Part shown: in pieces, positions 1 through 64,000 of the stretch | Layout: the number at the start of each line of letters is the position of its first letter | Position numbering within the stretch: position 1 is the first letter of the stretch | Assembly (NCBI GenBank): GCA_018818835.1 | Contig: JAHIRD010000148.1 | Location: forward strand, 1 to 64,000 | Length of the DNA stretch: 64,000 bases | Direction: 5' to 3' | Source of the DNA: Pseudomonadota bacterium | Lineage (GTDB): Bacteria; Desulfobacterota; Desulfobacteria; Desulfobacterales; Desulfolunaceae | Made by a program: the position numbers and the translations under genes | The notes under the pieces: model-generated | Databases searched by the model: none | Told to the model about the DNA's origin: nothing | The model's input: the letters and a program-made list of their open reading frames with translations, nothing else

Positions 1-126
1 CTTGATCATAAAAATTGCCTTTATATTATTGATAATATTAGACTTCTTTATCAAATTTCAATGAAAAAGGCAAGTGTTAAATTTGCAATTTTATAATTTT
101 TTCAGTAACTTAACTTGAATTACTTT

Positions 127-393
127 TTACGAGTTCATCATAGCTGTTTCTAAAAATTCCGATTCTCCAAACGTAATGGCATCGGAGTAAAGCCTTATCT
201 GTTCTTTATAAGAAAACAAAACAGACTGGCTTTGTTTTGCACATGTAAAGTACGATTCGGATACAATGTTCAGTTCGTTTTTTATTCGCATTCCTAATAC
301 ATAACCCAAAACAGTTGACACCAAATACCCACCGACAACTATGCCGATACTCAGCCATATCTTCGTTGATATTTTGAAAGGTTTTATGAGCAT
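127..393 (-). pseudogene. Truncated N-terminus of a membrane sensor (chemoreceptor or kinase type)
   Basis: An 88-residue reading frame starts with a basic segment, then one hydrophobic helix (about residues 12-34, containing WLSIGIVVGGYLVSTVLGY), then the start of an extracytoplasmic helical region rich in Lys/Gln/Ser. This is how the large membrane sensors of Desulfobacterales begin (first TM followed by a four-helix-like input domain). The frame stops after 88 codons, and no second TM, HAMP, MCP or kinase part follows in any frame down to base 1. I infer a 3'-truncated remnant. A genuine small single-pass protein is the alternative. Confidence 0.5.
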
Positions 394-921
394 GAAAATT
401 CCTTCTGGAATGAATGGCGTTGAAAGACAAAATATAGTTTTCTATAAAACGGGAGGCGTTATAATCACAAAAGATTTTCCTAAGAATGAAATCGAGTTCA
501 ATATTAATTCGCACTCGTGTGAGAATGGGGGATGGCAAAGATTCCTACGAAAACCATTGAAAAAAAGTTGTTAACAATCCCAATGTCTTACTGATTATAT
601 CAATATGCATTTGGTAAAGCAATCCCCATTGTTGACATGAATGTAAAATTCCACCACTCAAGGTCAAGCTGTATAGACAAAGCTCAAGAACTTGGCGATT
701 CAATATTTCTCCAGTTTTGGGTTGGTGTGCTTTAAGCGCAGCGAACCCCTTGATAAGGGATAACAATCAAGTATTTTAAATGCCCTTACTTGAAACCAGA
801 GGAATAGAAATGATTGATTCTTGGTTCCAGGGGGTTCCATACAGTTCAAGCTAAATATCTCACAAAATCTTTTCCTATGACATTGTTTCATTAATATTTA
901 ATTCAAGTGATGGGATGAAAC
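394..921. other. Intergenic, no supported gene
   Basis: AT-rich stretch between the sensor remnant and the terminator of the flavin oxidoreductase gene. Short open frames occur on both strands, but none has a recognisable domain, a good ribosome site or convincing codon use. It may hold further decayed sequence. Confidence 0.5.
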
Positions 922-960
922 AAAATGACATCCGACGTTAAACACCGCGGATGTCATTTT
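922..960 (-). terminator. Hairpin terminator after the flavin oxidoreductase gene
   Basis: A perfect 13-bp inverted repeat (922-934 pairs with 948-960, 13-base loop) starts with AAAA and ends with TTTT, so the stem is followed by T residues on either strand. It lies 44 bases past the stop codon at 1004, as expected for a Rho-independent, possibly bidirectional terminator. Confidence 0.75.
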
Positions 961-1003
961 TTGTGCTGTGGAGAAGAATGAATATTTTTTTGATATGAAC
1001 TGT

Positions 1004-2356
1004 CTATCTTACGGTTCGGCCGCGGAGCGGTCTCCAGCAATTTTCTATGATATCAAGCTCTCTTTTCCACCAGGGCCGTTCAAGGGCAGGCATGGGGGCA
1101 CGAATCAGCCCTTCGGGGAGAATGGATTCCTCTTTTTTCCAGGGGCCGATTTTGTATTCATCCATAACGTACTCTCTCCCCAGGTTTGGATTGTCGGGAC
1201 ATGCTGGAACCAGTCCGGCCAGGCATCTCATCAGGCAGGTGTTGCATCGTTTACAGCGTACGATTTCTTTTTCCCGTCCCTGCATCAGCTTGTTGACATA
1301 TTCGGGGTCGGTAAAAAGCTGGCGACCCATGGCCTGAATATCGTATTTGCCTACGGCGATATTGGCATTGATTTTAACAGGATCATGCTGTGATGTTATA
1401 ATGACGGGTATTTTCAATGCTTTCTTGAACGCTTCACCATGTTCTGGGAAATGCTTTGAGCGATCCATATCTGTTACCAGATGCCCCCCTTCTTCATAGC
1501 CTGCGCCATCGGAAAGGCTGATATAATCCGCCCCTCTGCTCTGGAGATCCAGCGCGAGATCAATCATTTCCTCTTCGGTCAGGCCGCCTTCCATATGTTC
1601 TTCCGCACTGATCCTTACACCCACGGCAACACCGGGGCAGGCATAACGAATCTGTTCCATGACTTCGTTTAGAAACCGTTTTCTATTTCGCCATTCACCG
1701 CCATACAAATCGGTTCGTTTGTTGGATAAGGGGGAAAGAAACTCATGTTCAAGATACCCATGGGGTGCGTGAATTTCAATGACATCAAACCCTGCCGTAA
1801 CAGCCAGCTGGCAACTGCCTGCAAATTCTTTCTGCTCTTTGTGTATCTCGGATATGGGCATTTCCCGTGTCATCTGACCGGTTAGAAACGTTCTTGGATG
1901 TTCGGCGATTCTGTAGGCATCGAGAACTCCCTTTGCAGCCGAACTTGCCGAAATTTCATAGGGCAGGCCGCCGGTTGGGGCAGGGGCCAGTTTTTCATGG
2001 TCGTATGAGTGACCTTGCCGCCCAAATCCTATGGTCATCTGGGCCGCTGCTTTTGATCCAAAGTAATGGATTCGGTCTGTGAGCATGTTTAAGCCCTGAA
2101 GATGCCCCTGATTGTAACAGTACAAATTCCTTCCCCAGACAAATTCCGAGGCAAGCCGGGTTCCCATGATTGCACCGGTGCTCACAAGCGCAGCGCCCCC
2201 CTTGGCCCGTGCGGCGAAATAGGAGAGCATCTGCTCTGTCGATTCGCCATTATGACCGGACATTGTTTCATTCATGGGTGCCAGAACAATTCTATTTTTC
2301 AGCTCAACCGGGCCAATTTTTATCGGGCTTAGAATGTGTTCGAATTTCTTTTGCAT
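1004..2356 (-). CDS. NADH:flavin oxidoreductase, Old Yellow Enzyme family, with 4Fe-4S motif
   Basis: 450 residues. The N-terminal TIM barrel of the OYE/2,4-dienoyl-CoA reductase family is clear: LKNRIVLAPM near residues 19-28, the substrate-anion pair His196/His199 in EIHAPHGYLEHEFLSPLSNK, then the DLYGG and NR..F signatures. A cysteine-rich stretch at residues 368-386 (CKRCNTC...C...C) followed by NLGRE matches the 4Fe-4S site of the dienoyl-CoA reductase / trimethylamine dehydrogenase branch. The FAD/NAD(P) Rossmann domain of full-length members (about 640-680 residues) is missing, so electrons must come from a separate partner. The family reduces activated C=C bonds; enoyl-CoA or enoate substrates fit the nearby beta-oxidation operon, but the substrate is unknown. 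The start is fixed by AGGAGG at about 2365-2371. Confidence 0.85.
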   Translation of the reverse strand: MQKKFEHILSPIKIGPVELKNRIVLAPMNETMSGHNGESTEQMLSYFAARAKGGAALVSTGAIMGTRLASEFVWGRNLYCYNQGHLQGLNMLTDRIHYFGSKAAAQMTIGFGRQGHSYDHEKLAPAPTGGLPYEISASSAAKGVLDAYRIAEHPRTFLTGQMTREMPISEIHKEQKEFAGSCQLAVTAGFDVIEIHAPHGYLEHEFLSPLSNKRTDLYGGEWRNRKRFLNEVMEQIRYACPGVAVGVRISAEEHMEGGLTEEEMIDLALDLQSRGADYISLSDGAGYEEGGHLVTDMDRSKHFPEHGEAFKKALKIPVIITSQHDPVKINANIAVGKYDIQAMGRQLFTDPEYVNKLMQGREKEIVRCKRCNTCLMRCLAGLVPACPDNPNLGREYVMDEYKIGPWKKEESILPEGLIRAPMPALERPWWKRELDIIENCWRPLRGRTVR

Positions 2357-2371
2357 GTATAAATCCTCCTG

Positions 2372-2967
2372 TTAAACATTAATATTAATTGCACCTCGGA
2401 TATGGCTCGAAGCTGTGCCAAAAGCGTTTTATTGAATTGGCTTCTAACAACCGTGAATTTTAATATATAAAAACAGATGAAAAATATATTGTGAATTAAT
2501 AAACATGACGTGTCATATTTATAGTATGTAGTATGGACCTTGTCAATATTAATTTTCAATTTTTCATTAACGGGGATCAAAGAATATTAATGGCGTATGG
2601 TAGGAATATAATTAATAAATATAGGCTATTAAATAGGTGTGTAAATAAATTGCCGGAATTTGCTTATAGCACAGTGTGCCGATTTATGACGGAAGTGACC
2701 ACGAATCGTTCGAAATTGCAAAACGAGGTTTTATATAAACTAAATAATGAAATGTCGTTTTTAGATTAACAATGATAATCTTATTTATCATTATCCCATG
2801 TGGGGATGATTCACATTAACGCCAAGATGAATGCATACTAAATTTTTTTATGGAATGGATGCAAATAGTCACTATCCCAGTGAATAAAAACACCAATAGG
2901 ATTTGGGTAAACAGTTTGAATAGGTAGAAAACGGTCTTTCATATCTATAACACGAATCTAAGTATTT
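2372..2967. other. Long AT-rich intergenic region with small palindromes
   Basis: About 600 bases upstream of the oxidoreductase gene and downstream of the toxin gene. A 78-codon open frame on the plus strand (2533-2769) has no ribosome site or domain. Two short inverted repeats stand out: ATGAC-GT-GTCAT at 2505-2516 and AATGATAA/TTATCATT at 2771-2792. No gene is supported. Confidence 0.5.
2505..2516. promoter_or_regulatory. Small palindrome upstream of the flavin oxidoreductase gene
   Basis: ATGAC-GT-GTCAT, a 5-bp perfect inverted repeat with a 2-base centre, about 150 bp upstream of the start at 2356 in an AT-rich stretch. The size suits a dimeric regulator; none is identified. Confidence 0.25.
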
Positions 2968-3300
2968 TTACCTGGCCATCAATAAACGTCGTTGAAGAAC
3001 AGTATGCATGTCACGTCGTCCATCGACAATCAGCATGATAAAGACTTTTTTGCCAATGATTCGGTAGAGAATCCGGTAGGGTTTGAAGAAGATTTCTCTA
3101 TATTCACGAATTCCAAGTTCGATTAATTCTTTGGGGTATACGCCCCTTTCAGGTATGTCGGATAATGATGAAACGGCAACCTCAATCCGGTCCAAGACAT
3201 AATCGGCTTTTGAGGGAGAGTCGTGGGAAGAGATATATTGATAAAGTTCCTTGAGATCGTGAGCAGCATCCTGGGTCAGAAAAACATCGAAATGTTTCAC
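2968..3300 (-). CDS. ParE/RelE-type toxin
   Basis: 110 residues when started at the GTG at 3298-3300, one base after the antitoxin TGA (3302-3304). The longer upstream extension in this frame overlaps the antitoxin and has no family resemblance, so the GTG is preferred. The protein has the ParE/RelE plan: an N-terminal helical pair (DAAHDLKELYQYIS), ADYVLDRIE helix, SLSDIPERGVYPKEL loop, then the beta strands YREIFFKPYRILYRI and VFIMLIVDGRRDMHTVL. Members poison either gyrase (ParE) or translating ribosomes (RelE); sequence alone does not decide. It forms an operon with the upstream antitoxin gene and would be neutralised by it. Confidence 0.85.
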   Translation of the reverse strand: MKHFDVFLTQDAAHDLKELYQYISSHDSPSKADYVLDRIEVAVSSLSDIPERGVYPKELIELGIREYREIFFKPYRILYRIIGKKVFIMLIVDGRRDMHTVLQRRLLMAR

Positions 3301-3301
3301 G

Positions 3302-3574
3302 TCACACTCCGGATTTGGTGCGAAGCGTTTTGAACACATCGGCAGCCGGCAAAATTTCCCCATGGTCAATCTGTTGGTTCCCAAGGGCTAATATTTTTAA
3401 AAGGGCAAGAGTTTGCTGGGTTTGCTCGAAGCTCTTTATATCCTGAATCACCACTTTGGCTTCACCGTTTTGAGTAATGACCAAGGGATCGTGCTCATCA
3501 GCCATGGTTCTAATAATTTCTGCTGCATGGGCCTTGAGATAACTGATCGGTTTAATTCGTTCGGAAAGTTTCAT
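3302..3574 (-). CDS. Phd/YefM-type antitoxin
   Basis: 90 residues. The N-terminal half has the Phd/YefM fold signature: basic MKLSERIKPISYLKAHAAEI, then PLVITQNGEAKVVIQDIKSFEQ, which forms the DNA-binding dimer and operator contact. The C-terminal part is low-complexity helical and should bind the toxin. It is first in a two-gene operon with a one-base gap to the toxin GTG. The ribosome site AAAGGATG precedes the ATG at 3574. Upstream is a near-consensus promoter flanked by inverted CCTTTATAGG-type repeats, fitting conditional cooperative autoregulation known for this family. Confidence 0.88.
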   Translation of the reverse strand: MKLSERIKPISYLKAHAAEIIRTMADEHDPLVITQNGEAKVVIQDIKSFEQTQQTLALLKILALGNQQIDHGEILPAADVFKTLRTKSGV

Positions 3575-3582
3575 GGCATCAT

Positions 3583-3657
3583 CCTTTATAGGTTATGACT
3601 AAATATAGTCTTTAAACAGGTCGTGTGTCAACGTGAAATAAACATAACCTTTATAGG
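3583..3657 (-). promoter_or_regulatory. Toxin-antitoxin promoter and candidate operators
   Basis: On the minus strand TTGACA (3626-3631) and TATATT (3602-3607) are 18 bp apart, a strong sigma-70 promoter. It is bracketed by inverted copies of CCTWTAWAGGTTAT at 3583-3596 and 3644-3657, the first between -10 and the start codon. This is the arrangement expected for antitoxin binding; the assignment as operators is inference. Confidence 0.65.
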
Positions 3658-3681
3658 AAAATGATTATGTAACCCTATATT

Positions 3682-3714
3682 CCCTGTCTCCCGGGTCAGA
3701 TCCGGGGGACAGGG
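3682..3714 (-). terminator. GC-rich hairpin after the beta-oxidation operon
   Basis: 13-bp inverted repeat (3682-3694 with 3702-3714) with one T/C mismatch that becomes a G-U pair in RNA, 7-base loop. It lies about 50 bases past the end of the ferredoxin-nitroreductase gene and before the toxin-antitoxin promoter. There is no clear T-run, so it may be a transcript-stabilising hairpin or a REP-like element rather than a true terminator. Confidence 0.45.
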
Positions 3715-3761
3715 TCAGGCGTCTTGGATGTTAAGACGTTTAACTCTTTCGTTATTGTCTC

Positions 3762-4769
3762 TTATTCAATCCATGTGGTGGGCGGGGTATCCCTGGCAAC
3801 AATGCCGTCGATCTTTCCCTTGGGAAACCCTAAGGCAACACTGGTGACGGCTTCAAAGGGATATTTTATGCCTATTTTTTTCCTGAACCCTGCCATGATG
3901 GGATAGGACAGGGGGACCATGGGCAGGGAGACGATGCAGGAGCCAAGGCCCAGGGAATGGGCGGCAAGAACCATGTTCTGGACACATATCCCGGCATCCA
4001 GATCCGGGTTGCTGATGCCGTGTTTGTTTTTTAAAATAAGAATGACCACAGGGGCATTAAAATAGATTTCACCTTTGTTTCGATCTGCCTTTTCCATGGC
4101 TGTGATGGGCCGGGGATCGAATTTGTTGACCATCAGATAGCTGGACACGGAGACGAAGATGTTTTTCCACAGTTTCCGTTTCCCATTTTTGCTCAGGTAC
4201 ACGTTCTTGATCAGGCGGAGAACGGTCATGGATCGGGTTTCAAGTTCCCGGATTACAGCCTGGTCGGTGATGACCATGAAATGATAGGGTTGACAGTTTC
4301 CGGCAGATGGGGCGAATCGCCCGGCTTCAAGGATCCGGTTGATTACGTCCCGGGTAGGCGCTTCTTTTTTGAACAGCCGGTTGGATCTTCGGGAGTAAAT
4401 CAGGCGTTCGACCTCGGTCAGATCCTTTTCAATATCGCTGTATTCCGGGGTCTCTTTGGCTCCGAAGGGGTTGGGCGGGGCGACTGTTCGGGTGAGAAAA
4501 CTTTTATACCGGCCCTTTGGAATTGAAAAATTTCCAGTAACGCCCATGGCTCCGGTGGGGCAGACGGCAATGCAGTTGTGGCAATTGATGCAGGCTTCCT
4601 TGAATCCTCCGAATCCCACCGGAGTCGGAATCTCACCTTTAGTCCATGTAAAGCCTCCAGAGGGGCAGGACTCGTAACACCTTCCGCATCGTGAGCAGGT
4701 GTCGACATTTATGGTTCGTATGGGAAAATTCATGTCAGGCATGTAGGCCTGTTTGAGAAAATCCAGCAT
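3762..4769 (-). CDS. Ferredoxin-nitroreductase fusion protein
   Basis: 335 residues from the ATG at 4769, chosen because AGGAGG (4775-4780) lies just upstream; a second ATG 24 bases earlier lacks a site. Residues about 20-80 carry two ferredoxin-type 4Fe-4S motifs: CSRCGRCYESCP and CINCHNCIAVCP. The rest is an FMN-binding nitroreductase domain: RLIYSRRSNRLFKKEAP, RILEAGRFAPSAGNCQPYHF, and a C-terminal LAAHSLGLGSC segment. Such fusions pass electrons from an iron-sulfur donor to flavin and often act on enoyl-CoA or quinone-like substrates. As last gene of the thiolase / dehydrogenase / ligase operon, it could be the electron acceptor or a redox step for a CoA thioester, which is inference. Confidence 0.85.
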   Translation of the reverse strand: MLDFLKQAYMPDMNFPIRTINVDTCSRCGRCYESCPSGGFTWTKGEIPTPVGFGGFKEACINCHNCIAVCPTGAMGVTGNFSIPKGRYKSFLTRTVAPPNPFGAKETPEYSDIEKDLTEVERLIYSRRSNRLFKKEAPTRDVINRILEAGRFAPSAGNCQPYHFMVITDQAVIRELETRSMTVLRLIKNVYLSKNGKRKLWKNIFVSVSSYLMVNKFDPRPITAMEKADRNKGEIYFNAPVVILILKNKHGISNPDLDAGICVQNMVLAAHSLGLGSCIVSLPMVPLSYPIMAGFRKKIGIKYPFEAVTSVALGFPKGKIDGIVARDTPPTTWIE

Positions 4770-4802
4770 GGGTTCCTCCTGATCGCGCGTCATTTAAAAG
4801 GT

Positions 4803-6401
4803 TTATAATTTAATTACATTGTCTGCATCCGGGCTGAAACTGTCCTTTAACACCCGTGAAAGAGCTTTTTCCGAAATGGTTTTCGGTATTTCCGGAACGA
4901 TCTGCAGATAGCTGGGCACCGCGTTTCGTTCAAGGGTGTTGATACACCGTTGCCTGATTTGGACCATATCCAGGGTTTTTCCGGGGAATGGCGCTATGGC
5001 TGCAACAATATCGGATTCTCCCGGTGCACCCGACTCGGCAGGAATACCATACACACAAACTTCCGAGACGCTTTCTTCGGTTCCGATTATTTTTTCGATC
5101 ACATCGGGTTGTACAAAATCACCCTGGCGTCTCAGGCCGCCGCCCACCCTGAAGTCAAAAAACAGATACCCGTTCTTGTCCCTGTGACAGATGTCTCCGG
5201 TTCTCAACCAGCCGCCCCGGGTCTTGTCATCAGAAGCTTTTTTCTTTCCAAAGTAGGTGACATTGGTTTTTCCAAAGGTCATTTTACAGATCAGTTCCCC
5301 CTGGGTATTGGGTGGCATCTCCCGGTCATTGTCATCGACAATTTTCATGCGGTACATCAGGGGATTGGGTTTTCCAAAGGAGCCCACAGGGCCTTTGCCT
5401 GCTTTTTTGTAGGCAACGCCGCCTTCAACCGCAGCGTACCATTCAAATATGTTGACCTTGAATCGCGCTTCGAAATCTTCCCAGATGGCTTTGGGCGTTC
5501 CGGCACTGATGACGGTTCTGACAGGGTTGTCTGCATCGTCGGGTCTGGGGATTTCATTGAAAATGCCCGCCATCATGCCTCCCAGAAGGGAAAAGGTGGT
5601 GCAGCCATATTTACGGCAGATGTCCCAGATCATGCTTTTGGTAAATTTTTCACCGATGACACCATGGACATGCTTTTTGGATAAAATAGGAAAAACCGTG
5701 ACGGACTGGGCATTCCCATGTGTCATAGACAAACCGGTGTATGGGACATCGCCTTTTTTATACTTCCAGATCATACGGTTTAATATGCCGTAGGCCCTGA
5801 GGCGGTCCCCTTTTAAAACAACCCCTTTGGGGTCACCGGTTGTTCCTGATGTATGGATGATCTGAACTGGATTTTTTGGATTAAAGGGCACCACCTTGTC
5901 CGGAAGATCCGGGCTTTCATTTAAAAGAATCTGATTGAGGGAGGGGTAGGTATCATGGACAGGGATTCCATGGTGCTTTTTGTAAAGAACACCAACAATG
6001 CGGGCTCCTTTAAGACCGTTTTCAATATCTTTCAGATTGTCCAGGAACTCATCGGAAAGAATGATTCCTTTGGACTGGGTGTTGTTGATTTGGAACAGTA
6101 GTTTTTCTCCCTTGGACCTGGGGTCCACGGGCACGGCAATGGCACCGATGGACATGGCGGCAAACAGGGAATATAAAAATTCCGGATGGTTCCGCATGAG
6201 AAGGGTGACCGCATCACCTTTGCCGATCCCCGCTTTGATAAGGGCATGGGAAATCCGGTTGGTCTGGGTGAAAATGTCACCCATGGTCACGGTTTCATCG
6301 GAGCCATCTGCGTTGACAAAGATGAACTTTTTTTCATCAGGATCAATGGTTCTGTATCTGAAACATTGGAATATGGGAAGTTTCGCCATTTTTCCGGGCA
6401 T
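4803..6401 (-). CDS. AMP-forming acyl-CoA synthetase (ligase)
   Basis: 532 residues, ANL superfamily. The phosphate-binding P-loop HTSGTTGDPKG is at 183-193. The YGxTE-like motif reads EWYAAVEGG; the LRTGD motif with conserved Asp is present; the hinge is degenerate (FRVGGG.RRQGDFVQPDVIE), and a C-terminal catalytic-type lysine falls near residue 512 in PKTISEKAL. It resembles the crotonobetaine/carnitine-CoA ligase (CaiC) and medium/aryl-acid ligase branch. It activates a carboxylic acid with ATP and CoA, the entry step for the operon's dehydrogenases and thiolase. AAGGAG precedes the ATG at 6401. It lies between the second dehydrogenase (18-bp gap) and the nitroreductase (33-bp gap). The acid is not predictable from sequence. 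Confidence 0.87.
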   Translation of the reverse strand: MPGKMAKLPIFQCFRYRTIDPDEKKFIFVNADGSDETVTMGDIFTQTNRISHALIKAGIGKGDAVTLLMRNHPEFLYSLFAAMSIGAIAVPVDPRSKGEKLLFQINNTQSKGIILSDEFLDNLKDIENGLKGARIVGVLYKKHHGIPVHDTYPSLNQILLNESPDLPDKVVPFNPKNPVQIIHTSGTTGDPKGVVLKGDRLRAYGILNRMIWKYKKGDVPYTGLSMTHGNAQSVTVFPILSKKHVHGVIGEKFTKSMIWDICRKYGCTTFSLLGGMMAGIFNEIPRPDDADNPVRTVISAGTPKAIWEDFEARFKVNIFEWYAAVEGGVAYKKAGKGPVGSFGKPNPLMYRMKIVDDNDREMPPNTQGELICKMTFGKTNVTYFGKKKASDDKTRGGWLRTGDICHRDKNGYLFFDFRVGGGLRRQGDFVQPDVIEKIIGTEESVSEVCVYGIPAESGAPGESDIVAAIAPFPGKTLDMVQIRQRCINTLERNAVPSYLQIVPEIPKTISEKALSRVLKDSFSPDADNVIKL

Positions 6402-6419
6402 GACAATCTCCTTAACGTC

Positions 6420-7535
6420 TTAAATCATTTTTTCCAGGTACCGGATTTTTTTCACGGGGCACATGCCCAGAAGAGCCTGAAGCTGCTTGGCATCCCGGAA
6501 TCGTTTTTCCTGGCCGAAGTCCTTCATATAGCCCACACCGCCCATGGCTTGGACCCCATCGGTGGTCAGGTCGCAGGCCAGGCTCTGGACATGGAGGGCT
6601 GCGGCTCGTGAACCTGCTTCCCAGTCTTTATCTCTATTATCTACGGCATTGCAACTCTGGGTCACAATCATGTCCGACACCTTGATCTGGACAGCCATAT
6701 TGCCAAGAATCATTTTCATTTCAGACCATTGGATGATCTTTCGTCCACCCTGGTCACGCTTTTTGCCATAGTCCAGAGCTTCTTTAAATGAACCTTTCAT
6801 AATGCCCAGGGACATGGCTGCGGCTGCGGTGTGCATACGGTCTGCCATTTTATTGAAATAGTCAGGGCCCTTTCCTTCCTCTCCGATGAGTCGGGCCGGA
6901 ACTTTTTCAAAACGGGTATCAACAGACGGGCAGGCCCTTAATCCAAGGCTGAGTACCGGGTCACTTTTCCGGATACCGGCCTGACTCAGATCCACAAGGA
7001 AAAAGGAGTATCCGGTTTTATTTTTTGTCTTTGCTGCAACGATGGCATGTCCAGCTATACCGCCCAGGGTCAGGTAGTCCACAGGGCCCGATAAACAATA
7101 GGTTTCACCATCCGGGACAGCTTCCGGGAGATGGTTCGTTTCCGATGGATTGTTGAACACCGGTATGGCGATCAGTACATCGTTGATGTTTTTTTTGGCC
7201 ATGATGGGCCCAAGTTCTTTCTGGCTTCCTGTGGCAAGCATCAGATTCATGGCGGCCGAGTGGGTAAATATAATTCCACCCAGACTGCTGTCCTCGGTAC
7301 AGATGGACTCCAGAAGAACACACAAGGCGGTCATGCCATGGCCCAGTCCCCCTATGGATTCAGGCAGGATGGTATGAAAAAAATCCAGATCAAAGGCTTT
7401 TTCAAAGGTCGATTGAAAAAAAGGACCAAAGGGGAATTTGTCATTATTTTCACGTTCCGGGAACAGGACTTTGCGTGAAAATTCATGGGCTGCTTTTTCA
7501 AGCATGATTAATTCTTTATTGGTGATGGCAAGCAT
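6420..7535 (-). CDS. Acyl-CoA dehydrogenase-like protein lacking the usual catalytic Glu
   Basis: 371 residues from the ATG at 7535, supported by AAAGGAG just upstream; an in-frame start 34 codons earlier overlaps the preceding gene and lacks homology. The acyl-CoA dehydrogenase fold is clear: LPESIGGLGHG near the N-terminus, the QAMGGVGY FAD-contact motif, and RFRDAK near the C-terminus. Where the family has QIYEGT with the catalytic Glu, this protein has QALLGM (Leu356). The alternative Glu site used by isovaleryl-CoA dehydrogenase appears as Asp in KMADRMHTA. It follows a second, intact dehydrogenase by 58 bp. In mycobacterial steroid degradation, paired dehydrogenase genes form heterotetramers with one catalytically incomplete subunit; I infer that arrangement here. 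Confidence 0.82.
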   Translation of the reverse strand: MLAITNKELIMLEKAAHEFSRKVLFPERENNDKFPFGPFFQSTFEKAFDLDFFHTILPESIGGLGHGMTALCVLLESICTEDSSLGGIIFTHSAAMNLMLATGSQKELGPIMAKKNINDVLIAIPVFNNPSETNHLPEAVPDGETYCLSGPVDYLTLGGIAGHAIVAAKTKNKTGYSFFLVDLSQAGIRKSDPVLSLGLRACPSVDTRFEKVPARLIGEEGKGPDYFNKMADRMHTAAAAMSLGIMKGSFKEALDYGKKRDQGGRKIIQWSEMKMILGNMAVQIKVSDMIVTQSCNAVDNRDKDWEAGSRAAALHVQSLACDLTTDGVQAMGGVGYMKDFGQEKRFRDAKQLQALLGMCPVKKIRYLEKMI

Positions 7536-7593
7536 AAAAGGCTCCTTTAAGAAATACGGTTTATGGCTTAGGGTCCAATCCTGTGAGGCTGGC

Positions 7594-9099
7594 TCAGTTT
7601 TCTTCAAAGACCGTTGCCTGGGTGAAGTCTTTGGCAATAAGGCATTTGAATAGATTCAGCCGGTTTAGCTGGTTGGTCCCCTCGTAGATCTGGAGGAGTT
7701 TGGCATCCCTCAAACACTTTTCAGCCCTCATATCATGTCGGAGACCGGCCTGACCCATCAGTTCCAGGGCCATATGGCAGTTCTTGATTCCTGCATCGGT
7801 TCCGGCAAATTTGGCCAGAGAGGCCAGACCGGAGGTGAGTTCGATCTCTTCGTCCGTCTGCATGTCAAAGTTGAATTTCCGCACCAGCCAGAGAACCAGG
7901 GAGTTGCCGAGCACCGGCTGAATAAGCTTTTCAAAAATGATTCGGGGTGTGTATTTTGTGATGTAATAGAGCTGCTTTTGCTGGATCAATTTGTACATGC
8001 CATGCATGCTCGTGGCGTAATTGGCTTCGTTGTAAGCCAGGCGGCCAAGAAGGACGTTCTTGTACATTTCCGCCAGCATGGACTGGACCCATTCCTGATT
8101 GATCAATAGACTGCCGTTCATTTCAGTTTTGCTCACATAATCACGGGCCAGGTTATAGGCCCCCCGGGCAGCTCCGATACCAAAGGCTCCCACCGCAGCC
8201 CTGGATGCTGCAAAATAAAAGTCGATGATCTGCATATTGGTCCGGGTGAGGGACCGTTTGAAATGCTTGCCCTGGTCAGAATTGAACAGGACGTTTGCAT
8301 CCGGGATAAAGCAGTTGTCAAACATCAACTCACTGGCGGGGCATCCTTTCTGGCCCATCTTTTTTTCCATGCGGCCGAAACTGAATCCTTTCATGCCTGT
8401 TTCCACAGCGAGCATCACGGTGCTTGCAGACGGCTTTTTCAGGTCCTCAAAGGCGATGAGCATATGCCAGTGGGACAGATGGCCATTGGAAATAAAGACC
8501 TTGGTCCCGTTGACCACATATCCGCCTTCAACCTTTTTGGCATGGCAGGCCACAGACCCCTTGTCCATGAGATCGGTCTCCTCCACATCTGTCCCGGCAC
8601 CGGGTTCGGTGAGGGCCAGGGACATCAGACAGGGTTTGCCGGTTTTTTCGCCGTTTATGGTGTCCTGGCATAACCGGTTGATCAGGCCTGTGCTCCAAGA
8701 TGATACAGCCACGGCAAAACCCAGGTAATGAACGCCGATGAGATTGGCCATGGCCAGGCATTCCGATCCGATCTCTTCAAGAAAAAATGAAATGGAAGGA
8801 AGGTTATACCCCTGTCCACCGAAAAGTTTGGGAATCCACAGGGTGTAAAAACCCCATTCATTGGCTTTATTGACAAAATCCATGGGGATATGGGTGGGGT
8901 CTTTTTGCATGGTGATATCCAGGGAAAGTGCAAGGGGACGGACCACCTCCGCATTGAATTTTCGGGCAAGGGCAATGACTTTCCGGGTTTCCTTTGACAT
9001 GCCGGACGGTTGGCGGGATATGGCTTTCAAACCCAGGAACGTGTCGTCGAAGCTTGGCGTTTTCTGTGTGAAAGCCTTTATTTCCGAACGTGAAATCAT
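7594..9099 (-). CDS. Acyl-CoA dehydrogenase (large, catalytically complete)
   Basis: 501 residues, longer than the usual 380-400. N-terminal helical domain with IPKLFGGQGYNLPSISFFLEEIG; middle beta domain with SLALTEPGAGTDVE (FAD/substrate contact) and FISNGHLSHW; C-terminal helices with LRDAKLLQIYEGTNQLNR, where Glu473 is the expected catalytic base. About 60-70 extra residues (roughly 355-425, several aromatic) sit between C-terminal helices. AAGGAG precedes the ATG at 9099. It is the second gene of the operon, 11 bp after the thiolase, and lies just before a smaller dehydrogenase without the catalytic Glu. It should oxidise an acyl-CoA to the enoyl-CoA and pass electrons to an electron-transfer flavoprotein not encoded here. 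Confidence 0.88.
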   Translation of the reverse strand: MISRSEIKAFTQKTPSFDDTFLGLKAISRQPSGMSKETRKVIALARKFNAEVVRPLALSLDITMQKDPTHIPMDFVNKANEWGFYTLWIPKLFGGQGYNLPSISFFLEEIGSECLAMANLIGVHYLGFAVAVSSWSTGLINRLCQDTINGEKTGKPCLMSLALTEPGAGTDVEETDLMDKGSVACHAKKVEGGYVVNGTKVFISNGHLSHWHMLIAFEDLKKPSASTVMLAVETGMKGFSFGRMEKKMGQKGCPASELMFDNCFIPDANVLFNSDQGKHFKRSLTRTNMQIIDFYFAASRAAVGAFGIGAARGAYNLARDYVSKTEMNGSLLINQEWVQSMLAEMYKNVLLGRLAYNEANYATSMHGMYKLIQQKQLYYITKYTPRIIFEKLIQPVLGNSLVLWLVRKFNFDMQTDEEIELTSGLASLAKFAGTDAGIKNCHMALELMGQAGLRHDMRAEKCLRDAKLLQIYEGTNQLNRLNLFKCLIAKDFTQATVFEEN

Positions 9100-9110
9100 A
9101 CGTAATCTCC

Positions 9111-10373
9111 TTAAAAATCTTTTTGTAAAATAGTGATGACCATGGCAGCTTCTTCGATGCCAATATTCCCGCCTCCGTTTTCAGCCAGGGCAATGCGTGG
9201 ATTTTCAACCTGGCGGCCCGTGGCTTCACCCCGCAGCTGCCAGACCAGTTCTACCAGTTGTGCCGCCCCGGTGGCACCCACGGGATGCCCTTTGGATTCC
9301 AGACCACCCGATGGATTGATGGGCAGTTTTCCTCCCAGTGCAGAGTGGCCTTCTTCGGCAAAACGTCCACCTTCGCCTTTGGCACAGAATCCAAGCCCTT
9401 CGGTCTGGATGACTTCGCCAAATGCCGAGGCATCATGCACTTCGGCCACGTCAATGTCTTGGGGCCCCACACCGGCTTTTTCATAGGCGGTATGCACCAG
9501 GCGCTCGGTCAGATCCGGATCATCAAACCCCCGGTCCATGCCCCCGCCCACAACCGTGGACAGGACTTTGACAGGTTTTGAGATTCCTTTTTTCTTGATA
9601 AAATCACCGGAACTCAAGATAAGTGCTGCGGCTCCATCACCCACAGGAGAACACATGGGCTGGGTCAGGGGAAAGGCTACCAGTGGGGCAGCAAGAACAT
9701 CCTCAACTGTAAATGGTTTCTGGTATTGGGCATAGGGATTGCCTGCACTGTTGGTGTGGTTTTTTGAGCTGACAATGGCCAGTTGCCTCTGGGTCAGGCC
9801 GTATTTTTCCATGTGCATGCGTGTAGCCGTGGCGTACAGGTCCATGAAGGCACTGCCGCCTTTGTTCTTCTTTTTATCTTTATCATCACGGGTTTCACCA
9901 CGGGCCTCGGCTTCTTTTCGTTTTCTTTCCGCATCAGCCTTCATGGCTTGAATAAACATCTCGATGACCTCCACATCTGCCGAGGATGAAAATAGTTTCA
10001 GACGCTTTTCCCTGTCTTCCATGAACATTTTTTCCATACCCAGGACCAGGGCCACATCGCAAAGGCCAGAGGCGATATTCATCCAGGCCACCTGAAACGC
10101 CGTGGCAGATGAGCAGCAGGCATTTTCAACATTAATCACCGGGATGTTTCCGATGCCCATGGCCCGTAAAACAACCTGGCCCCGGATGGATTCCTGGCCG
10201 GTGACAAGGCCCTGGTACGCGTTCCCCACAGCGGCCATGCGGATGTCACCCTTTGAAATGCCTGCATGGTCAAGGGCTTTTTTTGTGGCTTCATCTGCGA
10301 TACTTTTCATATTTCGGTCGAGGTATTTGCCGAACTTGGTCATTCCCGCGCCTATGACGTAAACATCTCTCAT
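9111..10373 (-). CDS. SCP2-type thiolase (3-ketoacyl-CoA thiolase-like)
   Basis: 420 residues. N-terminal thiolase half with the acylated Cys in VENACCSSATAFQVA; C-terminal half with EVHDASAFGE and GGLESKGHPVGATG carrying the catalytic His. The second Cys of classical thiolases (CxG) is replaced in ENGGGNIG, as is common in the SCP2/acetyl-CoA C-acyltransferase branch that often pairs with DUF35 proteins; no DUF35 gene is seen here. An unusual insertion of about 30 mostly charged residues (around 150-180, many Lys/Arg/Glu/Asp) sits in the loop domain. GGAG precedes the ATG. It heads the dehydrogenase / ligase operon, 377 bp after the TetR gene on the same strand, and should cleave the 3-ketoacyl-CoA. 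Confidence 0.87.
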   Translation of the reverse strand: MRDVYVIGAGMTKFGKYLDRNMKSIADEATKKALDHAGISKGDIRMAAVGNAYQGLVTGQESIRGQVVLRAMGIGNIPVINVENACCSSATAFQVAWMNIASGLCDVALVLGMEKMFMEDREKRLKLFSSSADVEVIEMFIQAMKADAERKRKEAEARGETRDDKDKKKNKGGSAFMDLYATATRMHMEKYGLTQRQLAIVSSKNHTNSAGNPYAQYQKPFTVEDVLAAPLVAFPLTQPMCSPVGDGAAALILSSGDFIKKKGISKPVKVLSTVVGGGMDRGFDDPDLTERLVHTAYEKAGVGPQDIDVAEVHDASAFGEVIQTEGLGFCAKGEGGRFAEEGHSALGGKLPINPSGGLESKGHPVGATGAAQLVELVWQLRGEATGRQVENPRIALAENGGGNIGIEEAAMVITILQKDF

Positions 10374-10750
10374 TGGGTTTCTCCTTCACTGTGATGTGTG
10401 CAAATATACCGTTTTACGAATAACGAATTCCTGATCGTAACCTTTTGTTTAAATTCTTATGTTTATTCAAGGGGGTATAATCCCCATTCATGGTAGACTT
10501 ATGGTGAAGCATTAAAACCTACAACTCAAAGAGACTGAGTACGAGTACGACTGTTTTGGATCACCAACGCCATTTATGGGTTGGCCTCAAACTGTTCGCA
10601 TCCCCCTCAGGGGGGGATGCTCCTGTAATCTTTGTGCCTCCGCGAGAGACGAGGCTTTTTGGTTGTGACTTTACCGCGTTGTGCTCTTCGTGTTCTTCAG
10701 CGACCACCGGGAGCGGGTGGTTGATAAAATCATGTTTTCAGGTTGAACCC
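10374..10750. other. Intergenic region between TetR gene and thiolase operon
   Basis: 377 bases with no supported gene. It holds a GGGG/CCCC palindrome around TATAA (10472-10485) and a 44-bp segment at 10674-10717 repeated elsewhere in the window. No copy of the TetR-type CCGACC operator was seen here, so transcription of the thiolase operon may come partly from the TetR promoter. Confidence 0.5.
10674..10717 (-). repeat. Dispersed 44-bp repeat, copy A
   Basis: Read on the minus strand it begins CCCGCTCCCGGTGGTCGCT and continues with GAACACGAAGA and CACA.CGCGG. A plus-strand copy at 23525-23568 matches at about 39 of 44 positions. Both lie in non-coding gaps. Such fragments with CACGAAG words are scattered in many deltaproteobacterial genomes; I do not know the parent element. 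Confidence 0.6.
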
Positions 10751-11368
10751 CTATGCCTGGTCGACCTTGTAAGGCTTTAAATAGGCATTAATGGCTTCCG
10801 TAAATGCTTCTTCGGCCCATGAAACCGTATGGTTATCCGGATCAAGGTACCATCGCAGATAGATCCCATGGAAAATTGCCGATATGGTTCGGGCTGTGCG
10901 CGTTGTATCATGGTCTATGAACACTCCCGCTACAATTCCATCGTCAAGGGCCTGTTTTTTGACAGCCACCCATTCGTTGATCCATGTGCTGAAAAGTTCT
11001 CGATAGTTTTCATTGTGGGCTGCAAGGGACATGAAATCATAAACGATTTTATGGGCAAAACTCACATCCGGAGTTTCACGAATAAAAAGGGGAAGCCCGA
11101 AGCCAAGAATTTTTTCCATGGGCCCCGAACATTGCTCTATGCCATTTTTGAATAAAGATAAGATTTGATCGTAGTATGCTTTGAATGCTTCTTTGAAAAG
11201 ATCGTCTTTGGATGCAAAATAGTGGGCCATACCCCCTTTGGACAGATTGGCTTCTCTGGCGATGTCAGACATGGTGACGTTGGCGTAACCGTGTGTGCCG
11301 ATGACCTTTATGGCAGCGGATAGAATCTGTGTTCGACGTATGGCTTCAAGTTCAGGTATGGGGGGCAT
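10751..11368 (-). CDS. TetR-family transcriptional regulator
   Basis: 205 residues from the ATG at 11368, which has GGAG at a good distance; longer in-frame starts run through the promoter and operator. Residues about 8-55 form the TetR helix-turn-helix: RRTQILSAAIKVIGTHGYANVTMSDIA, then ANLSKGGMAHYFASKDDLF. The C-terminal ligand domain is all helical; acyl-CoA-type ligands are common in regulators next to fatty-acid operons, so an acyl-CoA effector is plausible but not shown. Two CCGACCAGA sites lie upstream, one exactly between the -35 and -10 elements, which indicates autoregulation. The thiolase operon follows on the same strand. Confidence 0.88.
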   Translation of the reverse strand: MPPIPELEAIRRTQILSAAIKVIGTHGYANVTMSDIAREANLSKGGMAHYFASKDDLFKEAFKAYYDQILSLFKNGIEQCSGPMEKILGFGLPLFIRETPDVSFAHKIVYDFMSLAAHNENYRELFSTWINEWVAVKKQALDDGIVAGVFIDHDTTRTARTISAIFHGIYLRWYLDPDNHTVSWAEEAFTEAINAYLKPYKVDQA

Positions 11369-11385
11369 CCATTGTCTCCGTTTTA

Positions 11386-11429
11386 GATATAATCCGACCA
11401 GACGGATTGTAAACCGACCAGATAGATTA
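11386..11429 (-). promoter_or_regulatory. TetR gene promoter with two TetR-type operators
   Basis: Site 1, AATCCGACCAGACGGATT (11391-11408), is an inverted repeat of the ACCGACC/GGTCGGT type bound by TetR-family proteins. A related half-degenerate site 2 lies at 11412-11429, 21 bp away. On the minus strand TTTACA (11408-11413) and TATATC (11386-11391) are 16 bp apart, so site 1 fills the spacer. Binding would block RNA polymerase. Confidence 0.65.
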
Positions 11430-11659
11430 TGCCTATCAGGTCTGAATTCATGCGTCAAGGAAGAAATGCATGTAAGTACATATTTTTTTTAATCGTTATT
11501 GACAATAATAAAAGATGGTTGTGAAGAAAACAAAATAATGGTAGAAAACCTTAGTCAGGTGAAAAAAGCCTTTGATTTCATCGGGGTAATTGTCACGAAG
11601 CTAATCAATAATGATAATTATGGACAGGACCTTCATGGGCGATGACACGGGAAGATGAT

Positions 11660-12943
11660 ATGGTGAATCAGACTTACAAAATCCTGCTTGTTGATGATGA
11701 ACCTCTGATTTTGAACAATATCGGACGGCTCCTTGAAAACGAAGGTTATTGTGTCGAGACGGCTGATTGTGGTGAAAAAGCCCTTGAATGCCTGAAGGAA
11801 TCACACGTTGATCTGGTTCTTACTGATCTGGTCATGGACAAGGTTGATGGCATGGCCGTTCTCTTGGAGGCCAAAAAAAAATATTCGGATATTGCGGTGA
11901 TTCTGCTCACAGGGTATGCGGACATGAAGGTGGCTGTCAATGCCATTAAATTCGGTGCCGATGATTTCATGCTCAAACCGTCTGAATCCCAAGAGATTTA
12001 TTTCAGGGTCAAACGGTGCCTGGAAAACAAGGAACTTAAAAAAAAGGTGGCGCAGCGAACCCAGGAACTGGAATATCTGAACACGCAGCTTCAAAGGGAT
12101 ATTGTCGAAAGACAGCGTGCAGAAAAGGAACTAAAGACAAGTAACAGTGATCTCCACGAATCTTTGATTAAATTGAAATTTGCCCAGGACAAGCTGATTC
12201 AATCCGAAAAACTTGCGTCCCTTGGAGGTCTGGTCTCCGGGGTGGTCCATGAAATCAACACACCCATCGGCATCGGGATTACTGCATCCACCTTTATCAT
12301 GCAGCAGGTGAAAAAGATTGAAGGCCTGTTTGAAAAAGGAGAGATGGATGACGCCATCCTCAGAAAATTTCTTCATACGGCCTATGAGGGTTCGGCCATG
12401 ATCAGTAAGAACCTCAGCAGGGCAGGAGATCTGATCAGTAATTTTAAACAGGTGTCCGTGGATCAAGCCAGTGAAAAACCAAGGAAGATTGTTGTGGATG
12501 AATACATGCAGGAGGTGCTTTCAAGCCTGAGCATGGAATTCAAACAGTCCGGCCACGACATTGTGGTCAATTGCCCTCCGGATCTGATTTTTGACAGCAG
12601 GCCCGGAGCCCTGGCCCAGATTATCACCAATTTTGTCATGAACGCCATCATCCATGCATTTGATGGTATGGACAACGGTAGAATTGTTTTTGATATTGAA
12701 GCGGATGATGTCAACCTGTGTCTGACATGTCGAGACAATGGTAAGGGCATTAACGAAGAGGCCCTGAAGCAGATATTTGATCCGTTTTACACTACACGCC
12801 GCGATCAGGGTGGCAGCGGATTGGGGCTCTACGTGGTTTATAACCTGGTGACCCAGGCCCTGAACGGGACCATTGATTGTGTAAGTATCCCCGGGAAAGG
12901 CACCACATTCAGCATCAAGGTCCCCCTGAACGGCTGGGAATAA
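11660..12943 (+). CDS. Response-regulator receiver fused to histidine kinase
   Basis: 427 residues from the ATG at 11660 (GGGAAG upstream; an ATG six codons earlier is possible). Residues 6-120 are a CheY-like receiver with acidic VDDE, phosphoacceptor Asp56 in LTDLVMD, Thr84 and Lys106. A coiled coil (about 120-180) leads to the HisKA helix with phosphoacceptor His197 in VVHEINTPIG. The ATPase domain has the N box (TNFVMNAIIHAF), CRDNGKGI, FDPFYTT and GGSGLGLYVV. There is no membrane segment, so it is cytoplasmic and takes its input from another kinase via the receiver. No partner regulator is adjacent. It converges with the next gene, leaving six bases between stops. Confidence 0.88.
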   Translation: MVNQTYKILLVDDEPLILNNIGRLLENEGYCVETADCGEKALECLKESHVDLVLTDLVMDKVDGMAVLLEAKKKYSDIAVILLTGYADMKVAVNAIKFGADDFMLKPSESQEIYFRVKRCLENKELKKKVAQRTQELEYLNTQLQRDIVERQRAEKELKTSNSDLHESLIKLKFAQDKLIQSEKLASLGGLVSGVVHEINTPIGIGITASTFIMQQVKKIEGLFEKGEMDDAILRKFLHTAYEGSAMISKNLSRAGDLISNFKQVSVDQASEKPRKIVVDEYMQEVLSSLSMEFKQSGHDIVVNCPPDLIFDSRPGALAQIITNFVMNAIIHAFDGMDNGRIVFDIEADDVNLCLTCRDNGKGINEEALKQIFDPFYTTRRDQGGSGLGLYVVYNLVTQALNGTIDCVSIPGKGTTFSIKVPLNGWE

Positions 12944-12949
12944 GCCCTG

Positions 12950-15787
12950 TCAATGAATCCCCTGATCTAATGTCCCGATAAAACATCCCGAAACATTATC
13001 AAGCCCGGAACCTCCACTCAGGCTTGATTGTCCCTCATCCGGACTTCTGACAATCAAGGCATTATTTTTATGAATTGTAAAGGGTGAGTTGTCGTCCAAG
13101 AGAACCTTCAACCGGACATTGTAACTCCCGATATTCATATAATTATACGTAATGAGTTCAAAGGGATCGGTGGTGATCTTAATGGATCCGTCATTCACGG
13201 ATCCGTAGTCGTAAATACTTTTATAGTCGAAATACCAGGTGAACGTTTGAATTTTTCCCTTGATACTATCTGCGGGTTTAACAGTGAAGACGCAATGCAT
13301 CGTGTCCACCCCATCGGACGGGGTTACGGTGAAATCCAGCGGGTTTTCATCCAGGACCTGGACCGTGATCAAGGAATGTTCCTCACTTGCGTTGAGTCCC
13401 CCATAGAGTACGGTTGAGTCGCTTGCGTCCCCGCTTACATACCAGGGTTCAGCTCCATAATTCGGGATGGCTGCAAGAATGTGATGATGTTTGATCAAAA
13501 GGTCCGCCACCTCACTCTGGAGGGTGGTGCCGGAATCAATGATTGCTGTCAGCGATGTATCTGTCCATTCAATGGAAGGCGTGTACCCGTCCCCTCCATC
13601 CTGGATGATCACCTTAAATTTGTTCATGGAAAGACCGGGTGATGCAGCAATGAACATAACTTCATTGTATGCCAGTCCTTCGGGCAGATTTTCTTCCAGA
13701 ACCACAATATTCCCGACGGGCGGGAGCACCGGACGGGTGATGATCAATTCGGCCTCATAGGTTCCGGGTTTCGTATAGGTGTGGGAGGCCATGTAATAGT
13801 TTTCAATGGTTTTGTCTGAGTTGACATAGTGGTTGCTGTCGTCAAGGCCCCCTGAAAATTCAGCCACATTGCTGACCTGTTCCCGGCCTCTGATCCAGGT
13901 GGCTTCCGGTGTATCAGCCACGGCAGAGGTGATCCAGTCATGGGTGCAGAGGATGTCCGCGATTTCCTGGTGGGTTGTATATCCCGAGTCTATCATCACT
14001 TTGATGGTGGTGTTCTGCCCTCCTTGGAGGGTGGCATAGCTCACAGACGATCCGCTGGCGGCAAACCAGGGCTCATCGGGACTGTCGGGTATGGCAGAGG
14101 CAATCAGATCCATGGACTCAAGAAGAGAGGCAACCTGAGCCTGGGTGGTGACTCCGGGAATGACCTTGACGTTGATCATGGTTTTATACTGATAAATGGC
14201 GGGTTCCGAATCGGTTAAGGTTTCCTGAACAGTCAGGGTGGTGGTGTTCGCCTCTTTTCCGGGAATCGCTGACACAAGCATTTTGCCAGAAAGGTCAGCC
14301 TGGGCGGCCATGGCATCCACGGTAACCAGGTAGGGTTGTAAGGTGTTGTCGTCATTGATAACCGAGATTCGGTAACCGTTCAACAAGGCGCCCTCGATAC
14401 CTGTGACCAGGATCGCATAGTCCAGGTCCGCTGTGGGTGCCACGGGATCATGCACGGTGTCATTGAAGGTCCAGTCCCATTTAACGACCTCGCCAGGGGC
14501 AATGTCCGTGAATTCAACGATAGATGGCGCCACAGAAAATATGGGATAGGCTCCTATCCCACTGGTGACGATTCCTTCGGTGTAGTGGTAGACGTTCCCG
14601 TCCTCACCACAGGCATAGGCCTGATCAAAGGAGGCCCCCCAGACACTGTTCAGGCTTGTGGTGGTGCCGCTGAGCATATTATACCACTGATTGCCTGAAT
14701 TTCCGTCATAATACAGGGAAACACCGGCATTTCCAACCGCATGGATTTTATTCGGGGACTCCCCCCAGATTCCCCACAGAGAAGGGACCTGACCCTGCTT
14801 GAGGGTGGGGATGACCATGGGCGTCCAGACATTGTCGCTGTATCGGTAGATCACGGCTGCCGAATTTGAATTATTGAAACCGGCTGCAAACACATTGTCC
14901 GGCGAGTCGGCCCAGACCCTTAAAAAGTTTAGGCTCGAAGACTCGGTGTCCATAACATCCCAGGTGTTTGTCGATATTACTTTATGAACAATCAGGCCAT
15001 GGAGACCCACGGCAAAAATCTGGTCATTCCCCGCCATGGTGATTCCGTTGATTTCCGGTAATTGGTCCGGATATGCTTCATTGACCAGATCCCCCTGGCC
15101 CACCTCGCCGACCCATTCAGCCGTGAGGGTGTTACAACGAAGCACAACGCCTGTATTTTTGTATTCGTATTCTTCCTGAGCATCTCCACCGTCTTCTGCT
15201 GGCGGGATTAGGGTCCGAATAACCTTCCATCCGGAAAAATACATGTTTTCAGCAGAGGTACCGCAGAATCCTCCAAACACCTGGGGATAGAACTTGGTGT
15301 CCAGGCTGCCCGGGTCCAAGGTGATTTCCGTCCAGATCGTTCCGTCGTACCTGTATAAAAAGGGTGTTGCCTCATAGAATGTGGGGGCCCACTCCACGTT
15401 GTTTTCAGGAATATGATACGATGTTTTTACGGTCATTCCGCAAATATAGACATTGTTTGCTGAGGTCCCTCCCAGACCTAAGGGCATGCAGGTATAGGGA
15501 TAATCATCCGGGTTGTTTGCCGGGTTGAGTGTGACGGATATAGCTTTATCACCAAACACACTGGCCGTGATATCGGTAAAGTCACCCTCTGCCTTATGAA
15601 AGACATGGCCGGAAAATCCGATGGCGTAAATATCCGAATCAGAACTTCCCCATATAACGTCAAGGGAACTGGTATAACCCGGAATGTCGATTTGTTCCCA
15701 AGCCGAATGGCTTGTTAGAGGAAAAGAAAACACAATGGAAAGGGATACCGCAAGGACCAGGCGGAAACATGCAAAACCGTATTTCAT
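12950..15787 (-). CDS. Large secreted beta-propeller protein with internal repeats
   Basis: 945 residues from the ATG at 15787, which follows GAGG; an ATG four codons earlier contains that site. A signal peptide (FRLVLAVSLSIVFSFPLTSHSA) is followed to about residue 420 by propeller-like repeats of the form VWGxSxxxxYAxGxxGxVxHY. Three related blocks of about 55 residues then start near residues 535, 590 and 745; each has an I/V-rich strand, SG-TT-Q-EVA-LL, and an (A)IP...EPW...SG...GG pattern. A PKD-like strand pattern (TFTWYFDY...GSYNVRLKV) is near 850. The C-terminus has GCFIGT after a Gly/Ser linker, resembling the start of the GCFIATA tails of surface proteins but cut short. Function unknown; an extracellular or outer-surface protein is likely. 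Confidence 0.75.
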   Translation of the reverse strand: MKYGFACFRLVLAVSLSIVFSFPLTSHSAWEQIDIPGYTSSLDVIWGSSDSDIYAIGFSGHVFHKAEGDFTDITASVFGDKAISVTLNPANNPDDYPYTCMPLGLGGTSANNVYICGMTVKTSYHIPENNVEWAPTFYEATPFLYRYDGTIWTEITLDPGSLDTKFYPQVFGGFCGTSAENMYFSGWKVIRTLIPPAEDGGDAQEEYEYKNTGVVLRCNTLTAEWVGEVGQGDLVNEAYPDQLPEINGITMAGNDQIFAVGLHGLIVHKVISTNTWDVMDTESSSLNFLRVWADSPDNVFAAGFNNSNSAAVIYRYSDNVWTPMVIPTLKQGQVPSLWGIWGESPNKIHAVGNAGVSLYYDGNSGNQWYNMLSGTTTSLNSVWGASFDQAYACGEDGNVYHYTEGIVTSGIGAYPIFSVAPSIVEFTDIAPGEVVKWDWTFNDTVHDPVAPTADLDYAILVTGIEGALLNGYRISVINDDNTLQPYLVTVDAMAAQADLSGKMLVSAIPGKEANTTTLTVQETLTDSEPAIYQYKTMINVKVIPGVTTQAQVASLLESMDLIASAIPDSPDEPWFAASGSSVSYATLQGGQNTTIKVMIDSGYTTHQEIADILCTHDWITSAVADTPEATWIRGREQVSNVAEFSGGLDDSNHYVNSDKTIENYYMASHTYTKPGTYEAELIITRPVLPPVGNIVVLEENLPEGLAYNEVMFIAASPGLSMNKFKVIIQDGGDGYTPSIEWTDTSLTAIIDSGTTLQSEVADLLIKHHHILAAIPNYGAEPWYVSGDASDSTVLYGGLNASEEHSLITVQVLDENPLDFTVTPSDGVDTMHCVFTVKPADSIKGKIQTFTWYFDYKSIYDYGSVNDGSIKITTDPFELITYNYMNIGSYNVRLKVLLDDNSPFTIHKNNALIVRSPDEGQSSLSGGSGLDNVSGCFIGTLDQGIH

Positions 15788-15943
15788 GCAAAACCTCATT
15801 AATGAAAAGTGTTTACAATTTTAAACCATGAACAGCCTTTAAAAACAATAAAAAAATACGAGTGGTTAAAAGAACACCGGTTGATTTGTGCTTGCCTGGA
15901 TATAAGGACTTGTCAGTTCTCAGTTTAAGATAGGGCGTGAAAT

Positions 15944-17878
15944 TTATTTTCGGGAATAAAATTCAAGGACCGGTCCCTGGCTCAAGCGGGTTTCCAAAAT
16001 GGAAAGGGGCGCTGATAAAAGTGTTATCAGCACATAGCCTTTCATCCGTGCAGGTAAGCGATTCTCCGCATGTTTGTTTCTCCGGAGCACATTTTGAAGA
16101 GACAAGGACCAGGCTGGCGGATCTCCAATATCTTTAATGGTGACCTGATCAAAGGCGCTGTGCTGAAAGGTCTTCTCCAATGTGTCTTTGGAAAAGAGCA
16201 GCAGATGGTATGGCAGGTGGAGCAAAGCCCAGTACCTTCCGAAAACTCTGAAACTCGGGCAGTTGATGTTTTCCGTTTCTCCGATCAAAAGGCCACCGGG
16301 TTTGAGAATCCTGTAAATACCGTTCAAAAGCCCCACAGGATCGGGTACATGCTCAATCACATGGTTGATCCGTACCAGGTCAAAGCTGTTTTCGGGAAAA
16401 TCCAAGGGGGAAAATGTCCCCTTAATGACGTCAAGGTTAAATACTGTTTTAGCCCGTCCGGCTGCCGTATGAGAGGGTTCTATGCCCAGAACCTCAAGGC
16501 CCAGTCTGTCCCTTAAAATAGCCAGCTTTTCACCGGCCCCACAACCGATATCCAGAAGTTTCTGACCTTTTTGAACCCCGAGTTTTTTCATAAGATTGAG
16601 GGTCCGACCCATATAAATTCCCATGAGAAATCCTTTAAACCCCCTGGGTTGGGGATTGAAATGGATGTATTCCTCCGGATACCAGGACAGTGCCTCATCA
16701 ACGTCAAGCATAGGTACCTGCTGAATCAAGCCGCAGCCTGAGCATGTCCTGAGATTTCCTGTCCAGGAAAGGCCATATTCAACTTCATTGAGATCTGAAA
16801 GAAAATGCCGGTTGACAGGGCGTCCGCATACCACGCATGGGGGTGACTGGTCCTTGAAAAAAAGCTCGTGGGGAACCGGGCGTTGTTTGAAATCATTTTC
16901 AAACCAGCGACGGATATAATCGAAGTTTTCAGCCGGGGGACAATGATCCGGGAATCCCCTGAAAAGTTCGTGGTTTCGGCCACGTTCAAGAATGGTGGCC
17001 AGGGATTCGTCTTTGATATTCCCAAAGGCGATCTGGAAAAAAGTGCAGGGCTGAACATCCCCGTAAGCATTGATGTGAAAGCGCTCGGAAAAGGCAGGGC
17101 ACCCGAAGTTCATCAGGTTGTTTTCAAGATCAATATAGAGATAGGGGTTTTCACGGGAAATTATTCTGAGCTTTATGCTGTCGTCAGGGTTAAGCAGAAT
17201 ATGGCGGTTTTGTGCCCATCGGCCCTGGGGCACCGCGAAATTCAAGCCGATCTTGACCTTGTGTGTGTTGGAAAAGCGGATGACGTCACGAATTTCATGG
17301 CCTGCCAGAGACCGGTGGGAGGCCAGCCAGGTGAAAAACACATCCATGCCGTGACGCCGGACCATGCGCAGCTGTTTTGTCTTGATGTTCATGACCTCGG
17401 ACCAGTTGGCGGTTTCATGGAAAGCATCGAAACTGATTTGCACATTATCCACTCCCATGGATTTCAACTGTCGGCAAACCTCATCGCTAAGCAGGGTCCC
17501 ATTGGTCTGAACCTGAAACAGCATGGAGTTTCGGCCCACCTGACGGATGATGTCCCTTAACCTGTCCAGGCTCATCAAAACTTCACCTCCGGTGAAGGTC
17601 ACATAGAATCCCCCTGTTTTTTTTAACTGAAAAATGGCTTGAATAATGTCTTTATCATCCATTTCCTTCCGGTTCGGGTTTTTTTGAAGAGCCACGTTGC
17701 AGTGGGGACAGGATAGGTTGCAATCATAGGACAGGGCCATGTCCATGCCCCTTAGGGCAGGTTTTTTAAGCATACGGCGCATCAGAAAATAAAGGACCCT
17801 CAGAAATATCATGGGCTTGTCATGCCAGGTATGACACACAAACGACAGGTTGTTCAGGAATTTAGGGGAGCGATTCAT
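15944..17878 (-). CDS. Radical SAM protein fused to class I methyltransferase
   Basis: About 644 residues from the ATG at 17878; a TTG at 17941 would add 21 residues, and neither start has a clear ribosome site. After a basic N-terminus the radical SAM domain has CNLSCPHC (CxxxCxxC for the 4Fe-4S cluster), FTGGEVLMS and SFDAFHE, and ends with a SPASM-like segment containing FGCPAFSERFHINAYGDVQPCTFF. Then come a zinc-ribbon-like part (CVVCGRPV ... CSGCGLIQ) and a Rossmann methyltransferase with LLDIGCGAGEKL, RINHVIEHVPDP and LKPGGLLIGE. Both halves use SAM but differently. It is divergent from two B12-type radical SAM genes. The substrate is unknown; a peptide or surface-polymer intermediate is possible. 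Confidence 0.83.
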   Translation of the reverse strand: MNRSPKFLNNLSFVCHTWHDKPMIFLRVLYFLMRRMLKKPALRGMDMALSYDCNLSCPHCNVALQKNPNRKEMDDKDIIQAIFQLKKTGGFYVTFTGGEVLMSLDRLRDIIRQVGRNSMLFQVQTNGTLLSDEVCRQLKSMGVDNVQISFDAFHETANWSEVMNIKTKQLRMVRRHGMDVFFTWLASHRSLAGHEIRDVIRFSNTHKVKIGLNFAVPQGRWAQNRHILLNPDDSIKLRIISRENPYLYIDLENNLMNFGCPAFSERFHINAYGDVQPCTFFQIAFGNIKDESLATILERGRNHELFRGFPDHCPPAENFDYIRRWFENDFKQRPVPHELFFKDQSPPCVVCGRPVNRHFLSDLNEVEYGLSWTGNLRTCSGCGLIQQVPMLDVDEALSWYPEEYIHFNPQPRGFKGFLMGIYMGRTLNLMKKLGVQKGQKLLDIGCGAGEKLAILRDRLGLEVLGIEPSHTAAGRAKTVFNLDVIKGTFSPLDFPENSFDLVRINHVIEHVPDPVGLLNGIYRILKPGGLLIGETENINCPSFRVFGRYWALLHLPYHLLLFSKDTLEKTFQHSAFDQVTIKDIGDPPAWSLSLQNVLRRNKHAENRLPARMKGYVLITLLSAPLSILETRLSQGPVLEFYSRK

Positions 17879-18039
17879 GAAGGCTGAAACAGTTATGTCA
17901 GAAAAAAGTGGCACGATTTCAACCCTTTTTATATTTACCAAATGGGAAAAACATGTGAATGCTATATACAGAGAGGTTTTTTTATGTCAAGCAGAATCGC
18001 GGTGATGGGACATTGGGACAGTATGAATTGTGTGATGGT

Positions 18040-19473
18040 ATGCTCAAAATAGTGTTTGTTCAGAAAGATGTGTTTGCAAAACCCGGGATCATGGCCTTGT
18101 CAGCCAGTGTGAAACGGGCAGGGCACGTCTGTTTATTGGTTGTGGCTGATCTTGAGAAACAACCCGTTCAAGCGATTCTGGATCATAAGCCCGATGTCAT
18201 TGCGTTTTCCATCACCACCGGCGAATATCCCTTTATGGAGAAAATCGGGCGCTGTATTCGTCAGCGTTTCAACGGCCGGATCATTTGCGGAGGCCCACAC
18301 CCCACCTTTTACCCCGAGGTTTTGAAGGATGACTATCTGGATGCCATCTGCCGGGGGGAAGGCGACGATGCCTTGCCCGAATACCTGAACGCCTTGGAAA
18401 GAAACCAGGGTTGGGATAAAATACAGAACATGCATGTCAAGCAAAATGGGCAGATACGGGAAAATCCTCTCAGGCCCCTGATTAGTGATCTGGACAGTCT
18501 CCCTTTTTATGACCGAAATCTTTATACGGCCTATTTGCTTTACAGAAAAAAGGGCCATGAGATTTTATACCATCAGGTGGTCATGACAGGGAGAGGATGC
18601 CCCCAGTCCTGCTCGTTTTGTTTCAACGCCTGTTACAATGCCCTTTACCAGGGAAAAGGACCTGTTCTCAGGCGTCGTTCCGTGGAACATATCATCCGGG
18701 AACTCCGTCAGTTGTCATCCACTTCGGGTCCACGGTTCATCACCTTTGACGATGACAGCTTCACCTTGGCTCCCCAATCCTGGCTGGATGACTTTTGCGA
18801 AACCTATGCACGGGAGATCGCCATTCCCTTTAAGATCAATTCCACAGCCGGTGTTCTTACGGAAAGCCGGGTCAAGGCCCTGAAAAAAGCCGGGTGCCAT
18901 GCCGTGAAAATCGGACTTGAAAGCGGGAATGAAGATTTGAGAAACCGGATACTCAACAAAAAGGTCAAAAACAAAACGCTTGAGGATGCGGCCATCCAGC
19001 TCCATAAGAACGGAATCAGGCTTCAGACATTCAACATGGTGGGGCTTCCCGGTGAAACCCTTGACCTTGCCCTTGAAACCTATGCCCTGAATCAGAAGAT
19101 CAAGCCGGATTTTGCCTGGTGCTCTCTGTTGAATCCTTATCCTGGCACGGCCATCCACCTTCAATGTGAACGTAAGGGGCTTTTAAAGACACCCAACCGT
19201 TACTCCGGTGCCGGATACTCCTATTTCACCCAAAGCCCCATGGCGATCCCGGAACCCCTGATCCGTCTTCAAAAACTCATGTATGTGGCCGTTATTCTAA
19301 GGCTTTCACCCAAATTGGTCAGGCGGCTTGTGTCACTGCCCTTGACCCGGCAGTATCAATTTTTGTTCGGCATTGGCATGTTCTGGGGATTGACTCGGAT
19401 TAACAAGCATTCCTTGATAAATACCTTGACATTGTCTTTGCGATATTTTTCAAAGTACAACCATGAACACTGA
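18040..19473 (+). CDS. B12-binding-type radical SAM protein
   Basis: 477 residues from the ATG at 18040 (family members begin at MLKIVFVQKD; an in-frame ATG at 17959 lacks support). Residues 1-140 form a cobalamin-binding-type domain: GIMALSASVKRAGH, KPDVIAFSITTGEYPF, GRIICGGPHPTFYPE, ICRGEGDDALPE. The radical SAM domain carries GRGCPQSCSFCFN with the CxxxCxxC cluster site, FDDDSFTL, and KIGLESGNEDLRNRIL. The canonical DxHxxG motif of B12 binders is not seen, so cobalamin use is uncertain. The C-terminal 80 residues are hydrophobic and basic. It overlaps the next gene by 11 bases and probably works with it on a hydrophobic substrate such as a lipid; that is inference. Confidence 0.8.
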   Translation: MLKIVFVQKDVFAKPGIMALSASVKRAGHVCLLVVADLEKQPVQAILDHKPDVIAFSITTGEYPFMEKIGRCIRQRFNGRIICGGPHPTFYPEVLKDDYLDAICRGEGDDALPEYLNALERNQGWDKIQNMHVKQNGQIRENPLRPLISDLDSLPFYDRNLYTAYLLYRKKGHEILYHQVVMTGRGCPQSCSFCFNACYNALYQGKGPVLRRRSVEHIIRELRQLSSTSGPRFITFDDDSFTLAPQSWLDDFCETYAREIAIPFKINSTAGVLTESRVKALKKAGCHAVKIGLESGNEDLRNRILNKKVKNKTLEDAAIQLHKNGIRLQTFNMVGLPGETLDLALETYALNQKIKPDFAWCSLLNPYPGTAIHLQCERKGLLKTPNRYSGAGYSYFTQSPMAIPEPLIRLQKLMYVAVILRLSPKLVRRLVSLPLTRQYQFLFGIGMFWGLTRINKHSLINTLTLSLRYFSKYNHEH

Positions 19474-20929
19474 TAAATCCAATAAAAAAATCATGCTTAT
19501 CTACCCGCCGGGCAAAGCGTATCAACGGGGGGAAGATCGCTGCCAGGGAAACATCGAGAATTCGGCGGCAACCTCGATCCATGCATGCAATGACCTGGGG
19601 TATGTGGCATCGGGCCTTCACGGCCTTCCGTACAGGATTTTTCTCAAAGACTACCCGGTTGAAAAAGGGCGTGTCAGCGATTTAATCAGTGATTTTAAAA
19701 CCTTTTTCCCTGACCTTGTGTTTATGAGTATTACCCAGGCCACAATTTTTCATGATCTTGATACCATTGCACGTTTGAAAACATTGCATTCCGGGCTTGT
19801 GGTGGTTCTCAAAGGGGCCTTGTTTTTTGACCCTGTTGACACAGGTTTATCCAGGCTGGACCTGTCCTGTGTGGACTATCTGATCGGAGGTGAAAGTGAT
19901 TTTGTAGGGGCCCGACTGATTCACTGTCATTTCAACAACAAAAGTCCCCATCATTTGGGGGGGATATTGTACAAACATCAAGGGGCATGGATTAAAACTG
20001 ATTTTTCTCGATTTGAAGACAATCTGGATTGTCTTCGTTTCCCTGACCGGTCCCTGATGAACAACCAAAGGTACACACGGCCCGACACAGGGCGGGCCCA
20101 GGCCACCATCAGCGTGGCCCGGGGATGTCCGTCTTCCTGCATATACTGCCTGACCCCCATTATTTCCGGGAAAAAACTCAGGCAGCGAAGCCCTGAAAAT
20201 GTCATGGCCGAACTTCGGGAGTGCTATCACCGGTTCAAAATCCATGATTTTTTTTTGAAATCCGATACCTTCACCCTGGATGCCTCCTGGGTCAAACGCT
20301 TATGCCACCTGATTATGGGCTCTGAGTTATGTGGCCACATTGCCTGGGTGGCCAATTCCCGGACCCGGCCCCTTGAATATGAAACCCTGGCCCTCATGAA
20401 GCAGGCAGGCTGCTGGCTCGTGGCCTTTGGTTTTGAATCCGGAAGTCCGGAATCACTGATCAAGATGGGGAAGGGTGCCACTGTGGATGACAGCCTCAGG
20501 GCTGCAGGCCTTGCCAGGAAGGCCGGTCTTAAAATTTTTGGTTTTTTTATGGCAGGATTCCCCTGGGAAAACATGGACCACCTTAAGGCCACCGAAGACT
20601 TGATCTATGGGATAAATGCCGATTTTATCGAAATCCACATCCCCATTCCCCATGCAAAAACCCCTTTAAACCATCTTTGCACCGTGACAGGTCAATATTC
20701 TGTGGATGACCTGGGGCATGATTATTTTGCCTCGCCGGCCACAGGAACCTTGCATCTATCCAAAGGCCAGATCCAGGACTTTAGAAAACGGGTTCTGTTT
20801 GACTATTATTTTCGAGTGTCCTATATCCTAAATCGTCTTAAAGACACTATTAAAAATCCCAAGGCTTTGATCTATTACGGGCACTATGCCTTGAGGTTGT
20901 TTGTCAATCTTGTTCGTGTCCGTCCTTAA
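19463..20929 (+). CDS. B12-binding-type radical SAM protein (second)
   Basis: 488 residues. N-terminal B12-type domain (KIMLIYPPGKAYQRGED, LGYVASGLHGLPYRIFLKDYP, FPDLVFMSITQATIF, DYLIGGESDF), then a radical SAM core with ARGCPSSCIYCLTP (CxxxCxxC), FFLKSDTFTLDASW, VAFGFESGSPESL and GFFMAGFPWE. The order matches the HpnJ/BchE-like class of radical SAM enzymes that act on lipids, bacteriochlorin or phosphonate intermediates. It overlaps the previous gene by 11 bases, so translation is probably coupled, and a membrane kinase-like gene follows 43 bp downstream. The two radical SAM proteins are only distantly related. Confidence 0.8.
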   Translation: MNTDKSNKKIMLIYPPGKAYQRGEDRCQGNIENSAATSIHACNDLGYVASGLHGLPYRIFLKDYPVEKGRVSDLISDFKTFFPDLVFMSITQATIFHDLDTIARLKTLHSGLVVVLKGALFFDPVDTGLSRLDLSCVDYLIGGESDFVGARLIHCHFNNKSPHHLGGILYKHQGAWIKTDFSRFEDNLDCLRFPDRSLMNNQRYTRPDTGRAQATISVARGCPSSCIYCLTPIISGKKLRQRSPENVMAELRECYHRFKIHDFFLKSDTFTLDASWVKRLCHLIMGSELCGHIAWVANSRTRPLEYETLALMKQAGCWLVAFGFESGSPESLIKMGKGATVDDSLRAAGLARKAGLKIFGFFMAGFPWENMDHLKATEDLIYGINADFIEIHIPIPHAKTPLNHLCTVTGQYSVDDLGHDYFASPATGTLHLSKGQIQDFRKRVLFDYYFRVSYILNRLKDTIKNPKALIYYGHYALRLFVNLVRVRP

Positions 20930-20972
20930 AGTCATGGGAGCACTTGGCCTGAAATTAAAGGAATGAATCCTA

Positions 20973-21710
20973 ATGGAAATGAACGTGTTTTTAGCCCAGG
21001 GAGCCACAATTGCCATTCATCTGATCATTTCATTTATCAACGGTCTGATGGTGAAGCATTTCCATGTGCGTGTTAATTATACCCGTAAGATCAATCACTT
21101 TTTTCTTTTTTTTCTCCCGATATTCATTAACAGTTGGCTTCCATACACCCATACAATGGTCTCAACATTCATCGGAATGGGGATCATGATCGGAATCCTG
21201 GGGATTTATATAGAACCCATCCGGCATCGCTTCACGTGGATCGGTATCGCCTTTTTGTCATTTGACAGGCCTGAAGACAGGCCCTATACCTTGTTATGGC
21301 TGACGACCCAGGTGATCGCAGGATCAATTGTCATCATTCCCCTTTATACTTATTTTTATTCTATCGGTATGATGCAGCTGATATACATTCCCATTCTCAT
21401 CAACGGAATAGGAGATGGCCTTGCCGAACCGGTGGGTATCCGTTTTGGCAAACATTATTATAAAACCCGGGCACTTTTTACAAAAAGACGCTACGTACGC
21501 ACCATTGAAGGCAGTGCCTGTGTTTTTATAACCAGCATCGTTTCAGTTGTTTTATTCAAAGAACTTTTTTCTGACCTACAGTTTATGGCGGCCCTTTTTA
21601 TCATTCCTGTCACCATGACGATTGTCGAAGCCATATCGCCTCATACCTGGGATACTCCCTTTCTTTACGGGGCTTCCGGCTTATCGATTTATGGCATTTT
21701 TATGATTTAG
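20973..21710 (+). CDS. Dolichol/phytol kinase-like integral membrane protein
   Basis: 245 residues with about seven hydrophobic helices. The segment GIGDGLAEPVGIRFGKHYY, followed 20 residues later by RTIEGSACVF, matches the signature of the SEC59/DGK1/VTE5 family (GDGxAxxxGxxFG...K..EGS), CTP-dependent kinases of polyprenols, diacylglycerol and phytol. I infer phosphorylation of an isoprenoid or lipid alcohol at the membrane. It is last in a run with two radical SAM genes and could prepare the lipid they modify, or supply polyprenyl phosphate for the glycosyltransferases near 28-36 kb. It converges with the Lrp gene; 93 bases lie between stops, without a clear terminator. Confidence 0.72.
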   Translation: MEMNVFLAQGATIAIHLIISFINGLMVKHFHVRVNYTRKINHFFLFFLPIFINSWLPYTHTMVSTFIGMGIMIGILGIYIEPIRHRFTWIGIAFLSFDRPEDRPYTLLWLTTQVIAGSIVIIPLYTYFYSIGMMQLIYIPILINGIGDGLAEPVGIRFGKHYYKTRALFTKRRYVRTIEGSACVFITSIVSVVLFKELFSDLQFMAALFIIPVTMTIVEAISPHTWDTPFLYGASGLSIYGIFMI

Positions 21711-21803
21711 ACAAAACCAAGCTGAAATACATAGTATATCGGTTATCATGTGCCGTCAGATCGGGGTCTAAACGGTTATCCCTATTATTTGCGGGTATGG
21801 ACG

Positions 21804-22277
21804 TCAATCAAGGGCGGTTCCGTAGATATAGTTCCGTTTTTCAAATTTCATGATCACCGATGTTTCCACTCGGATTACCCCGTCGATTTTGCTGATTTTA
21901 TTGTAGAGAAGGTCGTTCAATTCATCCCTGTTTTTGACAATGAATTCGGCATTGATATTGGAATCGCCGGTGGTGAGGATGATATACCATAACTCCTGAA
22001 AGGTTTTAAGCTCCGAGACAATGTCATCGATTTTTTTCATTTCCACATGAATATAGATGTTCCCTGTAAATTCGAACCCAAGCATAAACGGGTTGCTCAC
22101 AGCCACGATCTGGATGATTTCATCGTCGATCAGCCGTTTCAGACGGGATCTGACCGTTGATTCCGAAAGCTTCAGGTGCCTGGCCATGTCTGTGTTTGAG
22201 ATTCTGCCGTCCTGCTGCAGTAATTTGATCATGGCCGAATCGGTGGCGTCGATTGTTTTTTTTTTTGTTTCCTGCAT
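21804..22277 (-). CDS. Lrp/AsnC-family transcriptional regulator
   Basis: 157 residues. N-terminal winged helix: IDATDSAMIKLLQQDGRISNTDMARHLKLSESTVRSRLKRL, with the recognition helix in the second half. C-terminal RAM domain with GFEFTGNIYIHVEM, LWYIILTTGDSNINAEF and KIDGVIRVETSVIM, which binds amino acids and forms octamers in known members. It is divergent from panB, so it may control panB and itself in response to an amino acid; valine-family metabolites would make sense since ketopantoate derives from ketoisovalerate. That link is inference. Confidence 0.87.
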   Translation of the reverse strand: MQETKKKTIDATDSAMIKLLQQDGRISNTDMARHLKLSESTVRSRLKRLIDDEIIQIVAVSNPFMLGFEFTGNIYIHVEMKKIDDIVSELKTFQELWYIILTTGDSNINAEFIVKNRDELNDLLYNKISKIDGVIRVETSVIMKFEKRNYIYGTALD

Positions 22278-22472
22278 GGTGCCCCTTTTAAAATCCTGTC
22301 TGGTTCATGATGTATTCATTAATGCCACAGAGACTGCCTGATGTCAAAAGACCTCTTTGCGGCTGTGTGGTCAGACTATGTGATTGTTTTGAACAAATAA
22401 TCATAAATATACGAAATGTGTAATTTTTATGTTGAATTTTAGCATTATTCGTATTTTATTGATATATATTAA

Positions 22473-22500
22473 TTGACAATCGCATATACGGTGGTTTAAT
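22473..22500 (+). promoter_or_regulatory. panB promoter
   Basis: TTGACA (22473-22478) and TTTAAT (22495-22500), 16 bp apart, in a strongly AT-rich region. Transcription would start near 22507, placing the hairpin at 22512-22554 at the very 5' end of a leader about 125 nt long. Confidence 0.6.
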
Positions 22501-22511
22501 AAACGACATAT

Positions 22512-22554
22512 GCCCCGGTAGGGATAAGGGCTGTAGCCACCTAGGGTCAGGGGC
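22512..22554 (+). ncRNA. Candidate pan-motif RNA in the panB leader
   Basis: The leader folds as one interrupted hairpin: GCCCC (22512-22516) with GGGGC (22550-22554), GGU (22517-22519) with ACC (22539-22541), and GGC (22529-22531) with GCC (22536-22538) around a UGUA loop. A 9-nt bulge AGGGAUAAG on the 5' side and an 8-nt bulge UAGGGUCA on the 3' side give similar AGGGN sequences on both strands. The published pan motif is a hairpin with conserved internal loops upstream of panB/panC/panD genes, including in Deltaproteobacteria. Location and general shape agree; I cannot check the consensus. Confidence 0.5.
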
Positions 22555-22633
22555 TCAATCCAGCTCTATCGTTGGTTTGGTCAGGCAATCAGTCAGATTT
22601 CACATATGCAATGCTTATCGAAAGGAGACGGAT

Positions 22634-23482
22634 ATGGAACGACGAGTGACAGTAGAAACACTTGGTGAAATGAAACATCTAAACGAACCGATCACCATGC
22701 TTACCTGCTATGATTATCCCACAGCACGGAGCATGGATGATGCAGGGATTGAGATTATTTTTATCGGGGATTCGGTGGGCACCAATGTCCTGGGCTATGA
22801 CAGCCCCTGTGATGTAACCATGGACGACATGCTTCATCATACACGTGCAGTCAGGAGGGGCGTGAAAAAGGGATTGGTCCTTGTAGATATGCCCTATAAA
22901 AGCTATGAAACCCCGGAGATGGCCTTGGCAAACGCACGGCGGTTTACGGATGCCGGGGCCGATATGATCAAACTTGAGGGAGGGCGCGAGATCGCAGGTA
23001 TCATCCGCTTTCTTGCCGAAAACAACATTGCTGTGATGGCTCATATCGGCCATACACCCCAGACCTTTCAAGAAGGGGGACGAGTGGTGGTCGGCATCAC
23101 ACCCGAAGAAGCCAAGGGTGTATACGACGATGCCCTGGAACTTGAAGCCGCAGGAGCCATGTCCGTATTGCTGGAATGTGTTCCGGCTAAAGTGACCGAG
23201 GTGATTACCCGGGCGCTATCTGTGCCCACCATCGGAATTGGCTGCGGCTCAGAATGTGACGGGCAGGTCCTTGTGGTCAATGACCTGCTCGGCTGGAACG
23301 ATCATTCCTTACGTATATTTAAAAAATATGATGAGTATTATGACCGTTCAAAACGTCATTTCCAAGGATATATATCTGATGTAAAATCCCGGAAATTTCC
23401 GGGAGAGGAAAACATCTTTCGTATAAAACAAGATGCCTTTGACTCATTTTTGACCCTGACAGAGGCCGGTTCAATGGCTTAG
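22634..23482 (+). CDS. panB: 3-methyl-2-oxobutanoate hydroxymethyltransferase
   Basis: 282 residues from the ATG at 22634, directly after AAGGAG; an upstream in-frame ATG at 22577 lies inside the leader. The PanB TIM barrel is well conserved: MLTCYDYPTARSMDDAGIE, GDSVGTNVLGYDS with the metal/substrate Asp, VDMPYKSYETPEMAL, ADMIKLEGG, MAHIGHTPQ (where many PanB have GHLGLTPQ), VLLECVP with the catalytic Glu, GIGCGSECDGQVLV. It transfers a hydroxymethyl group from methylenetetrahydrofolate to ketoisovalerate to give ketopantoate, the first step to pantothenate and CoA. No panC or panD follows. It has its own promoter and leader RNA, and a short terminator at 23483-23505. Confidence 0.9.
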   Translation: MERRVTVETLGEMKHLNEPITMLTCYDYPTARSMDDAGIEIIFIGDSVGTNVLGYDSPCDVTMDDMLHHTRAVRRGVKKGLVLVDMPYKSYETPEMALANARRFTDAGADMIKLEGGREIAGIIRFLAENNIAVMAHIGHTPQTFQEGGRVVVGITPEEAKGVYDDALELEAAGAMSVLLECVPAKVTEVITRALSVPTIGIGCGSECDGQVLVVNDLLGWNDHSLRIFKKYDEYYDRSKRHFQGYISDVKSRKFPGEENIFRIKQDAFDSFLTLTEAGSMA

Positions 23483-23505
23483 AAACTGGATCTGTTCAGT
23501 TTTTT
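23483..23505 (+). terminator. Terminator after panB
   Basis: AAACTG (23483-23488) pairs with CAGTTT (23497-23502), followed by further T residues to 23505. The stem is short but starts one base after the panB stop codon and is followed by a T-run, as in a Rho-independent terminator. Confidence 0.55.
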
Positions 23506-23524
23506 GCAAGCGCTTCATGGTTAA

Positions 23525-23568
23525 CCCGCTCCCGGTGGTCGCTTGCGAACACGAAGATCACAGCGCGG
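23525..23568 (+). repeat. Dispersed 44-bp repeat, copy B
   Basis: Plus-strand copy of the repeat at 10674-10717 (about 39 of 44 matches). It is followed to about 23690 by further degenerate direct repeats of words such as GTGTTCGTC, CACGAA and ACAAACACGG. The gap 23506-23778 otherwise holds no gene. Confidence 0.6.
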
Positions 23569-23778
23569 CAGACAGTGTTCAAATGTCCGTGTCAGTCCGT
23601 GGTCGTCTGTGTTCGTCCACGAAAGAAATAGTCTGGACAAACACGGTCTGTCACAGACAAACACGGACATGCCCCGCAGACGGTGTTGCAAGGTTAAACT
23701 GCTTTTTTCATTCCCAGGCTCTTGCCTCCAGAGGCATGGCTGGAGCCTTCACGTTATGATCGGTTCTTACTTTTTTTG

Positions 23779-24651
23779 TCAGGGTCGGGTGACAACACGA
23801 AACCCATTGTAATCATAGACGGAATTAGGATACTCACCATAACGTCCATCGACCACGCAATTGGCGTCCATGCTCATCCATGATCCGCCACGAACAATGC
23901 GAAATTCGCCTGTTCCAGGTCCGGTGGGGTCTGTTACATCACCAGCGTATGTGGCATTCCAATCCCAGCAGAATTCATACAAATTTCCGCTCATGTCAGA
24001 AATCCCAAGCTGATTTGGCAATTTTGTTCCAATGGTGTGGGTTAAATCATTGGAATTTCCGTCATGCCAGGCAACGCTGCCTAAAATATCACTTCCACTG
24101 TACTCGTAAGAATCTGTCCAATGTGCTCCGCCTCGTGCGGCATATTCCCATTCAGCTTCCGTGGGCAATCGGTAACCGTTGGCAGACCAGTTGCATTCAA
24201 CGGCATTCCAGTCTGCAAAGGAAGGATCTGAGCTGTAAACCGGTAGCGTGCTCCAGTCTTCAGGATCAGTTGATGCGCTGATGCTGTAGCAGGGGGTTAA
24301 TCCTTCTTCGACGCTCCGTTTATTGCAATACATCACTATTTCAAACCAGCTGATATGATAAACAGGATAGTTATCTCCGACACTGTTTCCGCTTGCCGGA
24401 TTACTTCCCATGATATCTGACCATTCTTTCTGTGTGACTTCATATTTCCCGATTGAAAAGTCGCTGACTGTCACGGCATTGATCACCTGATCGGATGAGG
24501 GGTCCACCATGTCAAATGTCCCGCCTTGAACTGATACCATGGCTCCGGGAACAGGAGCCTCGTATGGAGACGGATCCGTGTTGTCGTCATGGCCACAGGA
24601 AACAAGAAACAAACCGGCAAACATCACAATCGCAATGATACAATTTTTCAT
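23779..24651 (-). CDS. Lipoprotein with formylglycine-generating-enzyme-like (SUMF) domain
   Basis: 290 residues. A signal peptide ending in the lipobox LVSC (Cys19) indicates a lipoprotein. From about residue 35 the domain has the SUMF pattern: GGTFDM, FSIGKYEVTQKEWSDIMG, YPVYHISWFEIVMYCNKRS, GYRLPTEAEWEYAARGG, DMSGNLYEFCWDW, RIVRGGSWM and GFRVV. The active-site pair of true formylglycine-generating enzymes (C....C after RGGS) is not preserved: only one Cys is present. It is therefore more likely a binding or other non-FGE member. No sulfatase gene is nearby. It is divergent from the chemoreceptor gene. Confidence 0.83.
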   Translation of the reverse strand: MKNCIIAIVMFAGLFLVSCGHDDNTDPSPYEAPVPGAMVSVQGGTFDMVDPSSDQVINAVTVSDFSIGKYEVTQKEWSDIMGSNPASGNSVGDNYPVYHISWFEIVMYCNKRSVEEGLTPCYSISASTDPEDWSTLPVYSSDPSFADWNAVECNWSANGYRLPTEAEWEYAARGGAHWTDSYEYSGSDILGSVAWHDGNSNDLTHTIGTKLPNQLGISDMSGNLYEFCWDWNATYAGDVTDPTGPGTGEFRIVRGGSWMSMDANCVVDGRYGEYPNSVYDYNGFRVVTRP

Positions 24652-25000
24652 AGTGAGTCCTTTTTAAATTTTAGTGTTTGATTTTATTAACTTTATATGC
24701 TGTTTTGCATAAATGCAAGTATATTAATTAGATCATAGATCTACTTTATGGATTAAAATTGACATACGTGCCTAATTTATATACATTTATAAATGACCAT
24801 CCGAATGCATTGGTTTATACATTCACCATGGCCCTATTCGGTGACATTCTCTTTCTGGGATACCGTCTGACTCTTCACCTTGCTTAGCTGTTACATCGTA
24901 TTTCCACCTATTTAGTCATGGTGTTGATCAAAGGATCAAAATCCGTTTCCTGCCCAAACAATACTCATTACGTTCATGCATATTCATTGCGGAGGCCTTC
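24652..25000. other. Divergent regulatory region, lipoprotein / chemoreceptor
   Basis: 349 AT-rich bases without a gene. A perfect palindrome TAGATC-ATA-GATCTA lies at 24729-24743. A possible plus-strand promoter, TTGACA (24759-24764) and TACATT (24782-24787) with 17-bp spacing, could serve the chemoreceptor, leaving a leader over 200 nt long. Confidence 0.4.
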
Positions 25001-27742
25001 ATGGGAAATATCAAATTGAGTACAAAACTCGTCCTTTTTTTTCTTTTGGTGGGTACGATTCCCTTTGCATCCATCGGGATTACATCCCTTGTAAAGTCGA
25101 ACAATGCCCTTTTTCAGCTTGCGTTCAACCAGATTCATGCCCTGCGTGACGTAAAAAAAAAACAGATAGAGGGATTTTTTGCCCAACGGCAGGGTGATCT
25201 GGATATGCTTGCCGAAACCGTGGGGGCGCTGAGACGCGAAGCATTTAATAAATTGTTGGCGGTCCAGCAAATCAAGAAAAATCAGATTGAAAAATATTTC
25301 AAGGAACGCATGAATGAAGTGAATGTTTTGTCGGGTAACAATGACCTCATTTCATCATTTTGGGCGTTTCAATATGGATTTAAAAATGACGGCAACAAGA
25401 CAGGGGGTGCGAACTGGACTGAAACCGAAGCCTTATATTCCGAATTGCTTAATAAATATAAAATGGAATACGGTTATGAGGATTTGTATTTGATTCATAC
25501 AGATGGGAATGTTTTGTATTCGGTGGGGAAAAAATCTGATCTGGGCCAGGATCTTGTCCATGGCGCCCTGAAAGACAGCCCCCTTGGAAAATGTTTTGCA
25601 AAGGCCCTGGCCAAGATCAGCCTTCAGGATTTTGAACCCTATTCGCCGGCACAGAATGCACCCTGTGCTTTTGTGGGAGCACCGGTCAAACAAGACGATC
25701 AAACCATTGGTGTTATTGTCCTTCAGTTACCCCGTGATGATATTAACGGCATTATGCAGGAACGGAAAGGTATGGGAAAAAGCGGTGAGGTTTACCTTGT
25801 GGGAAGCGATAAACTCATGCGTTCCGATTCATATCGCGATCCTGAAAATCATTCAGTGCTGTCATCATTTTCTAATCCGGATAAAGGCAGAGTGGATACC
25901 CAGGCCAGTCAAAATGCCCTTGATGGAAAAACAGGCCATGATGTCTTATTGGACTATAATGGTAATTCAGTCCTTTCATTTTATTCTCCGTTGACGGTGG
26001 ATGGAATAAGCTGGGCTGTTATCGGTGAAATTGACGTGACTGAAGCCTTTTGCCCGGTTGATGATGATGGTATCGAGTATTACGCCAAATACACTGTTGC
26101 AAACGGATACGATGATCTTTATCTCATGAATCCGGATGGCTATGTTTTTTATTCGGTTAAAAAGGGAGCTGAATATCAGTCCAACATGATCAATGGCCCT
26201 TATTCTTCCACTAATCTGGGTCAGCTTGTCCAGAAGGTTATAGGGACAAAACACTATGGAATAGCTGATGTTGCGACCTATACTCCGAGTGACAATGAAC
26301 CCTGTGCGTTTATTGCCCAACCCTTGATTGACAAAGCCAATAACGATTTGGAACTTGTCATCGCCCTCAAACTTTCTTTGGAATCCATCAATGGCATCAT
26401 GCAACAGCGAGAGGGCATGGGAAAGACTGGCGAAACTTATCTTGTGGGCAGCGATAAGCTGATGCGTTCGGATTCCTTTGTTGATCCGACACACCATTCG
26501 GTCAAAAACTCCTTTGCAGATCCCTCCACGGGGAGTGTCGATACGGATGCTGTCCGGGAGGCTCTTTCAGGCTTATCCGGCCTCAAAATTATCACGGACT
26601 ACAATGGCAATTCAGTTTTGTCTGCTTATGCACCGATTAAAATCGGCGAAACCATCTGGGCGATGATCGCTGAAATCGATGAATCCGAAGCATTCGCATC
26701 AGTCATCGCACTCAAATGGATCATGGGGATTATTTCGGTTGTCTTTATTCTTGCCATCATCGGGATTGCGATTCTGATCAGCCGATCCATTACCAGGCCC
26801 ATCAACCGGGTTGTTGAAGGTTTGAACGACGGTGCAGGCCAGGTGACTTCGGCGTCGGGTCAGGTTGCTTCCGCCAGTCAGGGGCTTGCCGACGGCGCAT
26901 CAGAACAGGCCGCCTCCATTGAGGAGACGTCCTCATCCCTTGAAGAGATGTCTTCCATGACCAAGCAGAATTCTGAGAATGCAGACCTGGCCGACAATCT
27001 TATGAAAGAGGCCAATCAGGTTGTTATGAAAGCCAATGAGTCCATGGATGAACTTACTCTTTCCATGGGTGAGATTAGAAAAGCAAGTGAAGAAACATCA
27101 ATCATTATAAGGACCATTGACGAGATTGCATTCCAGACCAATCTGCTGGCACTGAATGCTGCTGTGGAGGCGGCACGGGCAGGGCAGGCCGGGGCAGGAT
27201 TTTCCGTTGTTGCTGATGAGGTCAGAAATCTTGCCATTCGGGCTGCCGCCGCTGCCAAAAATACATCCCAACTGATTGAGGAAACTGTCAAAAGGATAAA
27301 TAACGGCTCTAAGGTGGTGGATGAGACAAATACGGCACTTAACAAGGTTGCTGAAAGTTCAAAAAAGGTCGGCGAGCTCGTGACTGAAATATCTGCTGCA
27401 TCAAAAGAACAGGCTGAAGGCATTGAGCAGATCAACAAAGCGGTTGTGGAAATGGACAAAGTTGTTCAGCAGAACGCTGCCAATGCAGAAGAGACAGCCT
27501 CTGCATCCGAAGAGATGAGTGGCCAGGCCAATCAAATGATGTATTATGTACAGGATTTGGTCCAAATCATCGGAGGGGTAGCCCAAGACACGACGAAACA
27601 GGGTCTCTATCATCAAGCTGGAAGCAAGAAAGATCTCTCATATATGAATAAAGAGTCGAAAATCAAACCTATTTCAGTTCAAACCAAAAAAAGATCATCA
27701 GGTGACCAGGATATTGACCTTGATGATTTCAGAGATTTTTAA
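25001..27742 (+). CDS. Methyl-accepting chemotaxis protein with duplicated sensor domain
   Basis: 913 residues; GGAGG precedes the ATG. TM1 (about 9-31) is followed by a large periplasmic part to about residue 568, TM2 (about 569-594), HAMP, and a cytoplasmic signalling hairpin with the conserved tip [21 protein letters not shown]. The periplasmic part contains two homologous Cache-like modules about 213 residues apart: [17 protein letters not shown] near 157 and [17 protein letters not shown] near 370, each followed by [26 protein letters not shown] and [10 protein letters not shown]-type segments. The duplication is recent enough that these 20-residue blocks are nearly identical. It should bind a small ligand and control CheA; no che genes are in the window. 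There is no C-terminal CheR-tethering pentapeptide. Confidence 0.9.
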
Positions 27743-27829
27743 TAATGTAGACAAATAATTTTTTGGTGGAGACTTCCATGGATCACACACATAATCGGAT
27801 TTGCCCAGTAGAAAGGTCAGGCATGCTGG

Positions 27830-28484
27830 ATGGGAAGCTTCGTAATTGGCTTCAGAATCCTTTCAATTTTTGGTTCTGTCCTGACCGTCCTTGTGACCCT
27901 TTGTCATATCTATGTTTTTCTAAGGCTGGATTCACTGATTTTGCCACGTCATGAGGAGGCTTTCAGCGCCTCTGGGCGTGTGGGCTGTACGTGGGAACCA
28001 TGATGCCCTGCGTCCTCATCGGATTGATATCACAGGAGAAATCCTCAAAGGCGCGGGAATCATATTGCTTGCAAACACATCGGTTACCCTTGGAGATCAT
28101 CTTGTTCTTGCAGGGATTGACGATCTGACATCCTCCCGTCGGCGTCCAGGACAAGGCCAGGCCAATCTTGACAAAGCGCTGAGCCACCGTCCCCCAGGCT
28201 CTACCATCCTGCTTTCCCATACCCCCTTACTGATTGAAAGAGCTGCATCTGAAAACGTTGATCTGATGATTTCCGGACACACCCACAACGGTCAGATCTG
28301 GCCCTTTACCTACCTGGTCCGCATGCGCTACCCCTATATCAGCGGCATTTATCATATTGATTCCATGACCCTTTTGGTGACAAGGGGCACAGGCACCTGG
28401 GGACCCCGCATGCGTCTCTGGCCCCCCGGCGAAATTACCCTGATCACACTCCGAAGTCCTTTGCCTATCCAAAATAACACATAG
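27830..28484 (+). pseudogene. Membrane metallophosphoesterase gene with internal deletion and frameshift
   Basis: Two parts of one gene lie in different frames. From ATG 27830 a 57-codon frame gives a TM helix typical of the YaeI-like phosphoesterase N-terminus (ILSIFGSVLTVLVTLCHIY, then LILPRH) and runs to a stop at 28001-28003. From about 27951 the next frame encodes the C-terminal catalytic half: LGVWAVRGNHD (GNHD metal motif), LLSHTP, ISGHTHNGQIWPF (GHTH motif). The middle, including the first metal motif (DxH) and the GDxxD block, is gone. The junction lies near 27945. A 177-residue product from ATG 27951 could still be made but would lack half the metal site. Confidence 0.72.
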
Positions 28485-28509
28485 GTCCCATAAGTCTCAT
28501 AAGTCCCAT
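28483..28509 (+). repeat. Three tandem 9-bp units
   Basis: AGGTCCCAT, AAGTCTCAT and AAGTCCCAT lie head to tail, overlapping the stop codon of the phosphoesterase remnant. A short degenerate tandem repeat of unknown meaning. Confidence 0.5.
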
Positions 28510-28664
28510 TGAATAATTTCCCAAACCACATTTTTTATATTTGTATAAAAAATCAGGGTCTTTACCCATGAAAGCTCTTGACGCATACCATGCATCTGAT
28601 ACCATCCCTGTTATTCTGATGTTTTTTACTACTATTATTTATTGGTGTCAGGTTAAACGAAACA

Positions 28665-29903
28665 ATGGCATGGATGCCCCCCTATCCGGAAAATAAAATA
28701 ACCCTGTTTCAGCGCCTTGTTCTGGTTGTAGGCTTTTTGGGCATGGTGTTGAGTCTTTCTTTTGTGTATACACGGCTCAGGTTTTTCTATGGGGTTGATT
28801 ACCACATGTTTTATACTTGGCAGGCTGCATTTCTGAAAACAGGAATTTTCTTTCCCAAAGATACAGTGTTTTATAATTTTCCTCTGACGGTGGTTGCCTT
28901 TGGCCCTTATGGGTTTTTACCGATGAATCTGGCTGTGGCCCTGAAATGTATCCAGACCTTGGCCCTGGGTGCTTTTTCCCTGTTTCTTGTGGAAAAGATA
29001 AGGCCCGGCCTGATGAAAAACAACGGCATGGCCCGGTTTGTGGTTTATCTGATCAGCGTGACCTTTGTGATGACCCAGTTGTTCTATTTGAATATTTATG
29101 TGGAAGTGGTTTTTTGCCTCTTGCTGAGTCAGTACTTTCTTGGGCGGGAAAAGCTGTGGCTTGCCGCCTTTTTTGTCAGCCTTGCCCTGATCTTCAAAGT
29201 ATTTCTTTTGCCCCTGATACTGGCGCCCCTGATTACCAGGAAATATGGATTTTTTTGGCGCATTGTGACCTGCCTGGTGCTTTTGTGTCTTTTATCCCTC
29301 ATGATCTTTGGGTGGCACACCCATGTGGATATGGTCCGGGCCATGTCCGAAACTTATTCAAAAATGCGCGTCCATGGCATTGGATACCCGGTGGTGTCTG
29401 ACGGATTTGCCGGTTGGCAGGATTTTTTCAACAAACTGGTGAAGGTGGGTCTGATCAGGCAGACCATGGTGCTCCCTTTGACCGTGACCTCCGGGATGCT
29501 TTATGTCTGCCTGACCGTGTATGTGTTATTTCGAATGGTTTTCTTATCCCAAAGCCGGTTGAATAATCCGGATTTTTATGCCAATGTTTTTGCAAGTCTT
29601 GTGATCCTGGCCTTGGGATTTAATTTTCGGTTTGATCACGGGGTGCTTTTTCTGACGGCAGTGGGATTGTTTTCCTCCTTTGATCGTGGTGAACAAGGGC
29701 GGCTGACACTGGTTCTGTTTTTACTGACATTGTCCGGTCTCCTTGTGGATAAGATACTTTCGGGGTTAGGATTTCAGGGTATCTCCGGTGTTGTTTCATC
29801 GGTTTTTTGCATCATATCGTTTCAGTTTATAGGAATCAACGGACTGGTGTTTCTGGTGGTGTCCTACTGGTCACGCCAGGAGAGGATACCGAATCAATCA
29901 TGA
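28665..29903 (+). CDS. GT87-like polytopic glycosyltransferase (DUF2029-type)
   Basis: 412 residues with about ten hydrophobic helices. An acidic/aromatic first loop (FFYGVDYHMFYTWQAAFL, with the Asp typical of GT-C enzymes) is followed by FFPKDTVFYNFPLTVVAFGPYGFLP; this resembles the GT87/mannosyltransferase group, which uses polyprenyl-phosphate sugars at the outer face of the membrane. It is first in a tightly packed operon; its stop overlaps the next start (ATGA at 29900-29903). The start at 28665 lacks a strong ribosome site, and an ATG nine bases later is possible. Sugar and acceptor are unknown. Confidence 0.68.
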   Translation: MAWMPPYPENKITLFQRLVLVVGFLGMVLSLSFVYTRLRFFYGVDYHMFYTWQAAFLKTGIFFPKDTVFYNFPLTVVAFGPYGFLPMNLAVALKCIQTLALGAFSLFLVEKIRPGLMKNNGMARFVVYLISVTFVMTQLFYLNIYVEVVFCLLLSQYFLGREKLWLAAFFVSLALIFKVFLLPLILAPLITRKYGFFWRIVTCLVLLCLLSLMIFGWHTHVDMVRAMSETYSKMRVHGIGYPVVSDGFAGWQDFFNKLVKVGLIRQTMVLPLTVTSGMLYVCLTVYVLFRMVFLSQSRLNNPDFYANVFASLVILALGFNFRFDHGVLFLTAVGLFSSFDRGEQGRLTLVLFLLTLSGLLVDKILSGLGFQGISGVVSSVFCIISFQFIGINGLVFLVVSYWSRQERIPNQS

Positions 29904-31390
29904 CAACGAATATGGTGGGGCTCATCGCGGCAGCAGGGCAGGGGTGCCGTCTTTATCCGGAATCGAAACAACGGTCCAAGGTTCTTCTGACCGTGGATGG
30001 ACAATCTCTGATTTCCCGGACCGTAGCCATGATGAAAGACCAGCTGAACATCTCAAAGATTTTTATTGTCGTCAGCAAAAACCGTAAGGCTGTGGAACAG
30101 GAACTGGGAGACACTCGATCATCCGGGCTTTACGTTCATTACATTGATAATCATGAACCTGAAAAAGGACTGGCCCAGGGTATTCTCCTTGCCGAGCCCC
30201 TGATTGATGGGCCCTTTTGTCTGATGCTCAGTGACGAGCTGTATGAGGGTTCAGACCATTTCCGGCTGCCGGATATGTTTGATCAGGCGTTTTCTGCAAT
30301 CTGCTGTGTTAAAAATGGGTCAAGTCCCCGGGAGATCCGCAAGAATTATATGGTCGAAATCACAGATCATAAAATCACCCGCCTTACGGAAAAACCCAAA
30401 TTAGTGATCCAGGATCACATGGGCTGCGGCACCTTTGTGTTTACCCCGGATATTTTTGAAGCCATCCGACTGGTTTCTCCCTCGGTCCACAGCGGGAAAA
30501 AAGAGTTGATCGATGCCGTGGATCTTCTGATTCGAACCGGTAAAACCGTTCTGCCCTTTTATACGGGCGGGGATTATGTCAATGTGAACACCGCCGATGA
30601 TCTAAACCACGCCAATTACATTGTCCGGGGCAAACGCTTTGATCAAAAGACGATCAGTCTTGTGATTCCTGCCTGGAACGAAGAGGATTCCATCGGCCAT
30701 GTGATTGATGATTTCAAAGGCAAGGTGGCTGAAATCATCGTGGCAGATAATCTGTCCACAGACAGAACCCCGGACATTGCAAAACAAAAGGGCGCCCGGG
30801 TGTATTCACGCCGCCTGAGGGGCTACGGCCATGCCATCCGGTACGGTTTGTCCAAAGCCACGGGAGATATTCTGGTGGTGACCGAGGCAGACGGGTCCTT
30901 TGCGGCCCGTGATCTGGGAAAGCTTCTGGAATACCTCAAGGATGCGGACATGGTCATCGGCACACGCACCACCAAGCAGATGATCGAGCAGGGAGCCAAT
31001 ATGAACCTGTTTTTACGTTTCGGCAACGCAGCCGTGGCCAAAATCATCGAAATGATGTGGTGGAGTCGCCATGAACCCCGACTCACCGATGTGGGATGTA
31101 CCTACCGGGCCATCTGGAAGGATGCTTACGATCGGATCAAAGACGATCTCAATGCCGATGGTCCTGCCTTTTCGCCGGAAATGATCATCGAGCCCATTCG
31201 CCATTTTCTGAGAATCATCGAGATCCCTGTGTCGTACCACGGACGCATCGGCGGAGAATCCAAACATTCCCGGACCTTCATACATATTCTCAGAACAGGT
31301 TTTTCCATGCTTTTTCTGATATGTCGAAAGAGACTCACGTATTTTTTCATAGACGACCTTCCGGCTTGGCTGAAAAACAGGAGATCATAG
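29900..31390 (+). CDS. Sugar nucleotidyltransferase - GT2 (DPM1-like) fusion
   Basis: 496 residues from the ATG at 29900. Residues 1-245 are a nucleotidyltransferase of the GlmU/RfbA type: GLIAAAGQGCRLYPESKQRSKVLL has the GxGxR..P...K signature, SDELYEGSD the metal Asp, and GCGTFVFTPDIFEAI and GGDYVNVNTADDL close the domain. Residues about 255-496 are a GT-A glycosyltransferase family 2 domain like dolichyl-phosphate mannose synthase: SLVIPAWNEEDSIG, IIVADNLSTDRTPDIA, GYGHAIRYGLSKATGDILVVTEADGS (metal DxD as EAD), and a C-terminal basic/hydrophobic end. The fusion could make an NDP-sugar and transfer it to polyprenyl phosphate, the donor type that GT-C enzymes on both sides need. Translationally coupled to the GT87-like gene. 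Confidence 0.82.
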   Translation: MTTNMVGLIAAAGQGCRLYPESKQRSKVLLTVDGQSLISRTVAMMKDQLNISKIFIVVSKNRKAVEQELGDTRSSGLYVHYIDNHEPEKGLAQGILLAEPLIDGPFCLMLSDELYEGSDHFRLPDMFDQAFSAICCVKNGSSPREIRKNYMVEITDHKITRLTEKPKLVIQDHMGCGTFVFTPDIFEAIRLVSPSVHSGKKELIDAVDLLIRTGKTVLPFYTGGDYVNVNTADDLNHANYIVRGKRFDQKTISLVIPAWNEEDSIGHVIDDFKGKVAEIIVADNLSTDRTPDIAKQKGARVYSRRLRGYGHAIRYGLSKATGDILVVTEADGSFAARDLGKLLEYLKDADMVIGTRTTKQMIEQGANMNLFLRFGNAAVAKIIEMMWWSRHEPRLTDVGCTYRAIWKDAYDRIKDDLNADGPAFSPEMIIEPIRHFLRIIEIPVSYHGRIGGESKHSRTFIHILRTGFSMLFLICRKRLTYFFIDDLPAWLKNRRS

Positions 31391-31393
31391 ACG

Positions 31394-33277
31394 GTGAAAG
31401 GACGGATCGGAGCATGGATGACGAACCGGGAAATCCTGGCCAAAGGGGCCGGAGTTTTTCTGATTCTCTGTGTGACGGCCCTGGTGTATCACGGAGTTTA
31501 CACCAGTGATTTCATCAGTATGGATGATCCGGTTTACGTGACGGATAATCCTTTTGTCAGTCACGGTCTGAGCATGGATGGGATCCGCTGGGCATTTGAT
31601 TTCGGCCATGAATCCGGGCCTTACTGGATGCCTGTAACCATGCTGTCCCATATGATTGACTGCGATTTTTTCGGCCTTGATCCGGCCAAGCACCATCTTC
31701 ACAACCTGATCTGGCATCTGGTCAACAGCCTTTTTGTCTTCGTGTTTTTTTTCAAGGTCAGCAAGGACTATGGAAAAAGTCTGATGATCATGGCTCTTTT
31801 TGCACTTCACCCTTTGAATGTTGAATCTGTGGCCTGGGTCACCAGCCGGAAAAACGTACTGTCCACGTTTTTCTGGTTGAGTACCATGCTCGTCTATGTT
31901 CGGTACCAGGAAAAAAAAGGATTGTGGGCCTACCTTCTTGTGTTTCTCTGTTTTGTTCTGGGCCTCATGTCCAAGGCCTCGGTGATCACCTTGATTTTTT
32001 CGTTGCTGCTCCTTGATATCTGGCCCTTTTATCGATTCATATTGTTTTTGGATCATGGGAAACCGCGTCTCCATGTCAAAACCCTGAAAAATGTGACGCC
32101 TTTGCTTGAAAAAGTGCCTTTCCTGGTGTTCACTGGTCTGATTTTGTATATCAATTTTTCCAAAGCCTCCTTTGTATCCGAGGCCACTCCCATGGATGCG
32201 GTTCCCATGCTCCTTCGACTGTCGAACGCCCTGACCGCCTATGGAGTCTATGTGATCCAGGTGTTTTTCCCACTTGGCTTGTCTGTGCATTATCCCTATC
32301 CATCGTTTATTCCCTGGTGGAAAACCATGGCAGCCTTGGTCTTTGTTCTGGGGGTGAGTGTGTATGTTATTTACACATTTAAAAAAAAGCCCTGGTTGTT
32401 TGTGGGCTGGTTCTGGTTTGTGGGAAATCTGGTGATGGTGTCAGGTCTGATCCAGGGCGGTCTGTGGCCTGCCCATGCGGATCGGTTTATGTATGTGGCA
32501 TCAATCGGATTGTTCCTTATGATCTGTTGGGACATTCCACCTCGGGTCAGACCAAAACCAAAGATCGTGGCCGCTGTGATGATCTGCATGATTCTGGCCG
32601 GTCTGACCTGGGTTCAGGTGGGGTATTGGAAAAACGGCATTTGTCTTTACCGACACGCCCTTGAGGTCAATGATAATGACCGGGCGTCCCTGGTGAATCT
32701 GGCCTTTGCCCAGGACAAAGCAGGGCTGGTCGATGAGGCCATGGACAACTACACACGTATTCTTTCTCTTTATCCCCAGTATGCCGAGGCTCACAGTAAT
32801 CTTGGGGCCATCCTGGCGGGAAAGGGTAAAGACGGTGATGCCCTTGTTCATTTTGAACAGGCCATGGACCTGAAGCCGGAATTGGACGCAGCCTGGCTCA
32901 ATGCCGGGTTGATTTATGAAAAGACGCAAGAGACGGAAAAAGCCGTTATCTGCTTTGAGTTCCTGTTTGAGCGCCATTCAAACGACATGAAAATTTTAAC
33001 GGAGCTGACCCGGCTTCTGATCAATCTTGGGCGTCTGGACAAAGCAGCCACATTTTATGAACAGGCCCTTGACACCATGCCCCATGCAGCCGTGAGCCTG
33101 AACTACAATCTGGCCTGTGTTTACGCCATGAAAAACGATGTGAATAAATCCATGTATTACCTTGAAAAAGCCATGGATGGTGGATTCAGCCGATGGGATA
33201 TTCTCAATGAGGATGAGCAACTCGATACCCTTCGAAATAGCGATGAGTTTAAAGCTCTACTAAGAAAGAGGCCCTGA
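31394..33277 (+). CDS. TMTC-like membrane protein with C-terminal TPR repeats (first of two)
   Basis: 627 residues from a GTG start (AGGAG upstream, three bases after the previous stop). About ten TM helices occupy residues 1-420. The first loop has SDFISMDDPVYVTDNP, then SGPYWMPVTMLSHMIDCDFFGLDPAKHHLHNL and ALHPLNVESVAWVTSRKNVL, the pattern of TMTC/DUF1736 proteins (GT-C fold, Asp-Asp in loop 1). Residues about 425-620 form TPR units (AHSNLGAILAGKGKDGDALVHFEQAMDLKP and others), ending in a NYNLACVYA...LEKAMDGGF block shared with the next gene. Eukaryotic TMTCs O-mannosylate cadherins; a bacterial role in protein glycosylation is inference. The next gene is a tandem paralogue. Confidence 0.78.
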   Translation: MKGRIGAWMTNREILAKGAGVFLILCVTALVYHGVYTSDFISMDDPVYVTDNPFVSHGLSMDGIRWAFDFGHESGPYWMPVTMLSHMIDCDFFGLDPAKHHLHNLIWHLVNSLFVFVFFFKVSKDYGKSLMIMALFALHPLNVESVAWVTSRKNVLSTFFWLSTMLVYVRYQEKKGLWAYLLVFLCFVLGLMSKASVITLIFSLLLLDIWPFYRFILFLDHGKPRLHVKTLKNVTPLLEKVPFLVFTGLILYINFSKASFVSEATPMDAVPMLLRLSNALTAYGVYVIQVFFPLGLSVHYPYPSFIPWWKTMAALVFVLGVSVYVIYTFKKKPWLFVGWFWFVGNLVMVSGLIQGGLWPAHADRFMYVASIGLFLMICWDIPPRVRPKPKIVAAVMICMILAGLTWVQVGYWKNGICLYRHALEVNDNDRASLVNLAFAQDKAGLVDEAMDNYTRILSLYPQYAEAHSNLGAILAGKGKDGDALVHFEQAMDLKPELDAAWLNAGLIYEKTQETEKAVICFEFLFERHSNDMKILTELTRLLINLGRLDKAATFYEQALDTMPHAAVSLNYNLACVYAMKNDVNKSMYYLEKAMDGGFSRWDILNEDEQLDTLRNSDEFKALLRKRP

Positions 33278-33278
33278 C

Positions 33279-35177
33279 ATGGATTTTTTGAAAACCCGGC
33301 CCCTGATAACCCGGCATCTGGTAACGATGAAGAATCTTGCCCTGGGCCTGATTCTGGTTTGCCTGGTGTTTGCCCTGTATGGCCGGATGCTGTCTGCCTC
33401 CTTTATTAGCTTTGATGACGCGGTGTATGTGGTGGACAATCCTGTGATCAATCAGGGCTTCACCGTTAAAGGACTTTGGGCGATTCTTGATTTCAGGCAG
33501 AACAGCGGGCCGTACTGGCATCCTGTGACCAGCCTGTCCCATATGGCGGATTGCACTATTTTCGGCCTTAATCCCGGTCGGCATCACCTGGTCAATCTGT
33601 TGATCCATGGAGCCAATGGGGTGATTCTGTATCTTTTTTTGTTTCTGTTCACGGGAAAACGATGGAAAAGCGTTTGGGTTTCTGCAATGTTTGCCCTGCA
33701 CCCCCTGAATGTGGAAACCGTGGCCTGGATCAGCGAGAGGAAAAATCTGTTGGCCACCTTGTTTTTTCTGCTGGGCCTTTTTGCCTATGCCCGTTTCCTA
33801 AGGCGTCGAACATGCTGGAACTACAGTCTTCTGATTCTGGTCTTTCTGGCCGGGCTCATGTCCAAACCCACCATGATGACCTTTCCCTTTACCCTGTTTC
33901 TGATGCTGCTCTGGCCCATGGGCGGTTATGATTTTTCCGGGCAGTCCCTGGGTTTTTTCACGAAAAACCGGAACACTCTTTTGCCTATACTCGCTCTGAT
34001 TTCGGGTATGCTGATTCTGTTTTTCATGGTGGTGTATCTGGGTGGTGCGAACCGGAATGTGGCGCCGCTTTCATATATCCCTTTGGACCTCCGTCTTTCA
34101 AATATGCTGATTGCCGATCTGGTTTATCTTGTGAAACTTGTGGTTCCCGTCAATCTTTCGGTGTTTCATCCCTATCCCCAGGAGATCCCTCTGGGACATA
34201 CCCTGGGGGCACTGGCCGGTCTGGGGGGAGTCTCTATTCTTGCCCTTGTTTATGCCAGGAAACTCCCCTTTTTGTTTGTGGGCTGGTTCTGGTATGTGGG
34301 AAACCTGGTCACGGCATCCGGGTTGATGCAACAAGGTTATTTCCCGGCCTATGCGGATCGGTTTACCTATCTGCCCATGATCGGATTGTTCATGGCCTTG
34401 GCCTGGGGAATTCCTTGTCTGTTTGAAACACTCAAACTAAACCGGCTGCTCGCTCCCATTGCAGGGTCTCTGGTCCTGGTTGCCTTCTCAGGCCTGACAT
34501 TTGTCCAGACCTCGTACTGGAAAAATGCAATCACCCTGTTCAGCCATGCCGTTGCCGTGAACCCCAACGATGCATTGTCCATGACCAATCTGGCCCTGGC
34601 TTTTGGCGAAGCAGGACGCCTGGACGATGCCATGAATGCATCCTACCAGGCCCTGGCCCTGGAGCCCGACTACGCAGAAGCCCTGAATAATTTGGGCACG
34701 CTATACGCAAAAAAAGGTGACATAAAAAAAAGTCTGCAGTTTTTTAACCGGGCTTTGGTTGTATACCCTGATTTTAAACAAGCAAAAACCAACCGTGACA
34801 TGGGTTTAAAGCTTCTTGAATCCTATTCGGCCAGGGAAGTGGCATTGAGGGCGGCCCTTGAAGCAGATCCCGATTCCCTTGACCTGGCCTCAGACCTGGC
34901 CGGAGTTTTGACCCGGGAAAACAAATTTGGCGAGGCAGAATCGATCTATCGTGCTTTGCTTGAAAACCATCCCCAGGCCGGGGTGAGCATTACCTACAAT
35001 CTGGCATGCCTTCATGCACGTGTCGGAAATCACGACAAGGCATTGGAATGGCTTGAATCATCCTTGAAAAAAGGCTTCAGGGCTTGGGATCATCTGGATC
35101 AGGACGTGGATTTGAGCGAACTTCGAACCGGTGATGATTACAAAGCACTCGTTCGACGATTCAGGCCCGAGGAATGA
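33279..35177 (+). CDS. TMTC-like membrane protein with C-terminal TPR repeats (second)
   Basis: 632 residues; AGAGG precedes the ATG, one base after the stop of the first copy. Same plan: about ten TM helices with SASFISFDDAVYVVDNP, SGPYWHPVTSLSHMADC, ALHPLNVETVAWISERKNLLAT, GWFWYVGNLVTASGL and YADRFTYLPMIGLF, then TPR units (ALNNLGTLYAKKGDIKKSLQFFNRAL) and the shared C-terminal NLACLHA...LESSLKKGF...L block. The two proteins align over their whole length, so they arose by gene duplication and may act on different acceptors or as a heterodimer. The loop-1 Asp-Asp expected for catalysis is present in both. Confidence 0.78.
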   Translation: MDFLKTRPLITRHLVTMKNLALGLILVCLVFALYGRMLSASFISFDDAVYVVDNPVINQGFTVKGLWAILDFRQNSGPYWHPVTSLSHMADCTIFGLNPGRHHLVNLLIHGANGVILYLFLFLFTGKRWKSVWVSAMFALHPLNVETVAWISERKNLLATLFFLLGLFAYARFLRRRTCWNYSLLILVFLAGLMSKPTMMTFPFTLFLMLLWPMGGYDFSGQSLGFFTKNRNTLLPILALISGMLILFFMVVYLGGANRNVAPLSYIPLDLRLSNMLIADLVYLVKLVVPVNLSVFHPYPQEIPLGHTLGALAGLGGVSILALVYARKLPFLFVGWFWYVGNLVTASGLMQQGYFPAYADRFTYLPMIGLFMALAWGIPCLFETLKLNRLLAPIAGSLVLVAFSGLTFVQTSYWKNAITLFSHAVAVNPNDALSMTNLALAFGEAGRLDDAMNASYQALALEPDYAEALNNLGTLYAKKGDIKKSLQFFNRALVVYPDFKQAKTNRDMGLKLLESYSAREVALRAALEADPDSLDLASDLAGVLTRENKFGEAESIYRALLENHPQAGVSITYNLACLHARVGNHDKALEWLESSLKKGFRAWDHLDQDVDLSELRTGDDYKALVRRFRPEE

Positions 35178-35182
35178 TATCC

Positions 35183-36172
35183 ATGGCCATTGATCTGAGC
35201 ATCGTGATTCCATTTTACAACGATACCCATAAGGTCAGGCTTTGCCTTGATTCCATTGAGCGGGCCATGTCGAAACTGCCTGACACCATGCCTGCCCCTG
35301 AAATCATTGTGGTGGATGATCACAGTCCGGTGCCCTTTGATCCCGGTGACTTTTCCCTAAAGGTTTTTTGCAGGCGCATGGAACAAAACAGGGGGGTGGG
35401 TGCAGCCCGCAACCTTGGAGCCCGCCTTTCACGGGGCAGTCATATCCTTTTTATCGATTCCGATGTGGTTTTAGGTGACGATCATCTGCTAAGGCTTTAT
35501 GGCCATCTTATGGAAAAGAAGGGACCCATTATCCAGGGACCCACCTCCAGGATTCCAGCCAATGATCCGGGCAGTCTTTTTCATCATTATCTGGCCGTGT
35601 CATGGAATTTTTATCAGCATGAGAACTGGCAGATATCGGTCTTTACACAGTGCTTTGCCATCGAAAAAGTTTTTTTCAATAATCTGGGTGGATTTTCCGA
35701 ACACTTTGCCCGCAGTGGGGGCGAAGAATTTGAACTGGGGCTTCGTCTGGCAAAAAAAAAGGCTGACAGCATTTTTTTTGATCCGGATCTGATTCATTTT
35801 CATCACAGTGAGGATCTTTTCAAACGACTTAAAAAAGTGTATTTCAGAAGTCGCCATATCCGGAAAATCGCGCTGGATATGCCCAATCTTCCGTTTCGCT
35901 TTACGGCCCAGGCCCTGATGCGTTCAAGCTTTGCCTTTGCACTGGATGCATCGGTACTGCTTTGTCTGAGCTCACCCCTTGCTGGGGCAGGGAGCTATGG
36001 CCTGTGCGCGGTTCTGTTTTATTTTGCCGATGATGCCTTGTCAAAACAGATGCGAAAACATCACTCCCTGCATCTTGCCATGCTGTCCGTGGTTTTCCGG
36101 CAATTGGAATACACCTTCATCAATTTGGGCATGCTCAAGGCCCTATGCACTGGAAAATCCCATGATCGATAA
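35183..36172 (+). CDS. Family 2 glycosyltransferase
   Basis: 329 residues from the ATG at 35183 (GAGGA at a workable distance; an ATG at 35174 overlaps the previous stop). GT-A fold: LSIVIPFYNDTHKVRLCLDSI, IIVVDDHSP, NRGVGAARNLGARLSRGSHILFIDSDV (DSD metal motif), GGFSEHFARSGGEEFELGLRLAKK (ED catalytic region). The C-terminal 80 residues include one or two hydrophobic stretches, suggesting membrane attachment. It overlaps the radical SAM gene downstream by 11 bases. The sugar is unknown. Confidence 0.82.
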   Translation: MAIDLSIVIPFYNDTHKVRLCLDSIERAMSKLPDTMPAPEIIVVDDHSPVPFDPGDFSLKVFCRRMEQNRGVGAARNLGARLSRGSHILFIDSDVVLGDDHLLRLYGHLMEKKGPIIQGPTSRIPANDPGSLFHHYLAVSWNFYQHENWQISVFTQCFAIEKVFFNNLGGFSEHFARSGGEEFELGLRLAKKKADSIFFDPDLIHFHHSEDLFKRLKKVYFRSRHIRKIALDMPNLPFRFTAQALMRSSFAFALDASVLLCLSSPLAGAGSYGLCAVLFYFADDALSKQMRKHHSLHLAMLSVVFRQLEYTFINLGMLKALCTGKSHDR

Positions 36173-37223
36173 GCTGAAATTTCTGGTCAGTCCTCATCCG
36201 ACCTATATGATTTTCTGGGTGACAGGGGCCTGTAATCTGAGCTGTTCTCATTGTTTTAATCGATCCTTTCAATCCCGTTGCGGAAAGGACCTGACCCTGG
36301 GAGAGGTTGATGCGATTTCCCGCAATATGGCCCATGTGAAATACCTGACCCTGGCCGGTGGAGAACCCCTCTTGCGGAAGGATCTTTCGGCTATTGTCCG
36401 TGTGTTTTATAAAAACAATGATCTTCACATGGTGAACCTGGTGACCAACGGCTGGTATACGGATCGTGCCCAGGCCTTTGTTGCCCAGACCCTTAAAGCC
36501 TGCCCGGATCTCCACATCAGCGTAGGGGTTTCTCTTGATGGCCCCCAAGACATCCATGACCATTTCCGGGGGCGTGAGGGGAGTTTTCGCCGTGCTGTTG
36601 AAACCTTGAAAACGCTCAAGCAGATGGCCGCAAGCAAGCGGCTGACCCTTGCCGCCTGTGGGACCTGCCATGCCGGAAACATCACGCATCTGCCTGGTCT
36701 GGCCCAATATGTCCAAGACAAGCTGGGCATCCCTTATTATGCGGGTCTTATCCGTGGGGAGGCACTACCTGATATGGGCCTGAAAGCCGTTGACCCTGAT
36801 GATTACAAAGACCTGTCCCGTGGAATCGGTTTTAAAGGAAATGTCAAACTCGCCCCCCATTATCCCTTCCGTCATCTGCGTATCGCAGTTGATCAAATGG
36901 TTGAAGAAATTATTTATAAAAGCCTGAAATACAATAAAAAAACAGTATCATGTAAAGCCGGAAAAAAAGGGTTTGTCCTCACCTCCGACGGCGGCATTCT
37001 TCTCTGTGAAATACTTGATAAACACCTGGGAAACGTCAGGGACCACCAGTATGATCCCTATGCGGTGTTAAATCGCCCATTCTCCCTCGAAGCCATGGCT
37101 GAAATTCGTTCAAGTGGCTGTCATTGCACCTGGGAATGCTTTCAACGATTGAATGTGGTGTTTAGTCCCAAGGTTTATTTCAGGCTGGGCGTTCACTTTT
37201 TAAAAACGATTGCGAGTGAATGA
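36162..37223 (+). CDS. Radical SAM protein (SPASM-like)
   Basis: 353 residues from the ATG at 36162; a longer upstream frame only shadows the glycosyltransferase gene. CNLSCSHCF provides the CxxxCxxC cluster site, followed by TLAGGEPLLRKDLS, VTNGWY and SVGVSLDGPQDIHDHFRG, typical of the SPASM/PqqE-like radical SAM class. Later cysteines (VSCKAGKKGFVLTSDGGILLC near 265-285, CHCTWEC near 325-331) could hold a further iron-sulfur cluster. It ends the glycosyltransferase operon and shares this class with the radical SAM-methyltransferase at 15.9 kb. Substrate unknown; peptide, lipid or sugar are all possible. Confidence 0.8.
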   Translation: MIDKLKFLVSPHPTYMIFWVTGACNLSCSHCFNRSFQSRCGKDLTLGEVDAISRNMAHVKYLTLAGGEPLLRKDLSAIVRVFYKNNDLHMVNLVTNGWYTDRAQAFVAQTLKACPDLHISVGVSLDGPQDIHDHFRGREGSFRRAVETLKTLKQMAASKRLTLAACGTCHAGNITHLPGLAQYVQDKLGIPYYAGLIRGEALPDMGLKAVDPDDYKDLSRGIGFKGNVKLAPHYPFRHLRIAVDQMVEEIIYKSLKYNKKTVSCKAGKKGFVLTSDGGILLCEILDKHLGNVRDHQYDPYAVLNRPFSLEAMAEIRSSGCHCTWECFQRLNVVFSPKVYFRLGVHFLKTIASE

Positions 37224-37337
37224 TGATTATACAACTTATCCGTAATGCATGTCTTATTATCCACCCAATTTGCAACGATCACCATTGAGTCGATGGCATG
37301 ACAACCAGACCTTACGATGGGTGACTCTCGATCGTTT

Positions 37338-38177
37338 TTATGTGGTAGCCGGGTTCTTTGTCGGTTGGGTCGGCCAGTCAAGACGGCAATGATCGGGGCG
37401 GTCTCCTGAAACGACCGCCAGGATTTCCGCCATGATGGAAAGGGCGATGTCCTGGGGTTTTCTCCGGCCGATATTCAATCCTACCGGGGTATAGAGCCGC
37501 TTGTCCGGGTAAATGCCGCATTCTCCGATTTTTTTGATGAGGGCTCCCACTTTGCTTTGGCTTCCGATCATTCCGATATAGGGGATCTGACGATTCACCA
37601 GAAGGGCCTTCAGCACCACATGGTCGTGATTGTGGTTGTTGGTGAGGATCAGGCAATAACTCGAAGCGGTTAGGTGGATAAGGTTCTCAAGTTGCTCGTA
37701 GGGGGCACAGACTGTGTCCCGGGCTGTGGGGAAACGGTCCGGCGACGCGAATTCCTCACGGTTGTCGTAGATCCGGTATGGAATTTCCATCACATCGCAG
37801 AGCAAGGCCAGTTTATGGCCAATGTGGCCTCCCCCGAAAATGACAAGCTCTATTTCCGGGGTAAAGGGTTCAAGAAGAACCTCCAGGCTTCCGCCGCAAA
37901 GGCCTTGAACGGTTACGTTTCCGGTGACCTGCCATGGGTCGCCGTTCAGGGAAAATCTCAGGATTTCAGGCTGATTATTTTTAAGAACTTCTCCGGCATG
38001 GCCTCTGACGATGTTCTCCACGTCACCACCGCCGATGGTTCCATGGATCGTTCCATCGGCAGCCACGATCATCCGCGTGCCGATACCCCGGGGCGTACTG
38101 CCCTGGGTTCGGATTATGGTGGCCAGCACAAAGGGCATTCCCGAATCTGTCATTTCCTTGACTTTGTCTATCCACAT
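37338..38177 (-). CDS. XdhC-family molybdenum hydroxylase maturation protein
   Basis: 279 residues from the ATG at 38177, preceded by GGGAG. N-terminal XdhC/CoxI part: FVLATIIRTQGSTPRGIGTRMIV and GTIGGGDVENIV; C-terminal Rossmann part: ELVIFGGGHIGHKLALLCDVMEIPYRIYDNRE and PYIGMIGSQSKVGAL...PVGLNIGRRKPQDIALSIMAEI. XdhC binds molybdenum cofactor, promotes its sulfuration and inserts it into xanthine dehydrogenase-type enzymes. It is divergent from the cluster that contains the Mo-hydroxylase and MocA genes, so it most likely matures that enzyme. Confidence 0.88.
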   Translation of the reverse strand: MWIDKVKEMTDSGMPFVLATIIRTQGSTPRGIGTRMIVAADGTIHGTIGGGDVENIVRGHAGEVLKNNQPEILRFSLNGDPWQVTGNVTVQGLCGGSLEVLLEPFTPEIELVIFGGGHIGHKLALLCDVMEIPYRIYDNREEFASPDRFPTARDTVCAPYEQLENLIHLTASSYCLILTNNHNHDHVVLKALLVNRQIPYIGMIGSQSKVGALIKKIGECGIYPDKRLYTPVGLNIGRRKPQDIALSIMAEILAVVSGDRPDHCRLDWPTQPTKNPATT

Positions 38178-38356
38178 GGGTCGCTCCCTGTCATGGTGTT
38201 TTTTGCAAACGCCTTTTGTCCGAAGATGTGACATCCATGCTCTCTGTTGTCAAGGAAATATCATACCACATAGACTGCCCGGTTAAATGCTTGCGAAAGG
38301 AAACTCAACCATGGTATCCTTTATAGAAAATGGACAGATAAATACTATTTATAAAT

Positions 38357-39574
38357 ATGGAACTGTCAATGCCTACCAGTAGCCGGAAATTATTTACCTT
38401 TGAATTTTTAGCCCTCAACGGAATTATTGTGGTCGCCTTCTGCAATATCGCCGTGTTTTACAGTTTTTTTCATTATCTGGGGAATATCGGTATTACGCCT
38501 GCATGGCGGGGAATTCTGGTAGGTCTGGAACCCATGACGGCTTTTGTCCTGAGGCTTTTTGTTATCCCCTTGATCGGCGCGAAAGACACATCCCGTCTGA
38601 TCCTGGTATCGCTGGTGATGGTCATTGCCGCATCCTGGGCCTATCCCTTTGCCGTGACCATTCCCTCCCTCCTTGTTTTGCGAATATTCCACGGCGCAGC
38701 GTTTGTCCTGCTCACATCGGCGGTGATCGCCCTGATCGTGACATTTATTCCAAAGGAAAAAAGCGGGCAAGGATTCGGGATCATCAGTGTGGCCACCATG
38801 ATTCCCTATGCGGTTGTGCCGCCCATAACCGAAACCCTGCTTCCCCATGTCGCAAATGAAGCCACCATTTATGCGGGTTTTTCCATCTTCGCCTTTCTGG
38901 CCATCTGTCTTCTGGCCATTATGCGCAGGCGTATCGGGAAGACGCTGGCGGACATGGACGCGGACATGATGCGCCGTCCGGCCCTGTCCGAAATCAGGAA
39001 AAATCTTGGAAACCGCGCTGTGCTGATGCTTCTTTTTTTGTCTCTGTTGACCTATCTGGCCCATGCCACGGTTTTTTATTTCATGAAGGATCTTTCACTT
39101 CAGAATCATCTTGGCGATGTGGGGCTTTTTTTCAGCATCTCCATGGTCACTATGATCTCTGTGCGGGCTCTGGGTGGTCCGGCTTTTGATAAAATCGATA
39201 AAACCAGCACGCTGCTGGCGGGCTTTGTTTTTCTGACTGTGTGCCTTATTCTGTTTTCACGTGTTTCCGGCGGCCTGTCATTCTATTGTCTTGCCGGGCT
39301 TTATGGTTTCAGCATGGGCGTCATTCTTCCCCAGATCAACGCCTTGATTTTTACCTTTTCAGCACCGGGGTTGAGGGGCCTGAACACCAATCTGGGACTG
39401 TTTGCCATGGATATGGGTTATTTCATCACACCGGCCCTGGGTGGGGCCATGGTGGGTCTGAGCAGGGGATACGCCACTCCCTTTGACGCCGGTGCCGGCC
39501 TGGCCCTTGTGTCTCTTTTTCTTGTGATGTCCCTTAAACGCATGGGGCCGCCTAACGATCATAACTATTTATAA
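38357..39574 (+). CDS. Major facilitator superfamily transporter
   Basis: 405 residues, about 12 hydrophobic helices with the basic central loop (MRRRIGKTLADMDADMMRRPALSEIRKN) near residue 200. The loop after TM2 contains LFVIPLIGAKDTSRLILVS, a weak form of the MFS signature, and the second half has GGPAFDKIDKTSTLLAGF. No subfamily is recognised. It is the first gene of the long plus-strand cluster and may import the substrate or export the product of the Mo-hydroxylase / aminotransferase pathway. The ribosome site is weak, and a start five codons downstream is possible. Confidence 0.8.
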   Translation: MELSMPTSSRKLFTFEFLALNGIIVVAFCNIAVFYSFFHYLGNIGITPAWRGILVGLEPMTAFVLRLFVIPLIGAKDTSRLILVSLVMVIAASWAYPFAVTIPSLLVLRIFHGAAFVLLTSAVIALIVTFIPKEKSGQGFGIISVATMIPYAVVPPITETLLPHVANEATIYAGFSIFAFLAICLLAIMRRRIGKTLADMDADMMRRPALSEIRKNLGNRAVLMLLFLSLLTYLAHATVFYFMKDLSLQNHLGDVGLFFSISMVTMISVRALGGPAFDKIDKTSTLLAGFVFLTVCLILFSRVSGGLSFYCLAGLYGFSMGVILPQINALIFTFSAPGLRGLNTNLGLFAMDMGYFITPALGGAMVGLSRGYATPFDAGAGLALVSLFLVMSLKRMGPPNDHNYL

Positions 39575-39609
39575 TAAATTATGATTCATTTAAACAAAAG
39601 GAATGTGAG

Positions 39610-40629
39610 ATGAGCATTGGACACGACGCATCCGCTGAGAAAGGTCAGTTTGCCGTGGAACTTTTGCGGCCCGATGACGCCCCAAGCCTGGTTGAACTGT
39701 TCCGGGCCGTTTACGGCAATCATTACCCCATCCAGCTGTTTTACGACCCTGAGGCCATTGTGCAGGCCAACCGGGATGGCCGGTATTATTCCATCGTGGC
39801 ACGGACCCCTTCAGGTCAGATCGTCGGGGCAAGCCACCTTTACCGCTCCTCTCCCTTTCCAGGTCTTTACGAGGCCGGGGTGGGACTGGTGTCTAAGGAC
39901 TACCGGAACACAGGCATCAACAAAAAGCTTCTGTCTTTTTTATATGAATCCTTCGTGCCGGGAATACCCCATATTCAGGAAGTGTTCGGGGAGGCTGTGT
40001 GCAATCATCCTTACATGCAAAAATCTGCCCAGTCTTTTAAACATACCGAAACGGCGATAGAGTTGGCACTCATGCCGGCGGCGGCATACTCGAAAGAAAA
40101 AAGCGCATCTGGCCGGGTGGCGGTTCTGGTCATGTTTCGATGTTATCATTCGGCGCCTCACAGAATTTTTATACCCAGAGTTTATGAAGACGAGCTTCGA
40201 TGGATCTATGCCCGTCTGGATGACGACCGCGAACTATGCCTGTCGGAAGGCAAACATCCGGAAGATATCGAAACCCAGACAGATATGGAGATATTTGATT
40301 TCGCCGGGGTTGTCCGAATTGCTGTCACCCGTTCCGGTGCAGATTTGCAGACATGTGTGGAGACGCTGGAATCAAAAGCCAGGGAAAAAAAAGCCGTCGT
40401 GTTCCAAGTCTGGGTTAATCTGACCGAGCCCTGGGTAGGAGAGTCGGTGGATACGCTCAGGCGAATGGGATATTTTTTTGGCGGAGCCCTGCCGAGATGG
40501 TTTGACGGAGATGGTCTATTGATGCAGAAACTGGAATGCCTGCCGGATTTTGAATCCATTGTACTGGATACAGATGCGGCCCGCCGTATTTTATCTTTTA
40601 TCCAAACGGACCGTGACCGGGTGGGTTAA
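39610..40629 (+). CDS. GNAT-type acyltransferase with second GNAT-like domain
   Basis: 339 residues; AAGGAATGTGAG precedes the ATG. Residues about 15-150 form a GNAT domain (ELLRPDDAPSLVELFRAVYG, SIVARTPSGQIVGASHLY, LYEAGVGLVSKDYRNTGINKKLL with the acyl-CoA loop DYRNTGI). The C-terminal third (AVVFQVWVNLTEPWVGESVDTLRRMGYFFGGALP) looks like the end of a second GNAT fold. The same two-part region follows the RsbW-like domains encoded at 40815 and 51575: the YG..Y...YDPEAIVQANRDG/YYPDQIVEMNRTG stretch aligns well. It appears to be a stand-alone member of this acyltransferase family. Substrate unknown. Confidence 0.75.
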   Translation: MSIGHDASAEKGQFAVELLRPDDAPSLVELFRAVYGNHYPIQLFYDPEAIVQANRDGRYYSIVARTPSGQIVGASHLYRSSPFPGLYEAGVGLVSKDYRNTGINKKLLSFLYESFVPGIPHIQEVFGEAVCNHPYMQKSAQSFKHTETAIELALMPAAAYSKEKSASGRVAVLVMFRCYHSAPHRIFIPRVYEDELRWIYARLDDDRELCLSEGKHPEDIETQTDMEIFDFAGVVRIAVTRSGADLQTCVETLESKAREKKAVVFQVWVNLTEPWVGESVDTLRRMGYFFGGALPRWFDGDGLLMQKLECLPDFESIVLDTDAARRILSFIQTDRDRVG

Positions 40630-40630
40630 A

Positions 40631-40764
40631 GCCAGCGGCCAGATTTTGATCATCTGGCCACATAGATGGTGATGCTCTTATTGGCACAGCGCACTGTGTC
40701 CCTACAAAAATCCCTTTGTCAAACGGTTCAAACGTTTGGTCCCAGGCATGGCTGCCTGCGGCAG
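40631..40764 (+). repeat. MITE-like intergenic element, copy 1 (degenerate)
   Basis: Starts GCCAGCGGCCAGATTTT with a matching ATCTGGCC arm and ends CTGCCTGCGGCA. It carries an internal CACAGCGCACTGTGTCCCTACAA and AAACGTTTGG, which match internal words of copies at 43250 and 45765. Its terminal repeats are eroded, so it is probably the oldest copy. It fills most of the gap between the GNAT and HATPase-GNAT genes. Confidence 0.65.
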
Positions 40765-40814
40765 TATAAACTATAAATTCAAATGATTAGTACTATGACT
40801 TCACTGGAACCCCT

Positions 40815-42143
40815 ATGAAAAAAACACCGATCAGGAAAAACAAAGCATCTGCGCGCTTTCCGTTTATTACGGCGTTTCTGCCCCTTGCCCTGGAGTTTGT
40901 GGACAAGGCGGCTATCTCCTTTGGATTTGAGGGGCCGGAGCGCACCGGCCTGATTCTTGCCGCGGAAGAACTGTACGTCTACCATGCAGCCCGGACAGGG
41001 GGAGATGTGGACATGGATTTGACGCTGGAAGACGGCGGTTACCGGATTCTGCTGACCCTTTCCTTTCACATGTCCAACCCCGACATGCGGGCACTCAACC
41101 TCGCTTTTCAGGTTGATCTGGATGATGAAACGGCGCTTGATATGCTGGGCCCCATGATCGCGGCCCGGTCTGTCAGCGGTCTGAGTCTGGACTTCGGACC
41201 TGCAGAACACGTAATCATTCGTCTCTGGCGGGAGCGGGCCTATGAATTCTCCCCGGCCCTTCCAACCCAGACCCTCAAAAGACAGGGGAACCTAAGAATA
41301 ACCGAACCCGGCCCGGAAGACCTGCGTTATTTTTGCGGTCTTGTTGCATCTGGAAATCAGGCTTTTACCCCGGAATTTCTTCTGAAAGGAGCCATGGCCG
41401 CCGATATGCTGACGGCGGGCGATCTTTGCGCAGCCCTGGCTCTGGATAACGAAACCATTGTGGGAGGCATTGCCTGGAGGAGTTTGACGGAATCCTGCGT
41501 CGAAATGTTTGGACCGTATGTGTTCAGCGAAGATCCCGGCAATGAAATCCTCACCGAGCTGATGGATCAGGCCGTGTCGAAAATTTCCCGAACCTCCGTC
41601 AGGGGAATCCTTCGACGGCAGGGACCAATGACGGGATATGCCCGGTTTTTTGATTTTCTGGGGGAGATTCCCATGACCGATGACAGTGGTAATCCCATGG
41701 CCCTTTCCTATTATTACCGCCAATTGAAAGAAGAAACCGGCGGCAAGGCCATATACAGCGAAAAAGAATTCGCGGGATTTCTCCACGCCGAATACGACCG
41801 GCTTTGTCTGCCCCGGCAGATCCGGGAGACGGATTTCAGAACGTCGGGATTGCGGGAACATTCGGTGATCGCAGTTGAATTCAAAAGCAGGCGGACCCTT
41901 GCCATTCTTCGGCCCTTGTGCGCGGGCCGGGACATGACGGAAAACATGGCGGCTCATATCGCCCTTCTGGAACATCAGGGTGTTTCCAACATCCTTTTTG
42001 AAATCGACAGCGCCAGAGACGAAGACATGATGTTTACAAAGGCACTTGACGCTTCGAGCATGACTCCCGGCCTGATCATACCGGATGCCGCCGAAGGGGA
42101 TCTGGTGATCTTTTACCTGCCTGCCGGACGTGTGCCAGCATGA
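40815..42143 (+). CDS. Degenerate RsbW-like ATPase fused to GNAT-like domains
   Basis: 442 residues. Residues 10-140 follow the anti-sigma kinase fold (FITAFLPLALEFVDKAAISFGF, LILAAEELYVYHAART, ending SLDFGPAEHVIIRLW), but the N-box Asn of the HATPase motif is replaced (EELYVYH) and no G-box GxGxG is visible, so ATP binding is unlikely. Residues about 155-442 resemble the tandem GNAT region of the protein encoded at 51575 (NLRITEPGPEDLRYFCGLVASG..., ALALDNETIVGGIAW, SVRGILRRQGPMTGYARFFDFLGEIPMT). It overlaps the aminotransferase start (ATGA). I infer a pseudo-kinase that may bind a partner-switching protein and steer acyltransferase activity. Confidence 0.62.
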   Translation: MKKTPIRKNKASARFPFITAFLPLALEFVDKAAISFGFEGPERTGLILAAEELYVYHAARTGGDVDMDLTLEDGGYRILLTLSFHMSNPDMRALNLAFQVDLDDETALDMLGPMIAARSVSGLSLDFGPAEHVIIRLWRERAYEFSPALPTQTLKRQGNLRITEPGPEDLRYFCGLVASGNQAFTPEFLLKGAMAADMLTAGDLCAALALDNETIVGGIAWRSLTESCVEMFGPYVFSEDPGNEILTELMDQAVSKISRTSVRGILRRQGPMTGYARFFDFLGEIPMTDDSGNPMALSYYYRQLKEETGGKAIYSEKEFAGFLHAEYDRLCLPRQIRETDFRTSGLREHSVIAVEFKSRRTLAILRPLCAGRDMTENMAAHIALLEHQGVSNILFEIDSARDEDMMFTKALDASSMTPGLIIPDAAEGDLVIFYLPAGRVPA

Positions 42144-43249
42144 ACATCAACGATCTGATACCCGATTATGTGCGGAAGTTCGAGGCGTATATCCCCAGCA
42201 AGCCGGACCATCTGCTGATGAAGGAATACGGAGCCCCTTTTCTTCACCGGTTGAACAATAATGAAAATTTTCTGGGACCTCCCGAGGCGGCCTGCCGCGT
42301 TATCCATGACTTTGAGTCTGGCCGGGCCCTGATTTATCCGTCCGGGGATTCCTATGATTTAAGAACCGCCCTGGCCGAAAAGCTGGGGATCTCCGAAAAC
42401 CGCCTGCTGGTGGGGAACGGTTCATGTGAGGTGATCAGCGCGTTGATCAAGGCGCTTTGCGAGCCGGGCGACAATATCATCACAGCGGACAAGACGTTTG
42501 CCGTTTACGAATGGGTGGCCGAATTCTCAGGAATCGAGGCACGCCTTGTCCCCTTACGGGATTATGCCTTTGACCCCCAGGCCATGCTGGACCGGATTGA
42601 CCGGAGAACCAAAATCCTTTTCCTGTGCAATCCCAACAACCCCACAGGCACTTACTGGACCGAGTCTGAGCTGACCTCCTTTCTGGAAAAGGCCGGAGAA
42701 GACCGGATCGTCGTGATTGACGAGGCGTACTGTGAATATGTGGAAGCCGATGATTACCCAGACGGACTCCGGCTGATGGAGCGCTTTCCCAACGTGGTCG
42801 TGTTTCGTACCTTTTCAAAAATGTACGCCCTGGCTGGGTTGAGGGTAGGGTATCTTGTGGGAACGGAAGAGGTGGTGGATGTGGTGCGGCGGACCTTTGT
42901 GGCCTATTCGGTCAACAACCTGGCCCAGCAGGCGGCAAGAGCAGCTATTTTAAACGATAAAGAACACATCGCCAAAACCCGGAAAATAGTAAATGAAGCT
43001 CGTTTTTTTTTAAAAGGCGTCTGCGGAAAGATCGGACTGGATTGTGTGGGCGGTCAAGGCAACTATCTGATGATCCGGTCTCCGGTAAACGATCTTCTTA
43101 TGTATCGCAGACTTATGAAAAAAGGCATGATGGTGCGCTCCATGACCGGTTTTCGGTTTCCCGGTTGGATACGGGTAACGCTTCGGGAGATGGGTGTGAT
43201 GGAAGCGTTTGCGGATGTGCTGACGGATGAAATAAAGGCTCTGGTCTGA
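42140..43249 (+). CDS. HisC-like pyridoxal-phosphate aminotransferase
   Basis: 369 residues, fold-type I class II aminotransferase. RLNNNENFLGPP (substrate loop), GNGSCEVISALIKAL (PLP phosphate), FLCNPNNPTGTYW, VVIDEAYCEYVE (PLP Asp and Tyr), and VFRTFSKMYALAGLRVGY with the Schiff-base Lys are all in place, and the C-terminal WIRVTLREMGVMEAF carries the carboxylate-binding Arg. It resembles histidinol-phosphate aminotransferase, but no other his genes are near and the flanking genes are a kinase-like GNAT fusion and a Mo-hydroxylase, so a different amino acid or amine substrate is likely. Translation is coupled to the gene before it. Confidence 0.85.
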   Translation: MNINDLIPDYVRKFEAYIPSKPDHLLMKEYGAPFLHRLNNNENFLGPPEAACRVIHDFESGRALIYPSGDSYDLRTALAEKLGISENRLLVGNGSCEVISALIKALCEPGDNIITADKTFAVYEWVAEFSGIEARLVPLRDYAFDPQAMLDRIDRRTKILFLCNPNNPTGTYWTESELTSFLEKAGEDRIVVIDEAYCEYVEADDYPDGLRLMERFPNVVVFRTFSKMYALAGLRVGYLVGTEEVVDVVRRTFVAYSVNNLAQQAARAAILNDKEHIAKTRKIVNEARFFLKGVCGKIGLDCVGGQGNYLMIRSPVNDLLMYRRLMKKGMMVRSMTGFRFPGWIRVTLREMGVMEAFADVLTDEIKALV

Positions 43250-43404
43250 TGCCTCCGGCGGCCAGATTTTAAAAATCTGGACAAATGGGTTTGGTTTATT
43301 CAGGCATTGCCACCATGTCCCCACAAAACATGTTTGTCAAACTTTACGAAAAGCCTGCCCCAGCGAAGAGAGGGATTTGGCCCCCGGCAGGGCCGCCGGA
43401 GGCA
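43250..43404 (+). repeat. MITE-like intergenic element, copy 2
   Basis: 155 bp bounded by perfect 14-bp inverted repeats: TGCCTCCGGCGGCC (43250-43263) and GGCCGCCGGAGGCA (43391-43404). Inside, AGATTTTAAAAATCT forms a palindrome, followed by CAAATGGGTTTG, CATGTCCCCACAA and GGCCCCCGGCAGGGCC. It starts directly after the aminotransferase stop codon. There is no open frame and no clear target duplication. Confidence 0.75.
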
Positions 43405-43455
43405 CGATGAACAAATAATTAAGCAGAACCAAATAAGAACATCAGGATAAAAAAA

Positions 43456-45753
43456 TTGAATAAAGACACCCATTCACACACCAGACTTGAAATCGGCAAG
43501 TCCCACCCCAGAGGCGACGCAGCGGACAAGGCGGCGGGACGGGAAAAATATGCGGCCGACCATTACCCGGAAAATGTCCTATGGGCCGGGGCGGTCCGGG
43601 CAGGTATTGCCCATGGGCGGCTTCTGGCCGTTGATGTGTCCCAAGCCATAGCTCTTCCCGGAGTGATCACCATTTTGACGGCGAAAGATGTGAAAGGCTC
43701 CAACCGCCAGGGCATCATTCACAAGGACATGCCGGTTTTAGTGGATGACCGTATTTTGTATTGCGGTGATCCGGTGGCGCTGGTGGTGGCGGAAACGAAA
43801 GACATTCTGTCACGGGCCATCGCCCTTGTCCGATTCAGCACAGAAACCCTGCCTGCCGTATTTGACCCGGAAAGTGCCATGGCGGAAAACGCGCCGCTTC
43901 TCCACGAAGCCATGCCGGGCAATTTTTTGATGCAGGCGGAAATCAGGAAAGGCGACGCGGAAAGCGAATTTTCGGCCTGCGATGCCGTTGTGGAAGACGA
44001 GTTTTCAACCCCGGTTCAGGCCCACGGATTTCTGGAAACGGAAAACGGGGTAGCCTGGCAGGAGCTGGACGGCAAGATTGTGATGATTGTCTCCACCCAG
44101 GCCCCTTTTCGGGACCGGCTTGAAATTGGCCATGCCGTGGGATTGCCATTTGGAAACATCCGCATGATCAGTCCGGCCCTTGGCGGCGGTTTCGGTGGCA
44201 AGGACGGAGCTACGGTTCAATGCCTGCTGGCTTTGGCGGCCCTTCATACGGAGGGAAGGCCCGTGAAAATGCAGTGGGAACGGGAAGAAAACATGCTTGC
44301 AGGATACAAACGTCATGCCTGCCGGATGCGCTACAAACTCGGAGCCAAAAAAGATGGCACCCTTCACGCCATCCATTGCAATCTGGTTTACGATACCGGC
44401 GCCTATGCCCATCTGGGGGGTGAGGTCATGGAACTGGGTATGGAACACGCGGCCGGACCTTACCGGGTTCCCCATACCCTGATTGAGGGCAAATGCGTGT
44501 TCACCAATAATCCCGTGGGTGGAGCCATGCGTGCGTTCGGGGTCTGTCAGGCCACCTTTGCTTTCGAATCCATGATGGACATGCTGGCCGATCGTCTCGG
44601 CATGGACCGGCTTGCCATCCGGCAAAAAAATGCTCTGGTGGAAGGGGATGAGAACTGCGCCGGAGTCCGGATGATCACGTCTACGGGCATTGCCGGATGT
44701 CTGGATATCCTTGGCGATCATCCGTTGTGGCGATCCGCAAACAACTGGAAACAGGAGTGTCCGCCCGGCAGGAAACGGGGAATCGGGCTGGCATCCGTCT
44801 TTAACGCCGCCGGTTACGGAGGTAAGGTTCGGGATTCCGCCATTGCTAAGGTGGAACTGTCCCTCGATGGCCGCATCATAGTCCATAGTGCGGTCACCGA
44901 TATGGGACAGGGCAATTCCTGTGCGTTTTCGCAGATCGCAGGTCATATGCTGGGCCAGTCCCCGGAATTTATTGAACTGCGGCAGCCGGATACGGCCACC
45001 GCTTATCCGTCAGGATCATCTTCCGCAGGCCGCACCACATACACCTTCGGAAATGCCCTGATCAAGGCTTGCGAGGATATGAAAGCCCGGCTTATCAACC
45101 GGGCGGGGCTTCTGCTGTTTATCGATAATGACCGGGATCTGGCCTTAGAGCCAGGAAAAGTGACCCATGGCCCCAGCAAACGAGATGTTTCGTTCACACA
45201 ACTTGCGTCGTTCATGCCCCATGAAGACCGGGTCTGCATCAGCCAGTTCGTTGCCCCTGTCTGTGAAGACATTCCCGATACGGCCAAGGGGTTTTTTATC
45301 GCCTTTCCCCATATCATTTTCGCCTATGGCGCCCATCTGGCAAGAATTGAACTGGATACGGCCACCGGCGTGATCACGGTGTGCGACTATCTGGCTGCCA
45401 CGGATGGCGGCGGCATCATCAATCCCTCCATGTTCGATCAGCAGATTCAAGGCGGTGTGGCCCAGGGTCTGGGCTATGCGATGATGGAAGATTTTCAGAT
45501 CAGAGAAGGAAAGCCGCTGACCAAAGATTTTACGGGTTATCTGATTCCCGGCTCACTGGATCTACCGGACACAATCTCCATCCCTTTTCTGGGCCATGAA
45601 TCCACCGGGCCCTTCGGCCTGAAAGGCGTGGGGGAAGTGGCCATGAATGGCCCCTTGCCAGCGGTGGCCAACGCAGTGCACGACGCCTGCGGGGTAAGGA
45701 TTTTCCATGGGCCGATCACAGCTGAAAAAGTGTTGGCGGCAATGAATCTTTAA
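43456..45753 (+). CDS. Molybdenum hydroxylase large (MoCo) subunit, xanthine dehydrogenase family
   Basis: 765 residues from a TTG start with CAGGA upstream. N-terminal part KAAGREKYAADHYPENVLWAG, YCGDPVALVVAET; molybdopterin-binding part with GGGFGGKDG, GGAMRAFG (substrate-loop Arg), TDMGQGN.CAFSQIAGHMLG and, near the C-terminus, FGLKGVGEVAMNG, whose Glu (about residue 727) is the catalytic base. With the FeS and FAD subunits downstream it forms a three-subunit hydroxylase that inserts water-derived oxygen into an N-heterocycle or aldehyde. No purine genes are near, so xanthine cannot be assumed. Separated from the small subunit by a MITE-like element, so the operon order is large, small, FAD rather than the common FAD/FeS first. 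Confidence 0.9.
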   Translation: MNKDTHSHTRLEIGKSHPRGDAADKAAGREKYAADHYPENVLWAGAVRAGIAHGRLLAVDVSQAIALPGVITILTAKDVKGSNRQGIIHKDMPVLVDDRILYCGDPVALVVAETKDILSRAIALVRFSTETLPAVFDPESAMAENAPLLHEAMPGNFLMQAEIRKGDAESEFSACDAVVEDEFSTPVQAHGFLETENGVAWQELDGKIVMIVSTQAPFRDRLEIGHAVGLPFGNIRMISPALGGGFGGKDGATVQCLLALAALHTEGRPVKMQWEREENMLAGYKRHACRMRYKLGAKKDGTLHAIHCNLVYDTGAYAHLGGEVMELGMEHAAGPYRVPHTLIEGKCVFTNNPVGGAMRAFGVCQATFAFESMMDMLADRLGMDRLAIRQKNALVEGDENCAGVRMITSTGIAGCLDILGDHPLWRSANNWKQECPPGRKRGIGLASVFNAAGYGGKVRDSAIAKVELSLDGRIIVHSAVTDMGQGNSCAFSQIAGHMLGQSPEFIELRQPDTATAYPSGSSSAGRTTYTFGNALIKACEDMKARLINRAGLLLFIDNDRDLALEPGKVTHGPSKRDVSFTQLASFMPHEDRVCISQFVAPVCEDIPDTAKGFFIAFPHIIFAYGAHLARIELDTATGVITVCDYLAATDGGGIINPSMFDQQIQGGVAQGLGYAMMEDFQIREGKPLTKDFTGYLIPGSLDLPDTISIPFLGHESTGPFGLKGVGEVAMNGPLPAVANAVHDACGVRIFHGPITAEKVLAAMNL

Positions 45754-45764
45754 TAAAGAGATCA

Positions 45765-45945
45765 GCCTCCGGCGGCCCTCCGGGGGCCAGATTTTAAAAA
45801 TCTGGATCGGTCTTCGCCAAGGCTTCGCCCCGACACGCAAATGGGTTTGTGCATGATCGTCAGGGCACGGCGCGCCGTGCCCCTACAACAAAACCTGTTT
45901 CTCAAACGTTACAAAAGTTTGGCCCCCGGCAGGGCCGCCGGAGGC
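45765..45945 (+). repeat. MITE-like intergenic element, copy 3
   Basis: 181 bp bounded by 13-bp inverted repeats GCCTCCGGCGGCC (45765-45777) and GGCCGCCGGAGGC (45933-45945). It shares the AGATTTTAAAAATCTGG palindrome, CAAATGGGTTTG and TTTGGCCCCCGGCAGGGCC with copy 2. It also carries a perfect internal palindrome GGGCACGGCGCGCCGTGCCC, of which copies 1 and 2 keep only remnants. It lies between the large and small Mo-hydroxylase subunit genes. Confidence 0.75.
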
Positions 45946-45983
45946 ATATTATAAAACAATCGGATATAGAAAAAGGCCAGACC

Positions 45984-46463
45984 ATGGACATAAAATTTAC
46001 ACTCAACGGCAACTCTCAGTCGCTTTCCACGGAACCGGACAGGCGGGTGATTGATCTGCTACGGGAAGACCTGGGACTTACGGGAATCAAGGAAGGATGC
46101 GGGACCGGCGAATGCGGGGCCTGCACCGTTCTGATGGATGGAGAAACACGATTGTCCTGCCTCACCCTCGCGGCCCAGATTGACGGCAGGGATATCACCA
46201 CCATCGAAGGGTTGCAGGATATGGAAGAAGGCATCATTCTCCAGAAGGCATTTGAGGAGCAAGGAGCCGTCCAGTGCGGGTACTGCATTCCCGGCATGGA
46301 AATGGCAGCTCTGCCTTTGCTGACGTTGCATCCAAACGCAGCAAGGAATGATATTAAAATCGCTTTGAGCGGCAATTTGTGCCGGTGTACGGGATATGTG
46401 AAAATCGTGGATGCGGTGGAACAGGCGGGCCGTGAAATCGCCGTTAAAAAAGAGGGCTTATGA
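45984..46463 (+). CDS. Molybdenum hydroxylase [2Fe-2S] small subunit
   Basis: 159 residues from the ATG at 45984 (AAAAGG upstream); a longer frame runs back into the MITE-like element. N-terminal plant-type ferredoxin fold with CGTGECGACTVLMDG and a further Cys in TRLSCLTLA; C-terminal helical domain with QCGYCIPGMEM and LCRCTGYVKIVDAV. All eight cluster ligands of the CoxS/XdhC-type small subunit are present, giving two 2Fe-2S clusters that link the MoCo site to FAD. The stop overlaps the next start (ATGA). Confidence 0.92.
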   Translation: MDIKFTLNGNSQSLSTEPDRRVIDLLREDLGLTGIKEGCGTGECGACTVLMDGETRLSCLTLAAQIDGRDITTIEGLQDMEEGIILQKAFEEQGAVQCGYCIPGMEMAALPLLTLHPNAARNDIKIALSGNLCRCTGYVKIVDAVEQAGREIAVKKEGL

Positions 46464-47323
46464 GCCAGGTATATTCACCATCACATCTTAATGAGGTTTT
46501 TTCCATCATGGGAGAATGCCCGGACGCCAGGCTTATGGCCGGGGGAACGGATCTTCTGGTCCGGCTCCGCCATGCAGGAGCAGATACGAAACCACCGTTG
46601 ATTCTGCTGTCTAAAATCCCGGAACTTGCCGATATAATCATGGCAAACGGAGATCTGTGCATCGGGTCCGGGGCGTCGTTTTCAGCCATCATGGCCCATA
46701 CGCTGGTGCAGGACCATGCCCCGATGCTGGCAAAGGCTGTCGGAACCATCGGCGGACCGGCCATCAGAAACATGGGGACTCTTGGCGGTAATATCATCAC
46801 TGCATCACCGGCGGGGGATTCACTTTCGCCCCTTTATGTGGCGGACGCACAGGTTGTGCTTGTTTCACCCGGAGGAACACGAAAGATAAAGATCTCTGAA
46901 TTTATTAACGGTCCAGGCAAGTCCGATATAAGAAAAGATGAAATTCTGACACAAATCCGGATTCCCCTAGATGATGGATTCCAGTCCCACTGTTTTGAAA
47001 AGGTAGGTCTAAGACGATCGCTGGCCATTGCTGTGGCCAGTTTTTGCGGAAGGTTGAGGTTTGATGAAGATGGAACCGTGGCTGAGGCACGTTTTGCATG
47101 GGGAAGTGTCGCGCCGACCGTGGCACGATCGATCAATGCGGAAAACGCTCTGACAGGCAACCGTCTTGATACGAAATCCATCAAAAAATCAGTGGCGGAG
47201 GCAACCGCATCCCTGTCACCCATTAATGACATCAGAGCTTCTGCCCATTACCGTCGGACGGTGGCCGGTGCTCTCTTGAAGCGATTTCTGGAAAATCCGC
47301 AAAGGGAAAAGAAACATGTCTGA
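46460..47323 (+). CDS. Molybdenum hydroxylase FAD-binding subunit
   Basis: 287 residues, CoxM/XdhB type. The FAD-binding motifs are LMAGGTDLLVRLR near residue 26 and IRNMGTLGGNIITASPAGD near 101; the C-terminal CO-dehydrogenase flavoprotein domain has EKVGLRRSLAIAVASFC and an SINAENALTGN helix. The subunit passes electrons from the Fe-S clusters to NAD or another acceptor. It overlaps the small-subunit stop by four bases and the MocA start by eight, so the three products are co-translated. Confidence 0.9.
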   Translation: MSQVYSPSHLNEVFSIMGECPDARLMAGGTDLLVRLRHAGADTKPPLILLSKIPELADIIMANGDLCIGSGASFSAIMAHTLVQDHAPMLAKAVGTIGGPAIRNMGTLGGNIITASPAGDSLSPLYVADAQVVLVSPGGTRKIKISEFINGPGKSDIRKDEILTQIRIPLDDGFQSHCFEKVGLRRSLAIAVASFCGRLRFDEDGTVAEARFAWGSVAPTVARSINAENALTGNRLDTKSIKKSVAEATASLSPINDIRASAHYRRTVAGALLKRFLENPQREKKHV

Positions 47324-47918
47324 TCGCGTGACGGCCATTCTTCTTGCCGGGGGCGAGTCCCGTCGAATGGGGTTCTGCAAACAGACTCTGGTCATCGCGG
47401 GGAAGCCGGTGATTGTCCATTGTGTGGAAGCGCTGACCCAGGCAGGCGTTTCCCGGATAATGGTGGTGGTGGGAAAATACGAAGACGCCATTCGGCAGGC
47501 ACTTAGGAATTTGGAGGTGGATGTGGTGAAAAATGATCTGCCCAACGCCGACATGGCCGATTCCGTTCGTGTGGGTCTTGCCACCATGGGTGCGAGTTCA
47601 ACGGGCGTGATGATCTGCCTTTCCGATCATCCTCTGGTGAAACCCGGAACCATGAAAATACTCATGGAAACGCATCGCGTCTTTCCCGAAAGCATCATTA
47701 TTCCGATCTATCAGGAGAGAAACGGTCATCCGGTGATTTTCCCGACGGAACGTTTAAAGCACATTCATCACGGCGGCACGTTACGGGATATCATCCAGAC
47801 CCATCAACGTCGGGTAATTCGGATTCCCGTGGATGATCCCGGTGTTTTTATGGATATGGATACCCCGGATGATTATCAACTGATTTTAAATTTCCATTCG
47901 GAACGTATGGAATCTTAA
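47316..47918 (+). CDS. Molybdenum cofactor cytidylyltransferase-like protein (MocA/MobA family)
   Basis: 200 residues, nucleotidyltransferase fold: AILLAGGESRRMGFCKQTL (LAGGxSxRMGxxK signature), DLPNADMADSVRVGL, VMICLSDHPLVKPGTM (metal Asp) and RNGHPVIFP. MocA converts molybdopterin to its cytosine dinucleotide form for hydroxylases of the xanthine dehydrogenase family, while MobA makes the GMP form for another family. The place right after the hydroxylase genes and the XdhC gene favours MocA. It overlaps the FAD subunit gene by eight bases. Confidence 0.85.
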   Translation: MSDRVTAILLAGGESRRMGFCKQTLVIAGKPVIVHCVEALTQAGVSRIMVVVGKYEDAIRQALRNLEVDVVKNDLPNADMADSVRVGLATMGASSTGVMICLSDHPLVKPGTMKILMETHRVFPESIIIPIYQERNGHPVIFPTERLKHIHHGGTLRDIIQTHQRRVIRIPVDDPGVFMDMDTPDDYQLILNFHSERMES

Positions 47919-48053
47919 AGCAATAAAGCAACGTGGTACTGTCTTATTATCAGTTCATCAATGCATCCGGCATCCTGTGCAGGGGGCAATCCAAAAACCA
48001 ACTAAAAACTGATCAGAGAAATAATCTTTTATAAACTATACGAGGTGAGAAAA

Positions 48054-48116
48054 ATGGATATTCAGACACAACAGACAGGCAAGTCCACCGTGGAACCGGC
48101 TGTGGTGGTGGGCTGA
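48054..48116 (+). pseudogene. Stunted STAS (anti-sigma antagonist) reading frame
   Basis: A 20-codon frame with a good ribosome site (GAGGTGAG) begins MDIQTQQTGKSTV, which is how STAS-domain anti-anti-sigma factors start (compare MEISKTQTADAIKL encoded at 58504), but ends after seven more residues. Its TGA overlaps the ATG of the RsbW-like kinase (ATGA at 48116), the usual coupling of antagonist and kinase genes. I infer an in-place deletion that removed about 80-90 codons of a STAS gene; a leader peptide is the alternative. Confidence 0.5.
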
Positions 48117-48559
48117 TGGATACGGTCCGTTCAACCATGGATCTTCCGGCAACTCTGGACCACCTGCCCCATGCGCTGGCGTTTGCGGAAAAAGAGGCCG
48201 AGGCTGCGGGTGTCATGCAAAAAAAACTGACCGGCCTCTCCCTTGCGGTGGAAGAGGCGTTTGTTAATATCTGCACCCACGCTTATAAAGGCGGTGCGGG
48301 CCAGGTGGAACTGGCCTGCTTTACCGGTTTTGAGCCTTTTCCCCATTCCTTTGTTCTGGAAATCTCCGATTACGGTCCGGAATTTGATCTGCTCTCCATC
48401 CCGGAACCCGATACGTCACTGGGTATTGAAGAAAGGGAAATCGGCGGGTTGGGTGTCCATTTTATCCGGCATTTCACCGATCATACTGACTGGCGAAGGG
48501 AAAACGGCAAAAACATTCTCCGTCTGATCTTTCATTGTAAGGATGTACAAAGAGGATGA
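48116..48559 (+). CDS. RsbW-like anti-sigma / serine kinase
   Basis: 147 residues, a stand-alone HATPase_c_2 domain. The N box reads LAVEEAFVNICTHAY with conserved Glu and Asn, the G1 box DYGPEFD, and the G2 box GGLGVHFIRHFTD, so ATP binding is expected. Such kinases phosphorylate a STAS antagonist and release or hold a partner. It is translationally coupled to the stunted STAS frame and followed by the binding protein and the SpoIIE phosphatase gene, which make up the rest of a partner-switching set. Its antagonist may now be the STAS protein encoded at 58.5 kb. Confidence 0.84.
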   Translation: MDTVRSTMDLPATLDHLPHALAFAEKEAEAAGVMQKKLTGLSLAVEEAFVNICTHAYKGGAGQVELACFTGFEPFPHSFVLEISDYGPEFDLLSIPEPDTSLGIEEREIGGLGVHFIRHFTDHTDWRRENGKNILRLIFHCKDVQRG

Positions 48560-48564
48560 CAGCA

Positions 48565-49581
48565 ATGAGAAAAAATTACGATGAGAGACAGAAGTCGTTT
48601 ATTCGATCCTGCACGATGGCTCTGCTCCTGATGATGGTGACAGTGGCGATTCCTGTCACTGCCGCCGAAACCTCGCTGAAAAAAGTGTCCCTGATACCCC
48701 TCTGGAGTCCGCAGGCCCAGTTTGCCGGGTATTATATGGCTGCTGAAAAGGGGATTTATGCAAGACACGGCATCGATGTGACGATCATGAACGGGGGGCC
48801 GGGCCATTCCGCCTCGGAATATCTGCTGGGTGGCAAGGCCGATTTCGCCGTTCTCTGGCTTGCAACGGCTCTGCAACATCAGTCGGCAGGGAGGCGGCTT
48901 GTCAACGTGGCTCAAATCATTCAGAGATCCTCCATGATGCTGGTAGCCAGAAAAACCAGCGGGATCAGCACTCCTGAGAGCATGCAGGGCAGGAAGGTCG
49001 GAGTATGGCCTGGCGATCTGGCCCTGCCGGTCCAGGCATTCTTCACAAAATACCACCTGAATGTCCGAATCATTCCACAATCATATACCGTGAACCTCTT
49101 CCTTTGCGGCGGCATCGATGTGGCATCCGCCATGTGGTATAATGAGTATCACACCATCATAGATTCCGGTGTCAACTCCGACGAACTGGAGCTGTTTTTT
49201 TTCAAAGACCATGGCATCACATTCCCTGAAGACGGGCTGTATACGCTCGAAAAAAACTATCGTAACGATCCCGCTGGCGCAGCCGCCTTTACAGACGCAT
49301 CGCTTGAGGGATGGCAATATGCCTTTGACCACCCGGATGAGGCGGTGATGGTTGTTCTGCGCCATATGAAAACGGAACACATTCCTGCCAATCGCGCACA
49401 CCAGAAGTGGATGCTGGACAGGATGCATGACTTGATTTTGCCCCCGGTTGGCAACAAAAAGATGGGCCAGTTGAATCCCTCGGATTTTAAATCTGTGGGT
49501 GCAGAATTGCATCGTCAAGGCCTGATCAAAACCATTCCTGGCTTCGATGACTTTACAGGGAGGTCCGATGCGAGCAAATAG
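48565..49581 (+). CDS. NMT1/THI5-like periplasmic substrate-binding protein
   Basis: 338 residues from the ATG at 48565 (AGAGGA upstream). A signal peptide (MALLLMMVTVAIPVTA, cut before AET) precedes a binding-protein fold: IPLWSPQAQFAGYYMAAEKGIYARHGIDVTIMNGG, the typical start of NMT1/THI5 proteins for pyrimidine, nitrate or sulfonate-like ligands, then GKADFAVLWLATALQ and GRKVGVWPG. No permease or ATPase gene accompanies it. Its gene overlaps that of the Cache-HAMP-SpoIIE phosphatase by 14 bases, so it more likely presents a ligand to that sensor than to a transporter. The ligand is unknown. Confidence 0.83.
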   Translation: MRKNYDERQKSFIRSCTMALLLMMVTVAIPVTAAETSLKKVSLIPLWSPQAQFAGYYMAAEKGIYARHGIDVTIMNGGPGHSASEYLLGGKADFAVLWLATALQHQSAGRRLVNVAQIIQRSSMMLVARKTSGISTPESMQGRKVGVWPGDLALPVQAFFTKYHLNVRIIPQSYTVNLFLCGGIDVASAMWYNEYHTIIDSGVNSDELELFFFKDHGITFPEDGLYTLEKNYRNDPAGAAAFTDASLEGWQYAFDHPDEAVMVVLRHMKTEHIPANRAHQKWMLDRMHDLILPPVGNKKMGQLNPSDFKSVGAELHRQGLIKTIPGFDDFTGRSDASK

Positions 49582-51484
49582 AAGTATCACCTTTAAACTG
49601 GTTCTAATTATTACAGTATTCAGCTCCCTGATATTTACGGCCACCATCGGGTATTTCTACCATCGTTCCTGTGGTGTGCTGCAACGTGAGCTGGAGAAGA
49701 ATGCCCGGAACATCGTTCTTGCCTCTGTGAACAGGGTTGAGATGGAACTGTCATCCATCGGCAAAGTGGCTGAAGGGGTGGTTTGTTCTCTGGAAACAGG
49801 GAACTACCATGAAGAATCACTAAACACACTACTAAAGAACACATTAGGCGGGAACAAAGAAATTTATGGCGTTGGCTCAGCCTTCGAACCGAATGAGGCC
49901 GCTATCGAAGCCGTACCCGTGGTGCCTTATTTCTACAGAAAAAATGGTCGGCTTATCTCAGCTGCGGAAGAGGATTTTCAGTTTCTCACTCTGGACTGGT
50001 ACCAGATACCCAAAGAATTAGGGAAGAGGGTGTGGAGTGAGCCGTATTTTGATGAAGGCAGTGGAGAGATGCTGATGACCAGCTGTTCGATTCCTTTCTA
50101 TGAAGGGACCGGTGATCATCGGCATTTCCGGGGGGTGGTGGTTGCTGATGTGTCTCTGGGATGGCTGACGGACATTGTCGCATCCATCAAGGTGCTGAAA
50201 ACCGGATACAGTTTTCTTCTGTCACGAAACGGGACGATCGTTACCCACCCTGACACCGGGATGATCATGAATGAGACGATCTTCAGTCTTGCCGAGTCGC
50301 GGAACAATCCGATCCTTCGTGATATTGGCAGAAAGATGATTCATGGCGATTCCGGTTTTATTCCGTATACAGATACCCGGGGCATCAAAAGCTGGATGTA
50401 TTATGCACCGATTCTATCCGCCGGCTGGACATTGGCGGTTGTATTTCCTGAGGCGGAACTGTTTGCAGAGGTGCGTTCATTGACCATGATGGTGGGTGTT
50501 ATGGGCCTGGTCGGGATTATGCTGCTTGCGGCCGCGGTGGCGTTGATTTCCCGTTCGATTACCGCTCCGCTTCATGCGCTGGCCGATGCAACTGAAGTCA
50601 TCGCAGCGGGTGATTTTGATGCGGAGTTACCCCAGGTAAGGTCAAGGGATGAGGTGGGAAAGCTGACCCGGTCCTTTATCGCCATGACCATCGCGTTGAA
50701 AGAATACATCAGGAACCTGACCGAAACCACCGCCGCCAAGGAGCGGATCGAGAGTGAACTCAAGGTGGCCACCGATATCCAGGCCAGTCTGTTACCCCGG
50801 ATTTTCCCCGCATTCCCCGATCGTCCCGAGTTCGACATATTCGCCTCCATGGATCCAGCGAAAGAGGTGGGGGGTGACTTCTACGATTTCTTCTTCATTG
50901 ACGACACCAATCTCTGTTTCCTGATTGCCGATGTGGCCGACAAGGGCGTGCCAGCCGCATTGTATATGATGGTGGCAAAGACCCTGTTGAAATCCGAGGG
51001 GCAACGACTGGGAGAGCCGGACCTGATACTGGCCAGTGTGAATAACATTCTTGCGGCCGATAATGACAGCTGCATGTTCACAACGGTATTCTGCGCTATC
51101 CTTGATACACGAACAGGAGACGTACGTTTTTCCAATGCCGGACATAACCCCCCGTTGATCATCGAATCATCCGGGATACGCTATCTCACCGTGAAAGCCG
51201 GTTTTGTGCTGGGACCCATGCCGGATAGCGACTACGAAACAGAGCGGCTCACATTGCAGCCCGGGGATACGCTTTTCCTCTACACCGACGGAGTGACCGA
51301 GGCGGTGAATCTGTCAGGGGAACTGTACGGAGAACCTCGGTTGCTCACGGCCCTTCAGATGAGCCCTAAAGAAAACCTCAGCGAAATGATTCATTCCATC
51401 CGTGCCCAGGTCACAGGACATGCCAATGGCGCGCCCCAATCGGATGATGTGACCATGGTGGCTGTGCATTACAAGGGCGCATAA
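49568..51484 (+). CDS. Cache-HAMP-SpoIIE serine phosphatase (RsbU-like sensor)
   Basis: 638 residues from the ATG at 49568, five bases after GGGAGG. TM1 (about 10-32) and TM2 (about 305-330) enclose a double Cache periplasmic domain (YFYRKNGRLISAAEEDFQ, WSEPYFDEGSGEMLMTSCSIPFY, GYSFLLSRNGTIVTHP). HAMP (ITAPLHALADATEVIAAGDFDAELP) and a short coil lead to a PP2C/SpoIIE domain from about 410 with the metal-site acids in KEVGGDFYDFF, ADVADKGVPAALYM, LFLYTDGVTEAVN and SDDVTMVAVHY. All catalytic Asp residues are present. It should dephosphorylate a STAS antagonist when its periplasmic ligand, perhaps delivered by the binding protein gene before it, is sensed. Confidence 0.9.
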   Translation: MRANRSITFKLVLIITVFSSLIFTATIGYFYHRSCGVLQRELEKNARNIVLASVNRVEMELSSIGKVAEGVVCSLETGNYHEESLNTLLKNTLGGNKEIYGVGSAFEPNEAAIEAVPVVPYFYRKNGRLISAAEEDFQFLTLDWYQIPKELGKRVWSEPYFDEGSGEMLMTSCSIPFYEGTGDHRHFRGVVVADVSLGWLTDIVASIKVLKTGYSFLLSRNGTIVTHPDTGMIMNETIFSLAESRNNPILRDIGRKMIHGDSGFIPYTDTRGIKSWMYYAPILSAGWTLAVVFPEAELFAEVRSLTMMVGVMGLVGIMLLAAAVALISRSITAPLHALADATEVIAAGDFDAELPQVRSRDEVGKLTRSFIAMTIALKEYIRNLTETTAAKERIESELKVATDIQASLLPRIFPAFPDRPEFDIFASMDPAKEVGGDFYDFFFIDDTNLCFLIADVADKGVPAALYMMVAKTLLKSEGQRLGEPDLILASVNNILAADNDSCMFTTVFCAILDTRTGDVRFSNAGHNPPLIIESSGIRYLTVKAGFVLGPMPDSDYETERLTLQPGDTLFLYTDGVTEAVNLSGELYGEPRLLTALQMSPKENLSEMIHSIRAQVTGHANGAPQSDDVTMVAVHYKGA

Positions 51485-51574
51485 TTGATTTTCCGGACTG
51501 AGACCAGTGCCGGATGTTGGAGCACTGGACCGCAATACCGTGCAGAAAATAACTTCAGTTATTGGAGATACACT

Positions 51575-53068
51575 ATGAAACCCGTCGAATCCGTTATTAT
51601 CCTTCCGTCCCAGTTGAGATTTGTCAATCCGGCCATTGCGTTTATAAGAGCTACAGCGGCATCCTGCGGTTTTTCCGAATCAGGGCTCAACGAAATAGAA
51701 GTGGCGGCAGAAGAGGCGTTGACCAACGTGATAAAGCATGCCTTTGAAGGGCGGTCTGAGGAAACATTCAAGATATCGATCCGTTTCACAGAATCGGATT
51801 TCATGATCACCCTTTTCGAGAAGGGAATGCCCTTCAGTCCTGACCGTGTTGCGGGCTACGATCCGGAGCAATTCGAAAACACACTGGATACGGACGGTCT
51901 GGGGGTCTTTCTGATGAAAAAGATGATGGACGATGTGATATTTGAAAACCTCGGACGTGACGGTAAATCGCTCACCCTGGTCAAGCATATTAAGGGCGGC
52001 CATATACAAGGGATAATGGACCACTCCGGGAATGAGGTGCTGGTCAACAGCAGGCCGGATGTCACCAGGGAGAATTTATCATACGAGATTCGTCCGTTCC
52101 GGCCAGAGGATGCGCTGGAAATATCACGGTGCGCCTATAAAGCCTATGGTTACACGTATGAGCCATACATCTATTATCCCGATCAGATTGTTGAAATGAA
52201 CCGGACTGGGAAACTGGTCTCATTTATCGCGGCCGATAAACACTCGGGCAACATTATGGGCCATATTGCGTTGAAATATAAAAAAACAGAAGACCGTGTT
52301 GCAGAGGTCGGTGTCGGTTTCATCAAACCGGAATACAGATTGTCCGGGGCGTTTAATGCATTAACGAATTTCTGCCATGAAAAAGCAAAAGAACGGATAT
52401 TGTTCGGAACCATTGGAAGGGCTGTGACGAGCCACATCGGTTCACAAAAAGTCGCAGATTCCATGGGCTATGCAGTATGCGGGATCTTTCTCTCGCTGTT
52501 CCCCGATGATATCGATTTTAAGGCACTCACCGGAAAAGTCAGGCAGAAGGAGGCCGGTCTTTTGTTATACCGCCGGATTTGTGAAGACGGCGAAAGAAAG
52601 ATTTTTGTCCCGTTGAGTCATCAACGCACCATATCCGATCTGTTCGGATCGTTAAACATCGCTGTGCAATGTGCCTCAGTCGAAACAGAACCCACGGCCA
52701 TTCAGAGCCGGATCACTGTGGATGTGGTTCCCGTTCTTAATGTCGCCGATGTGGACGTTCATACCATCGGGGTCGATATCGGGAATGAATTAAAATCCAC
52801 CGTTCATACCCTCTGCCTGAAACATGTGGATGCTATTTTTATCCACTTCGATATGGAAGACCCGGCCACGCCCTTTGCTGCCCGGCAGTGCGAGCCATTG
52901 GGGTTTTTCTTTTGCGGCGTTCAGCCGTTCGGCCTGAACAACAAGCATGAACTGATTCTGCAATACATGAATAATCTGGATATCAATTACGATATGATAA
53001 AACCCTATTCTCAGAGTGCGATGAACCTGTTGAATTATGTGAGAGCTTCGGATGTGAACAAACACTAA
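51575..53068 (+). CDS. RsbW-like kinase fused to tandem GNAT acyltransferase domains
   Basis: 497 residues from the ATG at 51575 (GGAG upstream). Residues 1-140: HATPase_c_2 with N box VAAEEALTNVIKHAF, a slightly changed G1 box (FEKGMPFSPD, where DxG is usual) and G2 box TDGLGVFLMKKMMDD. Residues about 165-330: GNAT domain (YEIRPFRPEDALEISRCAY, GNIMGHIALKY, EVGVGFIKPEYRLSGAFNAL). Residues about 385-480: second GNAT-like part (AIFIHFDMEDPATPFAARQCEPLGFFFCGVQP). The fusion ties an anti-sigma-type kinase to an acyltransferase, so a partner protein could switch acylation. It follows the SpoIIE phosphatase by 90 bp and resembles the protein encoded at 40815. Confidence 0.8.
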   Translation: MKPVESVIILPSQLRFVNPAIAFIRATAASCGFSESGLNEIEVAAEEALTNVIKHAFEGRSEETFKISIRFTESDFMITLFEKGMPFSPDRVAGYDPEQFENTLDTDGLGVFLMKKMMDDVIFENLGRDGKSLTLVKHIKGGHIQGIMDHSGNEVLVNSRPDVTRENLSYEIRPFRPEDALEISRCAYKAYGYTYEPYIYYPDQIVEMNRTGKLVSFIAADKHSGNIMGHIALKYKKTEDRVAEVGVGFIKPEYRLSGAFNALTNFCHEKAKERILFGTIGRAVTSHIGSQKVADSMGYAVCGIFLSLFPDDIDFKALTGKVRQKEAGLLLYRRICEDGERKIFVPLSHQRTISDLFGSLNIAVQCASVETEPTAIQSRITVDVVPVLNVADVDVHTIGVDIGNELKSTVHTLCLKHVDAIFIHFDMEDPATPFAARQCEPLGFFFCGVQPFGLNNKHELILQYMNNLDINYDMIKPYSQSAMNLLNYVRASDVNKH

Positions 53069-53090
53069 AAAAAGGAAAAGAGGCTATCAA

Positions 53091-53897
53091 ATGATAAAAT
53101 ACGACGACATATATACAAGAAACATAGGTCTTTTCACCATTGAAGAACAGCAGGCGTTGCGGAAATCCGTTGTGTCAATCGCCGGAGTGGGAGGTGTTGG
53201 GAGTTACCAGGCCGTGGCACTTGCACGGCAGGGAATCGGCGAACTGCGTATTATGGACCCCGGCGTTTTCGACGAACCGGACCTAAACCGTCAGTACGGG
53301 GCGTTGATGAGTACCATTGGTGAAAACAAAGCCGCGGCAACCACTAAAATCCTGAAAGATATCAATCCTTACGTGACCATAAAAACATATACGAAAGCCG
53401 CCGAACGGGTGGAAGACATTGAAGAATTTGTAAACGGCGCCGATATCGTCATCGATGCCATCGATTACGCCGGTTTCGGCCATAAACAGATGCTTCACGC
53501 CTGTTCTCGCGCCAATGGCCAGTATGTTCTTTCGTCTCCCATACCCGGTTTTGGTGCAACTCTGATGGTTTTTTCCCCCGACGGTATGACCATGGAAGAC
53601 TATTACGGAGCACCTTCCGATCCCGGTCTTTACAAAAATTTCAGTTTGCCGATAGACACATTGATGCCGAAAGACAGGGTGCCCCCATTTTACAGTGATT
53701 TTGAGCAAGGTCGAATCCCTTATTTGTCAACGAACGGCGCATCTGCTCAACTTTCCGGTGCCCTTGCGGGTCTTGAAGCCGCTTTGATGATAACGGGAAA
53801 ACGAAAGAAAGAAGACTTAGTCGTTATTCCCGAAATAATATATGTGGATCTCTTCAATCGTAGTTACTCAATTCATAATCCAACGCTGAAGAGGTGA
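53091..53897 (+). CDS. ThiF/MoeB-family E1-like adenylyltransferase
   Basis: 268 residues. Rossmann ATP site SIAGVGGVGSYQAVALARQGIGELRIMDPG, the Arg-containing EPDLNRQYG segment that contacts ATP, NPYVTIKTY and DIVIDAIDYAGFGHK (metal Asp). The CxxC zinc site and the obvious catalytic Cys of MoeB/ThiF are absent, so it may only adenylate a carboxylate, as in some ThiF-like enzymes of natural-product and tRNA-modification pathways. No ubiquitin-like ThiS/MoaD partner is encoded nearby. It precedes the carboxyltransferase with coupled translation and belongs to the long plus-strand cluster. Confidence 0.83.
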   Translation: MIKYDDIYTRNIGLFTIEEQQALRKSVVSIAGVGGVGSYQAVALARQGIGELRIMDPGVFDEPDLNRQYGALMSTIGENKAAATTKILKDINPYVTIKTYTKAAERVEDIEEFVNGADIVIDAIDYAGFGHKQMLHACSRANGQYVLSSPIPGFGATLMVFSPDGMTMEDYYGAPSDPGLYKNFSLPIDTLMPKDRVPPFYSDFEQGRIPYLSTNGASAQLSGALAGLEAALMITGKRKKEDLVVIPEIIYVDLFNRSYSIHNPTLKR

Positions 53898-53902
53898 TGC
53901 CG

Positions 53903-55294
53903 ATGATTGTTGATACAACTTATTCACGGATCGAGAAACTGTTTGATAGAGAGTCGTTTACGCTATTTAATCCAGGCAAAAATAACGGTTTCGTGACCGG
54001 ATACGGAAACGTGGACGGTATGGAGGTCATGGCCTCTTTCATTGACCCTGATAATTCAGCTGAAAGCTCTTTTATCGCCCTTCAGACCCATCTGGCTCTT
54101 CTTGAAAACGCACTGGGGAAAAAGGTTCCGATGGTTTTTGTCATGGATGTTCCCGCACAACATAAAACTGCCGATCAAAGTCCTTTTCCCAAGGATCCGA
54201 TAAAACTTCTGGCGGATAAAAACGGTATGGGCCGGATGTTTTCAACTCACGCCAGGCTTTCCGGCAAAGTGCCTCAGGTTGTTGTGGTTCTCAACAGGCT
54301 TGGGGCAGCGCTGACATTTCCGGTGGCGTTATGCGACGCCGCCGTTATGGTTGAATCTGCCGGAATGAGTATCGGGAGGCCGGACGTTGTGGAAAAAATA
54401 TGCGGGATTCCTGTTGATTATACCGAACTCGGCAGTGCTTCCATGCATTATGCCACGTCGGGCTCCATTGACCATGTTGCCGCAGACGAGGCGGAGGCGT
54501 TTGCATGGGTCAGGCATTATCTGAGCTGCATGATACAGGATAAAAAAAAGGACTATGCACCACCGGAACCTGATGAAGCTGCGCTGGAAAAAACGATTCC
54601 GGCAAATCTTAATATGGCGTTTGATACGCATGAGGTGATCAGGGGAATCGCGGACGCCGGGTCATTAATCGAATTGAGGGCCGGAATTGCCCGTGAACTG
54701 ATTACCGGGTTTGTCAGGATAGAGGGGCGGGTTGTTGGGGTTATAGCCAATAACTCATCGATTCGTGGTGGTCTTTTTTTTCCGGAGACATGCAGAAAAT
54801 CGTCCCGATTTATCTCCATCTGCGATTCGTTCGGCATTCCTCTGGTGTTTCTTGCCGATGACGCAGGATTCATGGTGGGTCCGCAGGTTGAACAGGCCGG
54901 TGTTATCAGGGAGGCGTCCCTTCTTTTTTCAACCATTGCCAATGCCGCCATTCCAAAACTCTCGGTTGTTCTGCGCCGCAATTACACCGCCGGGGTTTAC
55001 GCCATGGCCGGCCCTGGTTTTGACCCTGACCGTTTCATTGCCCTTCCCGGGGCTGTCATATCCATCTACGGAAAAGGGGTCGCAGAAAAACTCTCATCTC
55101 GAGGTTTTGACGATATAGAAAACGAGGCCATGCTCGAAATGATGCGCGGTGCGGAAGATCCTTACAAATTACTTGAAATGGGACTGATCGACGAGGTGAT
55201 CGACATACGCTCTTTACGGGCAACCATCGTGGCTTTTTTAGATAGAGTCTCTGGCAGAATTACCAAAAGCGGTAAACCTGTTTTGATTGTATAG
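53903..55294 (+). CDS. Acyl-CoA carboxylase-type carboxyltransferase
   Basis: 463 residues from the ATG at 53903 (AAGAGG upstream; GTG/ATG starts just before overlap the ThiF stop). Crotonase-like carboxyltransferase halves are both present: FVTGYGNVDGMEVMASF and GKKVPMVFVMD in the N-half; GVIANNSSIRGGLFFPETCRKSSRFISICDSFGIPLVFLADDAGFMVGPQVEQAGVIR and YTAGVYAMAGPGFDPDRFIALPGA in the C-half, with the Gly-rich oxyanion elements. It is a little shorter than propionyl-CoA carboxylase beta (about 510). There is no biotin carboxylase or biotin-carrier gene nearby, so it may work with a distant partner, as a decarboxylase subunit, or without biotin. Substrate unknown. Confidence 0.83.
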   Translation: MIVDTTYSRIEKLFDRESFTLFNPGKNNGFVTGYGNVDGMEVMASFIDPDNSAESSFIALQTHLALLENALGKKVPMVFVMDVPAQHKTADQSPFPKDPIKLLADKNGMGRMFSTHARLSGKVPQVVVVLNRLGAALTFPVALCDAAVMVESAGMSIGRPDVVEKICGIPVDYTELGSASMHYATSGSIDHVAADEAEAFAWVRHYLSCMIQDKKKDYAPPEPDEAALEKTIPANLNMAFDTHEVIRGIADAGSLIELRAGIARELITGFVRIEGRVVGVIANNSSIRGGLFFPETCRKSSRFISICDSFGIPLVFLADDAGFMVGPQVEQAGVIREASLLFSTIANAAIPKLSVVLRRNYTAGVYAMAGPGFDPDRFIALPGAVISIYGKGVAEKLSSRGFDDIENEAMLEMMRGAEDPYKLLEMGLIDEVIDIRSLRATIVAFLDRVSGRITKSGKPVLIV

Positions 55295-55321
55295 GAAACA
55301 TAAATAGGAAAAGGTGTTTGG

Positions 55322-56338
55322 ATGAAACAAAATTTTGTACGCATTGTTATGATGCTGGTGTTGATGGTATCCATGCTTTCTTGTGTTCATGCCGGTGAAA
55401 ACGTGACCACCCGGTATGGCATCGTTGATAATCATATCCACTTCCTGGATTTTACCCAGAAAACCGACGGCTTCGTCAGTTTGACCCAGGCAATGGATAA
55501 GGCCGGTGTGGAAAAAGCGGTGGTATTTGGCATGCCGATGGTCAAGATGTGGACAGAATCAGACCCTGTGCGTCCAGCTTATTATATGGACACAGACGCC
55601 CCCGTATACTATTACTCCGGCACCGATTTCATTCTTGCCCATGAGCTTGCCAATCAATCGCCGGAGGTCCGAAATCGGTTTTTCCCCTTCATCTGCGGGA
55701 TCAATCCGCTGGATATGAATGCTGCCGAGCAGATCGAAGCGGCGTTGAAAATGTATCCGGGCTTCTGGAAAGGCATCGGGGAGGTTATGTCACGACACGA
55801 TGATCTGACCGCATTTTTGTACGGAGAACCCCCAAGGGCAGACCATCCGGCGCTGATGCGTGTCTATCGGCTTGCCGCTAAACACGGACTGCCCGTGTTG
55901 ATACACCATAATATTTCTTCCGCCTGGTTAAGAGACCCGATCTACTTGAAAGAACTGGAACATGCAGTAAGGGAAAACCCTCAAACCACATTCATCTGGG
56001 CACACGCAGGAATTTCAAGGCGAGTGGATGTCCCCACCCTGTTAACGAATCTGCAACGAGTTATATCAACCTACCCGAATCTCTTTATCGATATTTCATG
56101 GGTTGTCTATACCGATTATATCGCCAGGGACAAGGAATCCATGGGGAAATGGGCCACCCTTATTGAAGAATTCCCTGATCGAGTGATCATCGGTTCGGAC
56201 AAAGTGGGCCATTGGGACACGTATCCTCAGGAAATCACCAAGTACTATCCGCTTCTTAATTTACTGAAACCTGTTACAGCAAGAAAGGTGGCGAAAGGGA
56301 ATATTTTAAGGATATTAGGTGAGAATTCAAAGGAATAA
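55322..56338 (+). CDS. Secreted amidohydrolase-family (metal-dependent hydrolase) protein
   Basis: 338 residues. A signal peptide (VRIVMMLVLMVSMLSCVHA) suggests export; LSC could also be a weak lipobox. The amidohydrolase-2 barrel shows the metal motif DNHIHF, GIGEVMSRHDD, VLIHHNIS (second His), TFIWAHAGISRR (third His) and RVIIGSDKVGHW with the late Asp. This family hydrolyses or decarboxylates ring and carboxylate substrates. Periplasmic location would place it outside the cytoplasmic Mo-hydroxylase route, so a link in substrate is uncertain. It follows the carboxyltransferase by 27 bp and has an AGGAAAAGG ribosome site. Confidence 0.8.
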   Translation: MKQNFVRIVMMLVLMVSMLSCVHAGENVTTRYGIVDNHIHFLDFTQKTDGFVSLTQAMDKAGVEKAVVFGMPMVKMWTESDPVRPAYYMDTDAPVYYYSGTDFILAHELANQSPEVRNRFFPFICGINPLDMNAAEQIEAALKMYPGFWKGIGEVMSRHDDLTAFLYGEPPRADHPALMRVYRLAAKHGLPVLIHHNISSAWLRDPIYLKELEHAVRENPQTTFIWAHAGISRRVDVPTLLTNLQRVISTYPNLFIDISWVVYTDYIARDKESMGKWATLIEEFPDRVIIGSDKVGHWDTYPQEITKYYPLLNLLKPVTARKVAKGNILRILGENSKE

Positions 56339-56356
56339 TCCATAAGGAGACGAAGC

Positions 56357-57316
56357 ATGAACGCATTCAACACAATCACACGTGACATGACATCCGTTTT
56401 CGTGAGGATTGCCCTGTGTGCCGGGCTGTTTATCGGTTGCATCACGACGAACCCTGCTCATCGTCAAGGCGTTGTTCTCGTATCAACACTGCCCGATTTA
56501 AGTGGTCTGGCCTGGGTTGAGGGAGATCTGTTCATCGGTGTTCATGATGCCAAACGCAATCCGGCGAAATACAACTGGCCGCGGGTCACTCTTTTGCATC
56601 TTCCCAAGTCGGAAATCGAGGGCGTCACCTGGCAGTCTATTGATGTGACGTTTCCTGGTCCCGATGGGCCCAGCAGTGACCTGGAGAGCGCCAGTCCCAT
56701 CCCCGGCGGCAAAGGATTCCTGCTTGCAGAGAGCGGTCAGGAAGGCGAACATGCCCGGCGGATTTTCCACGCCGTTTACAGCAACGGCAAGATGAATATC
56801 GAGTCTTTTGTTAACTGGCCCGTGCCCATTGAGAATGTGGAGGGAATCGAGGTCTGCCAGGTCGGTCAGCAGCTGGTTTTCATGTATGCTGAACGCGCGG
56901 AAGGCCAGCCATCCACAAAGCTCAGGTGGGCTCCGCTTTCACTGAATCCCCTGTCTTTCGGCAAATTCAAGGAAGTGACGTATAAAGGAGTAGACCCCAT
57001 AGGGGCGGGTGTAAGGCCCATCAGTGCTCTGGCGGCTGATTCCGACGGGTTTATCTACATTGCTTCCGCTTACGATTCGGGAAATGATGACGGACCGTTC
57101 AAAAGCGTGGTGTGGCGAATAGGGAAGATGATTGCCGATGATAAAGGCAATCCCGTGGTTGAACTGGGTGAGAGTAAGCGACTGGCGACCATGGACGGTT
57201 TGAAAGTTGAGAGTATTGCCGTGCGTGAAACCAAAGAAGGAGGCAAACAGGTGTATGTTGGGACGGATGATGAGCACTATGGGGGAATCATTCGCCTGCT
57301 TCCGGACGTTACCTGA
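56357..57316 (+). CDS. Lipoprotein with predicted beta-propeller (esterase/phytase-like)
   Basis: 319 residues. A hydrophobic signal ending in LFIGC (lipobox, Cys about 28) marks a lipoprotein. The body has repeated strand patterns: LPDLSGLAWVEGDLFIGVHDAK, SSDLESASPIPGGKGFLLAESGQ, NVEGIEVCQVGQQLVFMYAER, RPISALAADSDGFIYIASAYD, KVESIAVRETKEGGKQVYVGTDDEHYGG. This resembles SdiA-regulated / esterase-like phytase propellers, which bind calcium or act on phosphate esters; no catalytic site can be named. It is last in the plus-strand cluster, 18 bp after the amidohydrolase, and precedes an inverted repeat at 57365-57395. Confidence 0.7.
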   Translation: MNAFNTITRDMTSVFVRIALCAGLFIGCITTNPAHRQGVVLVSTLPDLSGLAWVEGDLFIGVHDAKRNPAKYNWPRVTLLHLPKSEIEGVTWQSIDVTFPGPDGPSSDLESASPIPGGKGFLLAESGQEGEHARRIFHAVYSNGKMNIESFVNWPVPIENVEGIEVCQVGQQLVFMYAERAEGQPSTKLRWAPLSLNPLSFGKFKEVTYKGVDPIGAGVRPISALAADSDGFIYIASAYDSGNDDGPFKSVVWRIGKMIADDKGNPVVELGESKRLATMDGLKVESIAVRETKEGGKQVYVGTDDEHYGGIIRLLPDVT

Positions 57317-57364
57317 TGGTGGTTTTATTCCAACCTGTCTTCGTAATCGGTAAATCAAGAATTC

Positions 57365-57395
57365 TGTCCAGGCGGTACATTAAACCGACTGGACA
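57365..57395 (+). terminator. Hairpin at the end of the long plus-strand cluster
   Basis: TGTCCAG (57365-57371) pairs with CTGGACA (57389-57395), with an inner GGT/ACC pairing around a 7-base loop. It lies 49 bases after the last cluster gene and 32 bases before the stop of the convergent gene. It lacks a T-run, so terminator function is only likely. Confidence 0.4.
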
Positions 57396-57426
57396 TGGCC
57401 CATACTTATTCTATCAATTAATTGCT

Positions 57427-57843
57427 TTAATGCTTGACACGCTTGTATGAAGCAAGCCCGGCCCTGGGACTCTTCCCGCTTGGCTTTAGGATGTATAACG
57501 TGAAAGTGTCCGCATTTTCAAACTTGCCTATGTAGATGCCTTCTTCATGGCCAACCATGTAAAAGGTTATTCCGTCATTATCAATAACACCCGAAAACGT
57601 GTCCTTGCCTGAAATTTTGTGTTTCCATGAATGGTGCCCATGAAACATCTGGCCTTCCTGAGACTCCACAACTAATTCTGTAACTTTTCCTTCGGGTTTC
57701 ATATGGCCGTGTTCTTTGTAATGCATTTGAGCAGTGCCTTCCCAGGCCCCTTTAAGATCAGGAATTTTCCGATCATCCTGTGCCATGGCATTAACACTTA
57801 ATACGGTGGTCATAATAATAATTAACAAAATGTTTTTAATCAT
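57427..57843 (-). CDS. Small secreted protein of unknown function
   Basis: 138 residues; AAAAGGAG precedes the ATG. Signal peptide LLIIIMTTVLSVNAMA, then a small beta-rich domain beginning DLKGAWEGTAQMHY and continuing with His-rich segments (YKEHGHMKP, MFHGHHSWKHK) and repeated strands (FSGVIDNDGITFYMVGHEEGIYIGKFENADTFTLYIL). The G.W.G..........G pattern recalls lipocalin-like or DUF-type periplasmic domains. No function is recognised. It stands alone on the minus strand between the cluster and the degraded region. Confidence 0.75.
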   Translation of the reverse strand: MIKNILLIIIMTTVLSVNAMAQDDRKIPDLKGAWEGTAQMHYKEHGHMKPEGKVTELVVESQEGQMFHGHHSWKHKISGKDTFSGVIDNDGITFYMVGHEEGIYIGKFENADTFTLYILKPSGKSPRAGLASYKRVKH

Positions 57844-58006
57844 GATGGACTCCTTTTATTATGAGTGTGTATAGATGTACGGGTAAATGGCTGTTTAAAA
57901 TAAATGGAAGGAAAAACGTATTTCAATATTGAATGACATGACGATAAAAGAATTTATATTAATGTCCTTGCCAAGTCAAGATCAAACCAGCCCGTAAATA
58001 GTGCTG

Positions 58007-58035
58007 TTGACACAAACCCGCCTTTCACATATAAT
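58007..58035 (+). promoter_or_regulatory. Consensus sigma-70 promoter of a decayed operon
   Basis: TTGACA (58007-58012) and TATAAT (58030-58035) are exactly 17 bp apart, the full consensus. Downstream are a CAGGAG ribosome site and ATG (58106) that now reads only ATG AAT GGG CAT TGA, then the ABC ATPase remnant and the intact STAS gene. The promoter may now drive STAS expression. Confidence 0.7.
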
Positions 58036-58109
58036 ATTATAATAAAAGTAAGGCCTTACCCTTTACGATATACTTCTGACTAATTCCCATCAGGAGATGC
58101 TATCTATGA

Positions 58110-58502
58110 ATGGGCATTGAATCACATTTACCGTCTGTGCCCAGGATGCGTCAGAACATGGGAATGGTATTTCAGTCATTTAATCTTTTTGCTCATCTTA
58201 CCGTTCTTGAAAACCTGACAATCGGCCCCATAAAACTGTTTGGCAAAACAAAGGACGCAGCAGAGAAAAAAGCGATTGAGTTGCTTAAACTCGTCGGGCT
58301 TGCGGAAAAAGCCGACAGTTTTGCTGATGAACTCTCAGGTGGCCAGAAACAAAGAATAGCGATTGCCCGATGTCTGTCCATGGAGGATGATCCTGATATG
58401 GCAGATGACATAGGAGTGACAATAGTCAGGAATATAACTAAAAACCGTGACTATCTATGGGGAAATGGTAAAAATATACTAACGATGACAGTGAGGGAAT
58501 AA
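58110..58502 (+). pseudogene. Remnant of amino-acid ABC transporter ATPase (GlnQ-type)
   Basis: The frame encodes only the middle of a GlnQ-like ATPase: MRQNMGMVFQSFNLFAHLTV (Q-loop), LTIGPIKLFGK, KAIELLKLVGLAEKADSF, and the signature ELSGGQKQRIAIARCLSME. Walker A (upstream) and Walker B, D-loop and H-loop (downstream) are missing. After LSME it continues with about 37 unrelated residues containing MADDIGVTIV, which could be the C-terminus of another gene, perhaps a SpoIIE-type phosphatase (often ADDITV...). I infer a fusion of two gene remnants by deletion. The product cannot be a working ATPase. Confidence 0.72.
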
Positions 58503-58503
58503 T

Positions 58504-58809
58504 ATGGAAATTTCAAAAACACAAACAGCAGATGCTATTAAATTAACTATTTCCGGCAGACTTGATTCTCTGACCTGCGTCCAGTTGTCAAATGAAATTG
58601 ACAGCATCAAAAAGGAAGGGAATTTCAATTTGATATTTGATTTTGAAACCCTGGAGTATATCAGCAGCGCCGGCTTGAGAGTTCTGCTCACAACTCAGAA
58701 ACACGCCAATTCATCGGGTACCAGGCTGGAACTCAAAAACATCAATGATACGGTTAAAGAAGTCCTTGATATGACTGGCTTCTCAAGAATATTAAATATC
58801 GTAAAATGA
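58504..58809 (+). CDS. STAS-domain anti-sigma factor antagonist
   Basis: 101 residues, complete STAS domain: MEISKTQTADAIKLTISGRLDSLT, LIFDFETLEYISSAGLRVLLTTQK, with the phosphorylatable Ser in the ISSAGL motif (Ser near residue 60), and ELKNINDTVKEVLDMTGFSRIL. In partner switching, an RsbW-type kinase phosphorylates this Ser and a SpoIIE phosphatase reverses it. GAGG precedes the ATG. It is the only intact gene in the degraded region and the only intact STAS in the window, so it is the best candidate partner for the kinases encoded at 48.1 and 51.6 kb and the phosphatase at 49.6 kb. Confidence 0.88.
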   Translation: MEISKTQTADAIKLTISGRLDSLTCVQLSNEIDSIKKEGNFNLIFDFETLEYISSAGLRVLLTTQKHANSSGTRLELKNINDTVKEVLDMTGFSRILNIVK

Positions 58810-58841
58810 GAAAATATACGCTCAAGCCATAGTGCAATGGT

Positions 58842-59560
58842 CATGTATGAATATTTCAGCATGGCATAATTGGCCACATAGTTAAACGCCATCCATAAGC
58901 TGTTGCGATCAAATCTGAGAATATCCGCTTTCTGGATGGCATCCGGCAAATCCAGGGCTCCGGCATAGAATGGCATAAGGACAGAGGTTGCCGGCCGGTC
59001 CGGTCCAAATCACACCACACCGCCGATGGCGTCAGGCAGCCAATGGCGCGACTGATTCACATAGGCATATACGCAGCGGTAAATATTCAAAGGCCGTTCG
59101 AATTCTCCAATGACAGCCGTCAGTTTGCCTTCTTTGCCGGCCATGGCTTCGGCCTGACCTTCGAAACGGTTGGGGTTCCCGAAGGGTCCGGCAGCAAGGC
59201 CTTTAGTCAGATCAAATTCCGTTCCTTCGTAGTTGTCACGATGGACAGTAAACAGGTCTTTCACCGATAGCTTGTTGTCCGGTTTAATGGCAAAGGGATA
59301 CGCCCGGGTCAAGGACCCGTCCAACCAGGGAGACTGTTTCAGAGAAGGCGCAACCAGAGACTGGGCGCGCCAGATACGGCGCAGTGAATAGTAGGGATGG
59401 TGAAATTCTCCATCACCAAATACACCGGCGAAATCCAGCGGGCCATTTTCGGGTTTCCACCAGCCTTTTTCCGGGCGATATCAAAGATGTTTTTGGAAAA
59501 CATCATGTGAATAAAATATCTGTCGCATTGAACCGGGTTTGTGGTCCATTGCAACGGTCA
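58842..59560 (-). pseudogene. C69-family dipeptidase remnant (frameshift and nonsense mutation)
   Basis: The C-terminal half of a PepD-like dipeptidase can be read on the minus strand: NIFDIAR, then after a one-base frameshift (near 59475) KGWWKPENGPLDFAGVFGDG, SPWLDGSLTRAYPFAIKPD, YEGTEFDLTKGLAAGPFGNP, HWLPDAIGGVV, an in-frame TGA (59010-59012) where the family has Trp, then FGPDRPATSVLMPFYAG and FNYVANYAMLKYSYM. The N-terminal half with the nucleophilic Cys is gone; homology ends near 59560 and 58842, where it meets other remnants. Confidence 0.78.
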
Positions 59561-59579
59561 AAAACCAAGTCTTGATTCT

Positions 59580-59765
59580 TCACATATTCCGGTAAGGGTC
59601 CGAATCGCAACCGTCGGAAAATAACCATATCATTCGGGCCATTCCCAAATCCCGGCCAATCGCAGGTAGTGCGATATTAAACGCCGCCGCAATATAGGTT
59701 GTAGCGAAAGATGCAATGGTGACAGAGATAAATATTTTTGTTTGAACCCGTTTGTCCATATTCAA
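59580..59765 (-). pseudogene. N-terminal remnant of an MFS multidrug-type transporter
   Basis: About 40 residues match the first helix of EmrB/QacA-type transporters: VTIASFATTYIAAAFNIALPAIGRDLGM (TM1 with the ALPAIGRDL motif). After that the frame continues for about 20 unrelated residues and stops, and none of the other 11-13 helices is present. It is preceded (59762-59863) by the tail of an unidentified gene in another frame, ending in LDYIKKNDPMELSH. Confidence 0.65.
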
Positions 59766-59838
59766 TGTGAAAGCTCCATTGGATCGTTTTTCTTTATGTA
59801 ATCCAGCAATTCCCTGGCTTTATCCGAATCCAGACGAA

Positions 59839-60446
59839 TCATATCGTAATCCACCAGTGGAATTTTTTATTCTTTGCAAGGAATATGGCCGCCGCCCATA
59901 ACACAAGCATGGAGAGCATCTGATTTGACCATCCGAAATATCTCCAGACAATTTCAAAATCAACCTGAGTGATCATAAACGCGGCAATAAAAAGAGGCAT
60001 TGAAATCAGAAGTCGTTTGCCTGCCTTTGACTGATCCATGTTGAACGTCTCTGCAATAATCAGCCGTGTGCTTCGAAAGGCCGTATCCCCATATATGAAC
60101 CGACGACTTCGGGAATGCTTTTACCGCCATCTCTGACGGAAAGCATTCCGCTGAAATAATCATGAACACCTCCCGCGAAGATCGACCCTATCACGATCCA
60201 CAACAAGGCCACAGGGCCATAAAGGGCGGCAAGAATGGGGCCGAATATCGGCCCTAAACCGGCAATGTCAAGGAGCTGAATAAAAAATACCTTCCAGGTC
60301 GGAAGTGATATATAATCCACCCCATCGTTCATGGTATAACAGGGGGTTTGTCTGTTTTCATCAATACCGAAAATGGTCTCCACAAACTTACCATAGGTAA
60401 AGTAACCCAGAATCAACAGAGCGACACAACCTGAAAAAAACAGCAA
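59839..60446 (-). pseudogene. cstA: cstA (carbon starvation protein A) with large internal deletion
   Basis: The first 125 residues from a TTG start (GGGAGG upstream) match CstA: LGYFTYGKFVETIFGID, LLDIAGLGPIFGPILAALYGP, GSIFAGGVHDYFSGMLSVRDGG, IPEVVGSYMG. From about 60070 another frame encodes the C-terminal part: STRLIIAETFNMDQSKAGKRLL and DFEIVWRYFGWSNQMLSMLVLW. About 300 codons between them are missing and the parts are out of frame. Intact CstA proteins import peptides or pyruvate. The product is not expected to work. Confidence 0.75.
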
Positions 60447-60472
60447 AGCAACCTCCCGGTTAATCGTAACAA

Positions 60473-60574
60473 AATATCAATGAGCCGTTCATCCACGGCG
60501 GCCACATATATATCCACGTCGGGATGGGCAGCTTCAATGCGTTTTATTCCTTCAGGGGCCGCCCCACAAGAAAC
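60473..60574 (-). pseudogene. upp: C-terminal fragment of uracil phosphoribosyltransferase
   Basis: Minus-strand reading gives [27 protein letters not shown], the well-known segment near the C-terminus of Upp, then unrelated residues in place of the PGLGDAGDRxFG end. Both the bulk of the gene and its true end are missing. It sits just upstream of the cstA remnant and eight bases from the end of the large lipoprotein gene. Confidence 0.65.
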
Positions 60575-60582
60575 AGAGTCGT

Positions 60583-63500
60583 TTATTTCTCGCTATTTTT
60601 CAAAGACGCCGAATGATTTGCAAGAAGATCCTTGCGGTTCTTGCGCAGATCCTTTCCGCTTGGTGTATCGGGATAGGGGATGTCGCCCTTCAATCCTTTC
60701 CAGGTCACCCGGTTGTATGCTGCGAAATCAAACTTGTCTTCCGACGAAAAATCCATCCCCTTGGTGGCATTTTCCCAGTATGCGGCGTCATGTGTCGTTT
60801 TGGGCACCTCCAGGCCGGCTGGTTTGGGAGGCAGCGGCAGTCGCGTGTTGTAAAGGTATGGCGACGGTGTGGCTGTAAAACTCCACGGATTCGGTGTGGT
60901 GGTGAAGATATCGGCCATGGGTTTCGCCAGGGCGTCGTTCAGATTCATAGGCGGAAGACCAAGAACCTCTTCAATCGTTCGAAGGAAGTCGATGGTGTTG
61001 TACTGGGAGGAAATCACGGCACCTTGTTTTACATAGGCACCGGCCACGAACGCGACACTGCGGTGTGAATCCACATGGTCTCCACCGTCCTGAGCGTCGT
61101 CTTCAATGATAAAGACTAGAGTGTCGTTGGCATACTTGCTTTTTGAGATCTTTTCCACAAGCAGGCCCACCGCATAATCGTTGTCGGCCACCTGTCGCTC
61201 CGGAGTGTTGACGAGATCAATGGCAGACCCGAAATTCCCGGTGTGATCGTGCATGAAACGAACAAGACTGAGGGATGGAAGCGTTTCTCCCCCATTGATG
61301 TATTTGGTGTCGAACTCCCGCTCCCATTCCTTGAATCGGTAATAATCAGGAAAGGAGTTGTCGAAACCCCGGAAGAACGGATCGGTGAACGGGGCAAGGG
61401 ACGCACTTGACGGGTAGGCCACGATGGTGCCGGTCGTGGCCGGATCATGGATCAGGGGAATAAAGGGGGCTGCTGCATAACGGGTTGTGTCTATGAAGAA
61501 CCCGTAATTGCGGACCGTGAGATTTGCCCTGAGTGCCGAGTCCCAAAGATATCCGGTATTCACTTCATTGTTCGGACCATCCGGTGCGGCCACATTCGTC
61601 TGGCCAGGAAGAAGGTCTTCATCGTCCGGTGTGAGGGGGCTGGCGGCACGTCGTTCGGCCAGGGTCGGGAGTGCAACGTTCACATTACGGTTTACCCCTT
61701 CAGAATCTAAGCTGAGGCCTCGTCCCGCGTAGGCCACAGCGAACTGGCGTTCGATCACGTCCGGGGCACGTCCCGATGTGGACCAGGGCCAGCCGTCATT
61801 GCTGACTTCGGCGGTGTCAAGAAAGTTGTCAAGGGTGACAAATGTCTGTGCCAGATTATGCTGATTCGGCGTCATGGATTCTCCAAACATAGCCAGGGCA
61901 GGATCTCCATTCCCTCTATCCAGGTCACCGAGAATCTGGTCGTAGGTTCTGTTTTCCTTGATGATATAGATCACGTGCTTTATGCCCTGACGGACAGCTG
62001 AAAGGATGGCGTTGTCTTCATCGCTGAGGATACTGGCAAACCTGTTGTTAATGCCGACCTGCACGGTTAATGCTGTCAATTGTTCTGTGCTTGGATGAGT
62101 GAATGTCTGCAGACCGGCTTTAATCAGCTGGGGATTGTACTCATTCGAATAAAATCCCGTCGTGAAATCTGGCGGACCGTAGCTGTAACTGAAATTGGGA
62201 TTCGGGCCTGTGGGAGACTTCCCGTTGACGACATAAAGGGTGTTGCCGTCTTCGCTTAAACTGACGGAGTTCGGGTACCAGCCGGTGGGAATAAGGCCAA
62301 CGACCTGATTGCTGTCGCCAAGATCAACCACGGCGACGCAATTGAGATTGCCGTTGGTGACGTAAAGTTTCATTTCATCCGGTGAAAGCGTCACGCTGTT
62401 GGGGTTCGCCCCCGTATACTGGGCCAGCAGTGAAGGGATAAGGGCCGCCGGGGCGATGACGGGGATGGATTTGACGATTTTATTTGTGGTGGTGTTAATA
62501 ATATCCACCGTATCCGACTGGTCCTCAACCACATACAGCAAGGTCTGGGCCGCGTTCAGCACCATTTTGCCGGGCTGGCCTTTGACTGAAATCCGGGTTG
62601 TGACCTTTGCTGTCTCATCCGGATTAAGGACCGCATTCACATTCACCACAACGATTTCGCGGTCACGGATACTGGATACATAGGCCGTGGTGTTGTCCCC
62701 CTGGCCCTTTAATGTGACCCAGAAAGGATATTCGCCTCCCGGTACTCCGGTCTTGGCCACATTGATTTTGCCGGGGCGAAGGTCGAAATGCGTTCCGTCG
62801 GACCAGCTGCCTGTCCCGCCGGTGAACAGAGTGATTGAATCATTGTAGTAGTTTGCCACCGCCAGCGTCAGGCCATCACTGGAAATTGCCACGCCGGCAG
62901 CACATGCTTTTACGCCCACCTGAAGGTTGATTGAGCCCTGTCCGGCATCCGTCTGACCGATAAGGCCATTGCCGCCCAGTGTATGGCCCAGCTCAAGAAC
63001 CTCTCCTGGCTCCCAGGTGCCGCCGTTCAGGGTAAATGTCTGAATGTTGTCATCAATGCCACCCGACACGTAAAACGTTGTGCCGGACGGATCGAAGGTA
63101 ATCCCGTTGTACGTATTCGCCACCGGCACCACCTGCGTTTTTACCGGTAGACCCGATGTAATATCGTAGACGAACACGTACTCATTCGAGTCGGGCAGGT
63201 AGGGATAGGGGAGGGGGTAGGGGGAGAGGGCATCATAGACACGGTTATACCCGCTGGTCAGAACCAGCATGGTATGATAATCGGGACTCACCACAGAGGT
63301 GACGGCCTGTCCCGCCAGCCAGTTTTCCCTGTCCTCCAGGTCGGGGTTCAACGTGTCGAACTGTGCTCCGAGAGGGGCCAGTGGTGTGATCCGCTGTCCC
63401 ATATTTGGCAGATCCTGTCCGGGGGCTGTATCACTCACGGAGATGGTCAGGGTTGTCGTTGTCTTACCTCCGGAGTTTGTCGCGGTGACGGTGTAGCTGG

Positions 63501-63924
63501 TTTCGGCTACAGGGGTTGTGGGGGTTCCGTTGATAACACCTGTGATTGAATTCAGGCTGAGTCCCGCCGGAAGAGCCGGACTGATAGTGTATGAAGTAAC
63601 TTTTCCACCGGAGTTTGTCGGGCTGTTAGAGAGAATCAGCATCCCTGTGGCATAGACTGCTGTGCCGGTGGTGTAACTGAGTGATGAGGGTGCCTGATCA
63701 GAGCTGTCGCTGCTGCACCCGCTTAGAAAAAGAAATACGGCGATTATAAAAAAAACTGGCCGCCGGAAGGCTCGCGTTGAAATCACCCGTTTTTTCCGTG
63801 TCGGCTTCATCCATTGGCGGGTTGCATCGCCTTTCGACATGAAAGAAACGCCATTCTCGACCGGTTCGGTGGATTGACTCCCTGGGTTCCATTTCTTATG
63901 GATTGACATTGTTTTTGGATACAT
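60583..63924 (-). CDS. Large lipoprotein: Ig-like domain, YVTN-type propeller and phosphoesterase domain
   Basis: 1113 residues from the ATG at 63924 (GGAGGA upstream), although the lipoprotein signal ([13 protein letters not shown]) begins only near residue 55, so a later start is possible. After the lipobox come a putative-Ig (He_PIG) domain ([30 protein letters not shown]), then about 450 residues of YVTN-type propeller repeats ([61 protein letters not shown]). From about residue 665 there is a phosphoesterase (alkaline-phosphatase-like, phospholipase C/acid phosphatase family) domain: [54 protein letters not shown]. It should be anchored outside the cytoplasm and act on a phosphate ester; substrate unknown. 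Confidence 0.83.
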
Positions 63925-64000
63925 TGCACATTCCTCCACATACGGGTTAATTGTTAGGGAATAAAGCAAAACAGTGATTTTACGTCATGTTATACCCTGT

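Follow-up and report, generated by a model that had tools for sequence, protein, structure and literature searches.

Gene content of the run

The window, by which we mean the whole 64-kb stretch of DNA analysed here, contains a run of plus-strand genes extending from position 38357 to about 57316, which the list of open reading frames and Pfam matches resolve into co-directional genes with no more than about 210 bp between neighbours (Table 1; genes and proteins are named below by start position). A first-pass annotation had covered exactly this range, so that the XdhC gene (37338, minus strand) and the STAS gene (58504) fall just beyond its two ends, the latter lying 7 kb downstream of the SpoIIE gene and outside the operon. 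Its gene list was confirmed in place, except that the SpoIIE gene begins at 49547 and not 49568, and that the NMT1 gene (48556) had been omitted. An Rfam scan of the window gave no match, and a promoter and terminator scan returned counts near those of shuffled sequences.

Table 1. Genes of the run and its flanks (positions in the 64-kb window).
Feature	Position	Strand	Evidence
XdhC-type Mo-hydroxylase maturation factor, divergent	37338..38234	-	Pfam XdhC_C E 4.8e-32
MFS transporter, probable exporter	38357..39574	+	Pfam MFS_1 E 1e-25
Stand-alone ('solo') tandem-GNAT protein, no Pfam match over cut-off	39610..40629	+	hhalign to fusion family
Predicted pseudo-RsbW and tandem-GNAT protein, cluster marker gene, without Pfam match	40815..42143	+	hhalign, model
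HisC-like PLP aminotransferase (class I)	42140..43249	+	TIGR01141, PLP lysine motif
Mo-hydroxylase large subunit	43456..45753	+	MoCoBD_1 E 4.2e-79
Mo-hydroxylase [2Fe-2S] subunit	45849..46463	+	Fer2_2 E 1.3e-25
Mo-hydroxylase FAD subunit	46460..47323	+	FAD_binding_5 E 5.8e-45
MobA/MocA-like cofactor nucleotidyltransferase	47316..47918	+	NTP_transf_3 E 3.6e-32
Stand-alone RsbW-type serine kinase	48116..48559	+	HATPase_c_2 E 9.5e-27
Secreted NMT1/THI5-type solute-binding protein	48556..49581	+	NMT1 E 1.7e-37; overlaps both neighbours
dCache-HAMP-SpoIIE phosphatase	49547..51484	+	SpoIIE E 1.1e-50, dCache_1 E 9.4e-21, HAMP E 9.8e-13
RsbW-like domain and tandem-GNAT fusion	51575..53068	+	HATPase_c_2 E 7.6e-21; start is Met31 of the 51485 ORF
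ThiF-type adenylating enzyme, second module with fusion	53091..53897	+	ThiF E 6.4e-34
Carboxyltransferase, second module	53894..55294	+	Carboxyl_trans E 2.6e-74
Amidohydrolase, end of run	55322..56338	+	Amidohydro_2 E 1.4e-13
Phytase-like/beta-propeller protein, membership doubtful	56357..57316	+	Phytase-like E 0.003, below cut-off
STAS protein, likely switch protein; phospho-serine motif YISSAGLR	58504..58809	+	STAS E 6.1e-15

The aminotransferase 42140 scores 276.9 bits against TIGR01141, where the cut-off is 276.55, and carries the PLP lysine motif FRTFSKM, in a context unlike that of histidine synthesis; among 30 sequences compared, at least 95% retain the stretch TADKTFAVYEWVA.FSG. Pfam supports the membership of 43456-47323 in the Mo-hydroxylase superfamily, and none of the substrate-specific NCBIfam models is matched over its cut-off, the best being pucD (529 vs 784 bits); assignment of a substrate from the NCBIfam or PDB matches, all of them below cut-off, was dropped. 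Matches to TIGR03310 and the DVU_1551 family for 47316, and to XdhC_rel_AOR for 37338, are likewise below cut-off. For the MFS protein the only PDB matches are to the NorA exporter, and these are weak (E about 3e-4). On the sensory side, the best-scoring NCBIfam model for 49547 is SiaA, below the SiaA cut-off, while 48556 has a hydrophobic signal-like stretch at its N-terminus and, as a guide to its ligand, matches only to distant thiamine-pyrimidine binders. The Cache domain and the predicted secreted NMT1 protein make control by a periplasmic ligand, which the first-pass annotation had proposed, plausible.

A tandem-GNAT family and its RsbW-like domains

Three proteins of the run, 39610, 40815 and 51575, are shown by profile comparison to form one tandem-GNAT family by common descent. 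Within the window, the GNAT calls for proteins of these types are below Pfam cut-offs (E 0.03-0.08), but they hold, since orthologues of 51575 (one, at 64%, in locus L012) reach or come near those cut-offs and the 51575 model, over residues about 168-340, aligns with GNAT structures (Z about 14). The description of 39610 as a stand-alone GNAT of the 51575 type is upheld by an hhalign E of 1.5e-41 against the fusion family, the match through which alone its GNAT fold is assigned. The Arg of GNAT motif A (R/Q-x-x-G-x-G/A) is present in 62/62 solo and 49/49 fusion sequences, and the Gly that follows it is aligned in 39/62 and 38/49, respectively.

The third member, 40815, had been read as a degenerate version of the fusion, and its profile match to the 51575 family (E 7.9e-18 across 424 columns) bears out that description. 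Over residues 7-140 its model superposes on SpoIIAB with Z 16 and an rmsd of 2.4 over 124 residues, and also matches the SiaB structure (Z 12.4). The model has a pLDDT of 61, and the fusion sequences in its alignment could have biased it towards the RsbW fold. The N-terminal part of the 51575 model similarly matches SpoIIAB/RsbW structures, as the first-pass annotation had predicted for both proteins. The Mg-binding Asn of the N-box is found in none of 66 sequences of the 40815 type, being replaced by Tyr in 45 and His in 14, whereas the stand-alone RsbW proteins encoded nearby (48116 and its relatives) keep both this Asn and the Asp-x-Gly of G1 in 21/21 cases. We conclude that 40815 is a conserved pseudokinase, and no decayed copy, that has lost the kinase Asn, its SpoIIAB fold being predicted from the model; a decaying pseudogene was rejected, since positions are conserved across 66 relatives and an aminotransferase gene is almost always adjacent. 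At the aligned motif-A place, in an alignment of 18 sequences, the conserved R-x-x-G is absent from 40815, so that its GNAT part may itself be inactive.

The intact fusion, to which the first-pass annotation had given a part in the switch, does accompany partner-switch genes in the window and a few other genomes (L068, L180, L184, L186 and L193), but it is the 40815 type with which the switch is most consistently associated. Fusion genes of the 51575 type are mostly orphans, or stand in a module with ThiF and carboxyltransferase genes (neighbours conserved in L012, L065, L068 and L183) or with LuxE/LuxC; the idea that the fusion is the system's usual core was rejected on these grounds. A literature search for RsbW/HATPase-GNAT fusions, with coverage of only a minority of subscription journals, returned nothing relevant.

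Recurrence of the operon and its linkage to the partner switch

Genes of the 40815 type are present in 49/395 sampled genomes of the phylum, and in 68/70 loci they share an operon with a HisC-like aminotransferase. Less constant members of these 70 operons are an MFS or MATE transporter (35), the two exporter types interchanging across operons, a Mo-hydroxylase (34), the solo tandem GNAT (32), STAS/RsbW/SpoIIE genes (23), a STAS gene (20) and an NMT1-type gene (11, each time alongside partner-switch genes); about two thirds of the operons are without a linked switch gene, some lying on short contigs. XdhC recurs in loci L101-L105, L114, L169 and L172. The Mo-hydroxylase setting emphasised by the first-pass annotation is thus real and frequent, yet optional, an adenosine-deaminase homologue taking its place in L078, L079, L091, L097 and L139. 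Elsewhere the neighbours include acyl-activating proteins, namely LuxE, LuxC and AMP-ligases, and a WbuX-like protein (L068:7998) with no convincing PDB match.

These neighbours bear on what the operon makes or consumes. It is unlikely that the cluster is catabolic, with the MFS protein importing an N-heterocyclic or purine-like compound, the Mo-hydroxylase (or adenosine-deaminase-like enzyme) and aminotransferase degrading it, the switch sensing a nutrient and the GNATs acylating intermediates or proteins: the XDH type of the Mo-hydroxylase, its replacement by the adenosine-deaminase homologue and the amidohydrolase at 55322 would fit, but the MATE exporters, LuxE/LuxC, AMP-ligases and WbuX-like protein fit synthesis better, and the Mo-hydroxylase is under the cut-off of every substrate-specific model. 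Protein acetyltransferases regulated by sensor domains are known in general, and GNAT1 of 51575 structurally resembles RimI, Ard1 and other GNATs in its model, which would suit a protein-acylation switch whose tandem GNATs acetylate lysines or N-termini, operon enzymes being among their substrates. However, enzymes acting on polyamines and aminoglycosides give equal scores, so GNAT structure cannot tell protein from small-molecule substrates, and the strict pairing with an aminotransferase argues for a metabolite; we regard this alternative as quite unlikely. Protein or metabolite acylation had been put forward as the output, and the aminotransferase, MFS/MATE and acyl-activating neighbours favour the metabolite, a small-molecule pathway fitting them better than protein acylation does.

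Several counts show that switch and operon are repeatedly linked, and the GNAT proteins are linked in other genomes both to SpoIIE/STAS/RsbW and to Mo-hydroxylase genes, in agreement with the first-pass proposal. A SpoIIE gene is found no more than about 12 kb from a 40815-type gene in 24/75 genomes and close to it in 15/27 families, against 1.8 expected (P about 3e-13), while STAS lies within 10 kb in 10/34 genomes of the order, against 1.0 expected (P 3e-8). Switch and operon are contiguous in L092, L107, L134, L136, L140, L150, L154 and L165, and the switch is upstream in L147, L148, L152 and L167; as gene orders differ among loci, we argue that the linkage has been selected repeatedly. Some genomes are rich in partner-switch genes, so a fortuitous grouping of unrelated genes in a single genome deserves mention, but it was rejected as practically negligible given recurrence across the phylum at that family-level probability.

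An ordinary partner switch that does no more than set the transcription of the operon beside it, with a sigma factor or other transcriptional target encoded elsewhere and an RsbW-like domain in the GNAT proteins that is merely an unrelated regulatory or dimerisation domain, is a rather unlikely but more substantial alternative. The classical residues are kept in RsbW, STAS (the second Ser of SSAGL in 58504 and those relatives' cluster STAS proteins compared) and SpoIIE; the window genome has 22 SpoIIE genes, so that many switches act in trans; and the Chlamydia Rsb network reportedly acts on the primary sigma factor (cited in PMC8256260). Against this, the first-pass annotation had noted that the run itself has no sigma factor gene, and none of 13 genomes, the window genome included, has a SigB/F/G-type factor over the TIGR02980 cut-off (best about 135 vs 234 bits, mostly in long RpoD-sized frames), a scan confined to this model, so that RsbW could still bind another sigma class. 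The genomes without such a factor include those whose only switch is here. In G065, G467 and G500 the genome's single SpoIIE and its single HATPase_c_2 domain with E below 1e-8 both belong to this operon, which also has STAS. Annotated neighbours of the operon's loci showed no recurring gene for a sigma factor or regulator, unlabelled neighbours being only partly typed. A distant sigma target would also leave unexplained the operon's own proteins with RsbW-like domains, and the STAS genes placed directly in 40815-type operons without RsbW (L084, L109, L113 and L162).

A switch proposed to act on enzymes, and its known counterparts

The position of the partner switch in an operon of small-molecule enzymes, beside an acyltransferase-like protein with a kinase-dead RsbW copy, suggests that it controls enzymes directly. 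We put at about even the chance that it is dedicated to a biosynthetic gene set and not to a sigma factor, with STAS read by the pseudo-RsbW domain of the tandem-GNAT protein. In this scheme SpoIIE 49547 would be activated by a ligand in the periplasm, which the NMT1 protein might deliver, and would remove the phosphate placed on STAS by the kinase 48116; free STAS would then bind the kinase-dead RsbW-like domain of 40815, and of the fusion 51575 where present, switching the activity of 40815 or its partnership with the aminotransferase and solo GNAT 39610. The aminotransferase, tandem GNAT, Mo-hydroxylase and, elsewhere, acyl-activating enzymes would make or modify an acylated small molecule that would leave the cell through the MFS or MATE protein. 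The steps that we infer are control by a ligand, binding of STAS to the pseudokinase, acyl transfer, and the product with its export; the first-pass interpretation as a whole is partly supported. A wider reading, possible if somewhat doubtful, is of an undescribed, phylum-wide system in which a switch sensing a ligand in the periplasm, acting through STAS and a kinase-dead RsbW domain, would directly govern how the tandem-GNAT, aminotransferase and Mo-hydroxylase set makes an acylated small molecule and how this is exported, possibly as a secreted signal for the same Cache/NMT1 sensor.

Partner switching has mostly been studied as a means to release sigma factors, while in several genomes here the sole complete phosphatase-kinase-STAS set is part of a metabolic operon that also encodes a conserved pseudokinase fused to acyltransferase-type domains. 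If the pseudokinase reads the state of STAS, this would be a new wiring of the partner switch to enzyme activity, and if true would offer a general logic for many Gram-negative STAS and RsbW-like proteins without a known target. Beyond the switch, the operon indicates a metabolite pathway, so far undescribed, with a wide distribution in the phylum (probably Desulfobacterota/Thermodesulfobacteriota).

Among the enzymes, tandem-GNAT acyltransferases such as mycothiol synthase share two successive GNAT domains per chain with the family described here, and so does the histidine N-acetyltransferase of PDB entry 9en3, which is in the Foldseek list for 40815 (weak, prob 0.89); neither is known to have an RsbW-like domain, and the 9en3 likeness is one of structure. 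The HisC family resembles 42140 in that the latter scores only just above the TIGR01141 threshold, with the PLP lysine motif in place, but in the loci read the 42140 type partners the pseudokinase-GNAT gene and not histidine genes.

Among regulatory systems, RsbU/RsbV/RsbW and SpoIIE/SpoIIAA/SpoIIAB share the SpoIIE phosphatase, a STAS protein with a phospho-Ser motif and a HATPase_c_2 kinase with intact N-box and G1, but the present system has no linked sigma factor or SigB/F/G-type factor over cut-off, and has an extra kinase-dead RsbW domain fused to tandem GNAT. STAS outputs other than sigma-factor release are described for SypA/SypE of Vibrio fischeri and BtrU/V/W of Bordetella, where they are biofilm gene expression or type III secretion, and the available part of PMC8256260 does not mention GNAT or Mo-hydroxylase partners for them. 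By analogy, the nearest functional counterpart is Pseudomonas SiaABCD, in which, in Pseudomonas aeruginosa, the phospho-switch protein targets an enzyme and not a sigma factor, and which likewise combines a membrane PP2C-type phosphatase, a SpoIIAB-fold kinase and a phospho-switch protein (PMC7278518, PMC7647112). The two differ in their switch proteins, SiaC there and a Pfam STAS protein here; no SiaD-like diguanylate cyclase domain was found among the cluster proteins scanned with Pfam, and the proposed reader here is instead a pseudokinase-GNAT protein within a metabolic operon.

Gene run and related proteins in the window

The co-directional run of RsbW, SpoIIE and GNAT genes among Mo-hydroxylase genes that the first-pass annotation had described is borne out by ORFs and Pfam domains, from which the genes were assigned, with every member on the forward strand. 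The genes upstream of 37.3 kb, for glycosyltransferases, TPR and radical-SAM proteins, look unrelated to it. Immediately 5' of the STAS gene lies a short ABC-ATPase fragment (58110-58502, Pfam), probably a truncated gene, and 60583-63969 (-) encodes a protein 1128 residues long, in which lactonase-like propeller, Ig-like and phosphoesterase matches occur.

Genes of the run and its flanks, by start coordinate
Gene	Start	Strand	Basis or remark
XdhC	37338	-	flanks run
MFS transporter	38357	+	ORF and Pfam
Solo tandem GNAT	39610	+	ORF; no Pfam match
Pseudo-RsbW with tandem GNAT	40815	+	ORF; no Pfam match
Class I aminotransferase	42140	+	Pfam
Mo-hydroxylase large subunit	43456	+	Pfam
Mo-hydroxylase Fe-S subunit	45849	+	Pfam
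Mo-hydroxylase FAD subunit	46460	+	Pfam
MobA-like	47316	+	Pfam
HATPase_c_2 protein	48116	+	Pfam
NMT1 solute-binding protein	48556	+	Pfam
dCache-HAMP-SpoIIE	49547	+	Pfam
HATPase_c_2 with long C-terminal part	51575	+	start is Met31 of ORF 51485
ThiF	53091	+	Pfam
Carboxyltransferase	53894	+	Pfam
Amidohydrolase	55322	+	Pfam
Phytase-like	56357	+	Pfam
STAS	58504		flanks run

The solo tandem GNAT 39610, the pseudo-RsbW protein 40815 and the RsbW-GNAT fusion 51575 are paralogues of one family. In structure comparisons, the 51575 model matches SpoIIAB/RsbW over residues 1-138 and GNAT enzymes over residues 168-340 (Z about 14). 51575 was aligned with relatives of full length, drawn from four further genomes (alignment A1), and in profile comparisons the 51575 family matches 39610 across the GNAT part (E 1.5e-41) and 40815 across the full length of the latter (E 7.9e-18). 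The 40815 model, which is of low confidence (pLDDT 61) and had fusion sequences in its input alignment, matches SpoIIAB (Z 16) and RsbW (15.5) over residues 7-140, far above unrelated rows. The GNAT motif-A Arg is kept in all 62 relatives of 39610 and in 49/49 fusions of the 51575 type; the R-x-x-G motif is absent from 40815 in the aligned sequences.

Its residues mark 40815 out as a conserved pseudokinase. Of its 66 relatives, 64 keep the Glu-Glu of the N-box and none keeps the Mg-binding Asn of that box, which is replaced by Tyr in 45 and His in 14. Asn, Asp and Gly are retained in all 21 stand-alone RsbW proteins compared, while the 51575-type fusions are variable (N-box Asn aligned in 31/49).

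Operon content and linkage among relatives

The 40815 type occurs in 34/389 genomes of the order and 49/395 of the phylum (39/246 genera). Neighbourhoods were taken from DNA stretches around search matches, and operons were called as same-strand genes with gaps <400 bp; given this simple rule and several short contigs, the counts over the 70 loci where a 40815-type gene could be read are lower bounds: aminotransferase 68, MFS or MATE 35, Mo-hydroxylase large subunit 34, solo tandem GNAT 32, STAS 20, RsbW 14, SpoIIE 14, NMT1 11, and at least one partner-switch gene 23. Complete or nearly complete operons are found at loci L092, L107, L136, L140, L150, L154 and L165; the partner switch lies upstream of the operon in L147, L148, L152 and L167 and divergent from it in L141.

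Against a background set by the number of SpoIIE genes in each genome, SpoIIE is found no further than about 12 kb from a 40815-type gene in 24/75 genomes and, by family, in 15/27 against 1.8 expected (P about 3e-13). This P value serves only as a guide, because the radius for the phylum set was fixed afterwards, once the operon length (about 11 kb) had been seen, and the families are only partly independent of one another. If the window's own family is left out, the linkage stands at 14/26. For the six cases from the order a radius of 10 kb was used, against 12 kb for the phylum set, which makes the count conservative; all six are inside 12 kb as well. The variety of gene orders is a stronger sign than the P value that the linkage has re-formed.

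Several loci carry further variants. An adenosine-deaminase homologue takes the Mo-hydroxylase place in L078, L079, L091, L097 and L139. In L107 (10400-11881) a GNAT-like stretch lies N-terminal in an MFS transporter ORF adjoining a solo tandem GNAT, which may be a genuine fusion or the result of a miscalled start codon; in L105 (13982-16345) an RsbW domain is fused C-terminally to a Cache-HAMP-SpoIIE phosphatase, in a cluster with STAS. L098 (7838-9088) and L180 (1586-2800) encode STAS joined to a domain of about 300 residues without a Pfam match; the two are 39% identical, and each directly adjoins a tandem-GNAT gene. In L088 (8100-10095) two solo tandem-GNAT genes flank an AAA_21 ATPase and DUF4276 pair.

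The 51575-type fusions are mostly orphan genes. Their second module, fusion with ThiF and carboxyltransferase, is repeated in L012, L065, L068 and L183, and the window unites it with the partner-switch operon. LuxE/LuxC adjoin the fusion in L061-L063 and L193. Switch genes accompany it as STAS-RsbW-fusion (L184, L186), LuxE-LuxC-fusion-STAS-RsbW-SpoIIE (L193), SpoIIE-STAS-RsbW-ThiF-WbuX-like-fusion-carboxyltransferase (L068) and with STAS genes at either side (L180). WbuX-like proteins (N-acetyl sugar amidotransferase family, match below cut-off) are paired with ThiF in related clusters (L068:7998-9428, L115, L122, L171).

Switch, target and output

We infer that the partner switch in this operon is dedicated. 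In G065, G467 and G500 the one SpoIIE and one HATPase_c_2 domain (E <1e-8) genome-wide both lie in the operon, accompanied by STAS, itself the single match in G065 and G500, and in G162, G165 and G526 the only SpoIIE lies there, these genomes being drafts in which a second copy may have been missed. The window genome holds 22 SpoIIE genes against only 5 STAS matches (E <1e-4), so that many phosphatases are without an obvious STAS partner. In 13 genomes, that of the window among them, no SigB/F/G-type factor exceeded the model cut-off, and the best matches (about 135 versus 234 bits) were mostly in long frames of RpoD size; another sigma factor is a possible target of the switch.

The metabolic neighbours are consistent with a pathway that makes and exports an acylated amine-type compound; they include a PLP aminotransferase, tandem GNAT and interchangeable MFS/MATE, together with optional oxidising or deaminating enzymes and acyl-activating enzymes. 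It is also possible that the operon is catabolic rather than biosynthetic.

A literature search, with most subscription journals outside its scope, found neither RsbW-GNAT fusions nor this operon described; non-sigma outputs of partner switching are already known (PMC8256260). A kinase and a phosphatase of the Pseudomonas aeruginosa SiaABCD system determine whether a small switch protein is phosphorylated; once dephosphorylated, this protein acts on an enzyme (PMC7278518, PMC7647112). The simplest model here would be SiaABCD-like: STAS would be the switch protein, and 40815 would read it through its kinase-dead RsbW domain, which might bind STAS but leave it unphosphorylated. STAS genes inside 40815 operons that lack RsbW (L084, L109, L113, L162) are consistent with such a reader. 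The proposed system would differ from SiaABCD in that its switch protein is a STAS protein and its reader a kinase-dead RsbW domain.
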